DNA from: Rhodanobacter sp. 7MK24
GTDB lineage: Bacteria; Pseudomonadota; Gammaproteobacteria; Xanthomonadales; Rhodanobacteraceae
Reading direction: 5' to 3'
DNA: 64,000 bases
Assembly (NCBI RefSeq): GCF_014842995.1
Contig: NZ_JACYXL010000008.1
Span: 62,001-126,000, forward strand
Part shown: positions 1-64,000 of the stretch, piece after piece
How the letters are laid out: every line of letters begins with the position of its first letter
Numbering within the stretch: position 1 is the stretch's first letter
The notes under the pieces: model-generated
Database searches by the model: none
The model's input: only the letters and a program-made list of their open reading frames with translations
What the model was told of the DNA's origin: nothing
Translations under genes and position numbers: made by a program

Positions 1-10
1 GACGCAGGCC

Positions 11-2833
11 GTGGCCGAGCTGGTGGTGGAACTGCTTCGCGCCTGCCCGGCCTGCCGCGATGCCCGCGTGCTGTGGCTGGAGCGCGGCGAATGCCGCGCC
101 ACCAGCGGCAAACCGGATGTGCGGGACACGGCGCGCATGCTGGCGGTGTTGAACGATGGGCACGGTGCGCCACCGCTTGCCGACGGCGAACTGCGGATGC
201 GGCTGGCGCCGGATGTTCCGGCCGTGCTGTTCGTGTTGCATCGGGACGCCGCAGCCGGCCCGTCGGTGCGCACGGTGCTGGAGCGCTGCCTCGCGCTGGC
301 CGGGCAGCAACTGCGGCAACTGCTGGCGCTGGCTGAGTTGCACGATTCGCATCACCAACTGGAGCGTTCGGAAAACCTGCTGCGCGCGCTGTTCTCCATC
401 GCCGACCTCGCCGGTGCCGACCTCGACATGCCCGAGCTGCTGCGCGGCATCCACAGCATTGTCGGCACGCTGATGTATGCGGAGAACTTTTTCATCGTGC
501 GGCACGATCCCGAAGGCGGCACGACGCGTTTCCTGTACTACGCCGACACCGAAGACGCCGAAGGCCCCGACATCGTGCGAGAGGATTCGCTGGAGGCGAT
601 GCGCGGCTCGCTTACCTGGCACCTGCTCACCCTGGGCCGGCCGCTGATGGGCAGCACCGAGCAGCTGGCTGCGCAGATTGGCGTTCCGCTGAATGTGATC
701 GGCCCTGACAGCGTGGACTGGCTGGGCGTGCCGATGCTGCGTGAGGGACGCGTGCACGGCGCACTGGTGGTGCAGAGCTATCGCCAGGGCATCGGCTACT
801 CCGATGAGGATCGTGCGGTGCTCGGCTTCGTTGCCGAGCACGTGCTCACCGCACTGGAGCGCAAGCAGACCAAGGACGAGCTGGAAGACCGCGTATTGCA
901 GCGCACCCGCGAGCTGGCCGCCGCCAACCGCGAGTTGCAGGAGGAGGTGCTTGAGCGCCAGCGCGCGGGACGCCTGCAGTCGGTGCTGTTCCGGTTGGCC
1001 GAACTGGGCACGGCCGACCTCGACGAGGAGGCGTTCTATCGATGCGTGCATGCCGAGGTCGGCAGTCTGCTCGACGCGTCCAATTTCTACATCGCCCTGC
1101 TGGACGAGGAAGAGCAGCAGTTGCACTTCCCCTACTACATGGATGCCGGTGTGCAGAGCGCATTCAGCCTGTCGCTGGGGCAACGCAGCATCACCGTGTA
1201 CGTATTGCGCACCGGCAAGCCCTGGTTGGGCAGTCGCCACGAACTGGATGCCTTGGCAAAGGAGGGCAAGATCGTGCGCCGCGTCATCGGCGTGCCGCCT
1301 GCCTGCTGGCTCGGCGTGCCGTTGCGCGCGGGCGATACGGTGATCGGCGTGGTCGCCGTGCAGGGTTACGACGACGAAGTGCGCTTCGGCGCGGCGGACC
1401 AGGAGCTGCTCAGCTTCGCCGCGCTGCAGATTGCCAACAGCATCCATCGCCGCCGTGCCGCCGCCGCGCTGCTGCAGGCCAACCTGCAGTTGGAGCACCG
1501 CGTGGAGGCGCGCACCCGCGAGCTGCGCGAGCAGATCGCCGAGCGCGAGCAGATGCAACGCCAGCTGCGCCACGAAGTGATGCATGACCCGCTTACCGGC
1601 CTGCCCAATCGCGGCTTCCTGCGCGAGCGGCTGGGCGAGCGGTTGGCGCGGCGGTCGTCGGACAAGCCGTGCGCGTTGCTGTACCTGGACGTGGATCGCT
1701 TCAAGGTCATCAACGACAGCCTTGGCCATCTGGCCGGAGACGCTTTCCTTCAGGCGGTGGCGAACCGCCTGCGTGCCTGCGTGAGGGTGCCGGACGTGGT
1801 GGCGCGGCTGTCGGGCGACGAGTTTGCGATCCTGCTGGACGCGGTGGTCGAACCGGCGGTCGCCGAGCGCATGGCGCACGGCGTGTTGCTGGCGCTGCGC
1901 CAGCCGCTGTCGATCGGCGGTCGTGAGCTGGAGCCCTCCGCCAGCGTGGGCATCGCGATTGCCGCGCAGCACGAGCGGGCCGACGCCTTGCTGCGCGACG
2001 CCGACATCGCGCTGTACCGCGCCAAGCAACTGGGACGCGGCCGCTACGCGCTGTTCGACGAGACGATGGAGCGGAATGCGGTAGACGAGCTGGCGCTGGA
2101 AGTCGAGCTGCGCCATGCCCTGCAGCACGGCGAGTTCGTGCCGTACTTCCAGCCGATCTTCCGGCTGGACAACGGGGAAGTGGTGGGTCACGAGGCGTTG
2201 CTGCGCTGGAACCACCCGCGGCGCGGCGTCTTGCCGCCGGGCGACTTCGTGCGCGTGGCCCGGGACTGCGGCCAGCTGGAGGCGATCGACTGGCAGTTGT
2301 ACGGCAAGGCCTGCGAGCGCATGGCGCAACCGGATGCGGGCGACGGCTTCGTGACGATCAACGTTTCGCCGCTGCATCTTCGCCATGCGGGTTTCGACCG
2401 CCAGTTGCTGCAGTTGCTGGCGAGCAGCGGGTTGCCGCCGGAACGTCTGCTGATCGAGCTGACCGAGGACGCGCTGCTGGAGGATCCGGTGCTGGTGCGC
2501 GCCACGCTGGAACGCCTGCGGGCCGCCGGCGTGCAGGCGGCGCTGGACGATTTCGGCACAGGCTATTCCTCGCTGGGATACCTGCATTCGTTGCCGCTGA
2601 GCAAGCTGAAGATCGATCAGATGTTCGTGCGCGAACTGGATACTGCCGGCGGGGCGGGCGCCAACACCGTGGTGTCGGCGATCCTTACGCTGGCCGCCCG
2701 CGCGCTGGGCATCGACGTGATCGCCGAGGGCATCGAAACCGAAGCGCAGCGCGATGCGCTGCATGCGATGGGCTGCGAATTCGGGCAGGGCTTCCTGTTC
2801 GGCCGCCCGCAACCGCAGCCGCATGGTGTCTAG
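11..2833 (+). CDS. GAF-GAF-GGDEF-EAL cyclic-di-GMP signalling protein (N-terminus may lie upstream)
   Basis: Probable bifunctional cyclic-di-GMP enzyme or sensor, predicted cytoplasmic. Two GAF-like domains (about residues 120-290 and 320-490) are each followed by a coiled-coil linker rich in Glu, Arg and Gln. A GGDEF domain follows (DPLTGLPNR near residue 525, signature SGDEF near 600), then an EAL domain (EALLRW near 726, ELTED, DDFGTGYSSL, IAEGIET). The EAL metal and catalytic signatures look intact, so phosphodiesterase activity is likely. The cyclase signature has Ser for the first Gly and may be weak. No membrane segment is visible. The GTG at position 11 is only the first start in the window: the frame stays open to the left edge, so the true start may be outside. 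Substrate and ligand are unknown. Confidence 0.9.
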   Translation: MAELVVELLRACPACRDARVLWLERGECRATSGKPDVRDTARMLAVLNDGHGAPPLADGELRMRLAPDVPAVLFVLHRDAAAGPSVRTVLERCLALAGQQLRQLLALAELHDSHHQLERSENLLRALFSIADLAGADLDMPELLRGIHSIVGTLMYAENFFIVRHDPEGGTTRFLYYADTEDAEGPDIVREDSLEAMRGSLTWHLLTLGRPLMGSTEQLAAQIGVPLNVIGPDSVDWLGVPMLREGRVHGALVVQSYRQGIGYSDEDRAVLGFVAEHVLTALERKQTKDELEDRVLQRTRELAAANRELQEEVLERQRAGRLQSVLFRLAELGTADLDEEAFYRCVHAEVGSLLDASNFYIALLDEEEQQLHFPYYMDAGVQSAFSLSLGQRSITVYVLRTGKPWLGSRHELDALAKEGKIVRRVIGVPPACWLGVPLRAGDTVIGVVAVQGYDDEVRFGAADQELLSFAALQIANSIHRRRAAAALLQANLQLEHRVEARTRELREQIAEREQMQRQLRHEVMHDPLTGLPNRGFLRERLGERLARRSSDKPCALLYLDVDRFKVINDSLGHLAGDAFLQAVANRLRACVRVPDVVARLSGDEFAILLDAVVEPAVAERMAHGVLLALRQPLSIGGRELEPSASVGIAIAAQHERADALLRDADIALYRAKQLGRGRYALFDETMERNAVDELALEVELRHALQHGEFVPYFQPIFRLDNGEVVGHEALLRWNHPRRGVLPPGDFVRVARDCGQLEAIDWQLYGKACERMAQPDAGDGFVTINVSPLHLRHAGFDRQLLQLLASSGLPPERLLIELTEDALLEDPVLVRATLERLRAAGVQAALDDFGTGYSSLGYLHSLPLSKLKIDQMFVRELDTAGGAGANTVVSAILTLAARALGIDVIAEGIETEAQRDALHAMGCEFGQGFLFGRPQPQPHGV

Positions 2834-2859
2834 CGCATAGCGGTCGCGCGCGCGGCCGG

Positions 2860-3555
2860 TCAGCGCGTGCCGCGCACCACGATGGTCTTGCCGGAGACGT
2901 CGATCATGCCCTGTTCCTCGAGCTGCTTGAGCACACGGCCGACCATCTCGCGCGAGCAACCCACGATGCGGCTCACTTCCTGGCGCGAGATGCGGATCTG
3001 GGTGCCCTCGGGGTGGGTCATCGCATCCGGTTCCTCGCACAGGTCGAGCAAGGTGCGCGAGATGCGGCTGGTGACGTCCATGAAGGCCATGCGGCTCACC
3101 TGGCGCGAGGTGCGCAACAGGCGGTTGGTGAGTTGGGCGCCGATGGCGAACAGGATCTTCGGGCACTCTTCGGCCAGCGGGCCTTTCATCAGCGTGAACA
3201 GGCGCTCGTAGCTGACTTCGGCCATTTCGCACACAGTGCGCGTGCGCACCACCGACTCGCGCTGTGACTGTTCCACGAACAGGCCCATTTCGCCGATGAA
3301 CTGGCCGCGGTTGATGTAGGCGAGGATCAACTCGCGGCCTTGCTCGTCCTCGGTGCATACCGCCAGCGAGCCGTCGATCACGTAGTACAGCGTGTTGGCC
3401 GGGTCGCCGGGCCGGATGATCGCGGTCTTGCTCGGGTAGCGGCGGCGATGGCAGAGCGCGAGGAAGCGCTCCATCGAGGCCGGGTCCGGGGCGAAGGCCA
3501 GGGGCGCCTGTGAACGCTCGAAGGCCTGCTGGAGCTGATATTTGAGTAGCGCCAC
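2860..3555 (-). CDS. clp: Crp/Fnr-family transcriptional regulator, Clp type
   Basis: 231-residue regulator with an N-terminal cyclic-nucleotide-binding fold (about residues 25-145) and a C-terminal winged helix (about 165-231). The recognition helix SRQEVSRIVGCSREMVGR closely resembles Xanthomonas Clp. In Xanthomonas, Clp binds cyclic-di-GMP and controls exoenzymes and polysaccharide. That role is inferred here from similarity and from the GGDEF/EAL gene that ends 27 bases away, convergently. The start is a GTG with only a weak purine-rich stretch upstream, so a nearby alternative start cannot be excluded. speD runs divergently from the other side, also as I recall it from Xanthomonas. Confidence 0.88.
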   Translation of the reverse strand: MALLKYQLQQAFERSQAPLAFAPDPASMERFLALCHRRRYPSKTAIIRPGDPANTLYYVIDGSLAVCTEDEQGRELILAYINRGQFIGEMGLFVEQSQRESVVRTRTVCEMAEVSYERLFTLMKGPLAEECPKILFAIGAQLTNRLLRTSRQVSRMAFMDVTSRISRTLLDLCEEPDAMTHPEGTQIRISRQEVSRIVGCSREMVGRVLKQLEEQGMIDVSGKTIVVRGTR

Positions 3556-3750
3556 GATGTCTGGTTTCTCTGTGTTATGCGGTTGCGCGCGCTGCCGGTG
3601 GCTGGTTCGCCGCCGGGTCCTCCCCTATCCCCCCATTATGGCAAAGCCGTGATGGATTGACGGAGGTTCAGTTTTTCGGGATTTTGCCCCATACTTCGCA
3701 GTCTTTCGCTCGCGGCCAGATGTCGCGGGCGTCCACCGGATCATGGGAGA

Positions 3751-3789
3751 CAAGGGTCCCCACGATCCGAATTCCCGCGGGGACCCTTG
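3751..3789 (+). promoter_or_regulatory. Perfect 11-bp inverted repeat in the speD upstream region
   Basis: CAAGGGTCCCC at 3751-3761 is matched exactly by GGGGACCCTTG at 3779-3789, with a 17-base loop. It ends 51 bases before the speD start codon. No T-run follows, so it is not an ordinary terminator. It could be a structured 5' leader or an operator. Function not known. Confidence 0.6.
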
Positions 3790-3840
3790 GTGCTAACCCG
3801 CCTCATCTGCTGACCGTTGATCCGGTCATGGAGAGTCGTC

Positions 3841-4626
3841 GTGGTCAAGCCGTTGCCCCGCCTGCGTCTGCAGGGTTTCAACAACCTCACCAAGGCCCTG
3901 AGCTTCAACATCTACGACATCTGCTATGCGGTGTCGGAAGAACAGCGCCAGCGCTACATCGAGTACATCGACGAGCAGTACGACGCCGATCGCCTCACCC
4001 AGATCCTCACCGACGTGGCCGAGATCATCGGCGCGAACATCCTCAACGTGGCCCGCCAGGACTACGACCCGCAGGGCGCCTCGGTCACCATCCTGATCTC
4101 CGAGGAGCCGGTGGTGGAGAAGCTGGGCCGCGACTCGATCGCGGGCGCCGTGGTGGCGCACATGGACAAGAGCCACATCACCGTCCACACCTACCCCGAG
4201 ACGCATCCGCACAACGGCATCGCCACCTTCCGTGCCGACATCGACGTGGCCACCTGCGGTGTGATTTCGCCGCTGAAGGCGCTGAACTACCTGATCGACA
4301 GCTTCGAGTCGGACATCGTGGTGTGCGACTACCGCGTGCGCGGCTTCACCCGCGACGTGAAGGGCAAGAAGCACTTCATCGACCACAAGATCAACTCGGT
4401 GCAAGACTACCTGGCGCGCCACATCCGCCAGAAGTACGAGATGTTCGACGTCAACGTGTACCAGGAAAACATCTTCCACACGAAGATGCACGTGAAGGAC
4501 TTCGATCTCGATACCTACCTGTTCGACGCGCATGCCGACGACCTCTCGTTCAAGGAGCGCCAGCGCATCGAATCGCTGCTGCGCCGCGAGATCGAGGAGC
4601 TGTTCCACGGCCGCAACCTGATGTGA
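3841..4626 (+). CDS. speD: S-adenosylmethionine decarboxylase proenzyme
   Basis: Decarboxylates S-adenosylmethionine to supply aminopropyl groups for spermidine synthesis. The 261-residue protein matches Xanthomonas-type SpeD over its whole length. The self-cleavage region is visible as [16 protein letters not shown]: the Ser after Lys is expected to become the pyruvoyl cofactor of the mature alpha chain. The start is placed at GTG 3841 (MVKPLPRL) because family members begin there and GGAG lies about 10 bases upstream. An earlier TTG at 3817 would add eight atypical residues. A strong terminator follows the stop directly, so it is probably monocistronic. Confidence 0.94.
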
Positions 4627-4632
4627 CGAAAA

Positions 4633-4655
4633 GCCCGCCGGAAGGCGGGCTTTTT
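4633..4655 (+). terminator. Rho-independent terminator of speD
   Basis: GCCCGCC (4633-4639), a GGAA tetraloop, GGCGGGC (4644-4650) and a run of five T. It lies 7 bases after the speD stop and only 8 bases before the next start codon. Confidence 0.93.
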
Positions 4656-4663
4656 CTTTGCCC

Positions 4664-4993
4664 ATGACGTTACGCGTTCTGTTCGTCTGCAGCCGCAATC
4701 GCCTGCGCAGTCCCACGGCGGAGGCCGTGTTTGCCGGTGTGCCCGGCGTGGAGGCGGATTCCGCGGGCGTGGCCTCGGATGCCGAAACGGTACTCGACGT
4801 GGCGCAGGTGGACTGGGCCGACCTCATCGTGGTCATGGAGCGCCGGCACAAGGCGGTACTTGCCCGGAGATTCGGCGCCGGGCTCAAGGGCAAGAGGGTG
4901 GTGTGCCTGGATATTCCGGACCGCTACGACTACATGCAGCCCGAGCTGGTGGCGCTGCTGGAGCAGAAGGTCGGCCCCTTGCTTGCCGGTTGA
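4664..4993 (+). CDS. Short low-molecular-weight protein-tyrosine-phosphatase-like protein
   Basis: 109-residue cytoplasmic protein beginning VLFVCSRNRLRSPTAE, which keeps the CX5RS phosphate-binding loop of low-molecular-weight phosphatases near its N-terminus. The family is normally about 150 residues. This short version lacks most of the middle but ends in a Tyr- and Asp-containing stretch (DIPDRYDYMQPEL) as compact members do. Substrate unknown. ATG 4664 is preferred over TTG 4658 because family members start just before the catalytic loop. It sits right behind the speD terminator with no clear ribosome binding site, so how it is transcribed is unclear. Confidence 0.7.
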   Translation: MTLRVLFVCSRNRLRSPTAEAVFAGVPGVEADSAGVASDAETVLDVAQVDWADLIVVMERRHKAVLARRFGAGLKGKRVVCLDIPDRYDYMQPELVALLEQKVGPLLAG

Positions 4994-5003
4994 GCGGTAC
5001 GGC

Positions 5004-5645
5004 TCAGACCCGGTACGCCACCTTCTTCATCACCATCGAACTGGCCTGCATCAGCTGCGGGATCGGGAACGGCAGGTCGATCCCGCCGCGCGCCTGCGCC
5101 TCCCGCCCGTGGCGTACCTCGTCGGCCTGCATCTGTGCCAGCACCGCGCGCGAGCGTTCGTCCTGCGCAGGCAGGCGATCCAGGTGCTCGGCCAGGTGCG
5201 CTTCCACCTGGCGCTCGGTTTCCACCACAAAACCCAGGCTCACCGCGTCGCCGGCCAGCGCGGCCAGCGCGCCGATGGCGTAGCTGCCGGCATACCACAG
5301 CGGGTTGAGCAGGCTGGGGCGGCTGTCCAGTTCCTTCAGGCGTTCGGCGCACCACGCGAGATGGTCGGTTTCCTCGGCGGCTGCGTGCAGCAGGTGCTCG
5401 CGGTTCGCTTCGTTGCGGGCCAGCGCGGCCTGGCCGTCGTACAGCGCCTGCGCGCAGACTTCGCCGGTGTGGTTGATGCGCATCAGGCCGGCGGCATGGC
5501 GGCGCTCGGTGTCGTCCAGTTCCGCGTGGGGAGTGCCGCGGGCAGGCGAGGCGCGGTTCGCCTCCGGCGCGCCGGCCACGGTCTCCAGTGCGCGTTCGAT
5601 GCCGGCGAGCAGACGATCCAGCGGGCTCAGCGTGCGTGCGTTCAA
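5004..5645 (-). CDS. coq7: Ubiquinone biosynthesis demethoxyubiquinol hydroxylase (Coq7 family)
   Basis: Di-iron monooxygenase that adds the C6 hydroxyl in ubiquinone synthesis. The 213-residue protein carries the paired helix motifs of the family: [33 protein letters not shown] and DEVRHG, whose Glu and His residues bind the two irons. The start is TTG 5645. GGAGG lies about 7 bases upstream and the family N-terminus fits there, whereas the open frame runs 65 codons further without homology. The TTG overlaps the TGA of the decayed gene upstream (TTGA), so the pair was once a translationally coupled operon. Confidence 0.92.
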
Positions 5646-6315
5646 GGGCGATCCTCCAATTGCTGCGCCAGCAGGCTCAGCGGATGTTGCGTGGTCGAGT
5701 GCGTCGCGTCGTCGCCGGCGGCGAGGTGCAGGCGGCAACCGATATTGGACGACAGCAGCCGCGCCGGCGCCAGCGCGGCTTCGCGCAGTTGGGCCGCGCG
5801 CTCGGGGAATTCCAGCAGGTGGCTGCCGGCCGCGCCGCAACAGCTTGGCGGCCGCGGCAACGAGGTGACCTCAAGCTGCGGCACGCGCCGCAGCAGTTGC
5901 AGCATCGCGGTTTCGCCGTGCGCCACGTTGGCCTGGGTACGGGGCAGGTGCACTGCCACGCGCAGCGGCAGCGCCCGGAAGTGCAGGCGTTCGGCGCGTT
6001 CGGCCAGCGGGCCCAGCGGCCGTCGGGGGCGTCGGGGGCGTCGCGGTGCCGGGCCGAGCAGGGCACGCGTCCCGACCAGCAGCTCGTCATAACGCACCTC
6101 GGCGGGGGCAGACCCGCTGGCAACTCAGGCAGCCCAGGCAATGGTCAGATGGGAGCGCAGCTCCGCCGTAGGCTCGGCTGCGCCGCGGGCCAGCGCGGCG
6201 GCGATGGCAATGCGCCCGCGCGGTGACTCCGTCTCGCTGCGATCCAGCGCCTAGGTGGGGCAAGCCGGCAGGCACAGGCCGCACTGCACGCACTGATCAG
6301 TCAGTCCCGCGATCC
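5642..6315 (-). pseudogene. Decayed Fe-S oxidoreductase gene (GlcF-like, CCG domain)
   Basis: Remnant of a glycolate-oxidase-iron-sulfur-subunit-like protein. Reading leftward: a 4Fe-4S motif CVQCGLCLPACPT (codons near 6292-6254), an in-frame TAG at 6251-6253, a second cluster CLGCLSCQRVCP readable only in another frame, then VRYDELLVGTRALL back in the first frame, and a C-terminal CCG-domain piece containing SCCGAAG up to LEDRP. The disruptions are one nonsense codon, two compensating single-base shifts (near 6145 and 6105) and a large internal deletion beside a GTCGGGGGC tandem near 6022-6045. No acceptable start codon is present. The 3' end overlaps coq7 by four bases. Confidence 0.85.
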
Positions 6316-6327
6316 GTATGGGGGCTG

Positions 6328-6417
6328 TTCAAGTGCCGTGCCAAGCATGCTATCATCGCCGGCCCACAGCCCACCCACTCGGTGGACTTGCGCAGGCGGC
6401 GAGAGCTTCGCTATCAT
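6328..6417 (+). promoter_or_regulatory. Tandem promoter-like boxes upstream of rplM-rpsI
   Basis: Two sigma-70-like candidates: TTCAAG (6328-6333) with 17 bases to TATCAT (6351-6356), and TTGCGC (6388-6393) with 18 bases to TATCAT (6412-6417). Both point at rplM. They overlap the 5' end of the decayed Fe-S gene on the other strand. Confidence 0.45.
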
Positions 6418-6482
6418 TCCGCCTCTTTGCTTCACCGATTAATGTGCAACCGCCCTCGCTGGCGGCATACGGGTATCTTGAG

Positions 6483-6911
6483 ATGAAAACTTTCAGCGCC
6501 AAGGCAGAAAGCGTCAAGCGCGACTGGTTCGTGGTGGACGCCACGAACAAGACGCTCGGTCGCCTGTCGACCGAAATCGCGCGTCGCCTGCGCGGCAAGC
6601 ACAAGCCTGAGTTCACCCCGCACGTCGACACCGGCGATTACATCGTCGTGGTCAACGCACAGAAGGTGGCGGTCACCGGCGCCAAGCTGGACGACAAGAT
6701 GTACCACCGCTTCACCGGCTACGTCGGCAACCTCAAGACCACCAGTCTGAAGGACCTGCTGGCCACCCACCCGGAGCGCGTGATCGAGATCGCCGTCAAG
6801 GGCATGCTGCCGAAGAACGCACTGGGCCGCGAGATGTATCGCAAGCTCAAGGTGTACGGCGGCGCCGAGCACCCGCATACCGCGCAGCAGCCGCAGGCGC
6901 TGGAAGTTTAA
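6483..6911 (+). CDS. rplM: 50S ribosomal protein L13
   Basis: Large-subunit protein L13 that binds 23S rRNA early in assembly. The 142 residues are the normal bacterial length. The start at MKTFSAKAE and the segments [16 protein letters not shown] and [19 protein letters not shown] are diagnostic. A longer reading frame upstream is not used because family members begin at this Met. It is followed after 9 bases by rpsI, the usual rplM-rpsI operon. Confidence 0.97.
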
Positions 6912-6920
6912 GGAACCATC

Positions 6921-7313
6921 ATGGCGATTCAGCAGAATTACGGCACCGGCCGCCGCAAGACCTCCGCCGCCCGCGTGTTCCTGCGCAAGGGCACCGGCGC
7001 GATCGAAGTCAACGGCAAGACCCTCGACCAGTTCTTCGGTCGCGAGACCTCGCGCATGATCGTGCGCCAGCCGCTCGAACTGACGCAGAACACCGACAAG
7101 TTCGACATCAAGGTCACCGTTGAAGGCGGCGGCATCACCGGCCAGGCCGGCGCGATCCGCCTCGGCATCGCCCGCGCGCTGATCGAATACGACGAAAGCC
7201 TGAAGTCGTCGCTGCGCAAGGCCGGCTTTGTGACCCGCGACGCCCGCGAGGTCGAGCGCAAGAAGGTCGGTCTCCACAAGGCCCGCCGCGCCACCCAGTT
7301 CTCGAAGCGCTAA
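6921..7313 (+). CDS. rpsI: 30S ribosomal protein S9
   Basis: Small-subunit protein S9, whose C-terminal tail reaches the P-site tRNA. 130 residues, full length, with [18 protein letters not shown] at the N-terminus and the basic tail [18 protein letters not shown] lies 8 bases before the ATG. Second gene of the rplM-rpsI operon, with a tRNA-Gln gene 54 bases downstream. Confidence 0.97.
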
Positions 7314-7367
7314 CCGCGCTTCGACGTGCGGCGCTCCAGGTCAGAGCGCGCCGACACGCCAGAGTCT

Positions 7368-7441
7368 TGGGAGATCGTCTAATGGTAGGACTGCAGACTC
7401 TGACTCTGCCTATCTAGGTTCGAATCCTAGTCTCCCAGCCA
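7368..7441 (+). tRNA. tRNA-Gln (anticodon CTG)
   Basis: Acceptor arms TGGGAGA and TCTCCCA pair perfectly, followed by discriminator G and an encoded CCA (7439-7441). The anticodon stem GCAGA/TCTGC encloses loop CTCTGAC, giving anticodon CTG. The T arm contains GGTTCGAATCC. Decodes CAG. Confidence 0.95.
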
Positions 7442-7449
7442 AAACTGAA

Positions 7450-7476
7450 AAGCCCTTGAGAAATCAAGGGCTTTTT
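7450..7476 (+). terminator. Terminator after tRNA-Gln
   Basis: AAGCCCTTGA, loop GAAA, TCAAGGGCTT and a T-run, 9 bases after the tRNA. Probably ends the rplM-rpsI-tRNA transcript. The rest of the gap up to 7745 shows no other gene. Confidence 0.92.
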
Positions 7477-7745
7477 CTTTGCCTGCGATTTCGTGCGTGG
7501 GCGGTTCGGTCGGTACAAGTCATGCGTCTGGCGCCTCATTTTTGATTTCCAGGTGTTGATCTGCATCTGGCGCGAGAGAGGTGGCCCGGAGATTTCCGGG
7601 TTCACCTATCGGTGTGCACCGTATCGGGCATCCATTGCACAATGTGACGTCCATCACTGCTATCGTTCGCCATTGTTGGCAACCAGCAATGCCAATGTGT
7701 CGACGGTACTGGCTACACCATTCCCTGATCACCGGAGAGTGCTGC

Positions 7746-8009
7746 ATGAGCATCGTCTTCAACATCATGGAAGACACCCGCGGCCTGTGGCGCGTCTGCC
7801 GCGAAGATGTATCCGTCCTCGAAGATCTTTCCTTTGCATCGGCGATCAGGCACGCGCGCCAATTGGCTCGCGACATGCACGCCGCGGCCCGGGTGACTAC
7901 CAAGGTCGTCCTCTCGTCTCCCGAGTACGAAGTGATCCTGGTACAACATGCGCGACCGGCTGATCCGTCGGAGCCGTGGCAGCTGGATAACGAGTCGGCG
8001 GCTGCCTGA
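7746..8009 (+). CDS. Small conserved-looking hypothetical protein, 87 aa
   Basis: I do not recognise this gene with confidence. The 87-residue product begins MSIVFNIMEDTRGLWRVCRE, has no signal peptide or membrane segment, and combines a beta-like N-terminus with a helix containing HARQLARDMHA. The layout loosely recalls small DUF2188-type proteins, but that is only an impression. ATG 7746 is chosen because GGAGAG stands about 6 bases upstream. Reading the frame back to 7581 would add residues without codon bias. It has no close neighbour on its strand. Confidence 0.55.
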   Translation: MSIVFNIMEDTRGLWRVCREDVSVLEDLSFASAIRHARQLARDMHAAARVTTKVVLSSPEYEVILVQHARPADPSEPWQLDNESAAA

Positions 8010-8357
8010 CGAACGGTGGCTCTCAACGCATCGCGACCAGCAAAGTCGGCCGATGTCTGTGAGGGCATTTCGTTGAAGAGCTCCCACGCCGCTCCCACAC
8101 CGACGCTGCGAGTATGAGCAAGATGGTGCCGCCGTCGAAGTGACGGACCCGCACAAGCACTTCGCGAGCAGGGGCGAGTGCTGCGCATCCTCGGCCAACA
8201 GTTGGGCCTAGTGCCGTACCGAGCCAGATGCGGCTGAAAGGTGGCCTGCCGCCCGATTGCGGAAGATGCGGCGTTGAGGCTAGTTGCCCGGGCCTCTATG
8301 AGGCGGGGCGGTTGTCTTTGGTATTTAGCGATGTCGACTTCTGGGTTGAATCCGTCT
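8010..8357. other. Non-coding gap, nothing recognised
   Basis: No open frame here has convincing codon bias, homology or a ribosome binding site on either strand. A long minus-strand frame (7520-8383) crosses it but looks like chance. No repeat or terminator was recognised. Confidence 0.4.
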
Positions 8358-8762
8358 TCAAACCAACGTTGTCGCCACCCCAAATCCCACCGCCATCACC
8401 GCCGCTACTGCCAGACACGCGCTCCCCGCACGCACCCGCCGCGCATCGACCCTTGGCGTCAACCGCCACACCATCGCCACGCCCACAAGCATGTCCACCA
8501 CCAGGGCCCAGCGCAGCAACCCGGAAGTGAGCAGCGTACGGAACGGCGGATGCAGGTGGCCTTCGTACGCAGCCACGCCAACCACCAGCAGCAAGCCGAG
8601 CAGCGTCCACAGCAGGCAGGCAAGATAGACGCGGTTGAATACCACGTTGCAGCGTTCGGTCCAGCGCAGCACCGACCAGACGATCAGCGCGCAGAACAGG
8701 GCGCCGATGCTGCCGTAGAGCACCCACCACACCAGGCTGCTGACGAGGGTGAGGGAGTTCAT
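8358..8762 (-). CDS. Small integral membrane protein of unknown function
   Basis: 134-residue product starting MNSLTLVSSLVWWVLYGSIG with about four predicted transmembrane helices: residues 5-28, 42-64, 78-98 and 108-132. No family is recognised. Its ATG overlaps the stop of the upstream Mpo1-like gene (ATGA, 8759-8762), so the two are translationally coupled and may act on the same membrane process. That link is inferred from coupling only. Confidence 0.65.
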   Translation of the reverse strand: MNSLTLVSSLVWWVLYGSIGALFCALIVWSVLRWTERCNVVFNRVYLACLLWTLLGLLLVVGVAAYEGHLHPPFRTLLTSGLLRWALVVDMLVGVAMVWRLTPRVDARRVRAGSACLAVAAVMAVGFGVATTLV

Positions 8763-9250
8763 ACGGCGTGCTTGAAGCCGAGCCGGCGCAGCAGCTTGGC
8801 CATCAGCCAGGCCGGACCGATCAGCAGGTAGGCGAGATCGGTAAGGAAGCTGGGCCTGCGGCCTTCGAACTTGTGGCCGATGAACTGGCCGATCCACGCC
8901 ACCACGAACACGCCGACGGCGAGCCAGCGCAGATTCGTTGCGCCGAGCTGCCCGTACAGGAAATGGGTGAGCAGGCCGAGGACGGCGAAAGCGAGCAACA
9001 GCGCCAGCGCCAGGCGGCGCGAGTGCTTCCAGTACCAGTAGAACGCCAGCACCATCGCCGCTACCGCCCAGGCGCCGGGACGCAGGTAGGCCCTCGGCAC
9101 GGGCGCCGTCCACAGCAGCGCGATCACCGTCCACACGATGGGTGGCACGCAGCACCAGTGGAAGACCTGGTTCACCGGGTTGCGGTGGTCGTTGCTGTAG
9201 CTGTCCAGCCAGTCCTGCATGCTGCGCGGGTTTGCGGCTTGCGTGGCCAT
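8759..9250 (-). CDS. Mpo1-like (DUF962) membrane protein
   Basis: 163-residue polytopic membrane protein of the Mpo1/YGL010w (DUF962) family. The yeast member is an iron-dependent dioxygenase that alpha-oxidises 2-hydroxy fatty acids in the ER. The conserved N-terminal block WLDSYSNDHRNPVNQVFHW and the C-terminal block GHKFEGRRPSFLTD supply the expected His residues. The start is ATG 9250 because GGGGAG lies about 6 bases upstream; the frame extends 28 codons further without support. The bacterial substrate is not established, so a lipid-oxidation role is inference. Confidence 0.8.
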   Translation of the reverse strand: MATQAANPRSMQDWLDSYSNDHRNPVNQVFHWCCVPPIVWTVIALLWTAPVPRAYLRPGAWAVAAMVLAFYWYWKHSRRLALALLLAFAVLGLLTHFLYGQLGATNLRWLAVGVFVVAWIGQFIGHKFEGRRPSFLTDLAYLLIGPAWLMAKLLRRLGFKHAV

Positions 9251-9328
9251 CGTGCGCTCCCCTCGTGAGTCAGGGTGCAATAGCAGCACGGCGATGGCGG
9301 GTGTCGCAAGCCGTGGTGCCCGCATTGT

Positions 9329-9412
9329 CGTCATCCTCGCGAAAGCGGGGAGCCAGCGACTTCAATCCCTTGCATGCAAAGACGCTGGATTCCCGCTTTC
9401 GCGGGAACGACG
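9329..9412. repeat. Palindromic intergenic repeat, 'CGTCATTCC...GCGAAAGCGGG' type
   Basis: Two imperfect inverted 30-base arms at 9329-9358 and 9383-9412, each with the core GCGAAAGCGGG or its complement, enclosing 24 bases. It lies between the Mpo1-like gene and purC. The arms share their outer motif with the element at 20598-20740. Confidence 0.75.
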
Positions 9413-9439
9413 AGCAAAAGAAGCCGGCTGCCGGAGGTC

Positions 9440-10336
9440 TCAGTCCAGCCGGATGCCCGCCAGCCGCTCCAGCGCCTCGGCGTACTTGGCAGCCGTGCGC
9501 GCGATCACCTCATCGGGGATCACCGGACCGGGCGCGGTCTTGTTCCACGGCTGGGTTTCCAGCCAATCGCGCACGAACTGCTTGTCGTAGCTGGGCGGGC
9601 TGATGCCCACCTGGTAGCTGTCGGCAGGCCAGAAGCGCGAGGAGTCCGGCGTAAGCATCTCGTCCATCACGTAGAGCCTGCCATCGGCATCGGTGCCGAA
9701 TTCGAACTTGGTGTCGGCGATGACGATGCCGCGCTCGGCGGCATAGGCAGCGGCCCACTGGTAGATGGCGAGCGTGGCGTCGCGCACCTGCCCGGCCAGC
9801 TCTTGGCCCACCGCATTCACCACCGCGTCGAAGCTTACGTTCTCGTCGTGGTCGCCCACGGCAGCCTTGGTCGAAGGCGTGAAGATCGGCGCCGGCAGCT
9901 GTTGCGCCTGCTTGAGGCCCGCGGGCAACGCGATGCCGCACACCGTGCCGGTCTTCTGGTAGTCCTTCCAGCCCGAGCCGATGATGTAGCCGCGCGCGAT
10001 GGCTTCCACCGGTACCGGCTTCAGGCGACGCGTGACCACGGCGCGCTTTTCGTAGAGCTTGAGGTCGGTGCCTGGCGGCAGCACGTCGGCCAGCGGCACG
10101 TCGAGCAGGTGGTTGGGCACGAGATGCGCGGTCTTGCCGAACCAGAAGTTGGAGATCTGCGTGAGCATCTCGCCCTTGCCCGGAATCGGATTGGGCAGCA
10201 CCACGTCGAACGCGGAGAGCCGGTCGGTGGCCACCATCAGCAGGCGCCGGTCGTCCAGCGCATAGACGTCGCGTACCTTGCCGCGATGGATCAGTTCCAG
10301 GCCGGGCAGGTTCGATTGCGGCAGGGTGGTGGGCAC
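9440..10336 (-). CDS. purC: Phosphoribosylaminoimidazole-succinocarboxamide synthase
   Basis: Joins aspartate to CAIR in an ATP-dependent step of purine synthesis. 298 residues, the longer form of the family. Landmarks are [52 protein letters not shown] and [12 protein letters not shown]. The start is taken at GTG 10336 ([12 protein letters not shown]), which matches where the family begins; the open frame continues about 100 codons upstream without homology. It is divergent from the cytochrome c gene across about 117 bases. Confidence 0.92.
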
Positions 10337-10453
10337 GACGGCGGTTCCGTGGGCGAATGGGGAACGCGCATTGTAACGGCTGGCGCAGGTGCCGCCGCGG
10401 TCAAAGGTGGACTGCGCTGCTAGAATTCGCGCCTTTGGGCCCGGCTCTCGTCG

Positions 10454-10768
10454 ATGCGCAACCTGTTGATCACGGCACTCTGCCTTGTCGTCGCCCTCCC
10501 GGGAGTGGCGCAAACGGTGTCGCCCAAGCCATCGAGGCTGGGCTTGTGTGCGGCTTGCCATGGTGAAACCGGCGTGGCCGTGATGCCAGGCGCGCCCAAC
10601 CTTGCCGGGCAGCGGTTGGATTACCTGCGCGCGGCGCTGAAACACTACCGCGATGGCAGCCGCGACGTGCCGGTGATGCGTGCGGCGATCGGCCCGCTCA
10701 GCGATGCCGAGCTGGATGCGGTGGCGCGCTGGTACAGCGTGCAGATTCCGGCGGCGGCCAAGCCATGA
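10454..10768 (+). CDS. Small periplasmic c-type cytochrome
   Basis: 104-residue single-haem cytochrome c. A signal peptide (residues 1-19, ending PGVAQ) is followed by the haem motif CAACH near residue 33, and a Met that may act as distal ligand lies in the PVMRAA segment. It resembles cytochrome c4/c5-like class I proteins, but its redox partner is unknown. The stop overlaps the djlA start (ATGA), so the two are coupled. Confidence 0.85.
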
Positions 10769-11571
10769 ACTTTGGCTACACGCTCTGGTTCGGCTTCTTC
10801 GGCCTGCTGATCGGCCATCTGCCCGGTGCGATCACTGGCGCGGTGATCGGCTTCGTGTTCGACAACCTGCGCCACAGCCAGCGCAAGCAGGCCACGCCGG
10901 AGGCGGGCGGTTTCATCGGGCCGCTGTTTGCCCTGCTCGGCGCAGTGGCGAAATCCGATGGTCGCGTTTCCGAGGCGGAAATCGCGATTGCCGAGCGCAT
11001 GATGACGCGCATGGGCCTGGACTCGGCGCAGCGCCAGCAGGCCATCGCCAGTTTCAATGCGGGCAAGCAACCTGAGTTCGACGTAGCGCCCACCATCGAG
11101 GATCTGCGCCGCTGGGCCGGCCTGCGACGCGACCACGCGTTCCCTGTGCTGGACGTGGTGATCGACACCGTGATTGCGGAAGGCAATCCGCCGCCGGAGA
11201 AGATGGCGATCCTGCACCAGCTCGCCTTCGCCCTGCGCGTCAGCGACATGGAGCTGATGGCGCTGATGGCGATGAAGGGCTACGCATGGAATGCGGGCAG
11301 CACGGGCAGCCGCGGCGGCCACAATTACGGCGGTGGCGGCTACGTGCCGCCGCAGCGCAATACCCACGGCCCCGATCCCTACGCCGTGCTGGGCATCGAG
11401 CGCAGTGCCGACGACCGGGCGGTGAAGCGTGCCTACCGCAAGCTGATTTCCGAGCATCATCCCGACCGTCTCGGCGACCTGCCCGAAGCCATGCGCAAAC
11501 AAGCCGAGGCGCGCGCCAGCGAGATCAATGCGGCCTACGAGCGGATCAAGGCGGAACGCGGTTTCAAGTAG
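10765..11571 (+). CDS. djlA: DjlA-like membrane-anchored J-domain co-chaperone
   Basis: 268-residue type III membrane protein that would stimulate DnaK at the inner membrane. An N-terminal transmembrane segment (about residues 5-30), a TerB-like helical domain (about 45-165), a Gly- and Tyr-rich linker and a C-terminal J domain (about 200-268) with the essential HPD in SEHHPDRLG. The ATG overlaps the cytochrome stop by four bases. The stop codon TAG (11569-11571) lies inside the first bases of a REP repeat, so the exact C-terminus appears to have been set by the repeat. Confidence 0.88.
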
Positions 11572-11647
11572 GAGCGCACCCTGTGCGCGAAAAGCCGACG
11601 AAGCAGTGACGCCGTAAACTCCCATCGCGCACAGGGTGCGCTCCTAC
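11568..11647. repeat. REP element copy 1 (inverted pair)
   Basis: Inverted repeat beginning GTAGGAGCGCACCCTGTGCG and ending in its complement, about 23-base arms around a 34-base middle. The same arms recur at 22821-22889 and 42387-42463. The djlA stop codon is within the left arm. Confidence 0.9.
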
Positions 11648-11663
11648 CAGCAGAGCCGACGCC

Positions 11664-12332
11664 ATGAGCAAGCAGAGCCCCGTCATCGCCCCTTCCATCC
11701 TCGCCGCCGACTTCGCGCGGTTGGGCGAAGACACCGCCGCGGCGCTGGCCGCAGGTGCGGACTGGGTGCATTTCGACGTGATGGACAACCACTACGTGCC
11801 CAACCTCACCATCGGCCCGATGGTGCTGCAGTCGCTGCGCAAATATGGCATCAGCGCGCCGATCGACGTGCACCTGATGGTGAAGCCGGTGGACCGCATC
11901 GTGCCCGACTTCGCCAAGGCGGGTGCCACGCTGATCAGCTTCCACCCCGAGGCCAGCGAGCATGTCGATCGCACCATCGGGCTGATCAAGGATTCCGGCT
12001 GCAAAGCAGGCCTGGTATTCAATCCGGCCACTTCGCTGGATTGCCTGGACTATGTGCTGGACAAGCTGGATCTCGTGCTGATCATGTCGGTGAACCCCGG
12101 CTTCGGCGGGCAGAAGTTCATCCCGATGGCGCTGGAGAAGCTGCGCCGTGTGCGCCGGATGATCGACGAGCGCGATCTGCCCGTGCGGCTGGAAGTGGAC
12201 GGCGGAGTCACCGCGGAGAACATCGGCGCCATCGCCGCCGCGGGCGCGGACACCTTCGTCGCGGGTTCGGCGATCTTCCATGCCAAGGACTACCGCGCCG
12301 AGATCGCCGCGATGCATGCGGCCATCGGCTGA
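11664..12332 (+). CDS. rpe: Ribulose-phosphate 3-epimerase
   Basis: Interconverts ribulose 5-phosphate and xylulose 5-phosphate in the pentose phosphate pathway. 222 residues, full length, TIM barrel, with [45 protein letters not shown] and VDGGV. These provide the metal-binding His/Asp residues and the phosphate loop. It starts 16 bases after the REP element. Confidence 0.96.
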
Positions 12333-12427
12333 ATTCCGCGTGTAAAGCAGGCTGCAAATCCGCAGGGAGCGATATTTGACGACATGCCGGCGATGGCGGA
12401 AGAGCGCCATTGTTGAATGGCGGCCGC

Positions 12428-12461
12428 AAAAAGCCCCGGCGCTGGAGAGCAGCACCGGGGC
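12428..12461 (-). terminator. Minus-strand terminator-like hairpin
   Basis: On the minus strand GCCCCGG...CCGGGGC with an inner GCTG/CAGC extension is followed by TTTTT (A-run at 12428-12432 on plus). It would end a leftward transcript from 12463-12765. It also lies about 95 bases past the stop of rpe, but the T-run fits only the minus strand. Confidence 0.65.
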
Positions 12462-12765
12462 AAACGCCATTGCATGACGTGCGAGGAGACACCATTGACC
12501 GACGCCTTGGCGCGGATACGGTCACCGGGGAGGGGAGTTCGATAGCCGCGTCCGCGCCATCCACGGCAATGGAGATGGCGCCAGTCGGTAAGTCAGACAG
12601 GCCCCTGTCGGATTGGTTCCCGGAAACTGCCGGGGGGCTTTCGGCATCGCACCAGCGATGGTTCCAGACACGATCGCGGCAGAAGATGGACGACAAAGGC
12701 CGCCAGAAGAGGCTTTTGACCTCGTATCGCAGATGATCCGCGGGATATGGCCATAAGGCGACCGC

Positions 12766-12793
12766 AAAAAAATCCCCTCGCATGGAGGGGATT
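12766..12793 (-). terminator. Minus-strand rho-independent terminator
   Basis: On the minus strand AATCCCCTC, a five-base loop and GAGGGGATT are followed by a T-run (A-run 12766-12770 on plus). It stands 123 bases downstream of the small minus-strand frame at 12916-13035. Confidence 0.8.
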
Positions 12794-12915
12794 GAAGGAA
12801 CCGCCATGATGGAGGGGGAAGCTTGACCGGGCCGGCTGTCTTACGGGTTTCCTTGCCCCGCGACCGGCACGCTTCCCTGCGCACCGGCCGCACTCCGGCC
12901 TTCCACGGGAAAGTG

Positions 12916-13035
12916 TCAGTGCAGGCCCATCAGCAGGCCAAGCAGAAGTGCGCCCACCGCCAACGTCACCCGCAATGGTTCGAAGCTGCGCAATTCGGCA
13001 TTGGGATCGCGGTCGGCGGCGTCGTTGCGGGTCAT
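12916..13035 (-). CDS. Possible 39-aa single-span membrane peptide
   Basis: Short frame starting MTRNDAADRDPNAELRSFEP: a charged N-terminus followed by one hydrophobic segment (about residues 22-38, ending LLLGLLMGLH). Shape and high-GC third positions fit a real small membrane protein, and a strong terminator lies downstream on the same strand. The ribosome binding site is weak (GGA about 8 bases upstream). No family recognised. Confidence 0.4.
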   Translation of the reverse strand: MTRNDAADRDPNAELRSFEPLRVTLAVGALLLGLLMGLH

Positions 13036-13222
13036 GGCGGCATTCCGGTGGGCGTTGGAGGCATTTCACGCCCCGCTGCGGTCATGCGGGCGGCGCGCTT
13101 GGGGCCGCTTTCCGCCGGTTTGTGGCAAAACGCGGGCGGCGACGGCGCGCAGCTTGCGTCGGCGGCGCGCACATAGCACGCTGCGCGCCACCGCATCGCA
13201 CCATCGAGCACTGGAGCCGCCC

Positions 13223-13912
13223 ATGGGCCGTAGCATTGCCATCGTCGAGGACGAACCGCTGATCCGCGCCAACTACGTCGAAGCGCTCAACCGCTTCGGC
13301 TACGACACGCGCGGCTACGGTTCGCGACGGGAGGCGTCCAACGCGTTCGCGATCAAGCTGCCCGAGCTGGTCATCATCGACATCGGTCTTGGCGACGAGC
13401 CGGAGGGCGGTTTCGACCTCTGCCGCGAGCTGCGCGCAAAGTCCGCCACGTTGCCGATCATCTTCCTTACCGCGCGCGACTCGGATTTCGACGTGATCTC
13501 GGGCTTGCGCCTGGGTGCGGACGATTACCTCAGCAAGGACACCAGCCTGCACCAGCTCGCCGCGCGCATCGCCGCGCTGTTCCGGCGCATCGAGTCGCTG
13601 AAGGCGCCGACGGCCAGCGAAACGGTCATCGAGCATGGCCCGCTCAAGATGGAGTCCGAGCGCATGCGCATCACCTGGGACGGCGCCGAAGTGCCGCTCA
13701 CCGTCACCGAGTTCTGGATGGTGCACACCCTGATCCGCTTCCCCGGCCACGTGAAGAACCGCGACCAGCTGATGCGCGAGGCGGAACTGGTGGTGGACGA
13801 CGCCACCATCACCTCGCACATCAAGCGCATCCGCAAGAAGTTCATCGCGGTGGCGCCGGAGTTCGACGCGATCGAGACCGTGCACGGCGTGGGCTACCGG
13901 TGGAGGCCGTGA
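13223..13912 (+). CDS. OmpR-type response regulator, 'dedicated sortase system' family (PdsR-like)
   Basis: 229-residue DNA-binding response regulator. Receiver domain (residues 1-120) with the acidic pair EDE near the N-terminus, phospho-acceptor Asp near residue 53 in VIIDIGLGDE and Lys near 105 in LSKDTS. A winged-helix output domain occupies about residues 135-229. The sequence resembles the proteobacterial 'dedicated sortase system' response regulators (TIGR03787 from memory). ATG 13223 follows GGAG. Its stop overlaps the next gene, and the partner kinase lies two genes downstream. No sortase gene is in the window. Confidence 0.85.
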   Translation: MGRSIAIVEDEPLIRANYVEALNRFGYDTRGYGSRREASNAFAIKLPELVIIDIGLGDEPEGGFDLCRELRAKSATLPIIFLTARDSDFDVISGLRLGADDYLSKDTSLHQLAARIAALFRRIESLKAPTASETVIEHGPLKMESERMRITWDGAEVPLTVTEFWMVHTLIRFPGHVKNRDQLMREAELVVDDATITSHIKRIRKKFIAVAPEFDAIETVHGVGYRWRP

Positions 13913-14478
13913 ACGCGCGCGGCTGGCTGACGTTGGCCCTGCTTGTTTTCTGCACCTCCGCCATGGCGGCCCAGGGCGGCGACGACGTGCTGGCCCACGG
14001 GGCGCGCGATGGCGATGCGCCGGCATGGTCCGTCGCCGTGGCCAGCCCTGCAGGCTGGACCCGCGACTGCTGCATGTATGCCAAGGCCATCGGTGTCGAT
14101 GCCGTGCTTTACCAGGGCGAATGGACGGGTAAGCCCGACCGCGTGATGGTGCTCAACACGTGGCCGCGCAAGCTGGCGACGCTGGCCGACGAGGTGGCGG
14201 CCGATCGCAAGCAATACTTGCAGCGTGATGCCAAGGGCAAGGCTACCGACCTGCGCATCGGCAATCCGCACATGCCCTGCGCGGGCGTGGTGTACCAGGG
14301 CAGCGACCGCATCGACGACGTGGTGGTGTTCTGCGATCCAGGCCAGGCCAGCGGCATCCGCCTGAGCTGGTCGATGAGCTTCGCCGACGGCGACGCCACG
14401 CTGCACCCGTTGCTTGACGCCTTCATGCAGGTGGCGACCAACACGCGCTACGAACGTTACGTCGAGCCCAAGAAGTGA
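13909..14478 (+). CDS. Exported Cys-rich protein, first of a tandem paralogous pair
   Basis: 189-residue secreted or periplasmic protein with a signal peptide (cleavage near MAAQG, residue 20). No family is recognised. Its core has GWTRDCCMYAKAIGVDAVLY, GEWTGKPDRVMVLN and DDVVVFCDP, which recur in the next gene with the Cys positions conserved, so the two arose by duplication. The start is placed at GTG 13909, which overlaps the regulator stop (GTGA) and gives a clean signal peptide. Lying between a response regulator and its kinase, it may modulate or report to that kinase; this is inference. Confidence 0.8.
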   Translation: MNARGWLTLALLVFCTSAMAAQGGDDVLAHGARDGDAPAWSVAVASPAGWTRDCCMYAKAIGVDAVLYQGEWTGKPDRVMVLNTWPRKLATLADEVAADRKQYLQRDAKGKATDLRIGNPHMPCAGVVYQGSDRIDDVVVFCDPGQASGIRLSWSMSFADGDATLHPLLDAFMQVATNTRYERYVEPKK

Positions 14479-14520
14479 TGAGCGGTGCGCCTGCATCGCA
14501 AGGTAGCCAGGGAGGCTGCA

Positions 14521-15120
14521 ATGAAGAGCTTGATCGGTTTGTGCTTTTCTTTGTTGATCCCGTTTACGGCATGTGGCGCCGGTGTCGACAAGAATCCGGG
14601 GGTGCTGGTCTACGGGGGCGGTGACGGAGAAATTCCCGGTTGGGCCATATTTACCGATCTGCCAATGGGATGGACGCCGGATTGCTGCGCTCACGCGAAG
14701 GCTATCGGCGTGAACCTTGCCCTGTACAAAGGTGAATGGACTGGCAGGCCAGAGAGGGTCATGTTGCTCAATATTTGGACGGCCAGAGCGCCGACGCTGA
14801 GTGCCGATTTTCAAAAGGATCGCCAGCGTTACCGGACGAGTTATCCAGCAGCCAAGGACGTTGCATTCCCTGTTGCCAACACACACAAGCTCGCATGCCT
14901 CGGTTCCCTCTACCAAAGGGATGACCACAAGGACGATGTGGTCGTTTTCTGCGAGCCGGACAAGGCAAGCCGCATACGCCTTTCCTGGTCGATGCTTATT
15001 GCTGCCGACGATCCAGAGCGGCAGCAAGTACTGGCAGCATTCAAGCAGGTTGTCGAGCAGTCGATGTACATGAAGTACCAAGACGGAACAGGCAAACAGA
15101 AGCTGCAAGGCAACAAATGA
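14521..15120 (+). CDS. Exported Cys-rich protein, second of the tandem pair
   Basis: 199-residue paralogue of the preceding protein with its own signal peptide (MKSLIGLCFSLLIPFTACG). Shared blocks are GWTPDCCAHAKAIGVNLALY, GEWTGRPERVMLLN and DDVVVFCEPDKASRIRLSWS. The Cys after TAC could make it a lipoprotein, but the lipobox TACG is poor. The ATG is supported by AGGGAGG about 6 bases upstream. Its base composition is less GC-rich than its neighbours, suggesting transfer of a diverged copy or relaxed constraint. Function unknown. Confidence 0.8.
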   Translation: MKSLIGLCFSLLIPFTACGAGVDKNPGVLVYGGGDGEIPGWAIFTDLPMGWTPDCCAHAKAIGVNLALYKGEWTGRPERVMLLNIWTARAPTLSADFQKDRQRYRTSYPAAKDVAFPVANTHKLACLGSLYQRDDHKDDVVVFCEPDKASRIRLSWSMLIAADDPERQQVLAAFKQVVEQSMYMKYQDGTGKQKLQGNK

Positions 15121-15145
15121 GTTTGCCTTTCGGTATCGTCGCCCA

Positions 15146-17158
15146 ATGAATCTTCGCCGCAAGCTGCTGCTCGTCGCTTTGTGCACGCTGGCGCTGCCGA
15201 TGGCCGGGTGGCTGTACGTGCGCCAGATGGAAGCGTTGCTGCGCGAAGGACAGGCACAGGCACTGATCGCTTCGGCGCGTGCGGTGGCGCGCAGCTTGGT
15301 GGTGACGCACGCCGTGCTGCCGCAGGGCGATGCGGCGTGGTACGTGGAGCAGGCGGTCGCTCCGATCACCGTGGACGGTTATGGCGACGACTGGGCGCCG
15401 CTGACGCCGTGGAGCCAGCCGTTCGGCCAGCGTGGCAAGCTGATGTTGGCCGAGGACGCCAACAATCTGTACCTCTACGCCGAGGTGCGCGATACCCAGC
15501 GTACCCGCGCCGATGCGATGGACGGCGCGAATGCGCTTTCCGCCGATCACCTCAACCTGGTGCTGGGCAATGCCAGCGGGCAGCAACGTTACCTGCTGGA
15601 AAGCGATGCGCCCGGTGCGATCACCGCCGTCGCATCGGGGACGCCGATGCCCGGCCTGCCCGATGCGTTCCCGGCGCAATGGCAGGAAGATGGCAGCGGT
15701 TTCCGCATCGAATTGCGCCTGCCGCGTGGCCTGCAATTGCAGACGATGGGCATCGGTGCCTATGTCGCGCTGGACGGTGGCGATCGCACCGCGGTGGAAC
15801 TGCGCCCCTTGCTGGACTTTTCGCCCGCACTTTCCACCGAGCTTGCCGGCCTCGCACCGGACCACACGCGGGCGCGCGTGCTGTCGCCGCAAGGCTGGTT
15901 GCTCGCACGCAGCGGCAAGCTCGATACCGCGCTCGGCGCGCAGGGGCAGCCGGGGTGGTTTGCCTCGTTGGTCTACAGCGCGCTGTTGGCGACCCGTCTC
16001 GAAGACGCCAACCTGTGGGCACAGGACGTGCCGCGGCTGGATACGCCCGAGGTCCAGCGCGCCCGCGCAGGCAGACAGGTGAGCGTGTGGCGCAATGGCG
16101 AGGAGCGCGGCAGCGTGGTGCTTTCCGCGGCCGTACCGATCGAACAGGACGGCAAGTTGGTCGGCGTGCTGTTGCTCGAGCAGGCCAGCCGGGCCGTGCC
16201 CCTGTTGGCGAACCGTGCGCTGTTCGGCCTGCTGCTCACCAGCTTTGGCGTGTTGCTGGTGGCTGGAGCGATCCTGCTGTTCTTCGCCACGCGCCTGAGC
16301 CTGCGCCTTGGGCGCCTGCGCAACGCCGCCGAACGCGCCCAGTTGTCGGATGGCCGTCTGGACGGATTGTTCGAACGCGGCCGCTTCCCGATGACCGATG
16401 CGCCGGACGAAATCGGCGACCTGGCACGCAGTTTCGAAAAACTGTTCGAAGCCGTGGGCGGTTATACGGATTACCTGCAGACGCTGGCTTCCAAGCTCTC
16501 GCACGAACTCAACACGCCGCTGGCCATCGTGAAATCCTCGCTGGACAACCTCGAACATGCCGAGCTGCCGCCGGATGCCCACCCATACCTTGCCCGCGCC
16601 CGCGACGGCGTGGCCCGACTGGGCGCGCTGGTGCGTGCGATGAGCGAGGCGAGCCGCATGGAGCGCGCCATCGCCGCTGCCGAGCCGGAGGACGTGGATT
16701 TGCGCGAAGTGGTGCGTGGCTGCGCCGAAGCTTATCGCCCATTGGCCGGCGCGCGCCGGCTGGAGTGCGTGCTGCCGGACGCCCCGCTGCACCTGCATTG
16801 CGCGCCCGAGCCGATCGCGCAGGCGCTGGACAAGCTGTTCGACAACGCGCTGTCGTTCACCCCACCCGATGGATGGCTGCGTCTGTCCCTGCAGGCTATC
16901 GACGGCGATGCGGAGATCGAGTTGGCGAACCAGGGGCCACCATTGCCCGCGGCCATGCAGGGGCGTCTGTTCGATTCGCTGGTGAGCCTGCGCGACAAGG
17001 CCACTCCGGGCGATGCGCCGCACCTTGGTCTTGGACTGTATGTGGTGCGGTTGGTGGCCGAGCGTCATGGAGGCGTCGCCAGTGCGCGGAACCTCGATGA
17101 CGGTAGCGGAGTGGCTTTCAGCTTGCGCCTGCATGGGATGCCACGGCAGCGGTTGTAA
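15146..17158 (+). CDS. Membrane sensor histidine kinase, 'dedicated sortase system' family (PdsS-like)
   Basis: 670-residue inner-membrane kinase, partner of the response regulator at 13223. Layout: transmembrane helix 1 near residues 5-25, a large periplasmic region (about 26-355) with a carbohydrate-binding-like beta domain (DGYGDDWAPL, NLYLYAEVRDT), transmembrane helix 2 near 360-385, a HAMP-like linker, phospho-acceptor His in LSHELNTPLAIV near 453, N-box FDNALSF near 562 and G-box HLGLGLYVVRL near 628. The ligand is unknown. The system regulates unknown targets; the family name comes from remembered TIGR03785 similarity. Confidence 0.85.
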   Translation: MNLRRKLLLVALCTLALPMAGWLYVRQMEALLREGQAQALIASARAVARSLVVTHAVLPQGDAAWYVEQAVAPITVDGYGDDWAPLTPWSQPFGQRGKLMLAEDANNLYLYAEVRDTQRTRADAMDGANALSADHLNLVLGNASGQQRYLLESDAPGAITAVASGTPMPGLPDAFPAQWQEDGSGFRIELRLPRGLQLQTMGIGAYVALDGGDRTAVELRPLLDFSPALSTELAGLAPDHTRARVLSPQGWLLARSGKLDTALGAQGQPGWFASLVYSALLATRLEDANLWAQDVPRLDTPEVQRARAGRQVSVWRNGEERGSVVLSAAVPIEQDGKLVGVLLLEQASRAVPLLANRALFGLLLTSFGVLLVAGAILLFFATRLSLRLGRLRNAAERAQLSDGRLDGLFERGRFPMTDAPDEIGDLARSFEKLFEAVGGYTDYLQTLASKLSHELNTPLAIVKSSLDNLEHAELPPDAHPYLARARDGVARLGALVRAMSEASRMERAIAAAEPEDVDLREVVRGCAEAYRPLAGARRLECVLPDAPLHLHCAPEPIAQALDKLFDNALSFTPPDGWLRLSLQAIDGDAEIELANQGPPLPAAMQGRLFDSLVSLRDKATPGDAPHLGLGLYVVRLVAERHGGVASARNLDDGSGVAFSLRLHGMPRQRL

Positions 17159-17162
17159 TGCA

Positions 17163-17495
17163 TCCCCTCGCCCGCTTGCGGGAGAGGCGCTTCTGTTCTT
17201 TGCGTCTTGTCGCAAGCGACAAAGCGGTTTCGAGCCGCCGCCGCGGCCCGAGTCACTTTTCTCTAGCGCGGCCAGAGAAAAGTGACCAAAAGAGAGGCCA
17301 CCCCGAGGCGGCGCTCTCCGGGCATCCTGCCCTCCGAGTGCGTGAGGCGTGGCCGGGCTTTTCGGCCGGCCTCCTGCCCGGTCGAAAAGGCATCGCCCTC
17401 CATGGCGATGCCCGCAGCGCGGCCTTTTCGTCCACGCCTCACCGCCGCACAGGGCCCCGAGAAGCAGCGCGCTCCTGCGCGCAGAAGCTAACGGC
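17163..17495. repeat. Dispersed intergenic repeat, family 'GTCACTTTTCTCT', copy 1
   Basis: Non-coding 330-base block between the kinase and trpE. Its core hairpin is GTCACTTTTCTCT (17252-17264) against AGAGAAAAGTGAC (17274-17286), a perfect 13-bp stem, followed by CAAAAGAGAGGCC. The flanks (CCGCTTGCGGGAG, ACAAAGCGG, CTCCTGCGCGCAGAA) recur in the same order at 44194-44435. The gap 17159-17641 holds no gene. Confidence 0.8.
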
Positions 17496-17641
17496 CGGGG
17501 CAGGGCAAAAAGCGTCCGCCGCACAAGTGAGAGCAGCAAAGCAGGCGTTTTCGAGCGGGTTCTGTTCGGGATGGATGTCCATACGGAAAACGGCGCTGCC
17601 CTGCTATCGTGTGCAATCCGTCCCCTCTGGATCGTCCGTCC

Positions 17642-19117
17642 GTGATCTCCCGTAGCGACTTCGACGCGCTGGCCGCGCAAGGTCATACCCGCATCCCGCT
17701 GGTGCGCGAGGTGTTTTCCGACCTCGACACGCCGCTGTCGGTGTACCTGAAGCTGGCCGATGGCCCGTACACCTTCCTGTTCGAGTCGGTCGAGGGCGGC
17801 GCCACCTGGGGTCGCTATTCCATCATCGGCCTGCCGGCCAAGCGCGTGTACCGCCTGCGCGGGCACGAGCTGGAGGTGGAGGATTCGGGCGAAATCACCG
17901 AGCGCCGCCACGTGGCCGACCCGCTCGCCGAGATCGAAACGCTGCGCCAGCAATACGACGTGCCGCGCCTGCCACAGCTACCCGCGTTCAGCGGCGGGCT
18001 GGTCGGCTACTTCGGTTTCGAGACCATCGGCTACATCGAGCCGCGCCTGGCGCAGTGGGATCGCGTCGATGAGCTGGGCACGCCCGACGTGCTGCTGATG
18101 CTGGCCGAGGAAGTCGCGGTGTTCGACAACCTCAAGGGTCGTTTGTATCTGATCGTGCATGCCGACCCGGCGCAGCCGCAGGCGTATGCATGTGCTCAGC
18201 GTCGGCTCGATGCGCTGGTGCACCGCCTGCGCCATGGCGGCGCGGCGTATCCGCAGCTCACGCAATCCGTCGCACTGGACGAGGGCGACTTCACTTCCTC
18301 CTTCACCAAGGAGGAATTCGAGGCGATGGTGGAGCGCGCGAAGGAATACATCCGCGCCGGCGACATCTTCCAGGTGGTGCCTTCGCAGCGCCTGAGCGTG
18401 GGTTTCAACGCGCGGCCGGTGGACGTGTACCGCGCGCTGCGTGCGCTCAATCCGTCGCCTTACATGTATTTCGTCGACCTCGGCGGCACGCAGATCGTGG
18501 GCTCCTCGCCCGAGATCCTGGCGCGACTGAAGGACGGCAAGGTGCTGGTGCGCCCATTGGCCGGCACGCGCAAGCGCGGCGCTACCGAGGAAGAAGACCG
18601 GGCGCTGGAAGCCGAACTGCTCGCCGACCCCAAGGAACGCGCCGAGCACGTGATGCTGATCGACCTGGGCCGCAACGACATCGGCCGCATCAGCGAAACG
18701 GGCACGGTAGAGGTGAGCGAGTCGTTCGCGATCGAGCGCTACTCGCACGTGATGCACATCGTCTCGCAGGTACAGGGCACGGCGAAGCCCAACCTGAGCT
18801 ACATGGACGTACTCAAGGCCACCTTCCCGGCGGGCACGCTGAGCGGCGCGCCGAAGATCCGCGCGCTGGAAATCATCCAGGAGCTGGAACCGTACAAGCG
18901 CAACATCTACGCCGGCGCGATCGGCTGGATCGGCTGGTGGGGCGACGCCGACACCGCCATCGCGATCCGCACCGCAGTGATCCAGGACGGCCGCCTGCAC
19001 GTGCAGGCCGGCGCCGGCATCGTCTACGACTCCGATCCTGCCGCTGAGTGGGAGGAGACGATGAACAAGGGGCGTGCGTTGTTCCGCGCGGTGGCGCAGG
19101 CGGCGAAGGGGTTGTAG
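17642..19117 (+). CDS. trpE: Anthranilate synthase component I
   Basis: Converts chorismate and ammonia from TrpG to anthranilate, the first committed step to tryptophan. 491 residues. The tryptophan feedback-site region FLFESVEGG is near residue 40, and the catalytic chorismate-binding domain carries PLAGTRKRG, ERAEHVMLIDLGRNDIGR and TFPAGTLSGAPKIRA. GTG 17642 is used because family members begin close to SRSDFDALA; the ribosome binding site is weak. Its partner trpG lies about 20 kb downstream with trpD and trpC, so the operon is split. Confidence 0.93.
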   Translation: MISRSDFDALAAQGHTRIPLVREVFSDLDTPLSVYLKLADGPYTFLFESVEGGATWGRYSIIGLPAKRVYRLRGHELEVEDSGEITERRHVADPLAEIETLRQQYDVPRLPQLPAFSGGLVGYFGFETIGYIEPRLAQWDRVDELGTPDVLLMLAEEVAVFDNLKGRLYLIVHADPAQPQAYACAQRRLDALVHRLRHGGAAYPQLTQSVALDEGDFTSSFTKEEFEAMVERAKEYIRAGDIFQVVPSQRLSVGFNARPVDVYRALRALNPSPYMYFVDLGGTQIVGSSPEILARLKDGKVLVRPLAGTRKRGATEEEDRALEAELLADPKERAEHVMLIDLGRNDIGRISETGTVEVSESFAIERYSHVMHIVSQVQGTAKPNLSYMDVLKATFPAGTLSGAPKIRALEIIQELEPYKRNIYAGAIGWIGWWGDADTAIAIRTAVIQDGRLHVQAGAGIVYDSDPAAEWEETMNKGRALFRAVAQAAKGL

Positions 19118-19121
19118 TCGC

Positions 19122-19778
19122 ATGCGCTGGCGGAGCTTCGCAGCGTGCTTGGCAACAGCGCTGGTGATTGTGCCGGCCGCTTCCGCGCGCGATGACTGGC
19201 CGGACACGCCGCTCGCCCGCACCCAGGCGCTGGCTGAACTGCAGACGCTCAATGCCGAGTTGTTGAGCCATCCCAGCGCCACGTTGACCCTGGAGCACTG
19301 GTGCAGTGCGCATCATCTGGCGGCGTCGGCGAAGATCCTCGCGCACCGCGTGCAAGGTGGGGACAAGCCATTGCCGCCGGACGGGCGCATGCTGCTCGGG
19401 ATTGGCGCGGATGAGCCAGTACGCTATCGACGCGTGCAGCTGGGCTGCGGCGATGTAGTGCTTTCCGATGCGGACAACTGGTACGTGCCGTCGCGGCTGA
19501 CGGCGACGATGAACCGCCAACTCGACACCACCGACGAGCCGTTCGGCAAGGTCGTGCAGTTGTTGCATTTCCGTCGCCAGACGCTGTCCGCCGACCTGCT
19601 GTGGTCGCCATTGCCGCAAGGCTGGGACAGTGGTGCGGTGCTGCCACCGGCAAGCAACCAGCCATTGGCGATTCCATCCCACGTGCTGCAGCATCGCGCC
19701 CTGCTGTACACGCAGGACAACCAGCCTTTCAGCCTGGTGGTGGAGAGCTATACCGCGAGCGTGCTGGTTCGTCCCTAA
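19122..19778 (+). CDS. Exported chorismate-lyase-like fold protein
   Basis: 218-residue protein with a signal peptide (cleavage near ASARD, residue 22). The segment RYRRVQLGCGDVVLSDADNW, then YVPSRL and TDEPFGKVV, resembles the core of the UbiC/DUF98 chorismate-lyase fold, where an Arg-containing strand precedes an aromatic VPxRL motif and a DxPxG loop. Known family enzymes act in the cytoplasm, so an exported form probably binds another ligand. It starts 4 bases after trpE and may be cotranscribed; whether that proximity to a chorismate enzyme means anything is unknown. Its stop overlaps the convergent amidase gene. Confidence 0.55.
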   Translation: MRWRSFAACLATALVIVPAASARDDWPDTPLARTQALAELQTLNAELLSHPSATLTLEHWCSAHHLAASAKILAHRVQGGDKPLPPDGRMLLGIGADEPVRYRRVQLGCGDVVLSDADNWYVPSRLTATMNRQLDTTDEPFGKVVQLLHFRRQTLSADLLWSPLPQGWDSGAVLPPASNQPLAIPSHVLQHRALLYTQDNQPFSLVVESYTASVLVRP

Positions 19779-20578
19779 TCTGCCGGCGCCTGCGGCGACG
19801 GTGCGGTGCAGGTGTTCGCGGTCGGTTCGATCTGCTGTGCGAGGTTGTAAAGGATGCGCAGGTCCTGCGCGTCCAGCGTGTCGCCTTCCATGCCGCGGAA
19901 GTGGTGGTGGAAGGAGTGCACGGCGGCGATGCGGTCGTCCAGTGCGTAGCCGACCACGGCCATCGCCATCCACGGATCGAAGCCGGGCGGCGGATCGCAC
20001 AGCGGGCCGTGCGGCCAGCGGCCGAATCCCGCGTCGGCGAGCTGCTGCCACGGGAACAGCGGACCGGGGTCGTCCTTGCGGCCGGGCGCGAGGTCTTCGT
20101 GGCCGATGATCTGCGTGGGCGGGATGTGCAGGCGCGTGGTGAGGTCGGCAAGCAGGCGCAGCAGGCTGGCGATCTGCGGTTGCGCGAACGGCGAGTGGCC
20201 GTCGTTGTCCAGCTCGATGCCGATGGAGGCGGAGTTGAGGTCGGTGATGGTGCCCCAGCGTCCCGGCCCCGCTTGCCATGCGCGCAGCTGGTCGGGCACC
20301 AGCTGATAGATGTGACCATCGCTGCCGATCAGGTAGTGCGCACTCACCGGGCCACCGCTGTTGCGCGTGCGCAGGGTGTCCAGCGCCTCCTGCGCGGAGT
20401 GCTCGTCGGTGAAGTGCAGCACGATCAGTACGGGACGACGGATGTCGTAGTTCGGCGAGGGCGTCCAGGTCGCCAGCGGATTGCGCGGCGGTGCGGTGGC
20501 GCACGCGGCGAGCAGCGACAAGAGCGCCAGCAGGCAGGCAGTGCGTAGCAAGCGGCTGAGTGCAGTGGGATGGTGCAT
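19775..20578 (-). CDS. Lipoprotein N-acetylmuramoyl-L-alanine amidase (AmiD-like)
   Basis: 267-residue amidase_2 (AmpD/AmiD fold) enzyme expected to cut the lactyl amide between MurNAc and L-Ala. The signal peptide ends in lipobox LLAAC, so it is probably anchored in the outer membrane. Zinc ligands are visible as VLHFTDEHS, IGHEDLAPGRKDDPGP and the GIELDN strand. A C-terminal alpha-helical tail (about 190-250) resembles the peptidoglycan-binding-like part of AmiD. It lies at the edge of the murein-peptide region and would supply free stem peptides. Confidence 0.85.
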   Translation of the reverse strand: MHHPTALSRLLRTACLLALLSLLAACATAPPRNPLATWTPSPNYDIRRPVLIVLHFTDEHSAQEALDTLRTRNSGGPVSAHYLIGSDGHIYQLVPDQLRAWQAGPGRWGTITDLNSASIGIELDNDGHSPFAQPQIASLLRLLADLTTRLHIPPTQIIGHEDLAPGRKDDPGPLFPWQQLADAGFGRWPHGPLCDPPPGFDPWMAMAVVGYALDDRIAAVHSFHHHFRGMEGDTLDAQDLRILYNLAQQIEPTANTCTAPSPQAPAD

Positions 20579-20597
20579 GCGGGGACTCGCTTTTGCT

Positions 20598-20740
20598 CGT
20601 CATTCCGGCGCAGGCCGGAAGAGATTTTCAACAGTTGGAGGCTGGTCATCCAGTTTGATAGCTCGTGCGACGCACGCAAAAACTGTTTTGTGTGCTTCGC
20701 ACGCTTGTTTCGCTGGATTCCGGCCTGCGCCGGAATGACG
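20598..20740. repeat. 143-bp element with 23-bp inverted ends
   Basis: CGTCATTCCGGCGCAGGCCG starts the left end at 20598, and its complement closes the right end at 20740. The 97-base interior is AT-richer and non-coding. It looks like a small non-autonomous (MITE-like) element or paired REP. No flanking target duplication is obvious. Confidence 0.75.
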
Positions 20741-20767
20741 GTGAGGTTGAGTGAAGCATGACGGCAA

Positions 20768-21820
20768 TCAATGCAGGAACGGTTCGGCGATCGCCAGCGC
20801 GGTGCGATAAGGCTCCGGATCGTTGCGGTTGCTGAGCAGGATCACCGTGAGGTGCTGCTTCGGCCAGCGCACGATCACGTTGCGAAAGCCGATGCTCTCG
20901 CCGGAATGCCACAGCGTGTCGCCAGTGATGCGCCAGCCGAAGCCGTAGCCGGCTTCGTAGGGCTCGCCCACGACTTTCACGTGCGGGCTGAAGGCGAGTT
21001 TGCGCGAAGCATCGCTGAGCAGGCGGTCGTCGTAGAGCGCGGCATCCCACTTCGCGAGGTCGTCGATGTTCGAATAGATGCCGCCGTCGCCGCGCGTGGC
21101 GCTGGTGAGGTCCTGGTCGGTGCGCTGCCAGTGGCCGTCGGATTCGCTGTAGCCGAAGGCACGGTTCGGTACGGTCTTGTCGTCGTGCACGTAGAGCAGG
21201 GTGTGGTCCATGTGCAGCGGCCGGAAGATGCGCTGCGCGAGGAAATCCTGCAGGTGCTGGCCGGACGCCTTTTCCACCACCAGGCCGAGCAGCACGTAGC
21301 CGGTGTTGCTGTAGCGATAGGCGCTGCCGGGCGGGAAGTAGCCGTGCGTGGTGGCGGCGACCATGTGCAGCACGTCGTCGTCGTTGAGCTGAGCAGTATG
21401 GCCGGGCGGCACCAGGTCTTCGTAATCGAGCAGGCCGCCGGTGTGGCTGAGCAGCTCACGCAGCGTCACCTTGTCCGTGAAGGCGGCCAGCGAGGGCAGC
21501 CAGTGACGGATCGAATCGTCGAGTCTCAGCTTGTCGCCCTGCGCCAGCAGCAGGATCGCGGCGGCGGTGAACTGCTTGGTGACGGAAGCGAGGCGGTAGT
21601 CGGTGGCGGAGGTGGCGGCGGTGTGGTGTTCGAGGTCCGCCATGCCGTAGCCGCGTTCGAGCAGCGGCTTGCCATCCTTGACGACCAGCAGCGCGGCGCC
21701 GGGCACGTCGCCGGTGTAGGGCTGCATCAGCTGGTTGGCGTGGTTGATGGCGTCGGCGGTGGAGGCGCTTGCGGTGCCGGCGATGAGCATCGATGCGAGG
21801 AGGGTGGTGGCGAAGCGCAT
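20768..21820 (-). CDS. Serine hydrolase of the class C beta-lactamase / DD-peptidase family
   Basis: 350-residue periplasmic enzyme with a signal peptide (ending TASAS, residue 20). Active-site motifs: SVTK (SxxK), YSN in YRYSNTGY and HSG in LWHSGESIG (KTG equivalent). In this family such proteins are DD-carboxypeptidases, D-amino-acid amidases or esterases more often than beta-lactamases. The start is set at ATG 21820, where the signal peptide begins; the frame runs upstream through a repeat. It lies in the murein-peptide region, supporting a D-amino-acid peptidase role. Substrate not proven. Confidence 0.8.
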   Translation of the reverse strand: MRFATTLLASMLIAGTASASTADAINHANQLMQPYTGDVPGAALLVVKDGKPLLERGYGMADLEHHTAATSATDYRLASVTKQFTAAAILLLAQGDKLRLDDSIRHWLPSLAAFTDKVTLRELLSHTGGLLDYEDLVPPGHTAQLNDDDVLHMVAATTHGYFPPGSAYRYSNTGYVLLGLVVEKASGQHLQDFLAQRIFRPLHMDHTLLYVHDDKTVPNRAFGYSESDGHWQRTDQDLTSATRGDGGIYSNIDDLAKWDAALYDDRLLSDASRKLAFSPHVKVVGEPYEAGYGFGWRITGDTLWHSGESIGFRNVIVRWPKQHLTVILLSNRNDPEPYRTALAIAEPFLH

Positions 21821-21846
21821 GGCAAGGCTCCGTGCGTTTGGATGTG

Positions 21847-21928
21847 AGCCCCTCTCTCGTCGGACGCTGAGAAGGGTCATGGATGACTCCTGCATTGAGG
21901 AGCGAGGAAGAGGGGTTGGGGTGAGGGT
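21847..21928. repeat. Repeat family 'TTGAGGAGCGAGGA', copy 1
   Basis: Contains GTCATGGATGACTCCTGCAT followed by TTGAGGAGCGAGGA and a GGGTTGGGGTGA end. Its relative in opposite orientation is at 24505-24590. It sits in the promoter region of the serine hydrolase gene at 20768. The rest of the gap to 22112 holds a CTCTCCC/GGGAGAG palindrome near 22060 and no gene. Confidence 0.65.
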
Positions 21929-22112
21929 TCGGTGTTGCCGCAACGCTTCGCTTTGGCCGAACACTCACCCGCCCGGATTCGCGTTATCCATGGAGCTTTC
22001 TCCTGTCGGAGCCGGCTTCGCCGTTCCGCAGTCGCCCTAGCGCCTGTAGGACGGAACCCTCTCCCGGAGGGAGAGAGACTCAGTGGTGAGGAGTGGGATG
22101 AAATCGAAGCGT

Positions 22113-22907
22113 TCATTGCACCGGCACGTCGTAAAGCATCTGCGGCGTGGGTTCGGGCGTGAGCGTGTAATGCCACCATTCCAGCGCGTAGTTCTGGAAG
22201 CCTTCGTGTTCCATCGCCGAGCGCAGCAGCAGGCGGTTGGTGTGCTGTTCTGCGCCGATGCCGGGCGCGTCGGTGTGGGCGCGCACGCCGAACCAGTCGA
22301 AGCCGGTGCCCATGTCCAGCGGCGCGCAATGTGTGCCGTCGGCAGCGCAGCGTTCCATGGTGAGGTCCACGGTGGCGCCGCGGCTGTGGCCGGAGACGGG
22401 CGCGATGTAGTCGCCCAGCAGTTTGGACTTGTCGAGGTCAGGGTAGTGCGCGGCCTTGGTGCGTTGGTCGGCGGGGTCGTGCGCCCAGCGCACGAAATCC
22501 GCCACCGCGCGGGCAGGGCGATAGCAGTCCCACAGCTTCAGGCGATAGTGCTGCACGCGCAGATCGCGCTCGACGCGCGTCAGTGCTTCGGCGGCGGGGC
22601 GCAGCAACAGGCATTTGGGAGCAAGGTAGCCATTCACGGGCCGGCCGACGAAGTTGTCGCTGCCGGCGTACTTGATGTCCTCGGCGATGTCGGGCACCAA
22701 GGTTCGAATGTCCACCAGGCCGGCCTGCGCCGCGGTTTTCGCGGGCGAGAGTTGCGGTGGTTGGTCACCTGCCCGCGCCATCTGCAGGCAGGTCGTGAGC
22801 AGGATGATCGACGCGATGCCGTAGGAGCGCACCCTGTGCGCGATTGGCACTTCGCGAAAAGCCTGATCGCGCACAGGGTGCGCTCCTGCGGGGAGCCTGC
22901 GCTTCAT
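22113..22907 (-). CDS. D-Ala-D-Ala dipeptidase (VanX/DdpX family), exported
   Basis: 264-residue zinc dipeptidase that would hydrolyse D-Ala-D-Ala. Catalytic motifs are SGHSRGATVD (SxHxxGxAxD) and EWWH near the C-terminus. The N-terminus is unusual: MKRRLPAG is followed by a 23-codon REP element translated in frame, then the hydrophobic core IASIILLTTCLQMARAG. The ATG overlaps the stop of the upstream hydrolase (ATGA), which supports this start and so the translation of the repeat. A GTG inside the repeat could be an alternative start. In this context it would feed on released murein peptides rather than confer vancomycin resistance. Confidence 0.87.
   Translation of the reverse strand: MKRRLPAGAHPVRDQAFREVPIAHRVRSYGIASIILLTTCLQMARAGDQPPQLSPAKTAAQAGLVDIRTLVPDIAEDIKYAGSDNFVGRPVNGYLAPKCLLLRPAAEALTRVERDLRVQHYRLKLWDCYRPARAVADFVRWAHDPADQRTKAAHYPDLDKSKLLGDYIAPVSGHSRGATVDLTMERCAADGTHCAPLDMGTGFDWFGVRAHTDAPGIGAEQHTNRLLLRSAMEHEGFQNYALEWWHYTLTPEPTPQMLYDVPVQ
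22821..22889. repeat. REP element copy 2, inside the VanX-like gene
   Basis: Begins GTAGGAGCGCACCCTGTGCG and ends in the near-complementary arm, 69 bases, exactly 23 codons. It lies in frame in the signal-peptide codons of the gene at 22113-22907 (minus), encoding AHPVRD and AHRVRSYG. Confidence 0.9.
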
Positions 22908-24604
22908 GGGCAGTCCCCTGTACGCACGAAGTGCAGGTCCTCATAGTCGGAACTGAAGTCGCCCAGCGCATCGACCTTGGCCATGGTCAGCATGGCGGGT
23001 TGGCCGCCTTGCGCGGGATGGAAGTCCAGCCAGGCGTCGGGGTCCATGTCGTGGTGGCTCCAGTGCACCAGGTCGCGGTTGCCCAGTCGCATCACGTCGC
23101 CGTTGAGCCGCGGCGATTTGGCGACGGCGAAACGCACGCGGCCGCCGCTCGGGCACAGCATGAGATCGCCCAGCCACGGGTCGCGGTAGCGGCCTGTCCA
23201 CGCGGCCAATGCAGCGGGTGCGACAGCTGTGGCTTTTGAAGTGTCGGGCGCGGCGGCGCGTTTGCTGGCCTGCTCGTCGGCGCGTTGCTGCGCGTCCGCG
23301 TACCACGTGACGTCGTGCGTGTCGTCCGGCTGGGTGAAGTGCTTGAGCAGCGCTTCGCCGAGCACGGTGCGCGCGGATTCCGCTTCGCCGTTGATGAGGA
23401 ACACGAAGCCGTCCTTCCGGTCGGGCAGCAGCATCAGTTCGGAGTACATGCCGTCCAGCGTGCCGGTGTGCCACACCGTCCAGGTGCCGTCCACGTCGGT
23501 CATGCGCCAGCCGTAGCCGTAGGCCATGATGTGGCTGTCGTCCCAGTTGTGGCGCTGTTCGGAGACGGGAATCAGCATGTGCGGCGATTGCAGCACGTGG
23601 CGCTGTTCCGCCGACAGCCACTGCAATTGCGCCGGCGTGGGCACCAGCCAGTTGCGCGCCCAGGCCAGCATGTCGTCGAGGTCGCAGCGGATGCCGCCGG
23701 CAGGCGCGGAGGTGATTGCGGGCACGACGGGGTTGTCTGGTTGCTGCGGAATATTGCGGCCATCCTGGCGCGAGTGCGGGGCGGCCACGTCGCCCACCGT
23801 ATCGCGGTTCCACTCGCCGACCTGGCAGCGCGAAAGCCCGAGCGGCTGGAACACCTCGCGATGCATCAGCGTTTCGTAGGGCGCGCCGCCTGCGGCCGCG
23901 GCTACTTCGCCGGCCACCACGTAGAGCAGATTGTCGTATTCGTACTTCGAGCGGAAGCTGTAGCCGGGCTTGATGTAGCGCAGGCCATGGATGATGTCGG
24001 CGCGGGTGAACGCGTTCGGCTCCGGCCACAGCATCAGGTCGCCGCCGCCTTCGGGCAGGCCGCTGGAGTGCGTGAGCAGGTCGGCCACGCGCATGTTCTT
24101 CGTGACCCACGGGTCGTACATCTGGAAGTCGGGCAGGTATTTCGTCACCGGGTCGTCCCAGTGCAGCTTGCCCTGGTCCACCAGCCGGCCCAGCAGGGCG
24201 GTGGTCATTGCCTTGCTGTTGGAAGCGATCTCGAACAGCGTGCGCGGCGTGATCTTCTGTCCGGAGCCGGCGACGGTTTCGCCGCGCGTGGCGATGTAGA
24301 CCACCTTGCCGTGTTCGATCACGCCGAGTGCGATGCCAGGCAGGTGGTAGCGCGCGACCACAGTGTCGAGGATCTGGTCGTAGTTGCGGGTTTCGGGTGG
24401 AGCGGAAGGAGAGGCAGCGAAAGCGGCGACGCAAGGCATGGCGAATGCAAAAGCGATTAGCGCCTTGCATGGCAACGTGGGGCGGTGGCGAGATCGACTC
24501 TTCACCCCGGCCCTCTCCTCGCTCCTCAACGTCGCGGCCATCCACGACCGCTCCTCGCGTGCCCCTGAGAGGAGAGAGCATCCTGTGCGTGCAATGCGTT
24601 TCAT
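22904..24604 (-). CDS. Serine hydrolase (beta-lactamase/DD-peptidase fold) with C-terminal extension
   Basis: 566-residue exported enzyme. Catalytic signatures: SNSK in ASNSKAMTT (SxxK), YDN in YEYDN and HTG in VWHTGTLDG. A C-terminal DUF3471-like beta domain (about residues 460-566) resembles those of D-aminopeptidase and D-amidase relatives. The ATG at 24604 overlaps the lysA stop (ATGA). Between that start and the hydrophobic core KALIAFAFAMPCVAAFA the coding sequence crosses a repeat (24505-24590), giving an abnormally long, charged N-region that may impair or delay export. It is coupled downstream to the VanX-like gene. Confidence 0.82.
   Translation of the reverse strand: MKRIARTGCSLLSGAREERSWMAATLRSEERAGVKSRSRHRPTLPCKALIAFAFAMPCVAAFAASPSAPPETRNYDQILDTVVARYHLPGIALGVIEHGKVVYIATRGETVAGSGQKITPRTLFEIASNSKAMTTALLGRLVDQGKLHWDDPVTKYLPDFQMYDPWVTKNMRVADLLTHSSGLPEGGGDLMLWPEPNAFTRADIIHGLRYIKPGYSFRSKYEYDNLLYVVAGEVAAAAGGAPYETLMHREVFQPLGLSRCQVGEWNRDTVGDVAAPHSRQDGRNIPQQPDNPVVPAITSAPAGGIRCDLDDMLAWARNWLVPTPAQLQWLSAEQRHVLQSPHMLIPVSEQRHNWDDSHIMAYGYGWRMTDVDGTWTVWHTGTLDGMYSELMLLPDRKDGFVFLINGEAESARTVLGEALLKHFTQPDDTHDVTWYADAQQRADEQASKRAAAPDTSKATAVAPAALAAWTGRYRDPWLGDLMLCPSGGRVRFAVAKSPRLNGDVMRLGNRDLVHWSHHDMDPDAWLDFHPAQGGQPAMLTMAKVDALGDFSSDYEDLHFVRTGDCP
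24505..24590. repeat. Repeat family 'TTGAGGAGCGAGGA', copy 2, inside a coding region
   Basis: Inverted relative of 21847-21928: on the minus strand CGTGGATGGCCGCGACG, TTGAGGAGCGAGGAGAGGG and a GGGGTGA end. It falls in frame within the N-terminal codons of the hydrolase starting at 24604. Confidence 0.65.
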
Positions 24605-25869
24605 GTCGTCTCCCACTGGCTGGCCGACTGTTCGCCGGCAAGCATTTCGTCCAGTGTTTGCCGCCGGCGCACCAGGGCGAACCGGCCGCGATCGAGCAGC
24701 ACTTCGGCGGCCAACGGCCGCGAGTTGTAGGTGGAGGCCATGGAGGAGCCATAGGCGCCGGTAGCGCGGATCATCACCAGGTCGCCCGCCGCGCAGGCGG
24801 GCAGCGTGCGGGCTTGCGCGAAGGTGTCGCCGGTTTCGCAGACCGGGCCCACCACGTCGTAGACGGCCGGTGGCCGCGCTTCGCCCGATACCGGCACGAT
24901 GTCGTGCCAGGCGTCATACAGGCTGGGGCGGGCGAGGTCGTTCATCGCCGCGTCCAGCACCAGGAAGTCGCGTGCCTCGCCATGCTTGATGCGCAGCACG
25001 CGCGTCAGCAGCACGCCGGCCTCGGCCACGAGGTAGCGGCCGGGCTCCAGCAGGAGGTGACCTTCGAAGCCGGCGAGCGCCTCGCGGATCACCGCCACGT
25101 AATCGGCCGGCGCGATAGTCGTATCGCCGTCGCGGTAGCGCACGCCGAGGCCGCCGCCCACGTCGATGCTGGCGACGGGATGGCCGGCGTCGCGCAGCTC
25201 GCGCCAGAACGCGGCCACGCGCTGCAGGGCTTGGCGATACGGTTCCAGCGAGAGGATCTGCGAGCCGATGTGCACGTGCAGGCCGTCCAGCAGCACATGT
25301 TTCAACGTGGCGCGCGCATCGAACCAGCGCCGCGCCTCGGCAATGCTTACGCCGAACTTGTTTTCCGATTTGCCGGTGGAGATCTTGGCGTGGGTGAGCG
25401 CATCCACGTCGGGATTGATGCGAACCGCCGCGCGCGCCATGGCGCCGTGTTCGCCGGCGATGCGTTCGATAGCGTGCAGTTCGTCCAGCGATTCCACGTT
25501 GAAGCGCTGGATGCCTGCAGCCAGCGCCTCGGCGATCTCGCCGTCGTTCTTGCCCACACCGGAAAACACGATGCGCTCGGGCGGCATGCCGGCGCGCAGC
25601 GCGCGCTGCAGTTCGCCGGCGGAAACGATGTCCGCACCCAGTCCGGCCTGCGCCATCAATTCGAGGATGGCCCGGTTGCCGTTGGCCTTGACCGCGTAGC
25701 AGATCGTCGCGTCCATGCCGTGCAGCGCCTGCTGCAGGCCGGCGATGCGCTGGCGGATCGCATTGGCCGAATAGGCGTACAGCGGCGTGCCGTGCCGTTC
25801 GGCGAGCGCGACGAGGTCCACACCGTCGAAATGCGTGGAGGGCGAAGTGTCCATGGTGGCTGGGTTCAT
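24601..25869 (-). CDS. lysA: Stand-alone diaminopimelate decarboxylase
   Basis: 422-residue PLP enzyme converting meso-diaminopimelate to L-lysine. The PLP lysine is in CYAVKANGN, and HIGSQ, DVGGGLGVRY, EPGRYLVAEAG, CETGD and GAYGSSMASTYNSRP supply cofactor and substrate contacts, so it looks active. ATG 25869 is chosen as the first Met after the upstream stop; ATG 25854 is an alternative. It is coupled to the hydrolase downstream and lies 19 bases after the transglutaminase-like gene. Xanthomonads usually make lysine with a fused LysC-LysA enzyme, so this extra copy in a murein-peptide set suggests diaminopimelate salvage. Confidence 0.88.
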   Translation of the reverse strand: MNPATMDTSPSTHFDGVDLVALAERHGTPLYAYSANAIRQRIAGLQQALHGMDATICYAVKANGNRAILELMAQAGLGADIVSAGELQRALRAGMPPERIVFSGVGKNDGEIAEALAAGIQRFNVESLDELHAIERIAGEHGAMARAAVRINPDVDALTHAKISTGKSENKFGVSIAEARRWFDARATLKHVLLDGLHVHIGSQILSLEPYRQALQRVAAFWRELRDAGHPVASIDVGGGLGVRYRDGDTTIAPADYVAVIREALAGFEGHLLLEPGRYLVAEAGVLLTRVLRIKHGEARDFLVLDAAMNDLARPSLYDAWHDIVPVSGEARPPAVYDVVGPVCETGDTFAQARTLPACAAGDLVMIRATGAYGSSMASTYNSRPLAAEVLLDRGRFALVRRRQTLDEMLAGEQSASQWETT

Positions 25870-25888
25870 TTGGGGATCGATAGGGAGA

Positions 25889-27367
25889 TCAATGTGGGTC
25901 GACCGGCGACCAGTCGAAGCCGTAGTTCCACTGGTCGTAGTAGAGGTTGCCGCCGCTCCACTCGACTTCGCCGCGCTGCGAATCCACGTTGTCGGAGCGG
26001 AACGACTGCTTGGCCGGCGTGAAGCCTTGGCCGAAGTCGCTGTTGAAGGCGACACGCCAGGCATCCAGGCCGCCGAGGTAGAACCACTCCAGCGCATCGT
26101 CGCCGGGCTTGGCCTGCGTGCCTGGATGCAGGCGGCCGAAGGTGACGTCCATCGGCACCCAACCGTAGGGCGCGAGGTAGAGCTGGCCCCAGTCGTGGAT
26201 GTCGTTGTAGCCGTGGTCGGCGAAGATCGCGCCGGACTGCCAGCGCGCCGGTATGCCATTCAGTCGCAGCAGGGCGATCAGCAGCATGGTCTGCTGGCCG
26301 CAGTCGCCGTGGCCGGCGTGCAGGGTGTAGTCGCTGAGGTTGGGGATGGTGGAGTACTCGCGCGCGCCCGCCCACGGGATCTCGTCCACCGCGGCGAAGA
26401 GTTTCTGCGCGATGCGGTAGGGATTCTTCTCGTCGCCCAACACCTGCCGCGAGAACAGGCGCAACTGCTCGGTGAACACTAGGTGCGGTGCACGTTCCGC
26501 GACATAAGGTGCAAGTTCCGGCGTGATCGTCGCGGGCACCACCTTGGCCGGGTCGATCACGTGGTATTGCGCGGACAGCGTGACTTCGTAGGTGACCGAG
26601 AACGTGGTGGGCTTGCCGGCCTGCGCGGCCTTTTCGAAGTACACCGTGCGCATCGGCGCGGCATCGGGCGCGATGACGTGCTTTGCGGGCACGCTGCTCA
26701 CGTAGCGGATGTCGTCCTGCTGGCCCGGCAGTGCCTTGGGGTAGGGAATCCACGCGCGCACGGTTTTGCCGGCCGGCACCGCGTCGGCATCCACGGTGAG
26801 CGTCTGGGTAATGCGCACGCGATGCGGCAGCACGCTGCTGCGGTTTTCCTGCAGCGATGCCGAACGCACCTCGCGGTGGTAGTCGTTCAGCACTTGCATC
26901 GGATCGTCGTCGAACGGCGCGGGATGGGCGCGGCGTGCGGCGGCCTCGGCGCTGAGGCGGAAGATGTTGGAGGCGTCGCGCTTGAAGTACATCACGCGGC
27001 CGTCGATCGCCATGCGTTCGAGCAGGCCGTGCTCGTCCCAGTCGCGGAATTCGTCGTCGCGCAGGTCGGGCACCTGCTTGCGGATGCGCGCCTTCAGCGC
27101 GTCGGCGTCGAGCGAAAAGTCGTAACGGATGCGGCGCATGCGTTCGCGCTGGAACAGCAGCGCATCGCGCATGGCGGCGTCCAGCCCCGGCTGGCCGAGT
27201 GCCAGCGCGATGTCGGCATCGGCGGCCTGGAACTGGCCGGCATCCACCAGCGCGGCGATGCTGCTTGGCGTCTCGGTGGCCCAGGTCGCTGCAAAGGGTG
27301 CGGCCAGCAAGGCCGATGCGAACAGCAAGCGTGTCCTCCAGCGTGTAGTGCTTGCCACGTTCGCCAT
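25889..27367 (-). CDS. Exported transglutaminase-like cysteine protease
   Basis: 492-residue exported protein (signal peptide about residues 1-30). The C-terminal half is a transglutaminase-core domain with Cys in HAGHGDCGQQTMLL (about residue 354), His in IHDWGQLYLAP and Asp in WVPMDVTFGR, a full triad. A beta-rich domain precedes it (about 190-320). Bacterial members are mostly peptidases. With the murein enzymes around it, this one may cut stem peptides, but no specific bond can be assigned. First gene of the leftward set. The Met at residue 1 (27367) is preferred to one 14 codons earlier. Confidence 0.82.
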   Translation of the reverse strand: MANVASTTRWRTRLLFASALLAAPFAATWATETPSSIAALVDAGQFQAADADIALALGQPGLDAAMRDALLFQRERMRRIRYDFSLDADALKARIRKQVPDLRDDEFRDWDEHGLLERMAIDGRVMYFKRDASNIFRLSAEAAARRAHPAPFDDDPMQVLNDYHREVRSASLQENRSSVLPHRVRITQTLTVDADAVPAGKTVRAWIPYPKALPGQQDDIRYVSSVPAKHVIAPDAAPMRTVYFEKAAQAGKPTTFSVTYEVTLSAQYHVIDPAKVVPATITPELAPYVAERAPHLVFTEQLRLFSRQVLGDEKNPYRIAQKLFAAVDEIPWAGAREYSTIPNLSDYTLHAGHGDCGQQTMLLIALLRLNGIPARWQSGAIFADHGYNDIHDWGQLYLAPYGWVPMDVTFGRLHPGTQAKPGDDALEWFYLGGLDAWRVAFNSDFGQGFTPAKQSFRSDNVDSQRGEVEWSGGNLYYDQWNYGFDWSPVDPH

Positions 27368-27530
27368 CAGAAACCCCCGCGGTGCGTCCCCAGCGGCGTT
27401 GTGTAGCACGCTTGCAAATGGCGGTCAATAATTTATGCTGACGATGAAATTACATGGAATCAAATATTCCTTGGCTTGCCGCATGGCCGTGCTGTCGCGC
27501 CTGGCGACAGGCTGGTGAAGGGGTGAAACG
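27368..27530. promoter_or_regulatory. Divergent control region of the murein-peptide gene sets
   Basis: AT-rich compared with its surroundings. Contains TAATTT (27429-27434) matched by AAATTA (27447-27452) with a 12-base spacer, and GGAAT-CAAAT-ATTCC (27456-27470). For the leftward genes a promoter candidate is TTGACC (complement of 27423-27428), 18 bases, TACACA. The inverted repeats are candidate operators for the RpiR-family regulator encoded in the rightward set. Confidence 0.5.
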
Positions 27531-28940
27531 ATGAAGCGTCCGGTTCTTGCAGTCTTGGTCTTTGCGCTCACGCTCGTCCATCTGCCGATGCAGGCGCGTG
27601 ACGCGCCCACCAGTGCATTGCCGATCCCACCCAGTGGCGTGCTCGGCGTGGGCGACGCGCAATTGACGCCGGCGTTCTGGATCGGCCTGCAGGCGCAGCC
27701 CGACCGGCAGATCCTCACCCGCGCCCAGGTCGATGCGCAGAACGCGAAGCTGTTCAAGCTCGATCCCACCATGCACGACCTCGCAGCGCTGCCCGCCACG
27801 CTGCCGCGCGCGCAGGTGGCTGCCTGGATCGAGCGCCTGTCGAAGCGACCCACGCACGCGCTCTACGATGAACATGGGCAGTCCGTGCCGGCGGCCACGC
27901 TGGACAAGGCGGAGAGCGACCTGGCGCTGGACGCGATCCCCGCACAGACCACGGTGCGTTATGGCCTGGTGGTTGAGCGCGCCGCGCTGCGCACCTTTCC
28001 CACCACGCTGCGCGTGTTCAGCAGCGACGACGACCACGACATCGACCGCTTCCAGGAGAGCGCCGAGTTTCCCGGCACGCCGGTAGCCATCGTGCACGCC
28101 AGCCGCGACGGCCAATGGCTTTTCGTGGTGAGTCCACGCTACGCGGCATGGATGCAGAAGCGGTACGTGGCGGAAGGCGCGAAGGACATGGTGCTGGCGT
28201 ACGCCGCGAAGACACCGTACCGCGTGGTCACCGGCCCCAGCGTGCGTACGGTGTTCACGCCCGAGCAGCCGGCGGTGTCTCAGCTGCAGCTGGACATGGG
28301 CACGCGCGTGCCGCTGCTTGGCACGCTGCCGCCCGACCAGCCGGTGAACGGCCAGACGCCGTATGCCGCATATACGCTGCAACTGCCCATCCGCAGGGAC
28401 GACGGCAGCCTGGAGCTGGTGCCCGCGCTTCTGCAGAAGAACACCGATACCGCGGCCGATTATCCGTCGCTGACGCCGCGCAACCTGATCACCCAGGCGT
28501 TCAAGTTCCTCGGCGAGCGCTACGGCTGGGGCCACTCGTATGACGGCCGCGACTGCTCGGGCTTCGTTTCCGACGTGTACCGCAGCCTCGGCGTGCAGAT
28601 GCCGCGCAACACCGGTGACCAGGCCAAGAGTCCCGCACTGGAACATCGCCTGTTCACCGCCGCCGACAGCCACGCGGTGCGCCTGCAGGCGGCGCTGCAG
28701 TTGCAGCTTGGCGATCTGGTCTACATCCCTGGTCACGTGATGATGGTGCTGGGCCAGTGGGAGGGGCAGCCGTGGGTGATCCACGACGTGCTGGGCATGA
28801 GCTACCTCAAGCCGGACGGCTCCACCGCACACGTCGATCTCAACGCGGTGTCGGTGACGCCGTTGCTGCCCATGCTCTACGGCAAGGACGGCTCCACCTT
28901 CATCGACCACATGACCAGCATCGTTCGCATCCGCCGCTGA
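27531..28940 (+). CDS. Exported NlpC/P60 endopeptidase with SH3 domains
   Basis: 469-residue exported enzyme expected to cut the gamma-D-Glu-meso-DAP bond of murein stem peptides. Signal peptide (residues 1-22), an N-terminal NlpC/P60-stabilising region, one or two bacterial SH3-like domains (about 140-290) and the catalytic domain (about 310-469). Catalytic Cys is in GRDCSGFVSDVYRSLG (about 341) and His in YIPGHVMMVLG (about 402). The architecture matches NlpC/P60 cell-wall-recycling enzymes that require an unsubstituted L-Ala end. AAGGGG precedes the ATG. First gene of the rightward set. Confidence 0.88.
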   Translation: MKRPVLAVLVFALTLVHLPMQARDAPTSALPIPPSGVLGVGDAQLTPAFWIGLQAQPDRQILTRAQVDAQNAKLFKLDPTMHDLAALPATLPRAQVAAWIERLSKRPTHALYDEHGQSVPAATLDKAESDLALDAIPAQTTVRYGLVVERAALRTFPTTLRVFSSDDDHDIDRFQESAEFPGTPVAIVHASRDGQWLFVVSPRYAAWMQKRYVAEGAKDMVLAYAAKTPYRVVTGPSVRTVFTPEQPAVSQLQLDMGTRVPLLGTLPPDQPVNGQTPYAAYTLQLPIRRDDGSLELVPALLQKNTDTAADYPSLTPRNLITQAFKFLGERYGWGHSYDGRDCSGFVSDVYRSLGVQMPRNTGDQAKSPALEHRLFTAADSHAVRLQAALQLQLGDLVYIPGHVMMVLGQWEGQPWVIHDVLGMSYLKPDGSTAHVDLNAVSVTPLLPMLYGKDGSTFIDHMTSIVRIRR

Positions 28941-28981
28941 TCCCCATCGCCTTTCACCGAGTTACACGGACACGGTCGCCC

Positions 28982-30082
28982 ATGAAAATCACCGACATCC
29001 AATTCGGCATGCTGCGGGTGCCGCTGAAGACGCCGTTCAAGACGGCGCTGCGCACCGTGAACCAGGTCGAGGACATCGTGGTGATGGTGCACACCGACAC
29101 CGGCCACGTCGGTTACGGCGAGGCGCCGGCCACCGCGGTGATTACCGGCGATACCCATGGCTCGATCACCGACGCGATCCGCCACTACATCACGCCGCGC
29201 CTGCTCGGCCAGGACGTGGCCGAGCTCAACCGGCTGACCCACCTGGTGCAGTCGTCGATGGAGAAGAACACCAGCGCCAAGGCGGCGGTGGAGATCGCGC
29301 TGTACGACCTGTGGGGTCAGCTCTACGGCGCGCCGCTGTACAAGCTGCTGGGCGGCGGCGATCCGGTGATCACCACCGACATCACCATCAGCGTGGACTA
29401 CATCGACAAGATGGTGGCCGATTCCGTCGCCGCGGTGGAGCGCGGTTTCGAATCGCTGAAGATCAAGGTGGGCAAGGACATCGGCGTCGACATCGAGCGC
29501 GTCAAGGCGATCTACGCGGCGGTCGAGGGACGCGCCCTGCTGCGGCTGGACGCCAACCAGGGCTGGACGGCCAAACAGGCGGTGTACGCGCTGCAGACCC
29601 TGGAAGACGCCGGCATCAAGCTGGAGCTGGTCGAACAGCCGGTGAAGGCGCGCGACCTGGAGGGCATGCGCTACGTCACGGAGCGCGTGCACACGCCGAT
29701 CATGGCCGACGAAAGCGTGTTCGGGCCGATGGAGGTGATCGACCTGATCCGCCTGCGCGCCGCCGACATCATCAACATCAAGCTGATGAAGACCGGCGGC
29801 ATCTCCAACGCGATCAAGATCGCGGACATCGCCGCGCTGCACGGGGTGGAGTGCATGATCGGCTGCATGCTGGAAACCTCGATCAGCGTGGCGGCGGCGG
29901 TGCACGTGGCGGTGGCGAAGTCCAACGCGATCACCAAGGTGGACCTGGACGGCCCTTCGCTGTGCCAGTTCAACCCGGTGGACGGCGGCGTGATCTTCAA
30001 CGAGTCCGAGATCTCGGTGACGGATGCGCCGGGCCTGGGCATCCGCGAGATCCGCGGGCTTGAAACGGGCATCGCGGGCTGA
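28982..30082 (+). CDS. L-Ala-D/L-Glu (dipeptide) epimerase
   Basis: 366-residue enolase-superfamily enzyme, cytoplasmic. It would convert L-Ala-D-Glu from murein to L-Ala-L-Glu for ordinary peptidases. Motifs in order: a capping-domain N-terminus, catalytic lysines in LKIKVGKD, metal ligands in RLDANQGW, ELVEQP and MADESVF, and the second catalytic Lys in IKLMKTGG. No signal peptide. It lies 41 bases after the NlpC/P60 gene that would generate its substrate and 1 base before the RpiR gene. Confidence 0.88.
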   Translation: MKITDIQFGMLRVPLKTPFKTALRTVNQVEDIVVMVHTDTGHVGYGEAPATAVITGDTHGSITDAIRHYITPRLLGQDVAELNRLTHLVQSSMEKNTSAKAAVEIALYDLWGQLYGAPLYKLLGGGDPVITTDITISVDYIDKMVADSVAAVERGFESLKIKVGKDIGVDIERVKAIYAAVEGRALLRLDANQGWTAKQAVYALQTLEDAGIKLELVEQPVKARDLEGMRYVTERVHTPIMADESVFGPMEVIDLIRLRAADIINIKLMKTGGISNAIKIADIAALHGVECMIGCMLETSISVAAAVHVAVAKSNAITKVDLDGPSLCQFNPVDGGVIFNESEISVTDAPGLGIREIRGLETGIAG

Positions 30083-30083
30083 C

Positions 30084-30941
30084 ATGTCGCCGCTCGTAAA
30101 AATCCGCTCCGAGCGCGACCAGATGTCGGCGGTGGAACGCCGCATCGCCGATTTCGTGCTGGACAACGCGCAACTGCTGCGCGACTACTCCTCGCAGCAA
30201 CTCGCCAACGCGCTGGGCATCAGCCAGTCCAGCGTGGTGAAGTTCACCCAGAAGCTGGGCTTCAAGGGCTATCCCGATCTCAAGTATTCGGTCGGCGAGG
30301 CGATCGCGCGCGCCGACAACGGCGACGAGGTGGAAGCCGCCGCGCAGGTTCGCGGCGAGGCCGCGGAATTGCCGGCCACCAGCCTGTGGCGTCGCAAGTC
30401 CGAAGCGGAGGAGGCCACGCGCCTTATCAATCCGCCGCAGACACTCGCCGCGGTGACCAAGGCCATGGCCAAGGCCGGCCGCGGCGGCAAGGTGTTCCTC
30501 ATCGGCCTCGGCGAGGACGACATCCATGCGCGCGGCTTCGCCTACAAGCTCGCGCTGCTCGGCCTGCCCGTGGTGCACAACTTCGACCTCGCACGGATGG
30601 CCGCCAATGTCTCCGCCGCTGGAGCCGGCGACGTGCTGCTGGTGTTCTCCGAGCACGGCAACCATCCGGCGCTGTGCAAGATCGGCCGGCATTTCCGCGA
30701 ACGGCGCGGCATGGTGGTCAGCGTGACCCGGCACAGCGCCAACCCGCTGCGCACGCTGGCCGACGCGGCCCTGCTGGTGTCCGCGCACGACGAGCGTCCG
30801 TATATCCAGTCGCTGCTCTACCAGTCCGCGCTGCAACACCTGCTGGACGTCCTGTTCGTGCAGTTGTGCGAAGGCGACGACGCGCGTCACGCGCAGTTGG
30901 TTGCCAACCTGGAACGCATCCAGCAGGTGCTGGAGCCGTGA
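30084..30941 (+). CDS. RpiR/MurR-family transcriptional regulator
   Basis: 285-residue regulator with an N-terminal helix-turn-helix (about residues 1-78, LANALGISQSSVVKFTQKLG) and a C-terminal SIS sugar-phosphate-binding domain (about 125-265). MurR of this family senses MurNAc-6-phosphate in E. coli. A muropeptide- or sugar-derived effector is plausible but not shown. Position inside the rightward set suggests it controls the divergent genes, perhaps through the inverted repeats at 27429-27470. ATG 30084 follows the epimerase stop after 1 base. Confidence 0.85.
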   Translation: MSPLVKIRSERDQMSAVERRIADFVLDNAQLLRDYSSQQLANALGISQSSVVKFTQKLGFKGYPDLKYSVGEAIARADNGDEVEAAAQVRGEAAELPATSLWRRKSEAEEATRLINPPQTLAAVTKAMAKAGRGGKVFLIGLGEDDIHARGFAYKLALLGLPVVHNFDLARMAANVSAAGAGDVLLVFSEHGNHPALCKIGRHFRERRGMVVSVTRHSANPLRTLADAALLVSAHDERPYIQSLLYQSALQHLLDVLFVQLCEGDDARHAQLVANLERIQQVLEP

Positions 30942-30965
30942 CAAACCATGCGGGGATTCCACGCC

Positions 30966-31736
30966 ATGCTTAACCGTTTCGTCGCCTTGCTGATTGCCGG
31001 CGTTGCCTTCGCGGGTCATGCCATTGCCGCCACGGATCCGACCGCCGCCTGGTCCAACGCCGACCAGATGGTGCTGGTTACCGTGCCCGACTGGAACACC
31101 ATCGAAGGCACGCTGCGCACTTACCAGCGCGATCGAGGCAGTGCGTGGCACGAAGTGGGTAGCGCGCAACCTGTGGTGATCGGCCAGAGCGGCTCGGCCT
31201 GGGGGCTCGGCTTGAACCAAGCGCAGGCCGACGGCCCGCAGAAGCACGAAGGCGACGGACGCAGCCCGGCTGGCGTGTTCCGCATCGGGACTACCTTCGG
31301 CTACGCGGCACACGCCGACACGGCGATGCCGTATCTCGGGCTCACCGCCACCGATTACTGCATGGACGTCAGCGGCACGCCGCTCTACAACCGGATTGCC
31401 GATACGGCGAAGGTTGGCGAGGCCGCGCTCAGGGGTTCCAGCGAGCCGATGCGGCGTGACCTGCATTTCCATGGCGACCAGGCCTACCGCATCGGCTTCG
31501 TGATCGAGCACAACCCGGACGGCGTGGCGCACGGGGGCAGTTGCATCTTCGCGCATCTCTGGTCGTCGCCGACCAGCGGCACCACCGGCTGCACTGCGAT
31601 GACGCCGGACACCATGCAGCGCCTGTTGGCATGGCTGAAACCGCAGGCGCATCCGGTATTCGTGCTGTTGCCGCAGGACGAATACGCGCGCCTGCGCCAC
31701 GCATGGCGGCTGCCCGACGCGAAGGCCGGTCGATGA
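30966..31736 (+). CDS. Exported L,D-transpeptidase (YkuD) fold protein
   Basis: 256-residue exported protein (signal peptide to about residue 21, HAIAA). The YkuD catalytic signature is recognisable: His in FVIEHNPDG, a second His in SCIFAHLW and Cys in GTTGCTAM. Enzymes of this fold act as L,D-transpeptidases or L,D-carboxypeptidases on murein tetrapeptides. The start is ATG 30966, giving a standard signal peptide; ATG 30948 in the same frame is possible. Its stop overlaps the transporter start (ATGA). Confidence 0.82.
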   Translation: MLNRFVALLIAGVAFAGHAIAATDPTAAWSNADQMVLVTVPDWNTIEGTLRTYQRDRGSAWHEVGSAQPVVIGQSGSAWGLGLNQAQADGPQKHEGDGRSPAGVFRIGTTFGYAAHADTAMPYLGLTATDYCMDVSGTPLYNRIADTAKVGEAALRGSSEPMRRDLHFHGDQAYRIGFVIEHNPDGVAHGGSCIFAHLWSSPTSGTTGCTAMTPDTMQRLLAWLKPQAHPVFVLLPQDEYARLRHAWRLPDAKAGR

Positions 31737-33010
31737 GCGCCACCACGCGGGTCCTGACCAGCCTGGTTGCCGGCGCGTTGGCCGGACTGGCATTGGCGAC
31801 CTGGGCGCCGGCCTGGGCGCAGCACGCGGCGAATGTGGCGCAGCCCATCGGCCACCTGTGGCTGAACGCCTTGCAGATGACGGTGGTGCCGCTGGTGCTG
31901 GCGTTGGTGGTGGTGGGCGTGAACACGGCCAGCGATGCGGCGGCCTCCGGACGCATCGCACGGCGTGCGCTCGTCGCCATCATCGCGATCCTGGCGCTGG
32001 GCGCGGCAGTCGCCGCGTTGCTGGCGCCGCCGTTGCTGGCGATGTTTCCGCACAACCCCGCGTTGGGTGCAGCGCTGAGCGGCCACCCCGTAAACGCCAC
32101 GGAAGTCTCGGCACCGGGATGGGCCGACTGGTTCGCCGGCATCGTGCCCAGCAACGCGCTGATGGCCGCGGCGCAGAGCGCGATGCTGCCGGTGGTGGTG
32201 TTCGCGCTGTTCCTCGGCTTCGCGCTCACGCAGCTGCAGCCTTCGCGCCGCGCGATGCTGGTGGAATTCTTCCAGGCCATGGCCGACGCGATGATCGTGA
32301 TCGTGCGCTGGGTGCTGTGGCTGGCGCCGTTGGGCGTGTTCGCGTTGATCCTCGCCGTCTGCGCGCGCGCCGGCCTGGGCATGGTGCGCGCATTGGGCGT
32401 GTACGTGCTGGTCGAGATCATCCTGTACCTCACGGTCACCGTGCTGATGCTGCCGGTGGCGGTGCTGTGGGGCGGCGAGCGCCTGCGGCGCTTCGTGGTC
32501 GCGCTGGCGCCGGCGCAGGCGGTGGCGGCCAGCACGCAGTCTTCGCTCGCTTCGTTGCCGGCGATGCTGGAAAGCGCGGAGCGACGGTTGGGTTACCCGC
32601 AGCAGGTCACTGCGCTGGTGTTGCCGATGGCGGTATCGCTGTGCCGGCTCACCAGCCCCGTGCAGTACATCGCCTCGGCATGCTTCATCGCGTGGGCCAC
32701 CGGCACCGACGTCGGCGCTGCGCAGCTTGCCGCGGCGGCTGCGCTGGCGGTGGTGATCAGCCTGGGCTCGGTGGGCTTGCCCGGCCAGGTCACCTTCATG
32801 GCGACGAATCTGCCGGTGGCGCAGGCGATGGGCGTGCCGCTGGCGCCGCTGGGCCTGATGCTGGCGGTGGACACGTTGCCCGACGTGTTCGCCACGCTGG
32901 GCAACGTCACTGCCGACCTCACCGTGGCCAGCGTAGTCGCGCGGCAGTCGCGCAACGACACCTCCAACACTTCCCCCGCGAACGGGGAAGGCAACGCGAA
33001 ACAGGATTGA
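31733..33010 (+). CDS. Dicarboxylate/amino acid:cation symporter (DAACS family)
   Basis: 425-residue inner-membrane transporter with about eight hydrophobic segments and two re-entrant hairpin regions. The substrate region carries AVAASTQSSLASLPAML and a PGQVTF turn, the usual layout of glutamate/aspartate/dicarboxylate symporters. It is coupled to the YkuD gene (ATGA). In this context it would import glutamate or related products. The C-terminal tail SPANGEGNAKQD is encoded by a CTTCCCC/GGGGAAG hairpin (32970-32990) that looks like an acquired repeat. Confidence 0.85.
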   Translation: MSATTRVLTSLVAGALAGLALATWAPAWAQHAANVAQPIGHLWLNALQMTVVPLVLALVVVGVNTASDAAASGRIARRALVAIIAILALGAAVAALLAPPLLAMFPHNPALGAALSGHPVNATEVSAPGWADWFAGIVPSNALMAAAQSAMLPVVVFALFLGFALTQLQPSRRAMLVEFFQAMADAMIVIVRWVLWLAPLGVFALILAVCARAGLGMVRALGVYVLVEIILYLTVTVLMLPVAVLWGGERLRRFVVALAPAQAVAASTQSSLASLPAMLESAERRLGYPQQVTALVLPMAVSLCRLTSPVQYIASACFIAWATGTDVGAAQLAAAAALAVVISLGSVGLPGQVTFMATNLPVAQAMGVPLAPLGLMLAVDTLPDVFATLGNVTADLTVASVVARQSRNDTSNTSPANGEGNAKQD

Positions 33011-33012
33011 AC

Positions 33013-34140
33013 ATGCAGGCGAACGATTTCGACGCCATCGTCATCGGTGCCGGCATGGCCGGCGCCTCGGTTGCGTGGTTCATGGCGCCGCACGCGCGCG
33101 TGCTGGTACTGGAACGCGAGTCGTGGCCGGGCATGCATTCCACCGGGCGCTCCGCGGCACTGTTCAGTGAGACCTACGGTTCGACACAGGTGCGTGCACT
33201 GTCGCGCGCCACGCGACCTTTCCTCGAGCATCCGCCGGAAGGTTTCGCCGAGCATCCCATCCTGACGCAACGCCCCACCCTGGTGATCGGCAGCGCCGAG
33301 CAGGCGGGCGCCGTGCGCGAGATGTACGCGGAGAACCGCGTCCACATCCCAGGCCTGCGCCTGCTCGATGCCGACGAAGTGCAGGCGATGGTGCCGGTGC
33401 TGAAGCCGGAAGCCGCGCAGATCGGCATGCTCGAACCCGGTGCCGCCGACATCGACGTCAACGAATTGCATCAGGGTTTCCTGCGCGGCTTGCGCCAGCG
33501 CGGCGGCACGCTACGCGTCGACGTGGCCATCCGCTCCATCGAACGCGGGCAGGGGCAGTGGAACATCGACTGCGGCGAAACGATGTATCGCGCGCCGCTG
33601 CTGCTCGACGCCGCGGGCGCGTGGGCGGACGAGGTGGCGCGCCTCGCCGGCGTGGCGCCGCTGGGCCTGCAGCCGAAGCGGCGCACTGCCTTCCTGTTCG
33701 AGCCGCCGAAGGGCCTCGACACCTCGCACTGGCCCTTCGTGATCGACGCAGAGGAAAGCTTCTACTTCAAGCCCGATGCCGGTCTGCTGCTGGGTTCGCC
33801 CGCCAACGCCGACCCGGTGCCGCCGCACGACGTGCAACCGGAGGATTTCGACATCGCATTGGGCATCGACCGCATCGAGCAGGCCACCACGATGACGATC
33901 AACCGCCCGACGCGCAGCTGGGCCGGCCTGCGCAGCTTCGTCGGCACCGAAGGCGACCTGGTGGGCGGCTTCGCACCCGACGCGGAAGGCTTCTTCTGGG
34001 TGGCCGCGCAGGGCGGCTACGGCATCCAGACTAGTGCTGCGATGGGCGAAGCCTGCGCGAACCTTGCTCTTGGCCACGCATTGCCGCAGCACTTGGTGGC
34101 AGCAGGCATCACTGCCGAGATGCTCGCGCCACGGCAATGA
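33013..34140 (+). CDS. FAD-dependent D-amino-acid-oxidase-type oxidoreductase
   Basis: 375-residue DAO-fold flavoprotein with an N-terminal Rossmann motif VIGAGMAGASVAWFM, conserved LLDAAGAWADEVARLAG and a C-terminal GGYGIQTS. No signal peptide. The family includes D-amino acid dehydrogenases and glycine or sarcosine oxidases. As the last gene of the rightward murein-peptide set (2 bases after the transporter) it may oxidise D-Ala or another released amino acid. The exact substrate cannot be read from sequence. Confidence 0.82.
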   Translation: MQANDFDAIVIGAGMAGASVAWFMAPHARVLVLERESWPGMHSTGRSAALFSETYGSTQVRALSRATRPFLEHPPEGFAEHPILTQRPTLVIGSAEQAGAVREMYAENRVHIPGLRLLDADEVQAMVPVLKPEAAQIGMLEPGAADIDVNELHQGFLRGLRQRGGTLRVDVAIRSIERGQGQWNIDCGETMYRAPLLLDAAGAWADEVARLAGVAPLGLQPKRRTAFLFEPPKGLDTSHWPFVIDAEESFYFKPDAGLLLGSPANADPVPPHDVQPEDFDIALGIDRIEQATTMTINRPTRSWAGLRSFVGTEGDLVGGFAPDAEGFFWVAAQGGYGIQTSAAMGEACANLALGHALPQHLVAAGITAEMLAPRQ

Positions 34141-34582
34141 TGCGCGACTCGCTCGATAGCGAGCAGCCGCTTTGAGCAGCCGCTGGCACCTGTTCAAAAT
34201 CTTCACGCACTTACATCAGTAACCGCCCGAAACAGGCAAGGCCTACCGGAACGACAAGGCCCAAACCCTCAGTTTCCAGATACGGTGCGGTGTGGCCGCG
34301 CCGTCTATCGCGTAGGCGGGAGTAGTTCCGAAATCCTCGACACCGCCTGCTGGTAGTTTCGGCGGATTGAACCCGGCCGTTTCTCTGGGTTACTTCTCTT
34401 GACTACGGGCATCCTGCCCTCCGCCCTTCGGGCCAGCTTTGCTGTTCACCACCGCTCCTGCGGTGGCGTGGGCCAGCAAAGAGGAGTAACTCGGGCGCCG
34501 GCAGGCGACCGAAGCCGCTCTGTTTCCTGCGAGAACACAAACCATCCCTACTCCCGCAAACACGAAAAGGGACACGCGACAC
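34141..34582. other. Gap holding a long dispersed repeat
   Basis: 442 bases without a gene between the FAD oxidase and the TonB receptor stop. Most of it is the repeat described at 34273-34515. Confidence 0.6.
34273..34515. repeat. Long dispersed repeat, family 'TTCCAGATACGG', copy 1
   Basis: About 240 bases, from TTCCAGATACGG through GGCGGATTGA, CCGTTTCTCTGGGTTACTTC, CATCCTGCC and CGCCCTTCGGG to an inverted end AAAGAGGAGTAAC. Closely similar to 44462-44715 in the same orientation. No open frame with bias. Confidence 0.82.
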
Positions 34583-36748
34583 TTACAACGCAAGCGTCAC
34601 ACTGGCCCGCACCGTGCACGGCGTTCCCTGGTTGAGGATGAACCCCCAGCTGGCAAGCCAGTATTTCTCGTTGGCGAGGTTGTCGATGCCGGCCCGCCAT
34701 GTCACCGCATGCCCGCCGAGGCTGGTGGCGTAGCGCACACCGATGTCGAAGGTGTGATACGCGCCGACGAACTCGGTATTGCCGGCATCGATGGCCTCGT
34801 TGCCCACGTAGCGGCCGCCGGCATCCAGCACCAGTCCCGCGATCCGCGGCACCGCGTACTCCACGTACAGATTGCCCTGCACGCGCGGGGTGCCGTAGGC
34901 GCGCATGCCTTGCACGCCTGCCGAAGCCTGCTGGTTGTACGCGTCGAGGTACATCACGCCGCCGAGCAGCGTCCAGTCGTGCGCCAGCGACAACTTGCCG
35001 GACAAGTCGATGCCCTGGTAGCGCGTGCGCCCGTCGGACACGTACACGTCTTCGGAGTTGATGTATTGCAGCCCGCGCTCCACGCGGAACAGCGCGAGAT
35101 CCACGCTCCAGTCTTCGTGCTCGGTCTTGGCGCCCAGTTCGTATTGCTTGCTGCGCGTGGGCGCGAACGTCTGGTACTGGTTCTTCGTGCCCAGCGGCGC
35201 GCTGCTGGCCTGTTCCAGCGACTCGACGTAACTGGCGTACAGCGTCGTCGATGCGGTCGGTTTGTAGAGCAGGGCGATGGTAGGCGTCAGCGGACTCTGC
35301 ACATAGCGTGCGGTGGACAGGCTGCTGCCGGCGGCGTAGTCCTTGTCGATGTAGTCCGTGTAGCGCAGGCCGAGCAGGGCCGACCATTGTGGCGAGAATG
35401 TCACCGTGTCGCTGGCGAACACCGCGCGCTGCGTGGTGGTTTCCGCGAGATAGGTGCTGCGGCTGAGCGGCGTACCGGGATCGGGCAGCAAGGGCACGTC
35501 GTAGAGGTTGCCTTGTCCGAGCTCCTGTCCGTCGGCATAGGGGCCGGTCGGATAGTGGTAATCCAGCGCCTGCCACGACGCGCCGAGCACCACCTGGTGG
35601 CCGATCGCGCCGGTGTCGAACCTGCCCTGCAGCATGCCCTGCCACTGCTGGTAGTTGTAGCGCGAGTAGCCGAGGTAGTTGAGGTCGGTGTAACCGCCCT
35701 GGTTGTCGGTGAGGATGATCGCGCTGTCGCGGTTGGAGCGCGTCTGGCCGGCGTAGCTGTAGTCCAGGCTGGCCGTCCAGTCGGGCGAGAGGTCCCACTT
35801 CAGGCCGGTGTTGGCCACCCGCATCGAGGTGCCATAGCCAGTGTAGGGCTGGGTCACGCGCTGGCTGCCGTCCATCGGTGCGGGCGTGTGCACCACGGTC
35901 GGGTAGCCGTAGTACTGGCCGAGGATGATGCCGTAGTAGGTGCCGCGCGTGTCGCGGTCCTGCCAGATGCTGTTGAAGTGCCAGTGCAGGTTGGGCGCGA
36001 TGTCCTTGGTCAGCGCCAGCGAGGCGGCGTTGCGGCGGATGCGGCCGCCCTGCACGAAGGTGTTGCCGTCCTCGTGCACGAGATTGAGGCGGTAGCCCCA
36101 GCCGCCCTGTCCGCCGGACGTGCCGCCGAGATCCGCGGCTTCCTCGAGCGCGCCGTCGGGCACGTAGCCCAGCGTGAAGCTGGCATAGGGCTGCAGCGTC
36201 GGTTGCTTGGAGACGTAGTTGAGGATGCCGCCGGGCGCGCCGAAGCCGTACATGAAGCCGCCAGCGCCCTTCAGCAACTGGATTTCGCTGAAGGGTTCCA
36301 GCGGCAGGTCGCTGGCCCAGTTCACCACGGACAGGCCGTCCATCTTGTAGCCGTTGAGCAGGTCCACCGGCAGGCCGCGCACGGCGAACATCGATTCCTC
36401 GCCGGCATAGCCGCTGCCCAGGGGCGTCACCCCTGAGTCGGTGGCGAAGGCCTCGTTGATGTCGATGGCCTGCCGGTTGACGATCAGGTCCGAGGTGGCC
36501 GTGCTGATGCTGAAAGGTGTATCGAGCAGGCTGCGATTGCCCAGCGCGCCGGCGCTGGCGTTGTTGCTGCCGTAGAGATCCAGCGCACTGGTGGTGCCAG
36601 TGACGGTCACCGCGCCGAGCTGCTTGGCGTTCTGCGGGTTCGCGGTGCTGCCGGTGTCGTCTGCGTACGCGGTGGTGTTCGCCAGTGCGGCGAAGATCAG
36701 CAAGGCGATGGCCCGACGCGCGAGGCGCCGGGGAGGCGGGAAAATCAT
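34583..36748 (-). CDS. TonB-dependent siderophore receptor
   Basis: 721-residue outer-membrane receptor. Signal peptide (residues 1-29), a TonB-box-like region around QLGAVTVTG, a plug domain (about 55-190, with MFAVRGLPVD and GGILNYVSKQP) and a 22-strand barrel with a C-terminal strand ending TVRASVTLAL. The final Leu replaces the more common Phe. The ligand is probably a ferric siderophore. It is the last gene of a leftward operon with a PepSY protein and two small membrane proteins, behind a Fur-box-like palindrome, so it should be induced by low iron. Confidence 0.9.
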   Translation of the reverse strand: MIFPPPRRLARRAIALLIFAALANTTAYADDTGSTANPQNAKQLGAVTVTGTTSALDLYGSNNASAGALGNRSLLDTPFSISTATSDLIVNRQAIDINEAFATDSGVTPLGSGYAGEESMFAVRGLPVDLLNGYKMDGLSVVNWASDLPLEPFSEIQLLKGAGGFMYGFGAPGGILNYVSKQPTLQPYASFTLGYVPDGALEEAADLGGTSGGQGGWGYRLNLVHEDGNTFVQGGRIRRNAASLALTKDIAPNLHWHFNSIWQDRDTRGTYYGIILGQYYGYPTVVHTPAPMDGSQRVTQPYTGYGTSMRVANTGLKWDLSPDWTASLDYSYAGQTRSNRDSAIILTDNQGGYTDLNYLGYSRYNYQQWQGMLQGRFDTGAIGHQVVLGASWQALDYHYPTGPYADGQELGQGNLYDVPLLPDPGTPLSRSTYLAETTTQRAVFASDTVTFSPQWSALLGLRYTDYIDKDYAAGSSLSTARYVQSPLTPTIALLYKPTASTTLYASYVESLEQASSAPLGTKNQYQTFAPTRSKQYELGAKTEHEDWSVDLALFRVERGLQYINSEDVYVSDGRTRYQGIDLSGKLSLAHDWTLLGGVMYLDAYNQQASAGVQGMRAYGTPRVQGNLYVEYAVPRIAGLVLDAGGRYVGNEAIDAGNTEFVGAYHTFDIGVRYATSLGGHAVTWRAGIDNLANEKYWLASWGFILNQGTPCTVRASVTLAL

Positions 36749-36805
36749 GGAGTGACTCCGTGTTGCAGGTTTGCCCGGCTGGCACAGGCTTGCCGGAAAG
36801 GGGAT

Positions 36806-38380
36806 TCAGTTCGTCGCCGCTGCGGCGCGCGCAGGCAGTGCCCACACGCTGTTCGGATCGCCGTCGCGCCCGCGCCGCAGCGCAGCGCGCGCGAGGCGCG
36901 CGAAGACCAGGCCGAGTGCAACGCCGGTGAGATCGACGGCCAGCACGGCATGTGTCGCAGGTGTCCACGGCTGCAGCCAGCGGCCGGCATTGCCGAGCAG
37001 GTCGGCCATCGCCACGGCGATGGTGAGTGCGGCGGTCGCGCCCAGCAGTTCGGTGGCGGCGCGCACGACGGGTCGCGCGAAAGCCCAGGCGCAGGCGACG
37101 AGGAAGAGTCCGTAGCAGGCCAGCCGCTGCGCCGCCGTCGCATCGATGCCCAGGTGCGAGCAGGCCAGCGCCGCGGCGAAGGCGCCGGAAATGCCCAAGC
37201 AGGTGCCGATGCACACGCCCACCGTGGCGCGCGCCATCACCCGCGTGTGCAGCGGCTGGTCGGCGTGGCGCCGCTTGCGCCGCGATTCGACCCACAGCAG
37301 GTTGCCGGAATAGAACAGGAAGGAACCGGCCAGTCCCAGCACGAAATACAGCCAGCGCGCCGTATCGCCGCCGAAGCTGCCGAAGTGCAGCGCGTACAGC
37401 GCCGACCAGCTGATGCTGTTGGCGTCATGCCCATCACCGACGTGGGCGGCGAGCACGCTGCCGTCCCGTGCCGACAGTGCCACCGTGCCGTAGGTGCCCA
37501 ACGTGTGCTGCGACAGGCCGCGCACCTCGGCCACCGCGTTGCGGTCGCCGTAGTGCACGAAGTGCAGGTAGTCGGGATCGAAGCTGCTGACACCTTTCGC
37601 CAGGGCGGCGATGCGCGCACGTGCGATCAATCGATCGGGCGACAACATCGCGCTGGTCGTGCCGCTGGCCTTCGTCGCCGGGGCCGTCGCCACGGCCTGC
37701 GCGAACAGTCCGAACAGCTTGCCGTTGAACGAAACCGTATTGAGCGCAAGCAGCGTGGCGGCAAACAGGCAGAAGATCGCGCCGGTCAGCGCGAAGATCA
37801 CGTGGAACGGCAGGCTGAGCACGCCGATGGCGTTGTGCGCGTCCTGCCACAACCGCTTTAGGTTGCGTCCTGCACGCAGCGCGAACAGGTCGCGCAGCAG
37901 CTGCGGCAAATGGATCAGGAAACCCGACACCAGCGCCAGCCCGTACAGCACGCTGACGACGCCCATCAGGTACAAGCCGACTACCGGCAGACCCAGCGAA
38001 TCGTGCAGCGCGTACACGAAGTCGGCGAGGCTGGAGCCGCCCGCATCGGTGGCGGGCGCGTCCATCTGACTCGCGGTAGCGAAGCGCGCCCCGTCCTTGC
38101 CTTGCCAGAACGCATAAGGCGCGCCGTTGCCGCCGCCGGGCAACACGATGCCGAAATCGTCGCGGGTTTCCGGGTGGTGCGCGAGCAGGCTTTCGATCAG
38201 CGCGCCCACCGGCACTCTGGCGTCCGGCGCAGCGCGCCATGGCGGGTTCTGCCATGCGGCGATCTCGTCGTGGAACACGGTCAGCGCACCGGCATAGAAC
38301 GCCACGAACAGCGCGAAACCGGCAAGCAGCCCGGTCCAGGTATGCACGGTCTGGAAACGGCGGATCGTGGCGGCTTTCAT
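36806..38380 (-). CDS. PepSY-associated transmembrane protein (iron-uptake reductase type)
   Basis: 524-residue inner-membrane protein with a PepSY_TM architecture: an N-terminal helix in RFQTVHTWTGLLAGFALF, paired His residues in transmembrane helices (VYALHDSLGLP, DAHNAIGVLSLPFH), a periplasmic loop, and further helices to the C-terminus. Such proteins accompany TonB receptors and are thought to reduce or release iron from siderophores in the periplasm. ATG 38380 is chosen at the helix start. It lies 57 bases before the receptor gene. Confidence 0.85.
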   Translation of the reverse strand: MKAATIRRFQTVHTWTGLLAGFALFVAFYAGALTVFHDEIAAWQNPPWRAAPDARVPVGALIESLLAHHPETRDDFGIVLPGGGNGAPYAFWQGKDGARFATASQMDAPATDAGGSSLADFVYALHDSLGLPVVGLYLMGVVSVLYGLALVSGFLIHLPQLLRDLFALRAGRNLKRLWQDAHNAIGVLSLPFHVIFALTGAIFCLFAATLLALNTVSFNGKLFGLFAQAVATAPATKASGTTSAMLSPDRLIARARIAALAKGVSSFDPDYLHFVHYGDRNAVAEVRGLSQHTLGTYGTVALSARDGSVLAAHVGDGHDANSISWSALYALHFGSFGGDTARWLYFVLGLAGSFLFYSGNLLWVESRRKRRHADQPLHTRVMARATVGVCIGTCLGISGAFAAALACSHLGIDATAAQRLACYGLFLVACAWAFARPVVRAATELLGATAALTIAVAMADLLGNAGRWLQPWTPATHAVLAVDLTGVALGLVFARLARAALRRGRDGDPNSVWALPARAAAATN

Positions 38381-38396
38381 CGTGTATCGGCCGCCT

Positions 38397-38642
38397 TCAA
38401 TGCGGCAGCAGCCAGAGCGCGAGGAAGGCGGCGGCATTCGCACTACCCAGCGCCAGCCACGCGTGCGTACCGCTGCGCGCCGCGTATGCGCCGGCCATGA
38501 AGGCAATCCACAACGGGAAAAACAGGATAAGCAGCGGAATCAGCCAGGCGCTCCCGTCTGGCAGTACGCGCATCAGGAGCGCGGGCAGGGCGGCGGCGAG
38601 CGTGAAGCCGAGCAGGACGCCGGCAAGACAGCGAGCGATCAT
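38397..38642 (-). CDS. DUF3649-type small membrane protein
   Basis: 81-residue product starting MIARCLAGVLLGFTLAAALP with three hydrophobic segments. It resembles DUF3649 proteins found beside PepSY and TonB-receptor genes. Its ATG overlaps the stop of the preceding gene (ATGA). Role in iron uptake inferred from context. Confidence 0.75.
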   Translation of the reverse strand: MIARCLAGVLLGFTLAAALPALLMRVLPDGSAWLIPLLILFFPLWIAFMAGAYAARSGTHAWLALGSANAAAFLALWLLPH

Positions 38643-38902
38643 CGCGACGGCACCTTCGCGCCGCGCCACCATGCGAGATAGGGCAATGCCACCCATGCTG
38701 TCACCCAGCAGGTCAGCGCCGCCGCGATGCCGGCGCCGAGGCCCGCTGCCGCGATCCACGCCGCGACACTGGCGGCGAGCAGGGACGCTGCCAGCACGCG
38801 CACGCTTCCAGGCAGCGGTTTGGCGAGCAGGCCTTGTCTGGCGCTGGCCAGATAGGCCAGGACGGCGCCAGCCATGCCCAGCAGCAGTGCATGGAGATTC
38901 AT
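38639..38902 (-). CDS. DUF3325-type small membrane protein
   Basis: 87-residue product starting MNLHALLLGMAGAVLAYLAS with three hydrophobic segments, similar to DUF3325 proteins of iron-uptake operons. First gene of the leftward operon, 61 bases from the Fur-box-like palindrome and coupled to the next gene. Exact function unknown. Confidence 0.75.
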   Translation of the reverse strand: MNLHALLLGMAGAVLAYLASARQGLLAKPLPGSVRVLAASLLAASVAAWIAAAGLGAGIAAALTCWVTAWVALPYLAWWRGAKVPSR

Positions 38903-38963
38903 CGCGGGAAGGATTCCTGAAACAAGGCGCGGCACCGGTGCAGGAGCTGGCGATTGATATTTA

Positions 38964-38988
38964 GTTAATGAGATGCATTCTCATTAAC
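38964..38988 (-). promoter_or_regulatory. Fur-box-like palindrome
   Basis: GTTAATGAGA (38964-38973), spacer TGCAT, TCTCATTAAC (38979-38988): perfect 10-base arms. It matches the AATGA...TCATT pattern of Fur sites and covers the spacer of a candidate leftward promoter (TTGTTA, complement of 38985-38990). It should repress the iron operon at 34583-38902. Confidence 0.8.
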
Positions 38989-39164
38989 AATGAATTCGAT
39001 GTCAATCGCCGGAACCCGAGATGCCGAGATGGATGCGTGCACTTCGTGGTGCATTGGCCGCCCGTCGCGGCGTTTGGACGTCCATCGCACGATGCGCGGC
39101 GCATGGATTGCCGCATGCCGGTATGATGCCGTCTCCCCGGTTTCCCCTGCGAAGACGTCGCGCC

Positions 39165-39764
39165 ATGCTGCTGATGATCGACAACTACGACAGCTTCACC
39201 TTCAACCTTGTGCAGTACCTCGGCGAGCTGGGGCAGGAGGTGAAGGTGGTGCGCAACGATGCGCTGGGCGTGGCGGACATCCGCGCGCTGAAGCCTTCGC
39301 ACATCATGATCTCGCCCGGTCCGGGCACGCCCGACGATGCAGGCGTGTCGCTGGACGTGCTGCGCGGGTTGTCGGACGAGATTCCGGTATTCGGCGTGTG
39401 CCTGGGCCATCAGGCGATCGGTCAGGCCTTCGGCGGCAAGGTGATCCGCGCCAAGCAGATCATGCACGGCAAGACTTCGCCGGTGCGCCATCGCGGGCAG
39501 GGCGTGTTCGCCGGTCTGCCCGATCCATTCGAGGCTACGCGCTACCATTCGCTGGTGGTGGAGCAGGGCTCGCTGCCGGATTGTCTCGAAGTCACGGCCT
39601 GGACGGAGAACGCGGACGGCAGCATCGACGAGATCATGGGCCTGCGCCACAAGACGCTGCCGGTCGAAGGCGTGCAGTTCCATCCCGAGTCCATCCTCAC
39701 CCAGCATGGCCACGACATGCTCGCCAACTTCCTCGGCCTGCCGCGGCGGAAGCTGGCGGCATGA
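39165..39764 (+). CDS. trpG: Anthranilate synthase glutamine amidotransferase component
   Basis: 199-residue class I amidotransferase that supplies ammonia to TrpE. Starts [20 protein letters not shown]. The nucleophile Cys is in [15 protein letters not shown], with His and Glu in QFHPESI and the oxyanion region [11 protein letters not shown]. Weak ribosome binding site. It overlaps trpD (ATGA). Its catalytic partner trpE is about 20 kb upstream. Confidence 0.95.
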
Positions 39765-40816
39765 GTGTGCGCGCGATCACGATCACGCCGCAGGAAGCCC
39801 TGCAGCGCACGATCGAGCACCGCGAGATCTTCCACGACGAGATGATCGCGCTGATGCGCCAGATCATGGCGGGCGAGGTGAGTCCGCTGATGACCGCGGC
39901 CATCGTCACCGGCCTGCGCGTGAAGAAGGAAACGGTGGGCGAGATCACCGGCGCGGCGCGCGTGATGCGCGAGCTCGCGGAGCGCGTGCCGGTGACTGGC
40001 GACGACGCACACCTGCTCGATATCGTGGGCACCGGCGGCGACGGCGCCTCCAGCTTCAACATCTCGACCGCTTCGATGTTCGTGGCGGCGGCGGCCGGCG
40101 CTCGCATCGCCAAGCATGGCGGCCGCAGCGTGTCGTCGAAGTCCGGCAGCGCGGATGTGCTGGAGGCATTGGGGGCGCGCATCGACCTCAAGCCCGCGCA
40201 GGTCGCCGAGTGCCTGGCCGAGACCGGCATCGGCTTCATGTTTGCGCCCAACCACCATCCGGCGATGAAGGTGGTGGCGCCCGTGCGCAAGGAAATGGGC
40301 GTGCGCACGCTGTTCAATATCCTCGGCCCGCTGACCAATCCGGCCGGCGCGCCGAACATCCTGATGGGCGTGTTCCATCCCGACCTGGTCGGCATTCAGG
40401 TGCGCGTACTGCAGCAGCTCGGCGCGCGGCGCGCGCTGGTGGTGTGGGGGCGCGACGGCATGGACGAGATCTCGCTGGGCGCGGCCACCCTGGTCGGCGA
40501 ACTGCGCGATGGCGTGGTGCGCGAATACGAGGTGGAGCCGGAGGATTTCGGCCTCGCCATGGCTTCGAGCCGCAATCTGCGCGTGGCCGGCGTGGCCGAA
40601 TCGAAAGCGATGCTGGAGCAGGCGCTGGCCGGCGAGCGCGGCGTGCCGCACGACATCGTTTGCCTCAACGCGGGGGCTGCGCTGTATGCGGCCAACGTGG
40701 CCGCGTCGATCGCCGAAGGCATCGCCCTGGCGGCCGCGACGATTGCCAGCGGCGCGGCACGTGCGAAAATGCAGGCCTTCATCGAGGCGACACAACGGTT
40801 GGCCGACAAGCTGTGA
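39761..40816 (+). CDS. trpD: Anthranilate phosphoribosyltransferase
   Basis: 351-residue enzyme joining anthranilate to PRPP. PRPP site [19 protein letters not shown], then [20 protein letters not shown] and [11 protein letters not shown], all intact. The ATG overlaps the trpG stop (ATGA), so translation is coupled. trpC follows after 64 bases. Confidence 0.96.
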
Positions 40817-40880
40817 TAGCTTGACGGCGCGGCGACATTTGCGCCGCCACGATGATCCGGCCCCCGCATCCCCGAGCGCC

Positions 40881-41675
40881 ATGACCGACATCCTCAATCG
40901 CATCCTCGCCCGCAAGGCGGAAGAAGTGGCCGAACGCCAGGCACGCCTGCCGTTGGCCGAACTCGCCGCGCGCATCCACGACCTTCCCGAAACGCGCGGT
41001 TTCGCCGCGGCGATCGAAGCAAAGATCGCGGCCGGCCTGCCCGCGGTGATCGCCGAGGTGAAGAAGGCCAGCCCCAGCAAGGGGGTGATCCGCGCCGACT
41101 TCGACCCGGCAGCCATCGCCAGGAGCTACGAGAAAGGAGGCGCCGCCTGCCTTTCCGTGCTCACCGACAGCGATTTTTTCCAGGGCAGCGAGGCCTTCCT
41201 GCAGCAGGCGCGTGCGGCATGTTCGCTGCCGGTGCTGCGCAAGGACTTCATCATCGACCCGTACCAGGTGCACGAGGCCCGCGCCATCGGCGCAGACTGC
41301 GTGCTGCTGATCGTCTCGGCACTGGATGACGACGTGCTGCTGCAGCTGTCGCTGCAGGCCGCCGAGCTCGACCTCGACGTGCTGTGCGAAGTGCACGACG
41401 AGGAAGAGCTGGAGCGCGCGCTGGCGTTGCCGGTGCCGCTGGTCGGCGTGAACAACCGCAACCTGCGCAACTTCGAGACTTCGCTGGAAACCTCGCTGCG
41501 GCTGCAGGAGCTGATGGAATACGACCGCATCCTCGTGGCCGAGTCGGGCATCCGCACGCCCGCGGACGTGGCGCAACTGCGGGAGGGCGGCATCCACGCC
41601 TTCCTCGTCGGCGAGGCCTTCATGCGCGCCGAGGATCCGGGCATGGAACTGAAGCGGCTGTTCGGTACGAAGTAA
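40881..41675 (+). CDS. trpC: Indole-3-glycerol phosphate synthase
   Basis: 264-residue TIM-barrel enzyme closing the indole ring. Catalytic lysines and glutamates are in [37 protein letters not shown] and [12 protein letters not shown]. Single-function enzyme, not fused to TrpF. The TAA overlaps the next ATG (TAATG). Confidence 0.96.
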
Positions 41676-42379
41676 TGTCCACACAGACAGGGGATGCACT
41701 GCCGTCCGCGACGGCCGATGCCGGCTTGCCGATGCCGCGCGTGGTGCTGTTCGACTTCGATGGCGTGCTGTTGCACGGCGATGCGTTCGGGCTTTTCATC
41801 CGCAGCCGCTACCAGCGTTCGTGGTGGCGCAAGCTGCTGGTGCTGCCCTGTCTGCCATGGTTGCTGCTGATGCTGCCGTTCTCGCGCCGGCTTGCCTTGC
41901 GCACCCTGGTGCACGTCGCGCTGTTCGGCACCGGCGAACAACGCTATCGGGCTCAGGCCCAGGCCTGCGCTACCGAACTCGTGCAGCATTCGCGCCGCTT
42001 CAACCGCGACGCGCTGCGCCAGCTGCGCCGTCACCAGCAGGCCGGCGACCGCGTGATCGTGGTGACCGGCTGCGAACAGGCACTGGTGGGCAGCATCCTC
42101 GAGCAATTGGGCCTGGGCGACGTCGAACTGCTCGCCTCGCGGTTGCGCCCAGGCTGGTCGGGCATGCGCACCGGCTTCCACAACATCGGCCCGAACAAGC
42201 TCAAGGCGCTGGCTGCGCACGGCGTGCACGAATGGCATGTCGCCTACACCGACTCGCTGATGGACGTGCCCATGCTCAAGCCTGCCGCCGAATCGGTGCT
42301 GGTCAACGGCACGCCCAAGCTGTGCAAGAAGATGGATGCCGCCCTGGGACGCGTGGTCGGGCGCGTGGAGTGGCAATGA
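41675..42379 (+). CDS. HAD-superfamily phosphatase (SerB-like subfamily IB)
   Basis: 234-residue HAD hydrolase. Motif I FDFDGVLLHGD, motif II VVTGCEQ, motif III Lys in NKLKALA and motif IV YTDSLMDVPML. A hydrophobic stretch WWRKLLVLPCLPWLLLMLPF (about residues 48-68) suggests membrane association, as in YfhB-like phosphatases. Substrate unknown. It is translationally linked to trpC by TAATG. A REP element starts 8 bases after the stop. Confidence 0.78.
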   Translation: MSTQTGDALPSATADAGLPMPRVVLFDFDGVLLHGDAFGLFIRSRYQRSWWRKLLVLPCLPWLLLMLPFSRRLALRTLVHVALFGTGEQRYRAQAQACATELVQHSRRFNRDALRQLRRHQQAGDRVIVVTGCEQALVGSILEQLGLGDVELLASRLRPGWSGMRTGFHNIGPNKLKALAAHGVHEWHVAYTDSLMDVPMLKPAAESVLVNGTPKLCKKMDAALGRVVGRVEWQ

Positions 42380-42386
42380 TGCGCCT

Positions 42387-42463
42387 GTAGTAGCGCACCC
42401 TGTGCGCGATTGCTTTTGCTCTGATCGAAGCGCAAGGCAATCGCGCACAGGGTGCGCACCTAC
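42387..42463. repeat. REP element copy 3
   Basis: GTAGTAGCGCACCCTGTGCG at the left and its near-complement at the right, 77 bases, between two convergent genes. Same arms as 11568-11647 and 22821-22889. Confidence 0.9.
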
Positions 42464-42474
42464 CGTGTTTTCGC

Positions 42475-44103
42475 TTATTTGTTGGCGATCGAAACCGCCA
42501 CCGCTTCCGCCACGCGTATTCCATCCACCGCCGCGGAAAGAATCCCGCCTGCATAGCCCGCGCCTTCGCCGGCCGGATACAGACCGCGCGTGTTGAGGCT
42601 CTGCAGATCGTCGTCGTTGCGGCGGATGCGCACGGGCGAGGAGGTGCGCGTTTCCACGCCGGTGAGCATGGCATCGGGCAACGCGTAGCCGCGGATCTGG
42701 CGGTCGAAGGCGGGAATCGCCGCGCGGATCGCCGCCACCGCGTAATCGGGCAGCGCGGTGGAAAGATCGGTGAGATGCACGCCCGGCTTGTACGAGGGCA
42801 GCACGTCGCCGAAGGCGCGCGATGCTTTGCCGGCGAGGAAGTCGCCCACGCGCTGCCCTGGTGCGCTGTAGTCGCCGCCGCCCATCTGGAAAGCATGGGC
42901 TTCCCAGTGCCGCTGCAGCGCGATGCCGGCCAGCGGACCTTCGCCGTAGGGCGCGTAGTCGGCGGGCCGGATGTCGCACACCAGTGCCGCGTTGGCATTG
43001 CGCTCGTTGCGCGAATACTGGCTCATGCCGTTGGTGACCACGCGGCCCGGTTCGCTGGTGGCCGCCACCACGGTGCCGCCGGGGCACATGCAGAAGCTGT
43101 ACACCGAGCGGCCGTCCTTGCCGTGATGCACCAGCTTGTAGTCCGCCGCGCCGAGGACAGGATGGCCGGCCTGCGGGCCGAAGCGCGCCTGGTCGATCAG
43201 CGATTGCGGGTGCTCGACGCGGAAACCGATGGAAAACGGCTTCGCCTCCACGTACACGCCGCGCGCGTGCAGCATCTCGAAGGTGTCGCGCGCACTGTGG
43301 CCCAGCGCCAGCACCACGTGGTCGCTGCGCAACTCGCTGCCGTCGGCGAGCCGCACGCCGCGCACGTGGCGCTCGCCGTGCGCATCGGTTTCCACCGCGA
43401 GGTCGTCGACGCGCTGGTCGAAGCGGATCTCGCCGCCCAGCGCTTCGATGGTGCCGCGCATGTTTTCCACCATCGTCACCAGCCGGAACGTGCCGATGTG
43501 CGGCTTGCTGACGTAGAGGATCTCTTCCGGCGCGCCGGCCTTCACGAATTCGGCCAGCACCTTGCGGCCGTGGTGCTGCGTGTCGCGGATCTGGCTATGC
43601 AGCTTGCCGTCCGAGAACGTGCCCGCGCCACCCTCGCCGAACTGCACGTTGGAATCCGGATGCAGGTTGCGCTTGCGCCACAGGTCCCAGGTGTCCTTGG
43701 TGCGCTCGCGCACCGCCTTGCCGCGCTCCAGCACGATGGGGCGGAAACCCGATTGCGCGAGGATCAGCGCGGCGAAGATGCCGCAGGGGCCGAAACCGAT
43801 CACGATCGGCCGGTGCTCCAGCTTCGCGGGCGCCTGCGCCACGAACCTGTAGCTGGTGTCCGGCGTGGGCTGCACATGGCGGTCGTCGGCATGCCGTGCC
43901 AGCAGCGCAGCTTCGCCGGACACGTCCACGTCGAGCGTGTAGATCAGGGTGATTGCGCCACGCTTGCGAGCGTCGTAGCCGCGGCGGAATACGGTGAAGC
44001 CGCGCAGCACCTCGGGCGCGATGCCGAGCTTCGCGCGGATCGCGGCGGGCAGCGCTTCTGCGGGGTGATCCAGCGAGAGCTTGATGTCGGTTAGGCGCAG
44101 CAT
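42475..44103 (-). CDS. FAD-dependent dehydrogenase, COG2509 type
   Basis: 542-residue flavoprotein of the uncharacterised COG2509 family. Residues 1-90 form a small alpha/beta domain. The FAD motif VIGFGPCGIFAALILAQSG follows, then NVQFGEGGAGTFSDGKL, VVLALGHSARDTFEML, CMCPGGTVVAATSE and the C-terminal YPAGEGAGYAGGI. Substrate unknown. ATG 44103 is used because homology begins at MLRLTDIKLSLDHP; the frame runs on upstream through repeats. It is monocistronic. Confidence 0.85.
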   Translation of the reverse strand: MLRLTDIKLSLDHPAEALPAAIRAKLGIAPEVLRGFTVFRRGYDARKRGAITLIYTLDVDVSGEAALLARHADDRHVQPTPDTSYRFVAQAPAKLEHRPIVIGFGPCGIFAALILAQSGFRPIVLERGKAVRERTKDTWDLWRKRNLHPDSNVQFGEGGAGTFSDGKLHSQIRDTQHHGRKVLAEFVKAGAPEEILYVSKPHIGTFRLVTMVENMRGTIEALGGEIRFDQRVDDLAVETDAHGERHVRGVRLADGSELRSDHVVLALGHSARDTFEMLHARGVYVEAKPFSIGFRVEHPQSLIDQARFGPQAGHPVLGAADYKLVHHGKDGRSVYSFCMCPGGTVVAATSEPGRVVTNGMSQYSRNERNANAALVCDIRPADYAPYGEGPLAGIALQRHWEAHAFQMGGGDYSAPGQRVGDFLAGKASRAFGDVLPSYKPGVHLTDLSTALPDYAVAAIRAAIPAFDRQIRGYALPDAMLTGVETRTSSPVRIRRNDDDLQSLNTRGLYPAGEGAGYAGGILSAAVDGIRVAEAVAVSIANK

Positions 44104-44193
44104 CAGCGGTGGGGATTTTTCACTGGGGCAACGGTGTGGATTTTCGCAGATTCGCGCGGGATTGCTCCTTTCTCTTTTCGAGGGCGCGCATTT

Positions 44194-44435
44194 CTCCTCG
44201 TCCGCTTGCGGGAGGGAGGTTTTTTTGCTTGTGGGCCTTCGCAAGGAACAAAGCGGCCTCGTGCCGTTGTCGCGGCGCGAGTTACTTCCTCTGCGTGGCC
44301 AGAGAAAGTAGCCAAAAGAGAGGCCGCACCGCGGCGACGCCCGTTGTGCCGCCTGATCGTCCACGCATCGCCGCTGGCCAAAGGCCCCAGTAGAGCAGTG
44401 GTGCGTTCCTGCGCGCAGAAACAACGCGAAAAGCA
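44194..44435. repeat. Dispersed intergenic repeat, family 'GTCACTTTTCTCT', copy 2
   Basis: Diverged copy of 17163-17495 in the same orientation: CCGCTTGCGGGAG, ACAAAGCGG, GTTACTTCCTCT with GGCCAGAGAAAGTAGCC, AAAAGAGAGGCC, CTGCGCGCAGAA. The stem is less perfect than in copy 1. Confidence 0.75.
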
Positions 44436-44461
44436 GGACACCAAAAGATTCGCTCCCGCAA

Positions 44462-44715
44462 CTTCCAGATACGGCGCGGCGTGGCGGCGGTAGTTGGCGT
44501 GTCGCGAGATGTGGTTCCAACGTCCTCGAAACAGCTTGCTCGTAATTCCGGCGGATTGAGTCGGGCCGTTTCTCTGGGTTACTTCTCTTGACTCCGGGTA
44601 TCCTGCCATCCGCCCTTCGGGTCGGCTTCGCCGTTCGCCACTGCTCCTGCAGTGGCGTGGGCCGGCAAAGAGAAGTGACTCGAGCGCCGGCGGGCGATCG
44701 AAAGGCCGCCGCAGG
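44462..44715. repeat. Long dispersed repeat, family 'TTCCAGATACGG', copy 2
   Basis: About 250 bases closely similar to 34273-34515, with the same landmarks (GGCGGATTGA, CCGTTTCTCTGGGTTACTTC, CGCCCTTCGGG) and end AAAGAGAAGTGAC. Confidence 0.82.
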
Positions 44716-44816
44716 CGAGCCGGATTGCGAAGGTGAAAGGTTGTCGTGAGCACCCACCCCTCACCCCGACGGGGAGAGGGGTGGTCGCGTGGCTCAGTGG
44801 CGACCCTTCGCCACCT

Positions 44817-45323
44817 TTAAATCGCCCCGACGAAGTCGGTCTTCCCGATCTCCACGCCCATGCCGCGGAACAGGTTGTATGCCGTAGTGCAATGGAAATA
44901 CAGATTGGGCTGGATGAACTGCAGCAGGTAGGACTGGCCGCTCATGTCCAGTTCGCCGTTGCGCATCTTGAGGTGGATCGCACGGTCTTCGCTGCCGTCG
45001 ATCTGCTCGGCCTTGAACGACTGCACATAGGCGATGGCGCGATCGATGCGGTCGTACATCTCGGCCATCGTCGTCTCGTTGTCCTCGAAGCTCTTCGGCT
45101 CCTCGCCGGCAAGGCGTGCGGTGCCGCGGCAGGCCATGTCGCAGGCGATCTGTACCTGCTTCACCAGCGGCAGCATGTCGGGGATCAGGCGCGTCTGCAG
45201 CAATACGGCATCGGTGATGCCCTTTGCCTGGGCATGCGCTTCGCCTTTCTGCAGCACGTGGCGCAGGTTGGTGAGTGCGCGGACGAAGACGGGGGCGCTG
45301 GCCTGGTACATGGAGAGGCTCAT
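44817..45323 (-). CDS. DUF1993 family protein
   Basis: 168-residue cytoplasmic four-helix protein resembling DUF1993 (DinB-like fold), with PDMLPLVKQVQIACDMACRG and the C-terminal FHCTTAYNLFRGMGVEIGK. Molecular function not known. Its ATG overlaps the stop of the MFS gene (ATGA), so the two are coupled. Confidence 0.82.
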   Translation of the reverse strand: MSLSMYQASAPVFVRALTNLRHVLQKGEAHAQAKGITDAVLLQTRLIPDMLPLVKQVQIACDMACRGTARLAGEEPKSFEDNETTMAEMYDRIDRAIAYVQSFKAEQIDGSEDRAIHLKMRNGELDMSGQSYLLQFIQPNLYFHCTTAYNLFRGMGVEIGKTDFVGAI

Positions 45324-46705
45324 CGGGTTTGCTCCGCGGAGTGGGGGGAAGGTATTCCGGGCGTAGGCACGTCACCCATCGCTGGCTGCACATTCGCGAG
45401 CGACGCGTCATCAGGATGTGCCGTCTGAGGAACGTGGCGGGTGGCGCGGATCGCCACCAGCGTCGCCACCGCCAGCAGCATCGCCGCCAGCACGAAGGCC
45501 GCGCCCGGCAGGTGAGACACCGGCGCGTGGTCGCTGATGAACAGCGCGAACAGGTTGGCGAACATCGCCGGGCCGAAGATGCCGGCAAGGCTGGCGAGAC
45601 TGTTCAGCGCACCCTGCAGGCGTCCCTGCTCGTGTGGATCGACCTGGTGGGTCATCATCGACTGCGCCGGCGGCCCGGCGAGACCGCCCAGGCAGAACAC
45701 CGGGATCGCCAGCAGGAACAGCAAGGCGGTGGGCGCCAGTCCGAACGCCAGATAGCCCAGCACGCACAGCGACAGGCCGATCAGGATCATCCGCCGCTCG
45801 CCCAGCTTCGGCATCAGCCGGCGCACCAGCACTGCCTGTACCAGGCCGCTGCACACGCCGACCAGGCCCAGCGTGTAGCCCACCGCCTGCGGGCCCCAGC
45901 CGAAGCGATAGTCGGTGAACAGCACATAGGTGGAGTTGAGCGAGAACTGCGCGAGGTTGATCAGGAAGAACACCGTGGCCAGCGCGAACACCTGCGGGTA
46001 GCGGCGCAGCAGCACCACCGCGCCGAACGGGTTGGCATGGCGCCAGTCGAAGCTCGCCGTGCGGCGCTCCTTCGGCAGCGATTCCGGCAGCACGAAATAG
46101 CCGTAACAGAAGTTGACCAGGGACAGCGACGCGGCCACCCAGAACGGCAGGCGCAGGTTCCAATGGCCGAGGAAGCCACCCAGCGCCGGGCCCACGATGA
46201 AGCCGATGCCGAACGCCGCGCCCAGCATGCCGAAAGCAGCGGCGCGTTTCTCCTTCGGCACGATGTCGGCGATGTAGGCATTGGCGGTGGAGAAGCTCGC
46301 TGCGCAGACGCCCGACACCGCGCGGCCCAGGAACAGCAGCCAGAGCACCGGCGCCAGCGCCATCACGATGAAGTCCACGCCGAGGCCGAGGCTGGAGATC
46401 AGGATCACCGTGCGCCGGCCGTAGCGGTCCGACAGCGCACCCTGCACCGGCGAAAACACGAACTGCATGGTCATGTACAGCGCGCCGAACGCGCCCACCC
46501 AGACGGCGGCCCTGGCGATGCTGCCGCCGATCAGGTCGACGATCAGATGCGGCAGCACCGGGATGATGATGCCGAACGCCAGCATGTCCAGCATCACGGT
46601 GACGAAGATGAAGGCGAGGGCGGCGCGACGGTGCGGCGTGGGTTCGGCGGGCTGGTTCATGGCACGGGCGGCAACGGCAGACGCGGAACGATAACGCATC
46701 GTCAT
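45320..46705 (-). CDS. TetA-type major facilitator efflux transporter
   Basis: About 460-residue MFS transporter with 12 predicted helices. TCR/TetA-like signatures: [17 protein letters not shown] in helix 1, [14 protein letters not shown] between helices 2 and 3, and [13 protein letters not shown]. Proton-driven export of an unknown compound. The start is uncertain: ATG 46705, ATG 46699 (GGAG about 7 bases upstream) or ATG 46660. It lies 28 bases past the EF-hand gene's stop on the same strand. Confidence 0.85.
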
Positions 46706-46733
46706 GCTCCGCGGTTCGGTGTGCGACGCGACG

Positions 46734-47063
46734 TCAGCCCGGCGGTGCCGTGAGTTCTTGCGCGTCCAGGCAGCCGTTGTGGTGCCGATCCAGCCGGTGG
46801 AACTGGCGGCGCAGATTGGCCTGCCATTCCTGCAGCGTCACCGGCTTGCCGTGGCCGCCGGGAAGCTCGTCCGGCTCCAGCACGCCGTCGTGGTTGCGAT
46901 CCATCTGCGTGAAGCCGCGGCTCATGTAGGCCAAGTATTCGGCCTCGTTCACGCAGTCTTTGCCGCCGGTGTCGAACTGGCGCAAGTAGGCTTCGCGCGA
47001 ATCCTGCGCGGTCGCCGCGAGCGGCAGCAGCCACAGCGCGGCGAGGGCGAGCCGGCGCTTCAC
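46734..47063 (-). CDS. Small exported EF-hand protein
   Basis: 109-residue exported protein (signal peptide to about residue 19, ATAQD). Two EF-hand loops: [12 protein letters not shown] and [12 protein letters not shown], so it probably binds calcium in the periplasm. Starts at GTG 47063, overlapping the folE stop (GTGA). Function unknown; coupling to folE may be only organisational. Confidence 0.82.
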
Positions 47064-47665
47064 CGGCGCATGCTGCCGTGCAGCCCGATGAAGTCCAGGA
47101 ATTCGGCGCGCGTGCGCGCGTCGTCGCGGAACGCGCCCAGCATCTGGCTGGTGACCATGGACACGCCGCGCTTGTGCACGCCGCGGGTGGTCATGCATTC
47201 GTGGCTGGCGTCGATCACCACTGCCACGCCGGCCGGCTTCAGGTTCTCCTGGATGCAGTTGGCAATCTGCGCGGTGAGCTTCTCCTGCACCTGGAAGCGG
47301 CGCGCATAGCCTTCCACCACGCGCGCCAGCTTGCTGATGCCGACCACGCGGCAGGTCGGCAGGTAGCCGACGTGGGCACGGCCGATGATGGGCGCCATGT
47401 GGTGCTCGCAATGGCTCTCGAACTCGATGTCGCGCAGCACCACCATCTCGTCGTAGCCCTCGACTTCCTTGAAGGTGCGGCGAAGGTACTCGGCCGGGTC
47501 CTCGCCATATCCGGAGAACCAGTCCTTGTATGCCTTCACCACGCGCTTGGGCGTGTCGAGCAGGCCTTCACGCGCGGGGTCCTCGCCGGCCCAGCGCAGC
47601 AGGGTGCGCACGGCCTCTTCGGCCTGCTGCTGGGTGACGCCGTCGTCGGCTGCGTGCTTGCTCAT
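47060..47665 (-). CDS. folE: GTP cyclohydrolase I
   Basis: 201-residue enzyme making dihydroneopterin triphosphate from GTP for folate synthesis. Zinc Cys and His in [13 protein letters not shown], catalytic region [16 protein letters not shown] and [14 protein letters not shown]. Full length. It is 48 bases from the FUSC-like gene on the same strand. Confidence 0.96.
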
Positions 47666-47713
47666 GGGGGGATTCCGGAGATCAGTGAAGCCGTATTTTA
47701 GCGGCTTCGCGGC

Positions 47714-48292
47714 TCAGGTCGTCGGCGGCGCGCCGAACAGGCGCCGCTCCAGCGCATTGAACAGCGCGCTCACCAGCAGCGCGGCCGTCGCACCCAAGGT
47801 CACTTCGCCGAGACGGAACAGTGCGATCTGCCAGAACGCGCCGTGTTGCGGCACCAGCATGATGATCGTGGTGGTGATGCCGCTGATGCGGCCGGCGGCG
47901 CCAAGGTCGAAGACCGAGCACAGCACCATGCCGATCGTTACCGCCAGCACGTAGGTGAGATAGCGGTCATGGCCCAGCGTGGCCACGGCCATGCCGATCA
48001 AGCCGCCGATCACCGCGCCAAGGAACTGGTCGCGCGATGAACTGCGCACGTCGATATAGCTGCTCTGGCTCACCGAGATCGCGGTGATTGCCGCCCAGTA
48101 GCCTTGCTGCAAGCCGAGCGAGCGTGCGCCGAAGTAACCCAGGCTGGCGGCCAGCACCGCAAGCAGCGCGCGCACCAGGCCAATCATCAGCCGCTGGTGC
48201 CGCGGCAGTGCCTTCCATAGCCACTGCGCTTCGCCGACCAGCGCGTCCAGCCTGAGGCGGTGTTCGGCAAACGGGCGCCGCGGCTTTTTCAT
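47714..48292 (-). CDS. FUSC-family membrane protein (aromatic acid exporter-like)
   Basis: 192-residue inner-membrane protein with about five hydrophobic segments and the SYIDVRSSSRDQFLGAVIGG loop typical of FUSC/AaeB-type proteins. It is shorter than full exporters (about 350-700 residues) and lacks the cytoplasmic domain. The ATG overlaps the rmuC stop (ATGA). Substrate unknown. Confidence 0.75.
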   Translation of the reverse strand: MKKPRRPFAEHRLRLDALVGEAQWLWKALPRHQRLMIGLVRALLAVLAASLGYFGARSLGLQQGYWAAITAISVSQSSYIDVRSSSRDQFLGAVIGGLIGMAVATLGHDRYLTYVLAVTIGMVLCSVFDLGAAGRISGITTTIIMLVPQHGAFWQIALFRLGEVTLGATAALLVSALFNALERRLFGAPPTT

Positions 48293-49740
48293 GCATCCTC
48301 GTCCGTCGCGTCGTCGTCGGCTGGCGCATGGTCGAGCAGTTCGGCCGCCTCCTGTTCCGGCAGCGATTCCACGTCGCGCAGCTTGCGCGTGATTGCGCGG
48401 GTACGCACGCCAGTGGCGTCGATGTGCTTGCCGGCTTCGTCCAGCTTTTTCTTCACCTTGTCCAGTACGTCGCCGAACTTGCCGAACTCGCCCTTCACCG
48501 CACCGAGCAAATGCCATACCTCGCTGCTGCGCTTCTCGATGGCCAGCGTGCGGAAGCCCATCTGCAGCGCGTTGAGGATGGCGGTGAGCGTGGTCGGGCC
48601 GGCCACGGTGACGCGGTGCTCGCGCTGCAGCGCCTCGAACAGGCCGGGGCGGCGCAGCACTTCGGCGTACAGGCCTTCGGTGGGCAGGAACAGGATCGCG
48701 AAGTCGGTGGTGTGCGGCGGCGCCACGTATTTCTCGCGGATGGTTTTCGCCTCCTCGCGCACGCGGCGTTCCAGTGCCTGCGCGGCGAGGCCCGCGGCCT
48801 CGGCGTCGGCGCGCTCCTGCGCATCGAGCAGGCGCTCGTAGTCCTCGCGCGGGAATTTGGCGTCGATCGGCAGCCACACCGGATGCTCGGCGTCGGCGCC
48901 CGGCATGCGCAGGGCGAATTCCACGCGGTCGTTGCTGCCCGGCACGGTGGCGATGTTCGACCTGTACTGCTCGGACGTCAGCAACTGGTCGAGCAGGGCG
49001 CCGAGCTGCACCTCACCGAGGATGCCGCGCGTCTTCACGTTGCCCAGCACACGCTTGAGGTCGCCCACGCCGGTGGCGAGGCTCTGCATTTCGCCCAGCC
49101 CGCGCTGCACGGCCTCAAGCCGTTCGGACACCAGTTGGAAGGATTGGCCCAGCCGCGTCTCCAGCGTGGCCTGCAGTTTCTCGTCCACCGTGGCGCGCAT
49201 CTTTTCCAACTGCTGCGCGTTGTCCTCGCGCAGCGTCTTGAGCTGGCCTTCCAGCGTGCCGCGCACTTCGCCCATGCGCTGCTCGTGCTGCGTACCCAGG
49301 GCGGTGAGGCGCTGCTGCTGCTGCTCGCCGAAGCGGCCCAATGCCTCGGTCAATTCCTCGCGGCTCTTGCGTGCATCCTCGGCGAGCCGCAGCGAAAGCG
49401 ATTCCAGGCCGCTGCGCGTGCCGTCGGTGAGCGCGCCCATGCGCTGGCCGAAACCGTCGATACGTTCCGCCTGCTGGCGCGACATGCCGTCCAGTTGTTC
49501 GTTGACATGGCCGCGGAAACGCTCGAAGCCCTGCTGCAATTCCTCGCGTCCGCTGCGCTGCTCCTCGCGCAATGCGCGTTGCAGGCGTTCGTTGTCGTCC
49601 CTCAAGGCATCGAGCTTCGCGCTCAGACCGGCATCGCCGCGGCCACGCAACAGCAGGACGATCTGCAGCGCCAGCAACAGCAGGGCAACGGCGATGAGGA
49701 CGACGAGCAGGGTTTCGCTGACAGGCATGACGGATTTCAC
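48289..49740 (-). CDS. rmuC: DNA recombination protein RmuC
   Basis: 483-residue protein with an N-terminal membrane anchor (about residues 10-30), a long coiled coil (about 35-225) and the RmuC nuclease-like domain (about 235-430) with TRGILGEVQLGALLDQLL, PIDAKFPREDY and FAILFLPTEGLYAEVL. RmuC limits inverted-repeat recombination in E. coli, which is notable in a repeat-rich region. Start GTG 49740 or ATG 49728; the choice is uncertain. Confidence 0.9.
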   Translation of the reverse strand: MKSVMPVSETLLVVLIAVALLLLALQIVLLLRGRGDAGLSAKLDALRDDNERLQRALREEQRSGREELQQGFERFRGHVNEQLDGMSRQQAERIDGFGQRMGALTDGTRSGLESLSLRLAEDARKSREELTEALGRFGEQQQQRLTALGTQHEQRMGEVRGTLEGQLKTLREDNAQQLEKMRATVDEKLQATLETRLGQSFQLVSERLEAVQRGLGEMQSLATGVGDLKRVLGNVKTRGILGEVQLGALLDQLLTSEQYRSNIATVPGSNDRVEFALRMPGADAEHPVWLPIDAKFPREDYERLLDAQERADAEAAGLAAQALERRVREEAKTIREKYVAPPHTTDFAILFLPTEGLYAEVLRRPGLFEALQREHRVTVAGPTTLTAILNALQMGFRTLAIEKRSSEVWHLLGAVKGEFGKFGDVLDKVKKKLDEAGKHIDATGVRTRAITRKLRDVESLPEQEAAELLDHAPADDDATDEDA

Positions 49741-49849
49741 GGGGAACGGTACGCATCAGTGTACGGCCTGCCGTCGCAGGCCTTGCGACTTCACGCCGCA
49801 TTCGCCGCTGGCGCGCATGATGGCAAGGTCCATTGCGGGGAAGCGGGTC

Positions 49850-51043
49850 ATGGAACACGCGCACGACTACCTGATCATCGGTGCCGGCATGGCGGCGGAT
49901 GCGGCGGCGAAAGCGATCCGCGAGGCCGACGCGGCGGCGGACATCGGCATGGTCGGCGAAGAGGCCTCGCCACCTTACCAGCGACCGCCGTTGTCCAAGG
50001 CGTTGTGGAAAGGCGACAAGCGCGTGGCCGACATCGACCTGGGCACCGCGGCCAGCGGCGCGAAGCTCTATGCCGGGCGGCGCATCGTGGCGCTGGACCA
50101 TGCGGCACACCTCGCGCGCGACACGCAAGGCGACGGTTACCACTACCGTCGCCTGCTGCTTGCGACCGGTGCCACGCCGCGGCGACTGCCGTTCGAGGGC
50201 GGCGACCGTGTCATCCATTTCCGCACGCTGCACGACTACGAGGCGCTGCGCCGTTTTGCCCAGCCTGGCGCGGCCATCGCCGTGGTCGGTGGCGGCTTCA
50301 TCGGTGCCGAGCTGGCTGCCTCGCTATGCGGTGCCGGCTGCAAGGTGAGCATGCTGTTTCCGGATGCCCACATCGGCGCGGGCCGCTATCCCGACGACCT
50401 TGCGCGTCACCTGGACGACTACTACCGCCAGCGCGGCGTGGACGTGCGCGCCGGCGTGAGGGTGGTTGGCGGCTGGCCCACCGATGGCGGCGTGGAACTG
50501 GAACTGTCCGATGGCAATCTGTTGCGGGTGGAGGCCGCCGTGGCTGGTCTCGGCGTGACACCGAACATCGCGCTGGCCGAACAGGCGGCCCTCAAGGTGG
50601 ACAACGGCATCGTGGTGGATGCCCAACTGCGCAGCAGCGATCCCGACATCTGGGCAGCCGGCGACATCGCCAACTTTTACAACCCGGCACTGGACCGGCG
50701 CCTGCGTGTGGAACACGAGGACGCCGCCGTCAGCATGGGGCGGCACGCCGGCCGTGCGATGGCTGGCATCGCCGGCAACTACGACACCTTGCCGTTTTTC
50801 TACTCGGACTTGTTTGACCTGGGCTATGAGGCCGTCGGCCTGCTCGACACCCGCCTGCAGGCGGTCGAGGACTGGCGCGAACCGTATCGCGAGGGCGTGG
50901 TGTATTACCTGGAGCGCGACCGCGTGCGCGGCGTGCTGCTGTGGAACACCTGGGACCAGGTGGACGCAGCGCGCGCGCTGATCGCAGAGCCCGGGCCGTT
51001 CGATGCGACTTCGCTGCGAGGGCGGCTCCCCCGCAGCGCTTGA
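49850..51043 (+). CDS. AIF-type NAD(P)/FAD oxidoreductase
   Basis: 397-residue two-dinucleotide-fold flavoenzyme. FAD motif YLIIGAGMAADAAAKAIRE, NAD motif IAVVGGGFIGAELAASL, FAD-closing motif DIWAAGDIANF, and a C-terminal AIF-like dimerisation domain (about 300-397). Probably transfers electrons from NAD(P)H to a ferredoxin-type partner; the partner is not visible nearby. GGGGAAG precedes the ATG. It is divergent from rmuC. Confidence 0.84.
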   Translation: MEHAHDYLIIGAGMAADAAAKAIREADAAADIGMVGEEASPPYQRPPLSKALWKGDKRVADIDLGTAASGAKLYAGRRIVALDHAAHLARDTQGDGYHYRRLLLATGATPRRLPFEGGDRVIHFRTLHDYEALRRFAQPGAAIAVVGGGFIGAELAASLCGAGCKVSMLFPDAHIGAGRYPDDLARHLDDYYRQRGVDVRAGVRVVGGWPTDGGVELELSDGNLLRVEAAVAGLGVTPNIALAEQAALKVDNGIVVDAQLRSSDPDIWAAGDIANFYNPALDRRLRVEHEDAAVSMGRHAGRAMAGIAGNYDTLPFFYSDLFDLGYEAVGLLDTRLQAVEDWREPYREGVVYYLERDRVRGVLLWNTWDQVDAARALIAEPGPFDATSLRGRLPRSA

Positions 51044-51179
51044 ATCACGCGCCGCACGGCCCTTCGTACTTCTGAATCGGCGGGATGTTGCCGTTGCACA
51101 CCCCGATGCCCCACGTGCAATGGGTGTGAACAAGGATCAGGAACGAGCCAGGTTCGAATCTAGACGATGACGAAGGCGC

Positions 51180-52034
51180 TTACGCTGCAGACAAATTCTT
51201 GAAGGCCGTCGCCAAGGTGCCGAGCGCCTGGCGGGAACGCCGGTCGTTGAGTGCCGAATGCAACACGACTTGTTGCGTTGGCAGGGCAGGCAAGGAGAGC
51301 GCCTTCCCGATATCGATGGTGCCCGCAGGGGCCGCCCTTCTCGCCAGGACGGCAACGGCCCATCCCATGCTGGCCGCCGCGCCCACGAGTGCCGCACCTT
51401 TGCCGATAAAGACCTCCGTCCACGCGATGCCGGCGGCATCCAGCGCGGCAACGGCGGCCATGCGGATGCTGCATGTCTCGCCTTGCGTGGAGAGTGGCAG
51501 CGGATGACCTGCGCGGGGTTCCCAGTGCGCGGCGGCAATCCACGCGAACGACTCATCGAACAACACCTCGCCGTGTCGGCGTTGCTCTTCCGGCTGCAGT
51601 ACCAGGGCAGCGTCCAGTACGCCATCGTCGTAGCCTTGCATGACCTCGCGTGAACCAGCCACGCGAAGCTCGATCACCAAGTTGGGATCGTGCTGATTCA
51701 TCCGCTTGAGCAAGCCTGGCAGTTCGCTACCCACAAGCTGGTGGCTGATGCCGATGACCAGTCGACGCCGCTTCACGTCGAAAGAGGCCATGGCGCGCTC
51801 ATGCGCCTGCACCAGTTGACGCGCCGATTCGACGAATGCGGCCCCTTCGGCAGAGAGGCGCACCTGGCGCGGCGTTCGTTCCAGCAGGCGTCGGCCCAAC
51901 TGCTCTTCGAGCCGCCGCAATTTCAGGCTGACCGCCGATTGGGTACTGCCCAGCGCATCGGCGGCGCGCGTGAAGCTTTGCAGCTCGGCCGTGAGAACAA
52001 ACGCCCGCACAGCATCCAGGTCGAGAGATTTCAC
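51180..52034 (-). CDS. LysR-family transcriptional regulator
   Basis: 284-residue regulator with an N-terminal winged helix (AVRAFVLTAELQSFTRAADALG, about residues 8-30) and a C-terminal substrate-binding domain (about 90-284). The effector is unknown. It is divergent from the lipocalin-like gene at 52381, which it may control. The 346-base space between them carries an inverted repeat at 52068-52094. Confidence 0.88.
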   Translation of the reverse strand: MKSLDLDAVRAFVLTAELQSFTRAADALGSTQSAVSLKLRRLEEQLGRRLLERTPRQVRLSAEGAAFVESARQLVQAHERAMASFDVKRRRLVIGISHQLVGSELPGLLKRMNQHDPNLVIELRVAGSREVMQGYDDGVLDAALVLQPEEQRRHGEVLFDESFAWIAAAHWEPRAGHPLPLSTQGETCSIRMAAVAALDAAGIAWTEVFIGKGAALVGAAASMGWAVAVLARRAAPAGTIDIGKALSLPALPTQQVVLHSALNDRRSRQALGTLATAFKNLSAA

Positions 52035-52380
52035 ACCATCACCATGTGATTTTGTAATGACTGAAATATCTATTCATGTGTTTTCTAAATAGATAGTACC
52101 CCACTACGCTGCTTTGCACCCGATGCCGACGGCTTCGGTGATGCCTCCATCTCGCCGCTTCCTCACGCACCGCCCTTCGCATGAAGTCTCCCTTGGTCGA
52201 TCTGCTTTCGCTGCATGGCTACGTCGTCCACAGACGTGATGCTCTTTCATGGGATGACGCATGGTCGTCCTGTCCGCTGCGGAAGCCCCTGATCGCCCAA
52301 CGCACAAACGACGATGCCGATACCTGCGGCATTGCCCATGACCACTCCTCCCTGACGGAGGCCGACAAGGATCTGGACCC
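52035..52380. promoter_or_regulatory. LysR-lipocalin intergenic control region
   Basis: Noticeably AT-rich at 52045-52100. ATCTATT (52068-52074) is matched by AATAGAT (52088-52094) with a 13-base spacer, a plausible LysR operator. The remainder (52100-52380) holds no gene I can support. Confidence 0.45.
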
Positions 52381-52896
52381 ATGAAATCATCGAAAACACT
52401 GGCGCTCATCGGCGCGTTGCTTTTACTGGCGAATACCGCGGCCGCCTCGGAGGCTGCCACCATGAAACCTTCGATCACGGCCCTCGAAGGTACCTGGACA
52501 CTTGCGTTTGCCGATGTCCGGCATCCCGACGGCACACGCGGGCATGATTACGGCGACTCGCCCAAGGGAGTATTCCAGGTCGATCACAACGGGCACTACG
52601 CGATGTTTATTTTTGACAGCGCGCGCCCAAGGTTTGCGGCCAATGATCGAAGCAAGGGCACGCCCGAAGAATTTCGCGCAGCCATCATGGGGACCAGTTC
52701 CCATTTTGGAACGGTGGCGATCGATCCGGCCACGCACACGCTGACATTCCACGTGGTCGGCTCGACCTATCCCAACTCGGAAGGGACGACGCAAGTTCGC
52801 CATTACACGATGGACGGCGACGTGCTGAGCTATCAGGTCGCGGCGCGTCCCAATGGCGATATTCCCCTGACGGGATGGAAGCGAATGCAGCCGTGA
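52381..52896 (+). CDS. Exported lipocalin-like domain protein
   Basis: 171-residue exported protein (signal peptide to about residue 24, AAASE). The mature part begins with LEGTWTLAFADVRHPDG and ends YQVAARPNGDIPLTGWKRM, the start-and-end pattern of Lipocalin_5 domains, which are mostly fungal and bacterial proteins of unknown ligand. It is divergent from the LysR regulator. The gap to rlmI contains only a hairpin at 53085-53111. Confidence 0.75.
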   Translation: MKSSKTLALIGALLLLANTAAASEAATMKPSITALEGTWTLAFADVRHPDGTRGHDYGDSPKGVFQVDHNGHYAMFIFDSARPRFAANDRSKGTPEEFRAAIMGTSSHFGTVAIDPATHTLTFHVVGSTYPNSEGTTQVRHYTMDGDVLSYQVAARPNGDIPLTGWKRMQP

Positions 52897-53084
52897 GCAA
52901 GGTGGCACGAACCTGCCTGATGCCATCGGGCAGAGGCGCTCGCCATGGTGGACGTTTGTTCTCGGGCCCCGATCGCTTGAACAACGTGCCGCAACCGGAT
53001 CGGAGCGGCCTTGTGCAAAGCGGTTGCGGAGAAGCAAGCCGCGCCGTATGTCCACCGGTCCAAGGCAGGGTATGGCCGTCGCCG

Positions 53085-53111
53085 GATACGGAAGCGCGTC
53101 GCTTCCGTATC
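53085..53111. repeat. Perfect 12-bp hairpin at the end of rlmI
   Basis: GATACGGAAGCG (53085-53096) against CGCTTCCGTATC (53100-53111), three-base loop. It overlaps the rlmI stop codon (53110-53112). No T-run on either strand, so termination is uncertain. Confidence 0.7.
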
Positions 53112-54285
53112 ACTCCACCCGGCAGAACACCGCCTTGAGGTAGCGGCTCTCCGGCACGTCGGCGCGCACCGGATGGTCGGCGCCGGCACCGCGCACTTCG
53201 AGTATCTGGATCTCGCGGCCGGCGTTGATCGCCACGCGGCGCAACATCTCGAGGAAATCCGCTTCGCTGACCAGGCCGGTGCAGGAGCAGGTGAGCAGCA
53301 GGCCGCCGGGCGGGATCACGTCCAGCGCAAGGCGGTTCATCGCGAAGTACTTCTTCAGCGCATCGAACACCTTGTTGCGGTCGCGGGTGAGCTTGGCGGG
53401 ATCGAGGATCACCGCGTCATACTTTTCGCCGCGAGCCACCGCGTCGCGCAGCCAGTCGAAGATGTCGGCCTGCTGGAAATCCACCGCGACCTTGTTCGCG
53501 GCGGCGTTGGCGCGGGCGATGTCGAGGATGCCGGCGTCCATGTCCACGCCTGTCGCTTCGCGTGCGCCGGCAGCTATCGCGTGTACGGCGAAGCCGCCGG
53601 CGTTGCAGCACAGGTCGAGCACGCGGCGGCCGTGCGCCAGTTCCGCAAAGCGCTGGCGGTTGTCGCGCTGGTCGGCGAAGAATCCGGTCTTGTGGCCAGC
53701 GCCGGGCGCGGCGTGGAAGGCGAGGCCGTGCTCGTGCACCGCCACCGGCGCGGGCGGCTCGCTGGTGCGGCAGTCGAAGGATTCCTGCTTCTGCACGTGT
53801 GTTTCGGCGAAGCCGTAGATGCGCGCGCCGGGGAAATGCGCCAGCAGCGCGTCGCGGATCGCATCGCGGAATTTCCACATGCCGGCGGCGAAGTATTCGA
53901 CGACCAGGATGTCGGCGTAGCGGTCCACGATCAGGCCGCTGAGGCCGTCGCCCTCGCTATGGATCACGCGCCAGGCATCGGTGGTCTTGTCCAGGCCCAG
54001 CAGCTCGCGGCGCAGCCGTACGGCGCGGCCGATGCGTGCGGCGATCCAGCTGGCGTCGATGGTTTCGGCAGGGTCGGCGGTGAGCAGGCGCAGCGCGATG
54101 CGCGCATGGCCGTTCCAGAAGCCGCGGCCGACGAAGCGGTCCTTCGCATCCACCACATCCACCACGCTGCCCGGCGGGATGCGCCCCTCGGGCTTGTGCA
54201 CTTGCGCCGACCACACCCAGGGGTGGCCAGGCGTGCGGTCGGACTTCAGGCGGATGACGGGAAGAGCGGAGGCGATGTCGGTCAT
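53110..54285 (-). CDS. rlmI: 23S rRNA (cytosine-5) methyltransferase, RlmI type
   Basis: 391-residue class I methyltransferase. N-terminal PUA domain (about residues 5-75, PGHPWVWSAQV), central EEHEA-like domain (IVDRYADILVVEYF), and SAM-binding Rossmann fold (DLCCNAGGFAVHA near 220) with catalytic VILDPAKLTRDR and LTCSCTGL. RlmI methylates C1962 of 23S rRNA in E. coli. ATG 54285 is preferred to the GTG two codons earlier. Confidence 0.88.
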   Translation of the reverse strand: MTDIASALPVIRLKSDRTPGHPWVWSAQVHKPEGRIPPGSVVDVVDAKDRFVGRGFWNGHARIALRLLTADPAETIDASWIAARIGRAVRLRRELLGLDKTTDAWRVIHSEGDGLSGLIVDRYADILVVEYFAAGMWKFRDAIRDALLAHFPGARIYGFAETHVQKQESFDCRTSEPPAPVAVHEHGLAFHAAPGAGHKTGFFADQRDNRQRFAELAHGRRVLDLCCNAGGFAVHAIAAGAREATGVDMDAGILDIARANAAANKVAVDFQQADIFDWLRDAVARGEKYDAVILDPAKLTRDRNKVFDALKKYFAMNRLALDVIPPGGLLLTCSCTGLVSEADFLEMLRRVAINAGREIQILEVRGAGADHPVRADVPESRYLKAVFCRVE

Positions 54286-54311
54286 CCGCACATGATAGCG
54301 GCTTGCAATGT

Positions 54312-54336
54312 GCTCCCCCGGGCCTGCCGGGGGAGC
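54312..54336. repeat. GCTCCCCC/GGGGGAGC palindrome
   Basis: Hairpin between rlmI and ilvE, 8-bp stem and 9-base loop. No T-run. Similar to other short CTCCCC...GGGGAG palindromes in the window. Confidence 0.6.
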
Positions 54337-54342
54337 GGAAAA

Positions 54343-55260
54343 TCAAACCGGCTCCAGCCAACCCCACTTGTCGTGGGTCTTGCCGTTGAACAGGCCGAAG
54401 AACAGTTCCTGGATGCGACGGGTGACGGGGCCCGCGTGGCCGGCACCAACCTGCTTGCCATCGACCGCGCGAATCGGGGTGACTTCGGCGGCGGTACCGC
54501 ACATGAACACTTCGTCGGCGAGATAGAGGTACTCGCGCGGAAGGTCGCGCTCGATCACCTCGATGCCTTCCTCGCGCGCCAGCGTGATCAGCGAGTGGCG
54601 GGTGATGCCGGTGAGGATGGAGGCGCTGGCCGGCGTGGTGTGCAGCGCGCCGTCGAATACAAGGAAGATGTTCTCGCCTGCGCCTTCGCTGAGCAGGCCG
54701 GTGGAGGCCAGCGCGATGCCTTCGCCGAAGCCCATGCGACGCGCTTCACGCGCGATCAGTTGGCCGGACAGGTAGTTGCCGCCGGCCTTGGCGCCAGCCG
54801 GAATGGTGTTGGGCGCGAAGCGCTGCCAGCTCGACACGCAGGCGGTGATGCCCTGCTCCAGCGCTTCCGGCCCGAGGTAGGGGCCCATCGGCCACGCGGC
54901 CACGGCCACGTCGATGGGCGTTTCGGCGGAGAGGCCGAAGCCGCCCAGACCGCGCCATGCCACCGGCCGCAGGTAGGCGGCGGATAGACCGTTCTTCTTC
55001 ACCACGTCGCGGCAGGCGGCAGCGATCTGGTCGCGCGTGTACGGCAGCACCATGTCGTAGATCTTCGCCGAGTGGAACAGGCGCGTGAGGTGGTCGGTGA
55101 GGCGGAAGATCGCCGCGCCGTCCGGCGTGGCGTAGCTGCGGATGCCTTCGAACACCGAGGAGCCGTAATGCAGCGCATGCGACATCACGTGGGTGGTGGC
55201 CTCGGCCCACGGCTTGATCGTGCCGTTCTGCCAGATCCAATCGGGGTACTGCTGCGCCAT
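54343..55260 (-). CDS. ilvE: Branched-chain-amino-acid aminotransferase
   Basis: 305-residue fold-type IV PLP enzyme for the last step of Leu, Ile and Val synthesis. MSHALHYGSSVFEGIRSY at the N-terminus, PLP Lys in AGAKAGGNYLSG, and the signature LLSEGAGENIFLV with DEVFMCGTAAEVTPI. GGAGAG lies before the ATG. Full length. Confidence 0.94.
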   Translation of the reverse strand: MAQQYPDWIWQNGTIKPWAEATTHVMSHALHYGSSVFEGIRSYATPDGAAIFRLTDHLTRLFHSAKIYDMVLPYTRDQIAAACRDVVKKNGLSAAYLRPVAWRGLGGFGLSAETPIDVAVAAWPMGPYLGPEALEQGITACVSSWQRFAPNTIPAGAKAGGNYLSGQLIAREARRMGFGEGIALASTGLLSEGAGENIFLVFDGALHTTPASASILTGITRHSLITLAREEGIEVIERDLPREYLYLADEVFMCGTAAEVTPIRAVDGKQVGAGHAGPVTRRIQELFFGLFNGKTHDKWGWLEPV

Positions 55261-55374
55261 GGGAACTCTCCGTGGGGGACTGCCCATGATAAACCCGGGC
55301 CTTCCACACCGATATTTGCGGCGCAGCATGCCGCAAGGATCCTGAGTGCGCCGCCGCGGTTTGCAGGGGTCGAT

Positions 55375-55899
55375 TCAATCCATCTGGCGCAACCACAGGC
55401 AACCGGCCTCGTGGGTGATCGCAAAGCCGGCATTGCCGCCGTCATCGGTGCGCAGCTGCAGTTCTTTTGCGGGTGGTGCCGCGGAGGATGCGGGTGCCGG
55501 CAGGCCGGCGGCCGACTCGTTGTCGAAGTGGATTTCCAGCAATGGCTGTCGCACCAGTTGGGCCAGCGCGCGCAGATCGCCTGTTGTCGAGCTGTTGCCG
55601 TAGCTGCCCCACAGCATCAGTCCGGCGAGCCGGTTGGGATCATGCGCGGCGAAGGCATCGATCACGCGCTGGCGCAGCTCCGCCGCGGTAGCGGCGCAGC
55701 GTTGCAGCGGCACCGGTGCGCCGGGCGGCGCGAGGCTGGAGGTTGGCGCCGGCGCCGGCGAGGCCAGTTGCGACGGGCACGGCTGGTCGGTGAACAGCGG
55801 ATTGCCGTGTGCGTCCACGCAGCGGTGGATCGCATCCTGCGCCCGTGCTGCCGTGGCAAGGGTGCAAAACATCAGCAGAAGCAGGGCGAATAGGCGCAT
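55375..55899 (-). CDS. Exported DUF4124-like protein
   Basis: 174-residue exported protein (signal peptide to about residue 20, AARAQ). The mature N-terminus IHRCVDAHGNPLFTDQPCP is a DUF4124 motif, followed by a Pro/Ala linker and a helical region (about 65-130). Function unknown. It lies 36 bases after the metF-side gap on the same strand as metF. Confidence 0.75.
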   Translation of the reverse strand: MRLFALLLLMFCTLATAARAQDAIHRCVDAHGNPLFTDQPCPSQLASPAPAPTSSLAPPGAPVPLQRCAATAAELRQRVIDAFAAHDPNRLAGLMLWGSYGNSSTTGDLRALAQLVRQPLLEIHFDNESAAGLPAPASSAAPPAKELQLRTDDGGNAGFAITHEAGCLWLRQMD

Positions 55900-55938
55900 T
55901 GCCCAAGCATAGCGATGCGCGGCTTGGGCAATCGTGAA

Positions 55939-56763
55939 TCAGGCCAGCTGTTCCAGCACCGAACGCGTGGCCTTGGCGCGGTTCAAGGTGTAGAAGTGCA
56001 GCGCCGGAGCGCCGCCGTCCAGCAGGCGTCGGCACAGCTGTGCCACCACTTCCGCGCCCAATGCGCGCACGGATGCGGCGTCGTCGCCGTGCGCCTGCAT
56101 GCGCTTGGCGATCCAGCGCGGAATCTCCGCGCCGCAACCGTCGGAGAAGCGCTTCAACTGCGTGAAGTTGGCGATCGGCATGATGCCCGGCACGATGGGC
56201 ACGCGTACGCCGAGCTTGTGCGCGTCGTCCACGAAGCGGAAGTACGCATCCGGATTGAAGAAATACTGGGTGATCGCGCCGTTCGCGCCGGCGTCCACCT
56301 TGGCCTTGAAGTGCTGCAGGTCGGCGAGCGCGTCGTCGGCTTGCGGATGGGTTTCCGGATAGGCCGCCACTTCGATATGGAAGTGGTCGCCCGAGTGTTC
56401 GCGGATGAAGCGCACCAGTTCCGCGGCGTAGCGGAAATCGCCTGCACTGGCCATGCCGGACGGCAGGTCGCCGCGCAGCGCCACGATGCGCCGATAACCC
56501 GCAGCCCGGTAGCCGTCGAGCAGGGCGCGGATTTCCGCGCGCGTGCCGCCCATGCACGACAGGTGCGGCGCCACCGTGTAACCGTGCGCCTGATGCAGGT
56601 GCGCCACGGTGTCGCCGGTGTAACTCAAGGTGGAGCCGCCGGCACCGAAGGTCACCGACGCATATTCGGGTTGCCAGGTCTTCAGCGCCTGCGCAGCCTG
56701 GTCCAGCTGGGCGCGCTGCTCGTCGGTCTTGGGCGGGAAGAATTCGAAGCTGATGGCGGGCAT
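55939..56763 (-). CDS. metF: 5,10-methylenetetrahydrofolate reductase
   Basis: 274-residue FAD TIM-barrel enzyme making 5-methyltetrahydrofolate for methionine synthesis. SFEFFPPKTDEQ at the N-terminus with the catalytic Glu, VTFGAGGST, HLSCMG, LRGDLP and ITQYFFNPDAYFRF. Full length. A perfect 11-bp inverted repeat straddling a TATAAAAT sequence lies 11 bases before the start, suggesting repressor control. Confidence 0.95.
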   Translation of the reverse strand: MPAISFEFFPPKTDEQRAQLDQAAQALKTWQPEYASVTFGAGGSTLSYTGDTVAHLHQAHGYTVAPHLSCMGGTRAEIRALLDGYRAAGYRRIVALRGDLPSGMASAGDFRYAAELVRFIREHSGDHFHIEVAAYPETHPQADDALADLQHFKAKVDAGANGAITQYFFNPDAYFRFVDDAHKLGVRVPIVPGIMPIANFTQLKRFSDGCGAEIPRWIAKRMQAHGDDAASVRALGAEVVAQLCRRLLDGGAPALHFYTLNRAKATRSVLEQLA

Positions 56764-56773
56764 GGGTGTTCCC

Positions 56774-56806
56774 GATGGATGTATCGGGTGATTTTATACA
56801 TCCATC
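56774..56806 (-). promoter_or_regulatory. Perfect inverted repeat over the metF promoter
   Basis: GATGGATGTAT (56774-56784) and ATACATCCATC (56796-56806), 11-base spacer. On the minus strand the spacer edge contains TATAAAAT, a likely -10 box. Looks like an operator for a methionine-cycle regulator. Which regulator is unknown. Confidence 0.65.
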
Positions 56807-56898
56807 GCGATGAAAAGATAGACGTCCAAATGCCAGCGGTGGCCGGGCGGGCCTGGCAGGGGCATGCGCTACTCTGGCGTTTTGCCATCGGTCAGGCC

Positions 56899-57456
56899 AT
56901 GTCCATCGTCCTCACACCCTTCGCCCGTGCCCGCCTGTTCCCGCGCGAGCCGCGTGGGAACACCATCCAGGACTGCACGCCCGAGGAATTCCAGCGTCGC
57001 CTCAACGACGAGGTGCCGTTCAAGCTGCTCGACGGCTATGCGCCGTTCTGCAAGCTGCACGTACACCGCAACTGGACCTCCACGCGCTGCCTTACCGCGC
57101 CGATCACCGAGGCCAACCGTCACCTGCTGCGCTCGGCCTACGAGGCGCGCACCAAGGCCGAGCTGCCGGTGCTGGTGCGCTGGTTCGAGGGTGTGCAGCC
57201 GCCGGTGGCGAACTGGCTCGTGGTCATCCTCTACGGCCGAGAGCAACTGGCGAAGGAAGGCGAATCCATCGAAGCCGACTGGGGCGTCGTCGGCTGCATC
57301 TATACGATGGAGCCGGAGGAAATCCCGATGGCCCCGATCACCATGCTGCGCAATGCGCTGGGTGTGGAAGAGGGAGGTTCCGGCGTGCCGCTGGATCGCG
57401 AGGCCTACCGCCGAGCGGTGGCGTTCTGGGAGGGCAACGCGAACTGGCGACCCTGA
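56899..57456 (+). CDS. DUF3228 family protein
   Basis: 185-residue cytoplasmic protein matching DUF3228, a family of unknown function, with CTPEEFQRRLNDEV, KLHVHRNWTSTRC and EADWGVVGCIYTMEPEEIPM. Divergent from metF, convergent with the bestrophin gene (7 bases between stops). ATG 56899 follows a GGTCAGG-type site. Confidence 0.82.
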   Translation: MSIVLTPFARARLFPREPRGNTIQDCTPEEFQRRLNDEVPFKLLDGYAPFCKLHVHRNWTSTRCLTAPITEANRHLLRSAYEARTKAELPVLVRWFEGVQPPVANWLVVILYGREQLAKEGESIEADWGVVGCIYTMEPEEIPMAPITMLRNALGVEEGGSGVPLDREAYRRAVAFWEGNANWRP

Positions 57457-57463
57457 CGCTCTT

Positions 57464-58381
57464 TCAGGTCGACAGGTGGGCGACGGCCTTGCCCGGGACC
57501 GGCTCCGCGGGGAGCGGTTCGCCGAGCATCTCGCGCAGCGTGCGTTCGATCATCCGCGACATCGCGTCGAGCGCGAGGTCGTTGGCGTCGAAGCCGAATG
57601 GCTCCTCGATCTCGCTGCCCAGGGCTTCCAGCGCGAAGAACGTGTAGCTGATGAAGGCGACGATCAAGGGCGTCATCACGCCGATCTGGTCGACCAGGCC
57701 GAACGGCAGCAGGATGCAGTAGAGATAGATGGTGCGGTGGATGATGACCGAATAGGTGAACGGAATCGGCGTGGCGGCGATGCGCTCGCAGCCGCCCAGT
57801 GCGTCGGTGAGGTGCCCCAGCGATTGCTCGAAGGCCGGTACGCAGGCTGCATCGATGCGCCCTTCGCGCAGGTTGCGCCCGACCCATTCGTCCGCCATCA
57901 GCAACAGTACGGCGGGTTTGTAGCTGCCCGCGGCGGCCCGCGCGGCGTCCGCCGGATCGAGCACGCGCTCGAGATCGGCACGCGGGTCGCTGTTGCGCAG
58001 CTGGTGGCGCAATGCATGCACGAAGGCGATCGTGCGACGCCCCAGCACTTCCGGCTCACTGCCGTCGCGCGCCAGCGTGAGCCCCATGCGCACCAGCGAA
58101 CGGCCGGCGTTCAGCACGGTGCCCCACAGCGTGCGCGCTTCCCACCAGCGTGCGTAGCTCGTGCTGTTGCGGAAGCCCAGGAAGATCGCCAGCGCCATGC
58201 CGATCAGCGAAAACGGAATGACGTTGAGCGGGATCTTCCACGACAGCACCTGGCCATGCACCACGGTGATGACTGCCGCAAGCAGGGTCACGCCGATCAG
58301 CTGCGGCGCGATGTCGGGCAGAACCGAGCCGCGCAGCACGAACAGCATGCGGAACCAATTCGGGCGGGGGCGGATGATCAT
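57464..58381 (-). CDS. Bestrophin-family ion channel protein
   Basis: 305-residue inner-membrane protein of the bestrophin/YneE family, which form pentameric anion or cation channels. Four hydrophobic segments, the conserved FLGFRNSTSYARWWEARTLW after helix 2, and the acidic EPFGFDANDLALDAM near the C-terminus. ATG 58381 fits the family start (MIIRPRPNWF). It lies downstream of ahcY on the same strand, past a terminator. Confidence 0.87.
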   Translation of the reverse strand: MIIRPRPNWFRMLFVLRGSVLPDIAPQLIGVTLLAAVITVVHGQVLSWKIPLNVIPFSLIGMALAIFLGFRNSTSYARWWEARTLWGTVLNAGRSLVRMGLTLARDGSEPEVLGRRTIAFVHALRHQLRNSDPRADLERVLDPADAARAAAGSYKPAVLLLMADEWVGRNLREGRIDAACVPAFEQSLGHLTDALGGCERIAATPIPFTYSVIIHRTIYLYCILLPFGLVDQIGVMTPLIVAFISYTFFALEALGSEIEEPFGFDANDLALDAMSRMIERTLREMLGEPLPAEPVPGKAVAHLST

Positions 58382-58457
58382 GCGGTGAGGGCGGCGGCGG
58401 AATTGCCGGCATTGTCGCAAAGCACGCGACATGGCGCGGTCGGCCGGGGACGGACGC

Positions 58458-58484
58458 AAAAACGGACGCCTTGCGGCGCCCGTT
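58458..58484 (-). terminator. Terminator of ahcY
   Basis: On the minus strand AACGGGCGCC, GCAA loop, GGCGTCCGTT and a T-run. One mismatch in a 10-bp stem, 29 bases after the ahcY stop. Confidence 0.85.
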
Positions 58485-58512
58485 GCGTTTGCGGCAATGG
58501 CCGGTCCCGCTA

Positions 58513-59940
58513 TCAGTAACGATAGTGATCCGGCTTGTACGGCCCATCCACCGACACGCCGAGGTAGGCGGCCTGTTCGGCGCTGAGCGTGGTGAGCTTC
58601 ACGCCGATCTTCTCAAGGTGCAGGCGCGCCACTTCCTCGTCCAGCTTCTTGGGCAGGATGTAGACCTTGGCGGTATACGCGTCCTTGTTCGCCCACAGGT
58701 CGATCTGCGCCAGGGTCTGGTTGGAGAACGAGTTGGACATCACGAAGCTGGGGTGGCCGGTGGCGCAGCCCAGGTTCACCAGGCGGCCTTCGGCAAGCAG
58801 GAAGATGCTGCTGCCGTTCTTGAAGGTGTACTTGTCCACCTGCGGCTTGATGTTGAGGCGGGTAGCGCCCGAGGCGTTCAGCGCGTCGACCTGGATCTCG
58901 TTGTCGAAGTGGCCGATGTTGCAGACGATGGCCTGATCCTTCATGCCCTGCATATGGGCCAGGGTCAGCACGTCCTTGTTGCCGGTGGTGGTGACGTAGA
59001 TGTCGCCGCGGCCCAGCGTGCTCTCGACGGTGTTGACCTCGAAGCCTTCCATCGCCGCCTGCAGCGCGTTGATCGGATCGATCTCGGTGACCACCACGCG
59101 GGCGCCATAGGCGCGCAGGCTGTGCGCGCAGCCCTTGCCGACGTCACCGTAGCCGCACACCACGGCGACCTTGCCGGCCAGCATCACGTCCATCGCGCGC
59201 TTCAGGCCATCGGCCAGCGACTCGCGGCAGCCGTACAGGTTGTCGAACTTGCTCTTGGTCACCGAGTCGTTGACGTTGATCGCGGGCACCAGCAGGCTGC
59301 CGGCCTCGGCGAGCTGGTAAAGGCGGTGCACGCCAGTGGTGGTTTCCTCGGACACGCCCTTCCAGTCGGCGACGACGCGGGTCCAGTAGCCCGGGCGCTC
59401 CTTGGCGACGCGCTTCAGCAGGTTCTTGATGACCTGCTCCTCATGGCTGCCCGAGGTGCTGTTGACCCAGCTCTCGTCGCCCTTTTCCAGCTCGTAGCCC
59501 TTGTGGATCAGCAGGGTCACGTCGCCGCCGTCGTCGACGACCAGTTGCGGGCCGAGGAAGCCGCCCTTGCCGTCGGGGAAGGACAGCGCGTCCAGCGTGC
59601 AGTCCCAGTATTCCTCCAGCGTCTCGCCCTTCCAGGCGAACACCGGCGTGCCGGTCTTGGCGATGGCGGCGGCGGCGTGGTCCTGCGTGCTGAAGATGTT
59701 GCACGAGGCCCAGCGCACGTCGGCGCCGATGTCCTTCAACGTCTCGATCAGCACGGCGGTCTGGATCGTCATGTGCAGCGAGCCGGTGACGCGCACGCCC
59801 TTGAGCGGCGTGGAGGCGGCGTACTTGCGGCGGATCGACATCAGGCCGGGCATCTCGTGCTCGGCGATGTCGAGTTCCTTGCGGCCGAAATCGGCGAGGC
59901 CGATGTCGCGGATCTTGTAGTCGTGGGTTGCGGCGTCCAT
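58513..59940 (-). CDS. ahcY: Adenosylhomocysteinase
   Basis: 475-residue NAD-dependent enzyme that hydrolyses S-adenosylhomocysteine to adenosine and homocysteine. [38 protein letters not shown] (substrate and NAD contacts), [16 protein letters not shown] and the C-terminal [10 protein letters not shown] with the invariant Lys and Tyr. GGAG before the ATG. Controlled by the SAH riboswitch in its leader. Confidence 0.97.
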
Positions 59941-60003
59941 CGTGAATCTCCGGGTGATTACGCTTCGCGGCGCTGATGGCTGCCGCGAAGACGCGTGCGG
60001 TGA

Positions 60004-60124
60004 TTGAGCGCCGTTGCAAGTTCGTGCCGTCGAGCCTGGCCGTTGATCGGGGAGTCCGCACGGGAACGTGCAGGCTCTGCGGATGGTTCCGCGTTCGACA
60101 ACGGTCGCAGCGCCCCTCGACGGG
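60004..60124 (-). promoter_or_regulatory. S-adenosylhomocysteine riboswitch in the ahcY leader
   Basis: On the minus strand: CCGTCGAGGGGCGCTGCGAC, a variable hairpin, then GGCCAGGCTCGACGG, then GCAACGGCGCTC. The P1 stem CCGTCGAG/CTCGACGG is perfect over 8 bp (60116-60123 with 60027-60034). GGGCGC and GCGCTC can form the pseudoknot with one G-U pair. This follows the known SAH-riboswitch pattern upstream of ahcY, which turns the gene on when SAH accumulates. It ends 63 bases before the start codon. Confidence 0.9.
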
Positions 60125-60132
60125 GAGCCGAA

Positions 60133-60138
60133 AGTATA
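60133..60138 (-). promoter_or_regulatory. Candidate -10 box of the ahcY transcript
   Basis: TATACT on the minus strand, placed so that transcription would begin just before the riboswitch. The -35 candidate 17 bases further (AGGACG-like) is weak. Confidence 0.45.
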
Positions 60139-60282
60139 GCTTCGTGCCGCGTTTGCGTCCTTCATGGCGGCGCGCCTGCAAAGCCCGTCCCGATGACGGA
60201 AAGTCATATGCGGCGCCGCAACAAATCAGCCTGAATATGCGTTAGGCTCGGGATTCCACCCCTGCGAGTCGACGCCGTCGAG

Positions 60283-63075
60283 ATGAATGCTTCCCGCAGT
60301 CCCGAGCCTGCCTTGCCCGATGCCCCGTTGCGCGACGACGTGCGCCGGCTGGGCGCCCTGGTGGGCCGCATGCTGGCCGAACAGGTGGCGCCGGCTTTCC
60401 TCGACGAAGTGGAACACGTGCGTGTGGCGGCCATCGCGCGCCGGCAGGAGGGCGCGCCGCTGGCCGAGTTGACGGCCCCCTTGGCCGGGCTCGACGTGGC
60501 GCATGCCGAAGCGCTGGCACGTGCCTTCGCCACCTATTTCAACGCGGTGAACATCGCCGAGCGCGTGCACCGCATCCGCCGTCGCCGCGACTATCAGCGC
60601 GAGGGCGGCGCACCGCAGCCGGAGTCGCTGCGCGACGTGCTGGAGCGCCTGAAGGCGCAGGGCGTGGGCGCGCCTGAACTGCTCGACTGGCTGCTCAAGC
60701 TGGAAGTGGAGCCGGTGTTCACCGCGCATCCCACCGAGGCGGTGCGCGCCTCGCTGCTGGAGAAGGAGCAGGCCATCGTGCGCGCCCTGGTCGACGGCTT
60801 CGACGCCGGCCGCACGCCGCAGGAACGCGGCGAGGACGAGGAACGCATCCACATGGCGCTCACCGCCGGCTGGCAGACAGCGGAGGCTTCGCCGCTGCGG
60901 CCCAGCGTGCAGGACGAGCGGGAACACGTGAGTTTCTATATCGCCGATCCGATCTACCGCATCGTGCCTGCGCTGTACGAGGCGCTGGCCGACGCGCTGC
61001 AGGCGGTGTACGGCGTGGCGGTGCCGCTGCCGCGGCTGCTTTCCTTCGCCACCTGGGTAGGCGGCGACATGGACGGCAACCCCAATGTGGGCGCCGATAC
61101 CATCGCTGCCACGCTTGCCAGCCAGCGCACGCAGATACTGGACCGCTACATCGGCGACGTCGCCGCGCTGGCGCGCCTGCTCAGCCAGACCGACAGTCGC
61201 GTACAGGTCGATCCGCGCCTGCGCCAGCGGCTGGACGAGGTGCGCGCGCGTTATCCGCAGGCTGCTTCGCACATCAAGCCGCGCCATGCCGACATGCCTT
61301 ACCGAAGCATGCTCGCCGTGATCGGCGCGCGGCTGGAAGCCACGCACGAGGACGGGCATCCCGAGGCTTACGCCGGTGCCGGGGAATTGCGCGAAGACCT
61401 CGAACTGATCGCCGCCAGCCTCGTCGACCACCGCGGCTTGCACGCGGGTGCCTACGCAGTGAAGCGCCTGGTCTGGCGCGTACGCAGCTTCGGCTTCCAT
61501 CTTGCGCGACTCGATGCGCGGCAGGATTCGCGCGTGCACGACGATGCGCTGGGCGCATTATTCAACGATGCCGAATGGCCGCAGCGCGGCGTGGACGAGC
61601 GCGTGGCCGCCTTGCACGCCCACCTGCGTGGCGAACGCGGTTTCGTCGACAGCGAAGACAGCGTGGCGACTTCGCTGCGTGCCGTGTTCGCCGCGTTGCG
61701 CGATGCGCGCCGCCGCTATGGCGCGGAAGCCACCGGTCTCTACATCATCAGCATGGCGCGCTCCGCCGCCGACGTGCTGGCGGTGCTGGCGCTGGCGAGG
61801 CATGGGGGATTGGTTGAGCACGCCGGATCCTCTCCCTCTCCCCGCAGGGGAGAGGAGGTGATCGCAAGAAGCGTGTTGTCTGATAAGAGCTGGGAGGCGA
61901 ACGCAAAAAGCCATGTCCCTTTGGACATCGCTCCACTCTTCGAAACCATCGACGACCTCAAGAACGCCCCCGCCACGCTGCGCGCCTTGCTGGCCGACCC
62001 GCTGTACCGCGCGCACCTCGCCGCGCGCGGCGACCGCCAGTGGGTGATGCTGGGCTATTCCGACAGCGGCAAGGACGGCGGCACGCTGGCCTCGCGCTGG
62101 GGCCTGCAGCGGGCGCAGGTGGAATTGCTGGAAGTGGCGCGGGAGCACGGCATCACGCTGGCGTTCTTCCACGGCCGCGGCGGTTCGGCCAGCCGCGGCG
62201 GCGCGCGCATCATGCCTGCGCTGCTGTCCTCGCCGCGCGGCTCGGTGGCCGGCAGGCTGCGCGTCACCGAACAGGGCGAGGTGATCCATCGCAAGTACGG
62301 CATCCGCGCGCTGGCGCTGCGCAATCTCGAACAGACCGTGGGCGCGGTGCTGCGTGCCAGCCTGCGTCCGCGCGACGAGGATGCACGCGAGGTGCAGTGG
62401 CGCGAACGCATGCATGAGCTGTCCACGCGCAGCCGGCAGGCCTATCGGGCATTGGTCGAACGCGAGGGATTCGTGGACTACTTCCGTACCGCCACGCCCA
62501 TCGACGTGATCGAGCGCATGGCGCTGGGCTCGCGCCCCTCGCGCCGGCGCAGCATGCGCGGCGTGGAAGATCTGCGCGCGATCCCGTGGGTGTTCGCGTG
62601 GACGCAGTGCCGCTCCATCATCACCGGCTGGTACGGCCTGGGCAGTGCGCTGGAATGGGGCGCAGCCGAATACGGCGAACAGGCGCTGGCCGAGATGGCG
62701 CGCGACTGGCCGTTCTTCGCCAATGCGCTGGACGACGTGGAAATGCTGCTGGCCAAGTGCGACCTCGACATCGCCGAAGCATTCTCGCAACTCGCGGGCG
62801 ACCTGCATGAGCCGTTCTTCGCGCTGATCCGCGCGGAGTTCGAGCGCAGCCGTCGCTGGCTGCTCAAGCTCAAGGCCGCGAGCGAACTGTTGCAGGGCGA
62901 CACGCGCCTGGCCGCGTCGATCCGCCTGCGCAATCCCTACATCGACCCGATGAGCCTGCTCCAGGTCGACCTGCTCGGACGCTGGCGCGCGGGCGACCGC
63001 CAAGATGACGCCTTGCTGCGCGCGCTGGTGAGCTGCGTGAACGGCGTGGCGCAGGGGTTGCAGAACACCGGTTGA
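60283..63075 (+). CDS. ppc: Phosphoenolpyruvate carboxylase with an in-frame repeat insertion
   Basis: 930-residue anaplerotic enzyme fixing bicarbonate onto phosphoenolpyruvate to give oxaloacetate. Catalytic His in [18 protein letters not shown], then [57 protein letters not shown] and the C-terminal QNTG. All motifs are present. Between [10 protein letters not shown] and [12 protein letters not shown], where family members are nearly contiguous, about 30 extra residues (near 512-545, including [10 protein letters not shown]) come from a repeat at about 61820-61910. The insertion sits in a surface-loop position, so the enzyme may remain active. Confidence 0.94.
61820..61910. repeat. Intergenic-type repeat inserted in ppc
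   Basis: CTCTCCCTCTCCCCGCAGGG and GGAGAGGAGG form a palindrome, followed by AT-richer sequence and an ATGTCC/GGACAT hairpin near 61912. The inserted length keeps the ppc frame. Confidence 0.75.
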
Positions 63076-63146
63076 TGAGGGATGTTTCGCCGGAGCCATC
63101 GGATATGCACGGAGCGCACCGCTCCGTTCCGGAACTGGGGGTTGGC

Positions 63147-63707
63147 ATGAAGCTGAAGCAGTGGCTATGCGCCGCGGTGATGGCGATGCTGGTGATGGGG
63201 CATGCGGGAAATGCCGTGGCGCAGGAAGGCGCGTCGTCCGGCAACCGGCAGTTGCAACGGCTGCTGATCGATTACCACATCGCGCAGATCATGCAGTTGG
63301 GCGTCCAGCGAGGTATAGCGCAGCTGCCGCCTTCCTCCGCCCAGAATGCCGTGCTCCTGCAGATGAGCCGACAACTCGGCATGACCTCCGATGCGACGTT
63401 CGCGGAGATCGTGACGCCCTCGCTGCGCGATTGCATTTCCGAGGATCGCGCGCGCGTGGTGGCCGATTTTCTGGAGACGGGCTCCGGCCAGGCGCTGATT
63501 GCCTGGGTAATCCAGAGCTTTCAACATCCGGGGCAGGCCATCCCCCGCCCCGACCTGGATCGGAACCTCGCCCAGTCGTTTGAGGCGAGCGGAGGTTCGG
63601 CGGCGCTCAAGCAATTTTCCGTCTGTGTAAACGATCCTGCACGCCAGCAGCAGATGGCCGTCGCACTGGTGCATTACGCGACGCGCCAGCCGGGCGATGC
63701 GAACTGA
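63147..63707 (+). CDS. Exported hypothetical protein
   Basis: 186-residue exported protein. Signal peptide to about residue 25 (NAVAQ), then an all-helical mature part with YHIAQIMQLGVQRGIAQLPP and two Cys (CISEDRA and FSVCVND). No family recognised with confidence. ATG 63147 gives the signal peptide and follows GGGG; the frame upstream overlaps the end of ppc without support. Confidence 0.7.
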   Translation: MKLKQWLCAAVMAMLVMGHAGNAVAQEGASSGNRQLQRLLIDYHIAQIMQLGVQRGIAQLPPSSAQNAVLLQMSRQLGMTSDATFAEIVTPSLRDCISEDRARVVADFLETGSGQALIAWVIQSFQHPGQAIPRPDLDRNLAQSFEASGGSAALKQFSVCVNDPARQQQMAVALVHYATRQPGDAN

Positions 63708-63789
63708 GCCGGGCCGTCGGATTCGCCGCGCTGGCGGCGCGCATAGTGTGTGCCCGCTACGCTGACGCAGCATCAACCGGGAGTTTCCC

Positions 63790-64000
63790 ATGTCCGACCG
63801 TCCCGTACCCAAGCTCAGCCCGCTGCCTCTGCTGATCTTCAACGCGCGCTGGTTGCAGTTGCCGCTCTACCTCGGCCTGATCGTGGTGCAGTGCGTCTAC
63901 GTGTTCCTGTTCGGCAAGGAGCTGTGGCACCTGATCCGCGAGGCGCCGAAGCTGGGCGAGCAGGAGATCATGCTGATCGTGCTCGGCCTGATCGACGTGG
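63790..64000 (+). CDS. YqhA (UPF0114) family membrane protein, cut by the window end
   Basis: First 70 codons of a protein starting MSDRPVPKLSPLPLLIFNAR, then WLQLPLYLGLIVVQCVYVFL and GEQEIMLIVLGLIDV. These match UPF0114/YqhA membrane proteins of unknown function. GGGAG lies about 8 bases before the ATG. The 3' end is outside the window. Confidence 0.82.
   Translation, partial: MSDRPVPKLSPLPLLIFNARWLQLPLYLGLIVVQCVYVFLFGKELWHLIREAPKLGEQEIMLIVLGLIDV

Follow-up and report, generated by a model that had tools for sequence, protein, structure and literature searches.

The described systems closest to the locus reported here are the ykf sets of Bacillus subtilis (ykfABCD) and Bacillus cereus (ykfBC), in which the gene for an NlpC/P60 gamma-D-Glu-diamino-acid endopeptidase adjoins that for an L-Ala-D/L-Glu epimerase; an association of ykfB with ykfC has already been reported in several bacteria (PMC2954226). 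The B. subtilis set also has an L,D-carboxypeptidase, YkfA (PMC2954226). The transport genes are those of the neighbouring dpp dipeptide ABC transporter in B. subtilis and oppA in B. cereus. MpaA, YcjG and PepD of Escherichia coli perform the same chemistry: D-Glu-mDAP is cut, L-Ala-D-Glu is epimerised and the dipeptide is split (PMC2954226). For the sugar moiety, the GlcNAc clusters of Caulobacter gather a TonB receptor, an inner-membrane carrier, catabolic enzymes and a local regulator (PMC13046382).

We analysed a window of 64,000 nucleotides, the whole stretch from Rhodanobacter sp. 7MK24 (contig NZ_JACYXL010000008.1, positions 62,001 to 126,000), in which positions 19775-34140 hold what is probably a comparable clustering for the peptide moiety. 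On this reading the locus extends the ykfABC theme. Beyond the ykf sets, it has LysA, a DauA-like enzyme, a transglutaminase, a VanX-like protein, an amidase and a regulator of RpiR type accompanied by an element of its own, with a TonB receptor in relatives; its carriers are of the SDF/DUF819 kind, and its NlpC/P60 enzyme is of DvLysin and not YkfC type. The E. coli system, by comparison, is cytosolic, with an unrelated endopeptidase and scattered genes, and is not known to include a TonB receptor. We think it quite probable that the locus serves murein stem-peptide utilisation, is TonB-linked and RpiR-controlled, and represents the form that a Lysobacterales cluster takes in the window genus. 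Rhodanobacter, Dyella and Lysobacter are among the bacteria in which that cluster is conserved; it probably dismantles cell-wall peptides and turns them into food.

Twelve ORFs, assigned to families by family searches, fill the locus, six reading leftward and six rightward from a 163-base spacer (27368-27530; this length assumes that the transglutaminase gene starts at the ATG at 27367). The ORF list, the family searches and the motif conservation in aligned relatives bear out the earlier note's description of twelve genes in two divergent sets with intact motifs. Judged from sequence, the twelve could together break down the whole stem peptide; no MurNAc- or GlcNAc-processing enzyme is among them. 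Export signals, read by eye, were found on seven of the twelve products (the amidase, the VanX-like protein, both beta-lactamase-fold hydrolases, the transglutaminase, the NlpC/P60 enzyme and the YkuD-fold protein) and were absent, by the same reading, from the epimerase, LysA, RpiR and the DauA-like enzyme. For the motif counts, alignment rows with internal stops, short matches or low identity were left out.

The nlpC gene (27531-28940, plus strand) encodes an exported SH3b and NlpC/P60 endopeptidase (PF12913, PF00877) that is predicted to cut gamma-D-Glu-mDAP. The protein aligns with 3m1u over residues 128-425 (E 7e-29) and has SH3_6 and NLPC_P60 domains and a Cys-His-His set, as in the DvLysin/PnpA/EcgA group. 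Its N-terminal part, where that group has a c-clip (N_NLPC_P60) domain, matched no Pfam family at E 0.001. In the aligned relatives (duplicates kept), the catalytic Cys and first His occur in all 130 sequences and the third His in 127. Muropeptides are the substrates of the related enzymes DvLysin, EcgA and PnpA (PMC7860986). The YkfC subfamily is marked by Asp256, with Tyr118, for a free N-terminal L-Ala (PMC2954226); the corresponding column, assigned here through the R-N/D-S/T motif and not by alignment to YkfC itself, holds Asn in 121/130 and Asp in 9/130 sequences (Asn360 in the window), so that the enzyme may not strictly need a free N-terminal L-Ala.

The exported YkuD-fold protein (30948-31736, plus strand) scores 23.4 bits, exactly the Pfam cut-off. 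AlphaFold models covered two products, this one and the transglutaminase. With the YkuD model, plain Foldseek returned no match under E 0.001, and a second look with VIA-align matched Csd6 and Pgp2, YkuD-fold enzymes with L,D-carboxypeptidase activity. The modelled protein appears to resemble L,D-carboxypeptidases more than transpeptidases and is likely one of the former. ElsL likewise trims tetrapeptides with a YkuD fold but is leaderless and cytosolic (PMC8649774), whereas the protein here has an export signal.

The other exported products are encoded on the minus strand. An AmpDh2-like N-acetylmuramoyl-L-alanine amidase (Amidase_2, 19775-20578; PF01510, 115 bits; AmpDh2 4bpa, E 4.6e-37) is a predicted lipoprotein, with LLSLLAAC as read by eye. 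The serine beta-lactamase-fold hydrolases bla1 (20768-21820; PF00144) and bla2 (22904-24541; PF00144, 212 bits, with a weak DUF3471 match) both have signal peptides, and the SxxK of bla2 is present in 96/96 aligned relatives (duplicates kept). The NCBIfam matches listed for bla1 (25 of 48) are all under cut-off, the best being D-aminopeptidase at 120 of 443 bits; with those listed for bla2 (25 of 47) under cut-off as well, class C beta-lactamase was rejected for both. Between them lies a Peptidase_M15 protein of the VanX-like D-Ala-D-Ala dipeptidase family, also with a signal peptide (22113-22907; PF01427, 147 bits; 1r44, E 2.6e-45), which stays under the equivalog cut-offs for VanX (191 versus 320 bits) and DdpX (115 versus 176) and largely retains the motifs SGHSRGxTxD and EWWH in 65 aligned sequences. 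The transglutaminase-fold protein (Transglut_core, 25889-27367) has a triad, C370/H405/D421 in the numbering of a longer ORF reaching 27409, that is invariant across an alignment of 26.

Among the products without export signals, that of epim (28982-30082, plus strand; 1jpm, E 4.8e-104) is assigned as an L-Ala-D/L-Glu epimerase of YkfB type. The KxK motif, the D/E/D metal ligands, the far-side Lys, the DxD motif and Arg24 all align with 1jpm and are identical, giving the same active site as B. subtilis YkfB; in enzymes of this type DxD binds the substrate amine. KxK, D/E/D, K and DxD were found in 118/118 aligned relatives (duplicates kept), and the match to the NCBIfam equivalog NF041118, at 254 bits, is under the cut-off of 500. 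The meso-DAP decarboxylase gene lysA (24601-25854, minus strand), which the earlier note had rightly placed here, scores 481 bits against a TIGR01048 cut-off of 298, with the catalytic Lys in 58/58 aligned relatives (duplicates kept). It is the second copy of the genome and stands alone, whereas the other forms a fusion with aspartate kinase (1201 bits to NF006515). The DauA-like product (33013-34140, plus strand) matches D-arginine dehydrogenase DauA (3nyc) at 440 bits (E 9.6e-131), and its R, Y and R columns, presumably the carboxylate-binding Arg and Tyr, are invariant in 51 sequences. At the columns of Glu87 and His48, which in DauA hold the guanidinium side, the locus enzymes have Ala 26, Thr 11, Ser 11 and Asn 3 (n=51), and Leu 38 and His 13 (Leu in the window), respectively. 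On these columns we read the enzyme as a DauA-like FAD D-amino-acid dehydrogenase with a changed side-chain pocket, which narrows the earlier note's DAO-type oxidation of D-amino acids.

Several of these enzymes could also serve a general scavenging of D-amino acids or mixed L,D-dipeptides, released by lysed prey or derived from nonribosomal peptides or ageing proteins, and not of murein as such: the DauA-like enzyme, the M19 dipeptidase of related loci, the VanX-like protein and the D-aminopeptidase-like hydrolases are not wall-specific. We regard this as improbable, since the gamma-D-Glu-mDAP-type NlpC/P60 enzyme, the epimerase with its YkfB site, the DAP decarboxylase, the amidase and YkuD or LdcA point to the stem peptide. 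Breakdown nevertheless competes with peptide reuse, because the genome has the peptide-reuse ligase Mpl (over cut-off in 147 of 150 genomes) and one S66 (LdcA-type) gene; the latter rules out an absence of LdcA.

Because the cutting enzymes are exported and the epimerase, LysA and the DauA-like enzyme are not, the cleavage products need a carrier. We propose, from sequence, that the divergent SDF/DAACS carrier (31733-33010, plus strand; PF00375, 253 bits) imports a periplasmic product. The earlier note had made it a glutamate importer. Glutamate/aspartate transporters of the GltPh/GltP type have an NMDGT motif and a side-chain site at Arg397. The binding motifs are lost in 79/79 aligned relatives (duplicates kept), with F/C-R-L/I-T-S-P in TM7 and, at the arginine position, Ala in 76 sequences and Cys in 3; on this loss the glutamate assignment was rejected. 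In SDF relatives further away, TM7 contains Lys. E. coli TcyP, the one TcyP compared, keeps DMGRT and has GQNGC, whereas the locus carrier has neither, and TcyP-like import of cystine or DAP was set aside for want of a motif match.

Conservation was assessed at 80 named loci, the best 80 of 510 nlpC relatives, fetched by NlpC/P60, with gene presence called by tblastn; other loci were retrieved through the epimerase, and a small number through sdf, nlpC or tgase. Counts for nlpC and epim are biased, because loci were selected through those same genes. The epimerase gene is present in 74 of the 80 loci, in 73 directly behind nlpC, which upholds the proposed NlpC/P60-epimerase core. Also present are ykuD (72), rpiR (68), tgase (65, divergent in 64), the SDF carrier (65), bla2 (62), an Oar-type TonB-dependent receptor (62), DUF819 (58), M19 dipeptidase (53), lysA (47), the dauA-like gene (37) and the VanX-like gene (34). 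Within 10-kb flanks, bla1 (20/80) and the amidase gene (6/80) are rare; as the flanks fetched were short (10-11.5 kb, with 12 of the 80 loci under 20 kb), outer genes fall outside and vanX, bla1, amidase and M19 are undercounted. Any trp flank gene is present in only 25/80. The set is thus kept while flanks vary. This agrees with a co-conservation across Xanthomonadales/Lysobacterales, for which the earlier note had proposed to look; the genes are not gathered in this genome alone, and their grouping exceeds chance. By our reading of the tables, nlpC and epim occur together in 48 of 150 genomes of the order, and in 47 of these they lie within 4 kb. Exceptions are four loci with nlpC and sdf but without the epimerase (L087, L088, L160, L175) and Dyella mobilis (L148), which retains nlpC alone.

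In the window, the locus is a reduced or rearranged version of the usual Lysobacterales locus, because it is without the TonB-dependent receptor, DUF819 and M19 dipeptidase; these are absent from the locus in its nearest kin as well. Since the best Oar-like protein elsewhere in this genome is only 35% identical, outer-membrane uptake is putative for this organism. After removal of identical nlpC (eleven loci occurred twice; these duplicates were kept in motif counts and in the 89-sequence RpiR alignment), some TonB receptor was found in 89 and an inner-membrane carrier in 101 of 119 nlpC loci, window included; YkuD counts are low in this set, as an over-long ORF masks the ykuD gene present at APC loci. 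Six loci of one family, f8, are built differently: amidase, nlpC and epim are paired with LdcA in 5/6, with a TonB receptor in 5/6, an SSS carrier in 4/6 and YkuD in none. That LdcA occurs here and YkuD does not agrees with a role of YkuD as the L,D-carboxypeptidase of the other loci. The TonB receptors of f8 and g52 loci are of other types. The earlier note had missed the compartment problem, the operator element described below, and the TonB receptor, DUF819 and M19 of the usual locus.

The missing receptor in the window and its nearest kin would agree with envelope remodelling or turnover, with exported hydrolases working on the cell's own sacculus, cytosolic genes salvaging shed material, and outside nutrition not the purpose. 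The seven exported products are mostly of wall-hydrolase families, the wall-remodelling EcgA belongs to the DvLysin-type enzymes (PMC7860986), and Mpl is kept by the genomes. A TonB receptor at 62/80 loci, with other types in f8 and g52, is hard to square with self-turnover, and carriers, LysA and DauA-like genes accompany the cluster; we hold remodelling to be rather unlikely, though less so than general scavenging.

The rpiR gene (30084-30941, plus strand) encodes an HTH and SIS-domain regulator (PF01418, PF01380). A conserved element in the spacer (27401-27470), its putative operator, consists of GTGTAGCAC at 27401, GGTCAATAATTTAT at 27423-27436 and the inverted repeat GGAATCAAATATTCC at 27456-27470. 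Allowing at most 3 substitutions in the anchor, 84 of the 86 distinct spacers contain it. With rpiR called at at least 45% identity, weaker matches such as that at L066 (35%) being left out, both are present at 88 loci and both absent at 27; three loci, contigs cut before rpiR, have the element only and one has rpiR only. At a 30% threshold, two loci have rpiR without the element. Across independent pairs, rpiR and the element agree in 8/8 (p 0.0078). These co-variation data support the earlier suggestion of RpiR control and make RpiR the likely regulator of both divergent operons. They also bear on the idea that the genes are neighbours without a common function, held together by descent only in a gene-dense envelope region. 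Shared ancestry of the loci and a single order for 78 of 80 (the other two come from metagenome bins whose labels go no further than Proteobacteria or Pseudomonadota) would agree with it; retention of the set while flanks change, its rebuilding from non-homologous parts in f8 and the joint presence or absence of element and rpiR make it very improbable.

RpiR/MurR sugar-phosphate regulators bind sugar phosphate with an S-x-S-G-x-T loop of the SIS domain. In the consensus of 89 sequences (duplicates kept), FsEhG replaces this loop, and the ligand sensed by the SIS domain is probably not a sugar but a product of the pathway. GGAATN{4,5}ATTCC has 3 palindromic sites in the genome, one of them in the spacer, and a reversed control pattern 0; as about 2 sites are expected by chance (a rough hand estimate), no wider RpiR regulon is claimed. 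A sigma-70 scan of 27350-27560 found no consensus promoter. TTGACC/TACACA-like hexamers were seen in the spacer by eye only, and no promoter is claimed.

Our model of stem-peptide utilisation is as follows. Wall or foreign murein fragments would reach the periplasm, in most relatives via the locus's own Oar-type receptor and in this genome by another route, and the amidase would free the stem peptides. The beta-lactamase-fold hydrolases, the VanX-like enzyme and YkuD would trim D-Ala, and the NlpC/P60 enzyme would cut gamma-D-Glu-mDAP. Import of L-Ala-D-Glu, mDAP or D-Ala would fall to inner-membrane carriers: SDF in this locus, and in other loci either SDF together with DUF819 or a carrier of the APC or SSS type. 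In the cytosol, the epimerase would yield L-Ala-L-Glu, LysA would form lysine and the DauA-like enzyme would deaminate D-amino acids, with RpiR controlling both operons from the spacer element. Murein is shed or met by many bacteria, and a dedicated route for stem peptides through the outer membrane, with each residue becoming food, is not described in the literature searched. Among the matches listed, none describes the locus by title and abstract start, and DUF819 was absent from those listed in one search; tentatively, the model would give the Oar-type receptor, the DUF819 carrier and the SDF clade a function that we did not find described there. The locus offers testable substrates for DUF819, the odd SDF clade and a possibly non-sugar RpiR with a ready-made putative operator.

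The MurI model gave no match in this genome. Across the order it is over cut-off in 3/150 genomes, with some match, mostly weak, in 45/150; this near order-wide absence does not discriminate and was discarded as an explanation for the distribution of the cluster. The order may make D-Glu by other means: Xanthomonas oryzae uses MurD2/MurL, and MurL is described as inactive in the D-to-L direction (PMC5808125). If the order makes D-Glu as X. oryzae does, the cell would need another route from L-Ala-D-Glu to the L-form, which the epimerase would supply.

The window belongs to contig C36 in a genome of 4.15 Mb. The twelve genes of the earlier note (19775-34140) were present, between trpE and trpG, and family searches together with solved relatives named them. 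Leftward from the divergent spacer, in order, lie the genes for a transglutaminase-fold protein, LysA, a beta-lactamase-fold hydrolase (bla2), a VanX-like protein, another such hydrolase (bla1) and an AmpDh2-like amidase; rightward follow those for an NlpC/P60 endopeptidase (nlpC), an epimerase, RpiR, YkuD, an SDF carrier and a DauA-like dehydrogenase. By eye, N-terminal export signals were seen in the amidase (lipobox), bla1, VanX-like, bla2, transglutaminase-fold, NlpC/P60 and YkuD proteins, and none in LysA, epimerase, RpiR or the DauA-like protein. Judged by the NlpC/P60 protein, the genome's nearest named relatives are Rhodanobacter sp. DHG33 (92%) and C06 (91%). The locus splits the trp genes (17609-39764), with trpE (17609-19117, read by eye) on one side and trpG (39165-39764), trpD and trpC (the last two read by eye) on the other. 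A probably exported protein (19077-19778), without a Pfam or NCBIfam match at E 0.001, overlaps the end of trpE and converges on the amidase gene; it accompanies trpE in relatives (e.g. loci L032, L074, L104, L132). Between the dauA-like gene and trpG, a TonB-dependent siderophore receptor (TIGR01783, 262 bits, above cut-off) and a PepSY_TM protein are encoded leftward (34583-38386).

Among 150 genomes sampled across the order, 53 had the epimerase (E up to 1e-30) and 50 had NlpC/P60 (E up to 1e-20). By hand count of the two tables, both occurred in 48, and in 47 of these they lay within 4 kb on one contig, G052 being the exception. In one genome (L079/G147) the epimerase match was split between two neighbouring segments, each in its own open frame, as a frameshift or a sequencing error in that copy would produce. 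Neighbourhoods were fetched for 52 loci by epimerase, 12 extra and 80 named (the best 80 of 510 nlpC relatives). Among these best 80, the epimerase gene was present in 74 (73 directly behind nlpC, same strand), ykuD in 72, rpiR in 68, sdf in 65, bla2 in 62 and the transglutaminase-fold gene in 65 (64 divergent and upstream). The same best 80 of 510 held a TonB-dependent receptor in 62, DUF819 in 58, M19 in 53, lysA in 47, dauA in 37, vanX in 34 and, within the flanks fetched, bla1 in 20 and the amidase in 6. The core is therefore the right-hand operon through sdf, plus the transglutaminase-fold gene and bla2; lysA, vanX and dauA are frequent, and amidase and bla1 occasional within those flanks. 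Some trp gene was nearby in 25 of these best 80 of 510, the other loci being situated elsewhere, and the siderophore receptor was matched in one (DHG33, L104). In the co-conservation check that the earlier note had proposed, the cluster was mostly kept and its flank often was not. Dyella mobilis (L148), with nlpC alone, and reduced loci in several Dyella, Thermomonas and others count against a unit.

The locus is real and conserved, and probably a variant form of ykfABC-type murein peptide metabolism. The murein-peptide theme proposed earlier was right, with its details amended, and relatives carry a fuller version of the locus than the window does. In most relatives the transglutaminase-fold gene adjoins one for a TonB-dependent receptor of Oar type, with CarboxypepD_reg, Plug and beta-barrel domains and 43-76% identity to the reference receptor; a DUF819 membrane protein precedes nlpC, and an M19 dipeptidase is the third extra gene. 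All three are absent at the locus in the window, L032 (same genus), DHG33 and C06; elsewhere in the window's own genome, relatives of the Oar-type receptor reach at most 35% identity. Ten loci of family f2 have an APC permease after YkuD, where SDF is missing. Family f8 (L065, L066, L068, L069, L071, L077) has an alternative, differently assembled murein-peptide locus with amidase, nlpC and epimerase, without YkuD, and in most with LdcA, Gate (nucleoside recognition) proteins, an SSS carrier and a different TonB receptor. The case for function rests most strongly on this recurrence of hydrolases, receptor, carrier and epimerase with parts swapped. The nlpC-epimerase pairing is already in print, as excerpts of PMC2954226 indicate; no description of a TonB-linked form was found in the literature searched. 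Other families (L095, L096, L097, L098) have distantly related SDF carriers (31-35%) of this odd type, in which Lys replaces the Arg of TM7; none of the locus genes searched for lay beside them, save a 28% trpG-like match in L098.

Mpl was above cut-off in 147 of the 150 genomes, hence near-universal, and the window's genome has one S66 (LdcA-type) gene; peptide reuse therefore probably exists alongside the locus. A model search gave no MurI match in this genome, and MurI was above cut-off in only three of the 150 (G018, G110, G117). The other genomes may use another route to D-Glu; in X. oryzae, according to excerpts of PMC5808125, it is made by MurD2/MurL.

A conserved element occupies the spacer (27401-27470). 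It was found in 93 of 95 divergent spacers (anchor GGTCAATAATTTAT, up to 3 substitutions), or 84 of 86 once loci with identical nlpC were removed, and collapsing spacers at 85% identity left 54 with nearly the same consensus. TGTGTAnCA comes first, followed by GGTCAATAATTTAT and, after that, by the inverted repeat GGAAT-N4/5-ATTCC, which is exact in 38 of 84 and has at most one mismatch in 74 of 84. Where exact, the repeat begins 29-30 bases past AATAATTTAT in 42 loci, counted with duplicates. In the window, GGTCAATAATTTAT with two or fewer mismatches occurs once, against 0.02 expected. Element and rpiR were both present in 88 loci and both missing from 27; three had the element only (L060, L061, L105, whose contigs end before rpiR) and one rpiR only (Lysobacter concretionis, L163). 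On the nlpC tree of 116 loci, element and rpiR agreed in 8 of 8 independent pairs (p 0.0078), compared with about 7 of 10 for the transglutaminase-fold gene; for the epimerase, 2.5 of 7 pairs agreed (duplicates still in). Seven loci with rpiR and without the transglutaminase-fold gene keep the element, and two with the reverse lack it. Given this tracking, RpiR is taken as the candidate reader of the element. In its SIS domain an unusual loop, FsEhG, is retained in place of the S-x-S-G-x-T loop for sugar phosphate of RpiR/MurR regulators, which makes a sugar phosphate an unlikely ligand.
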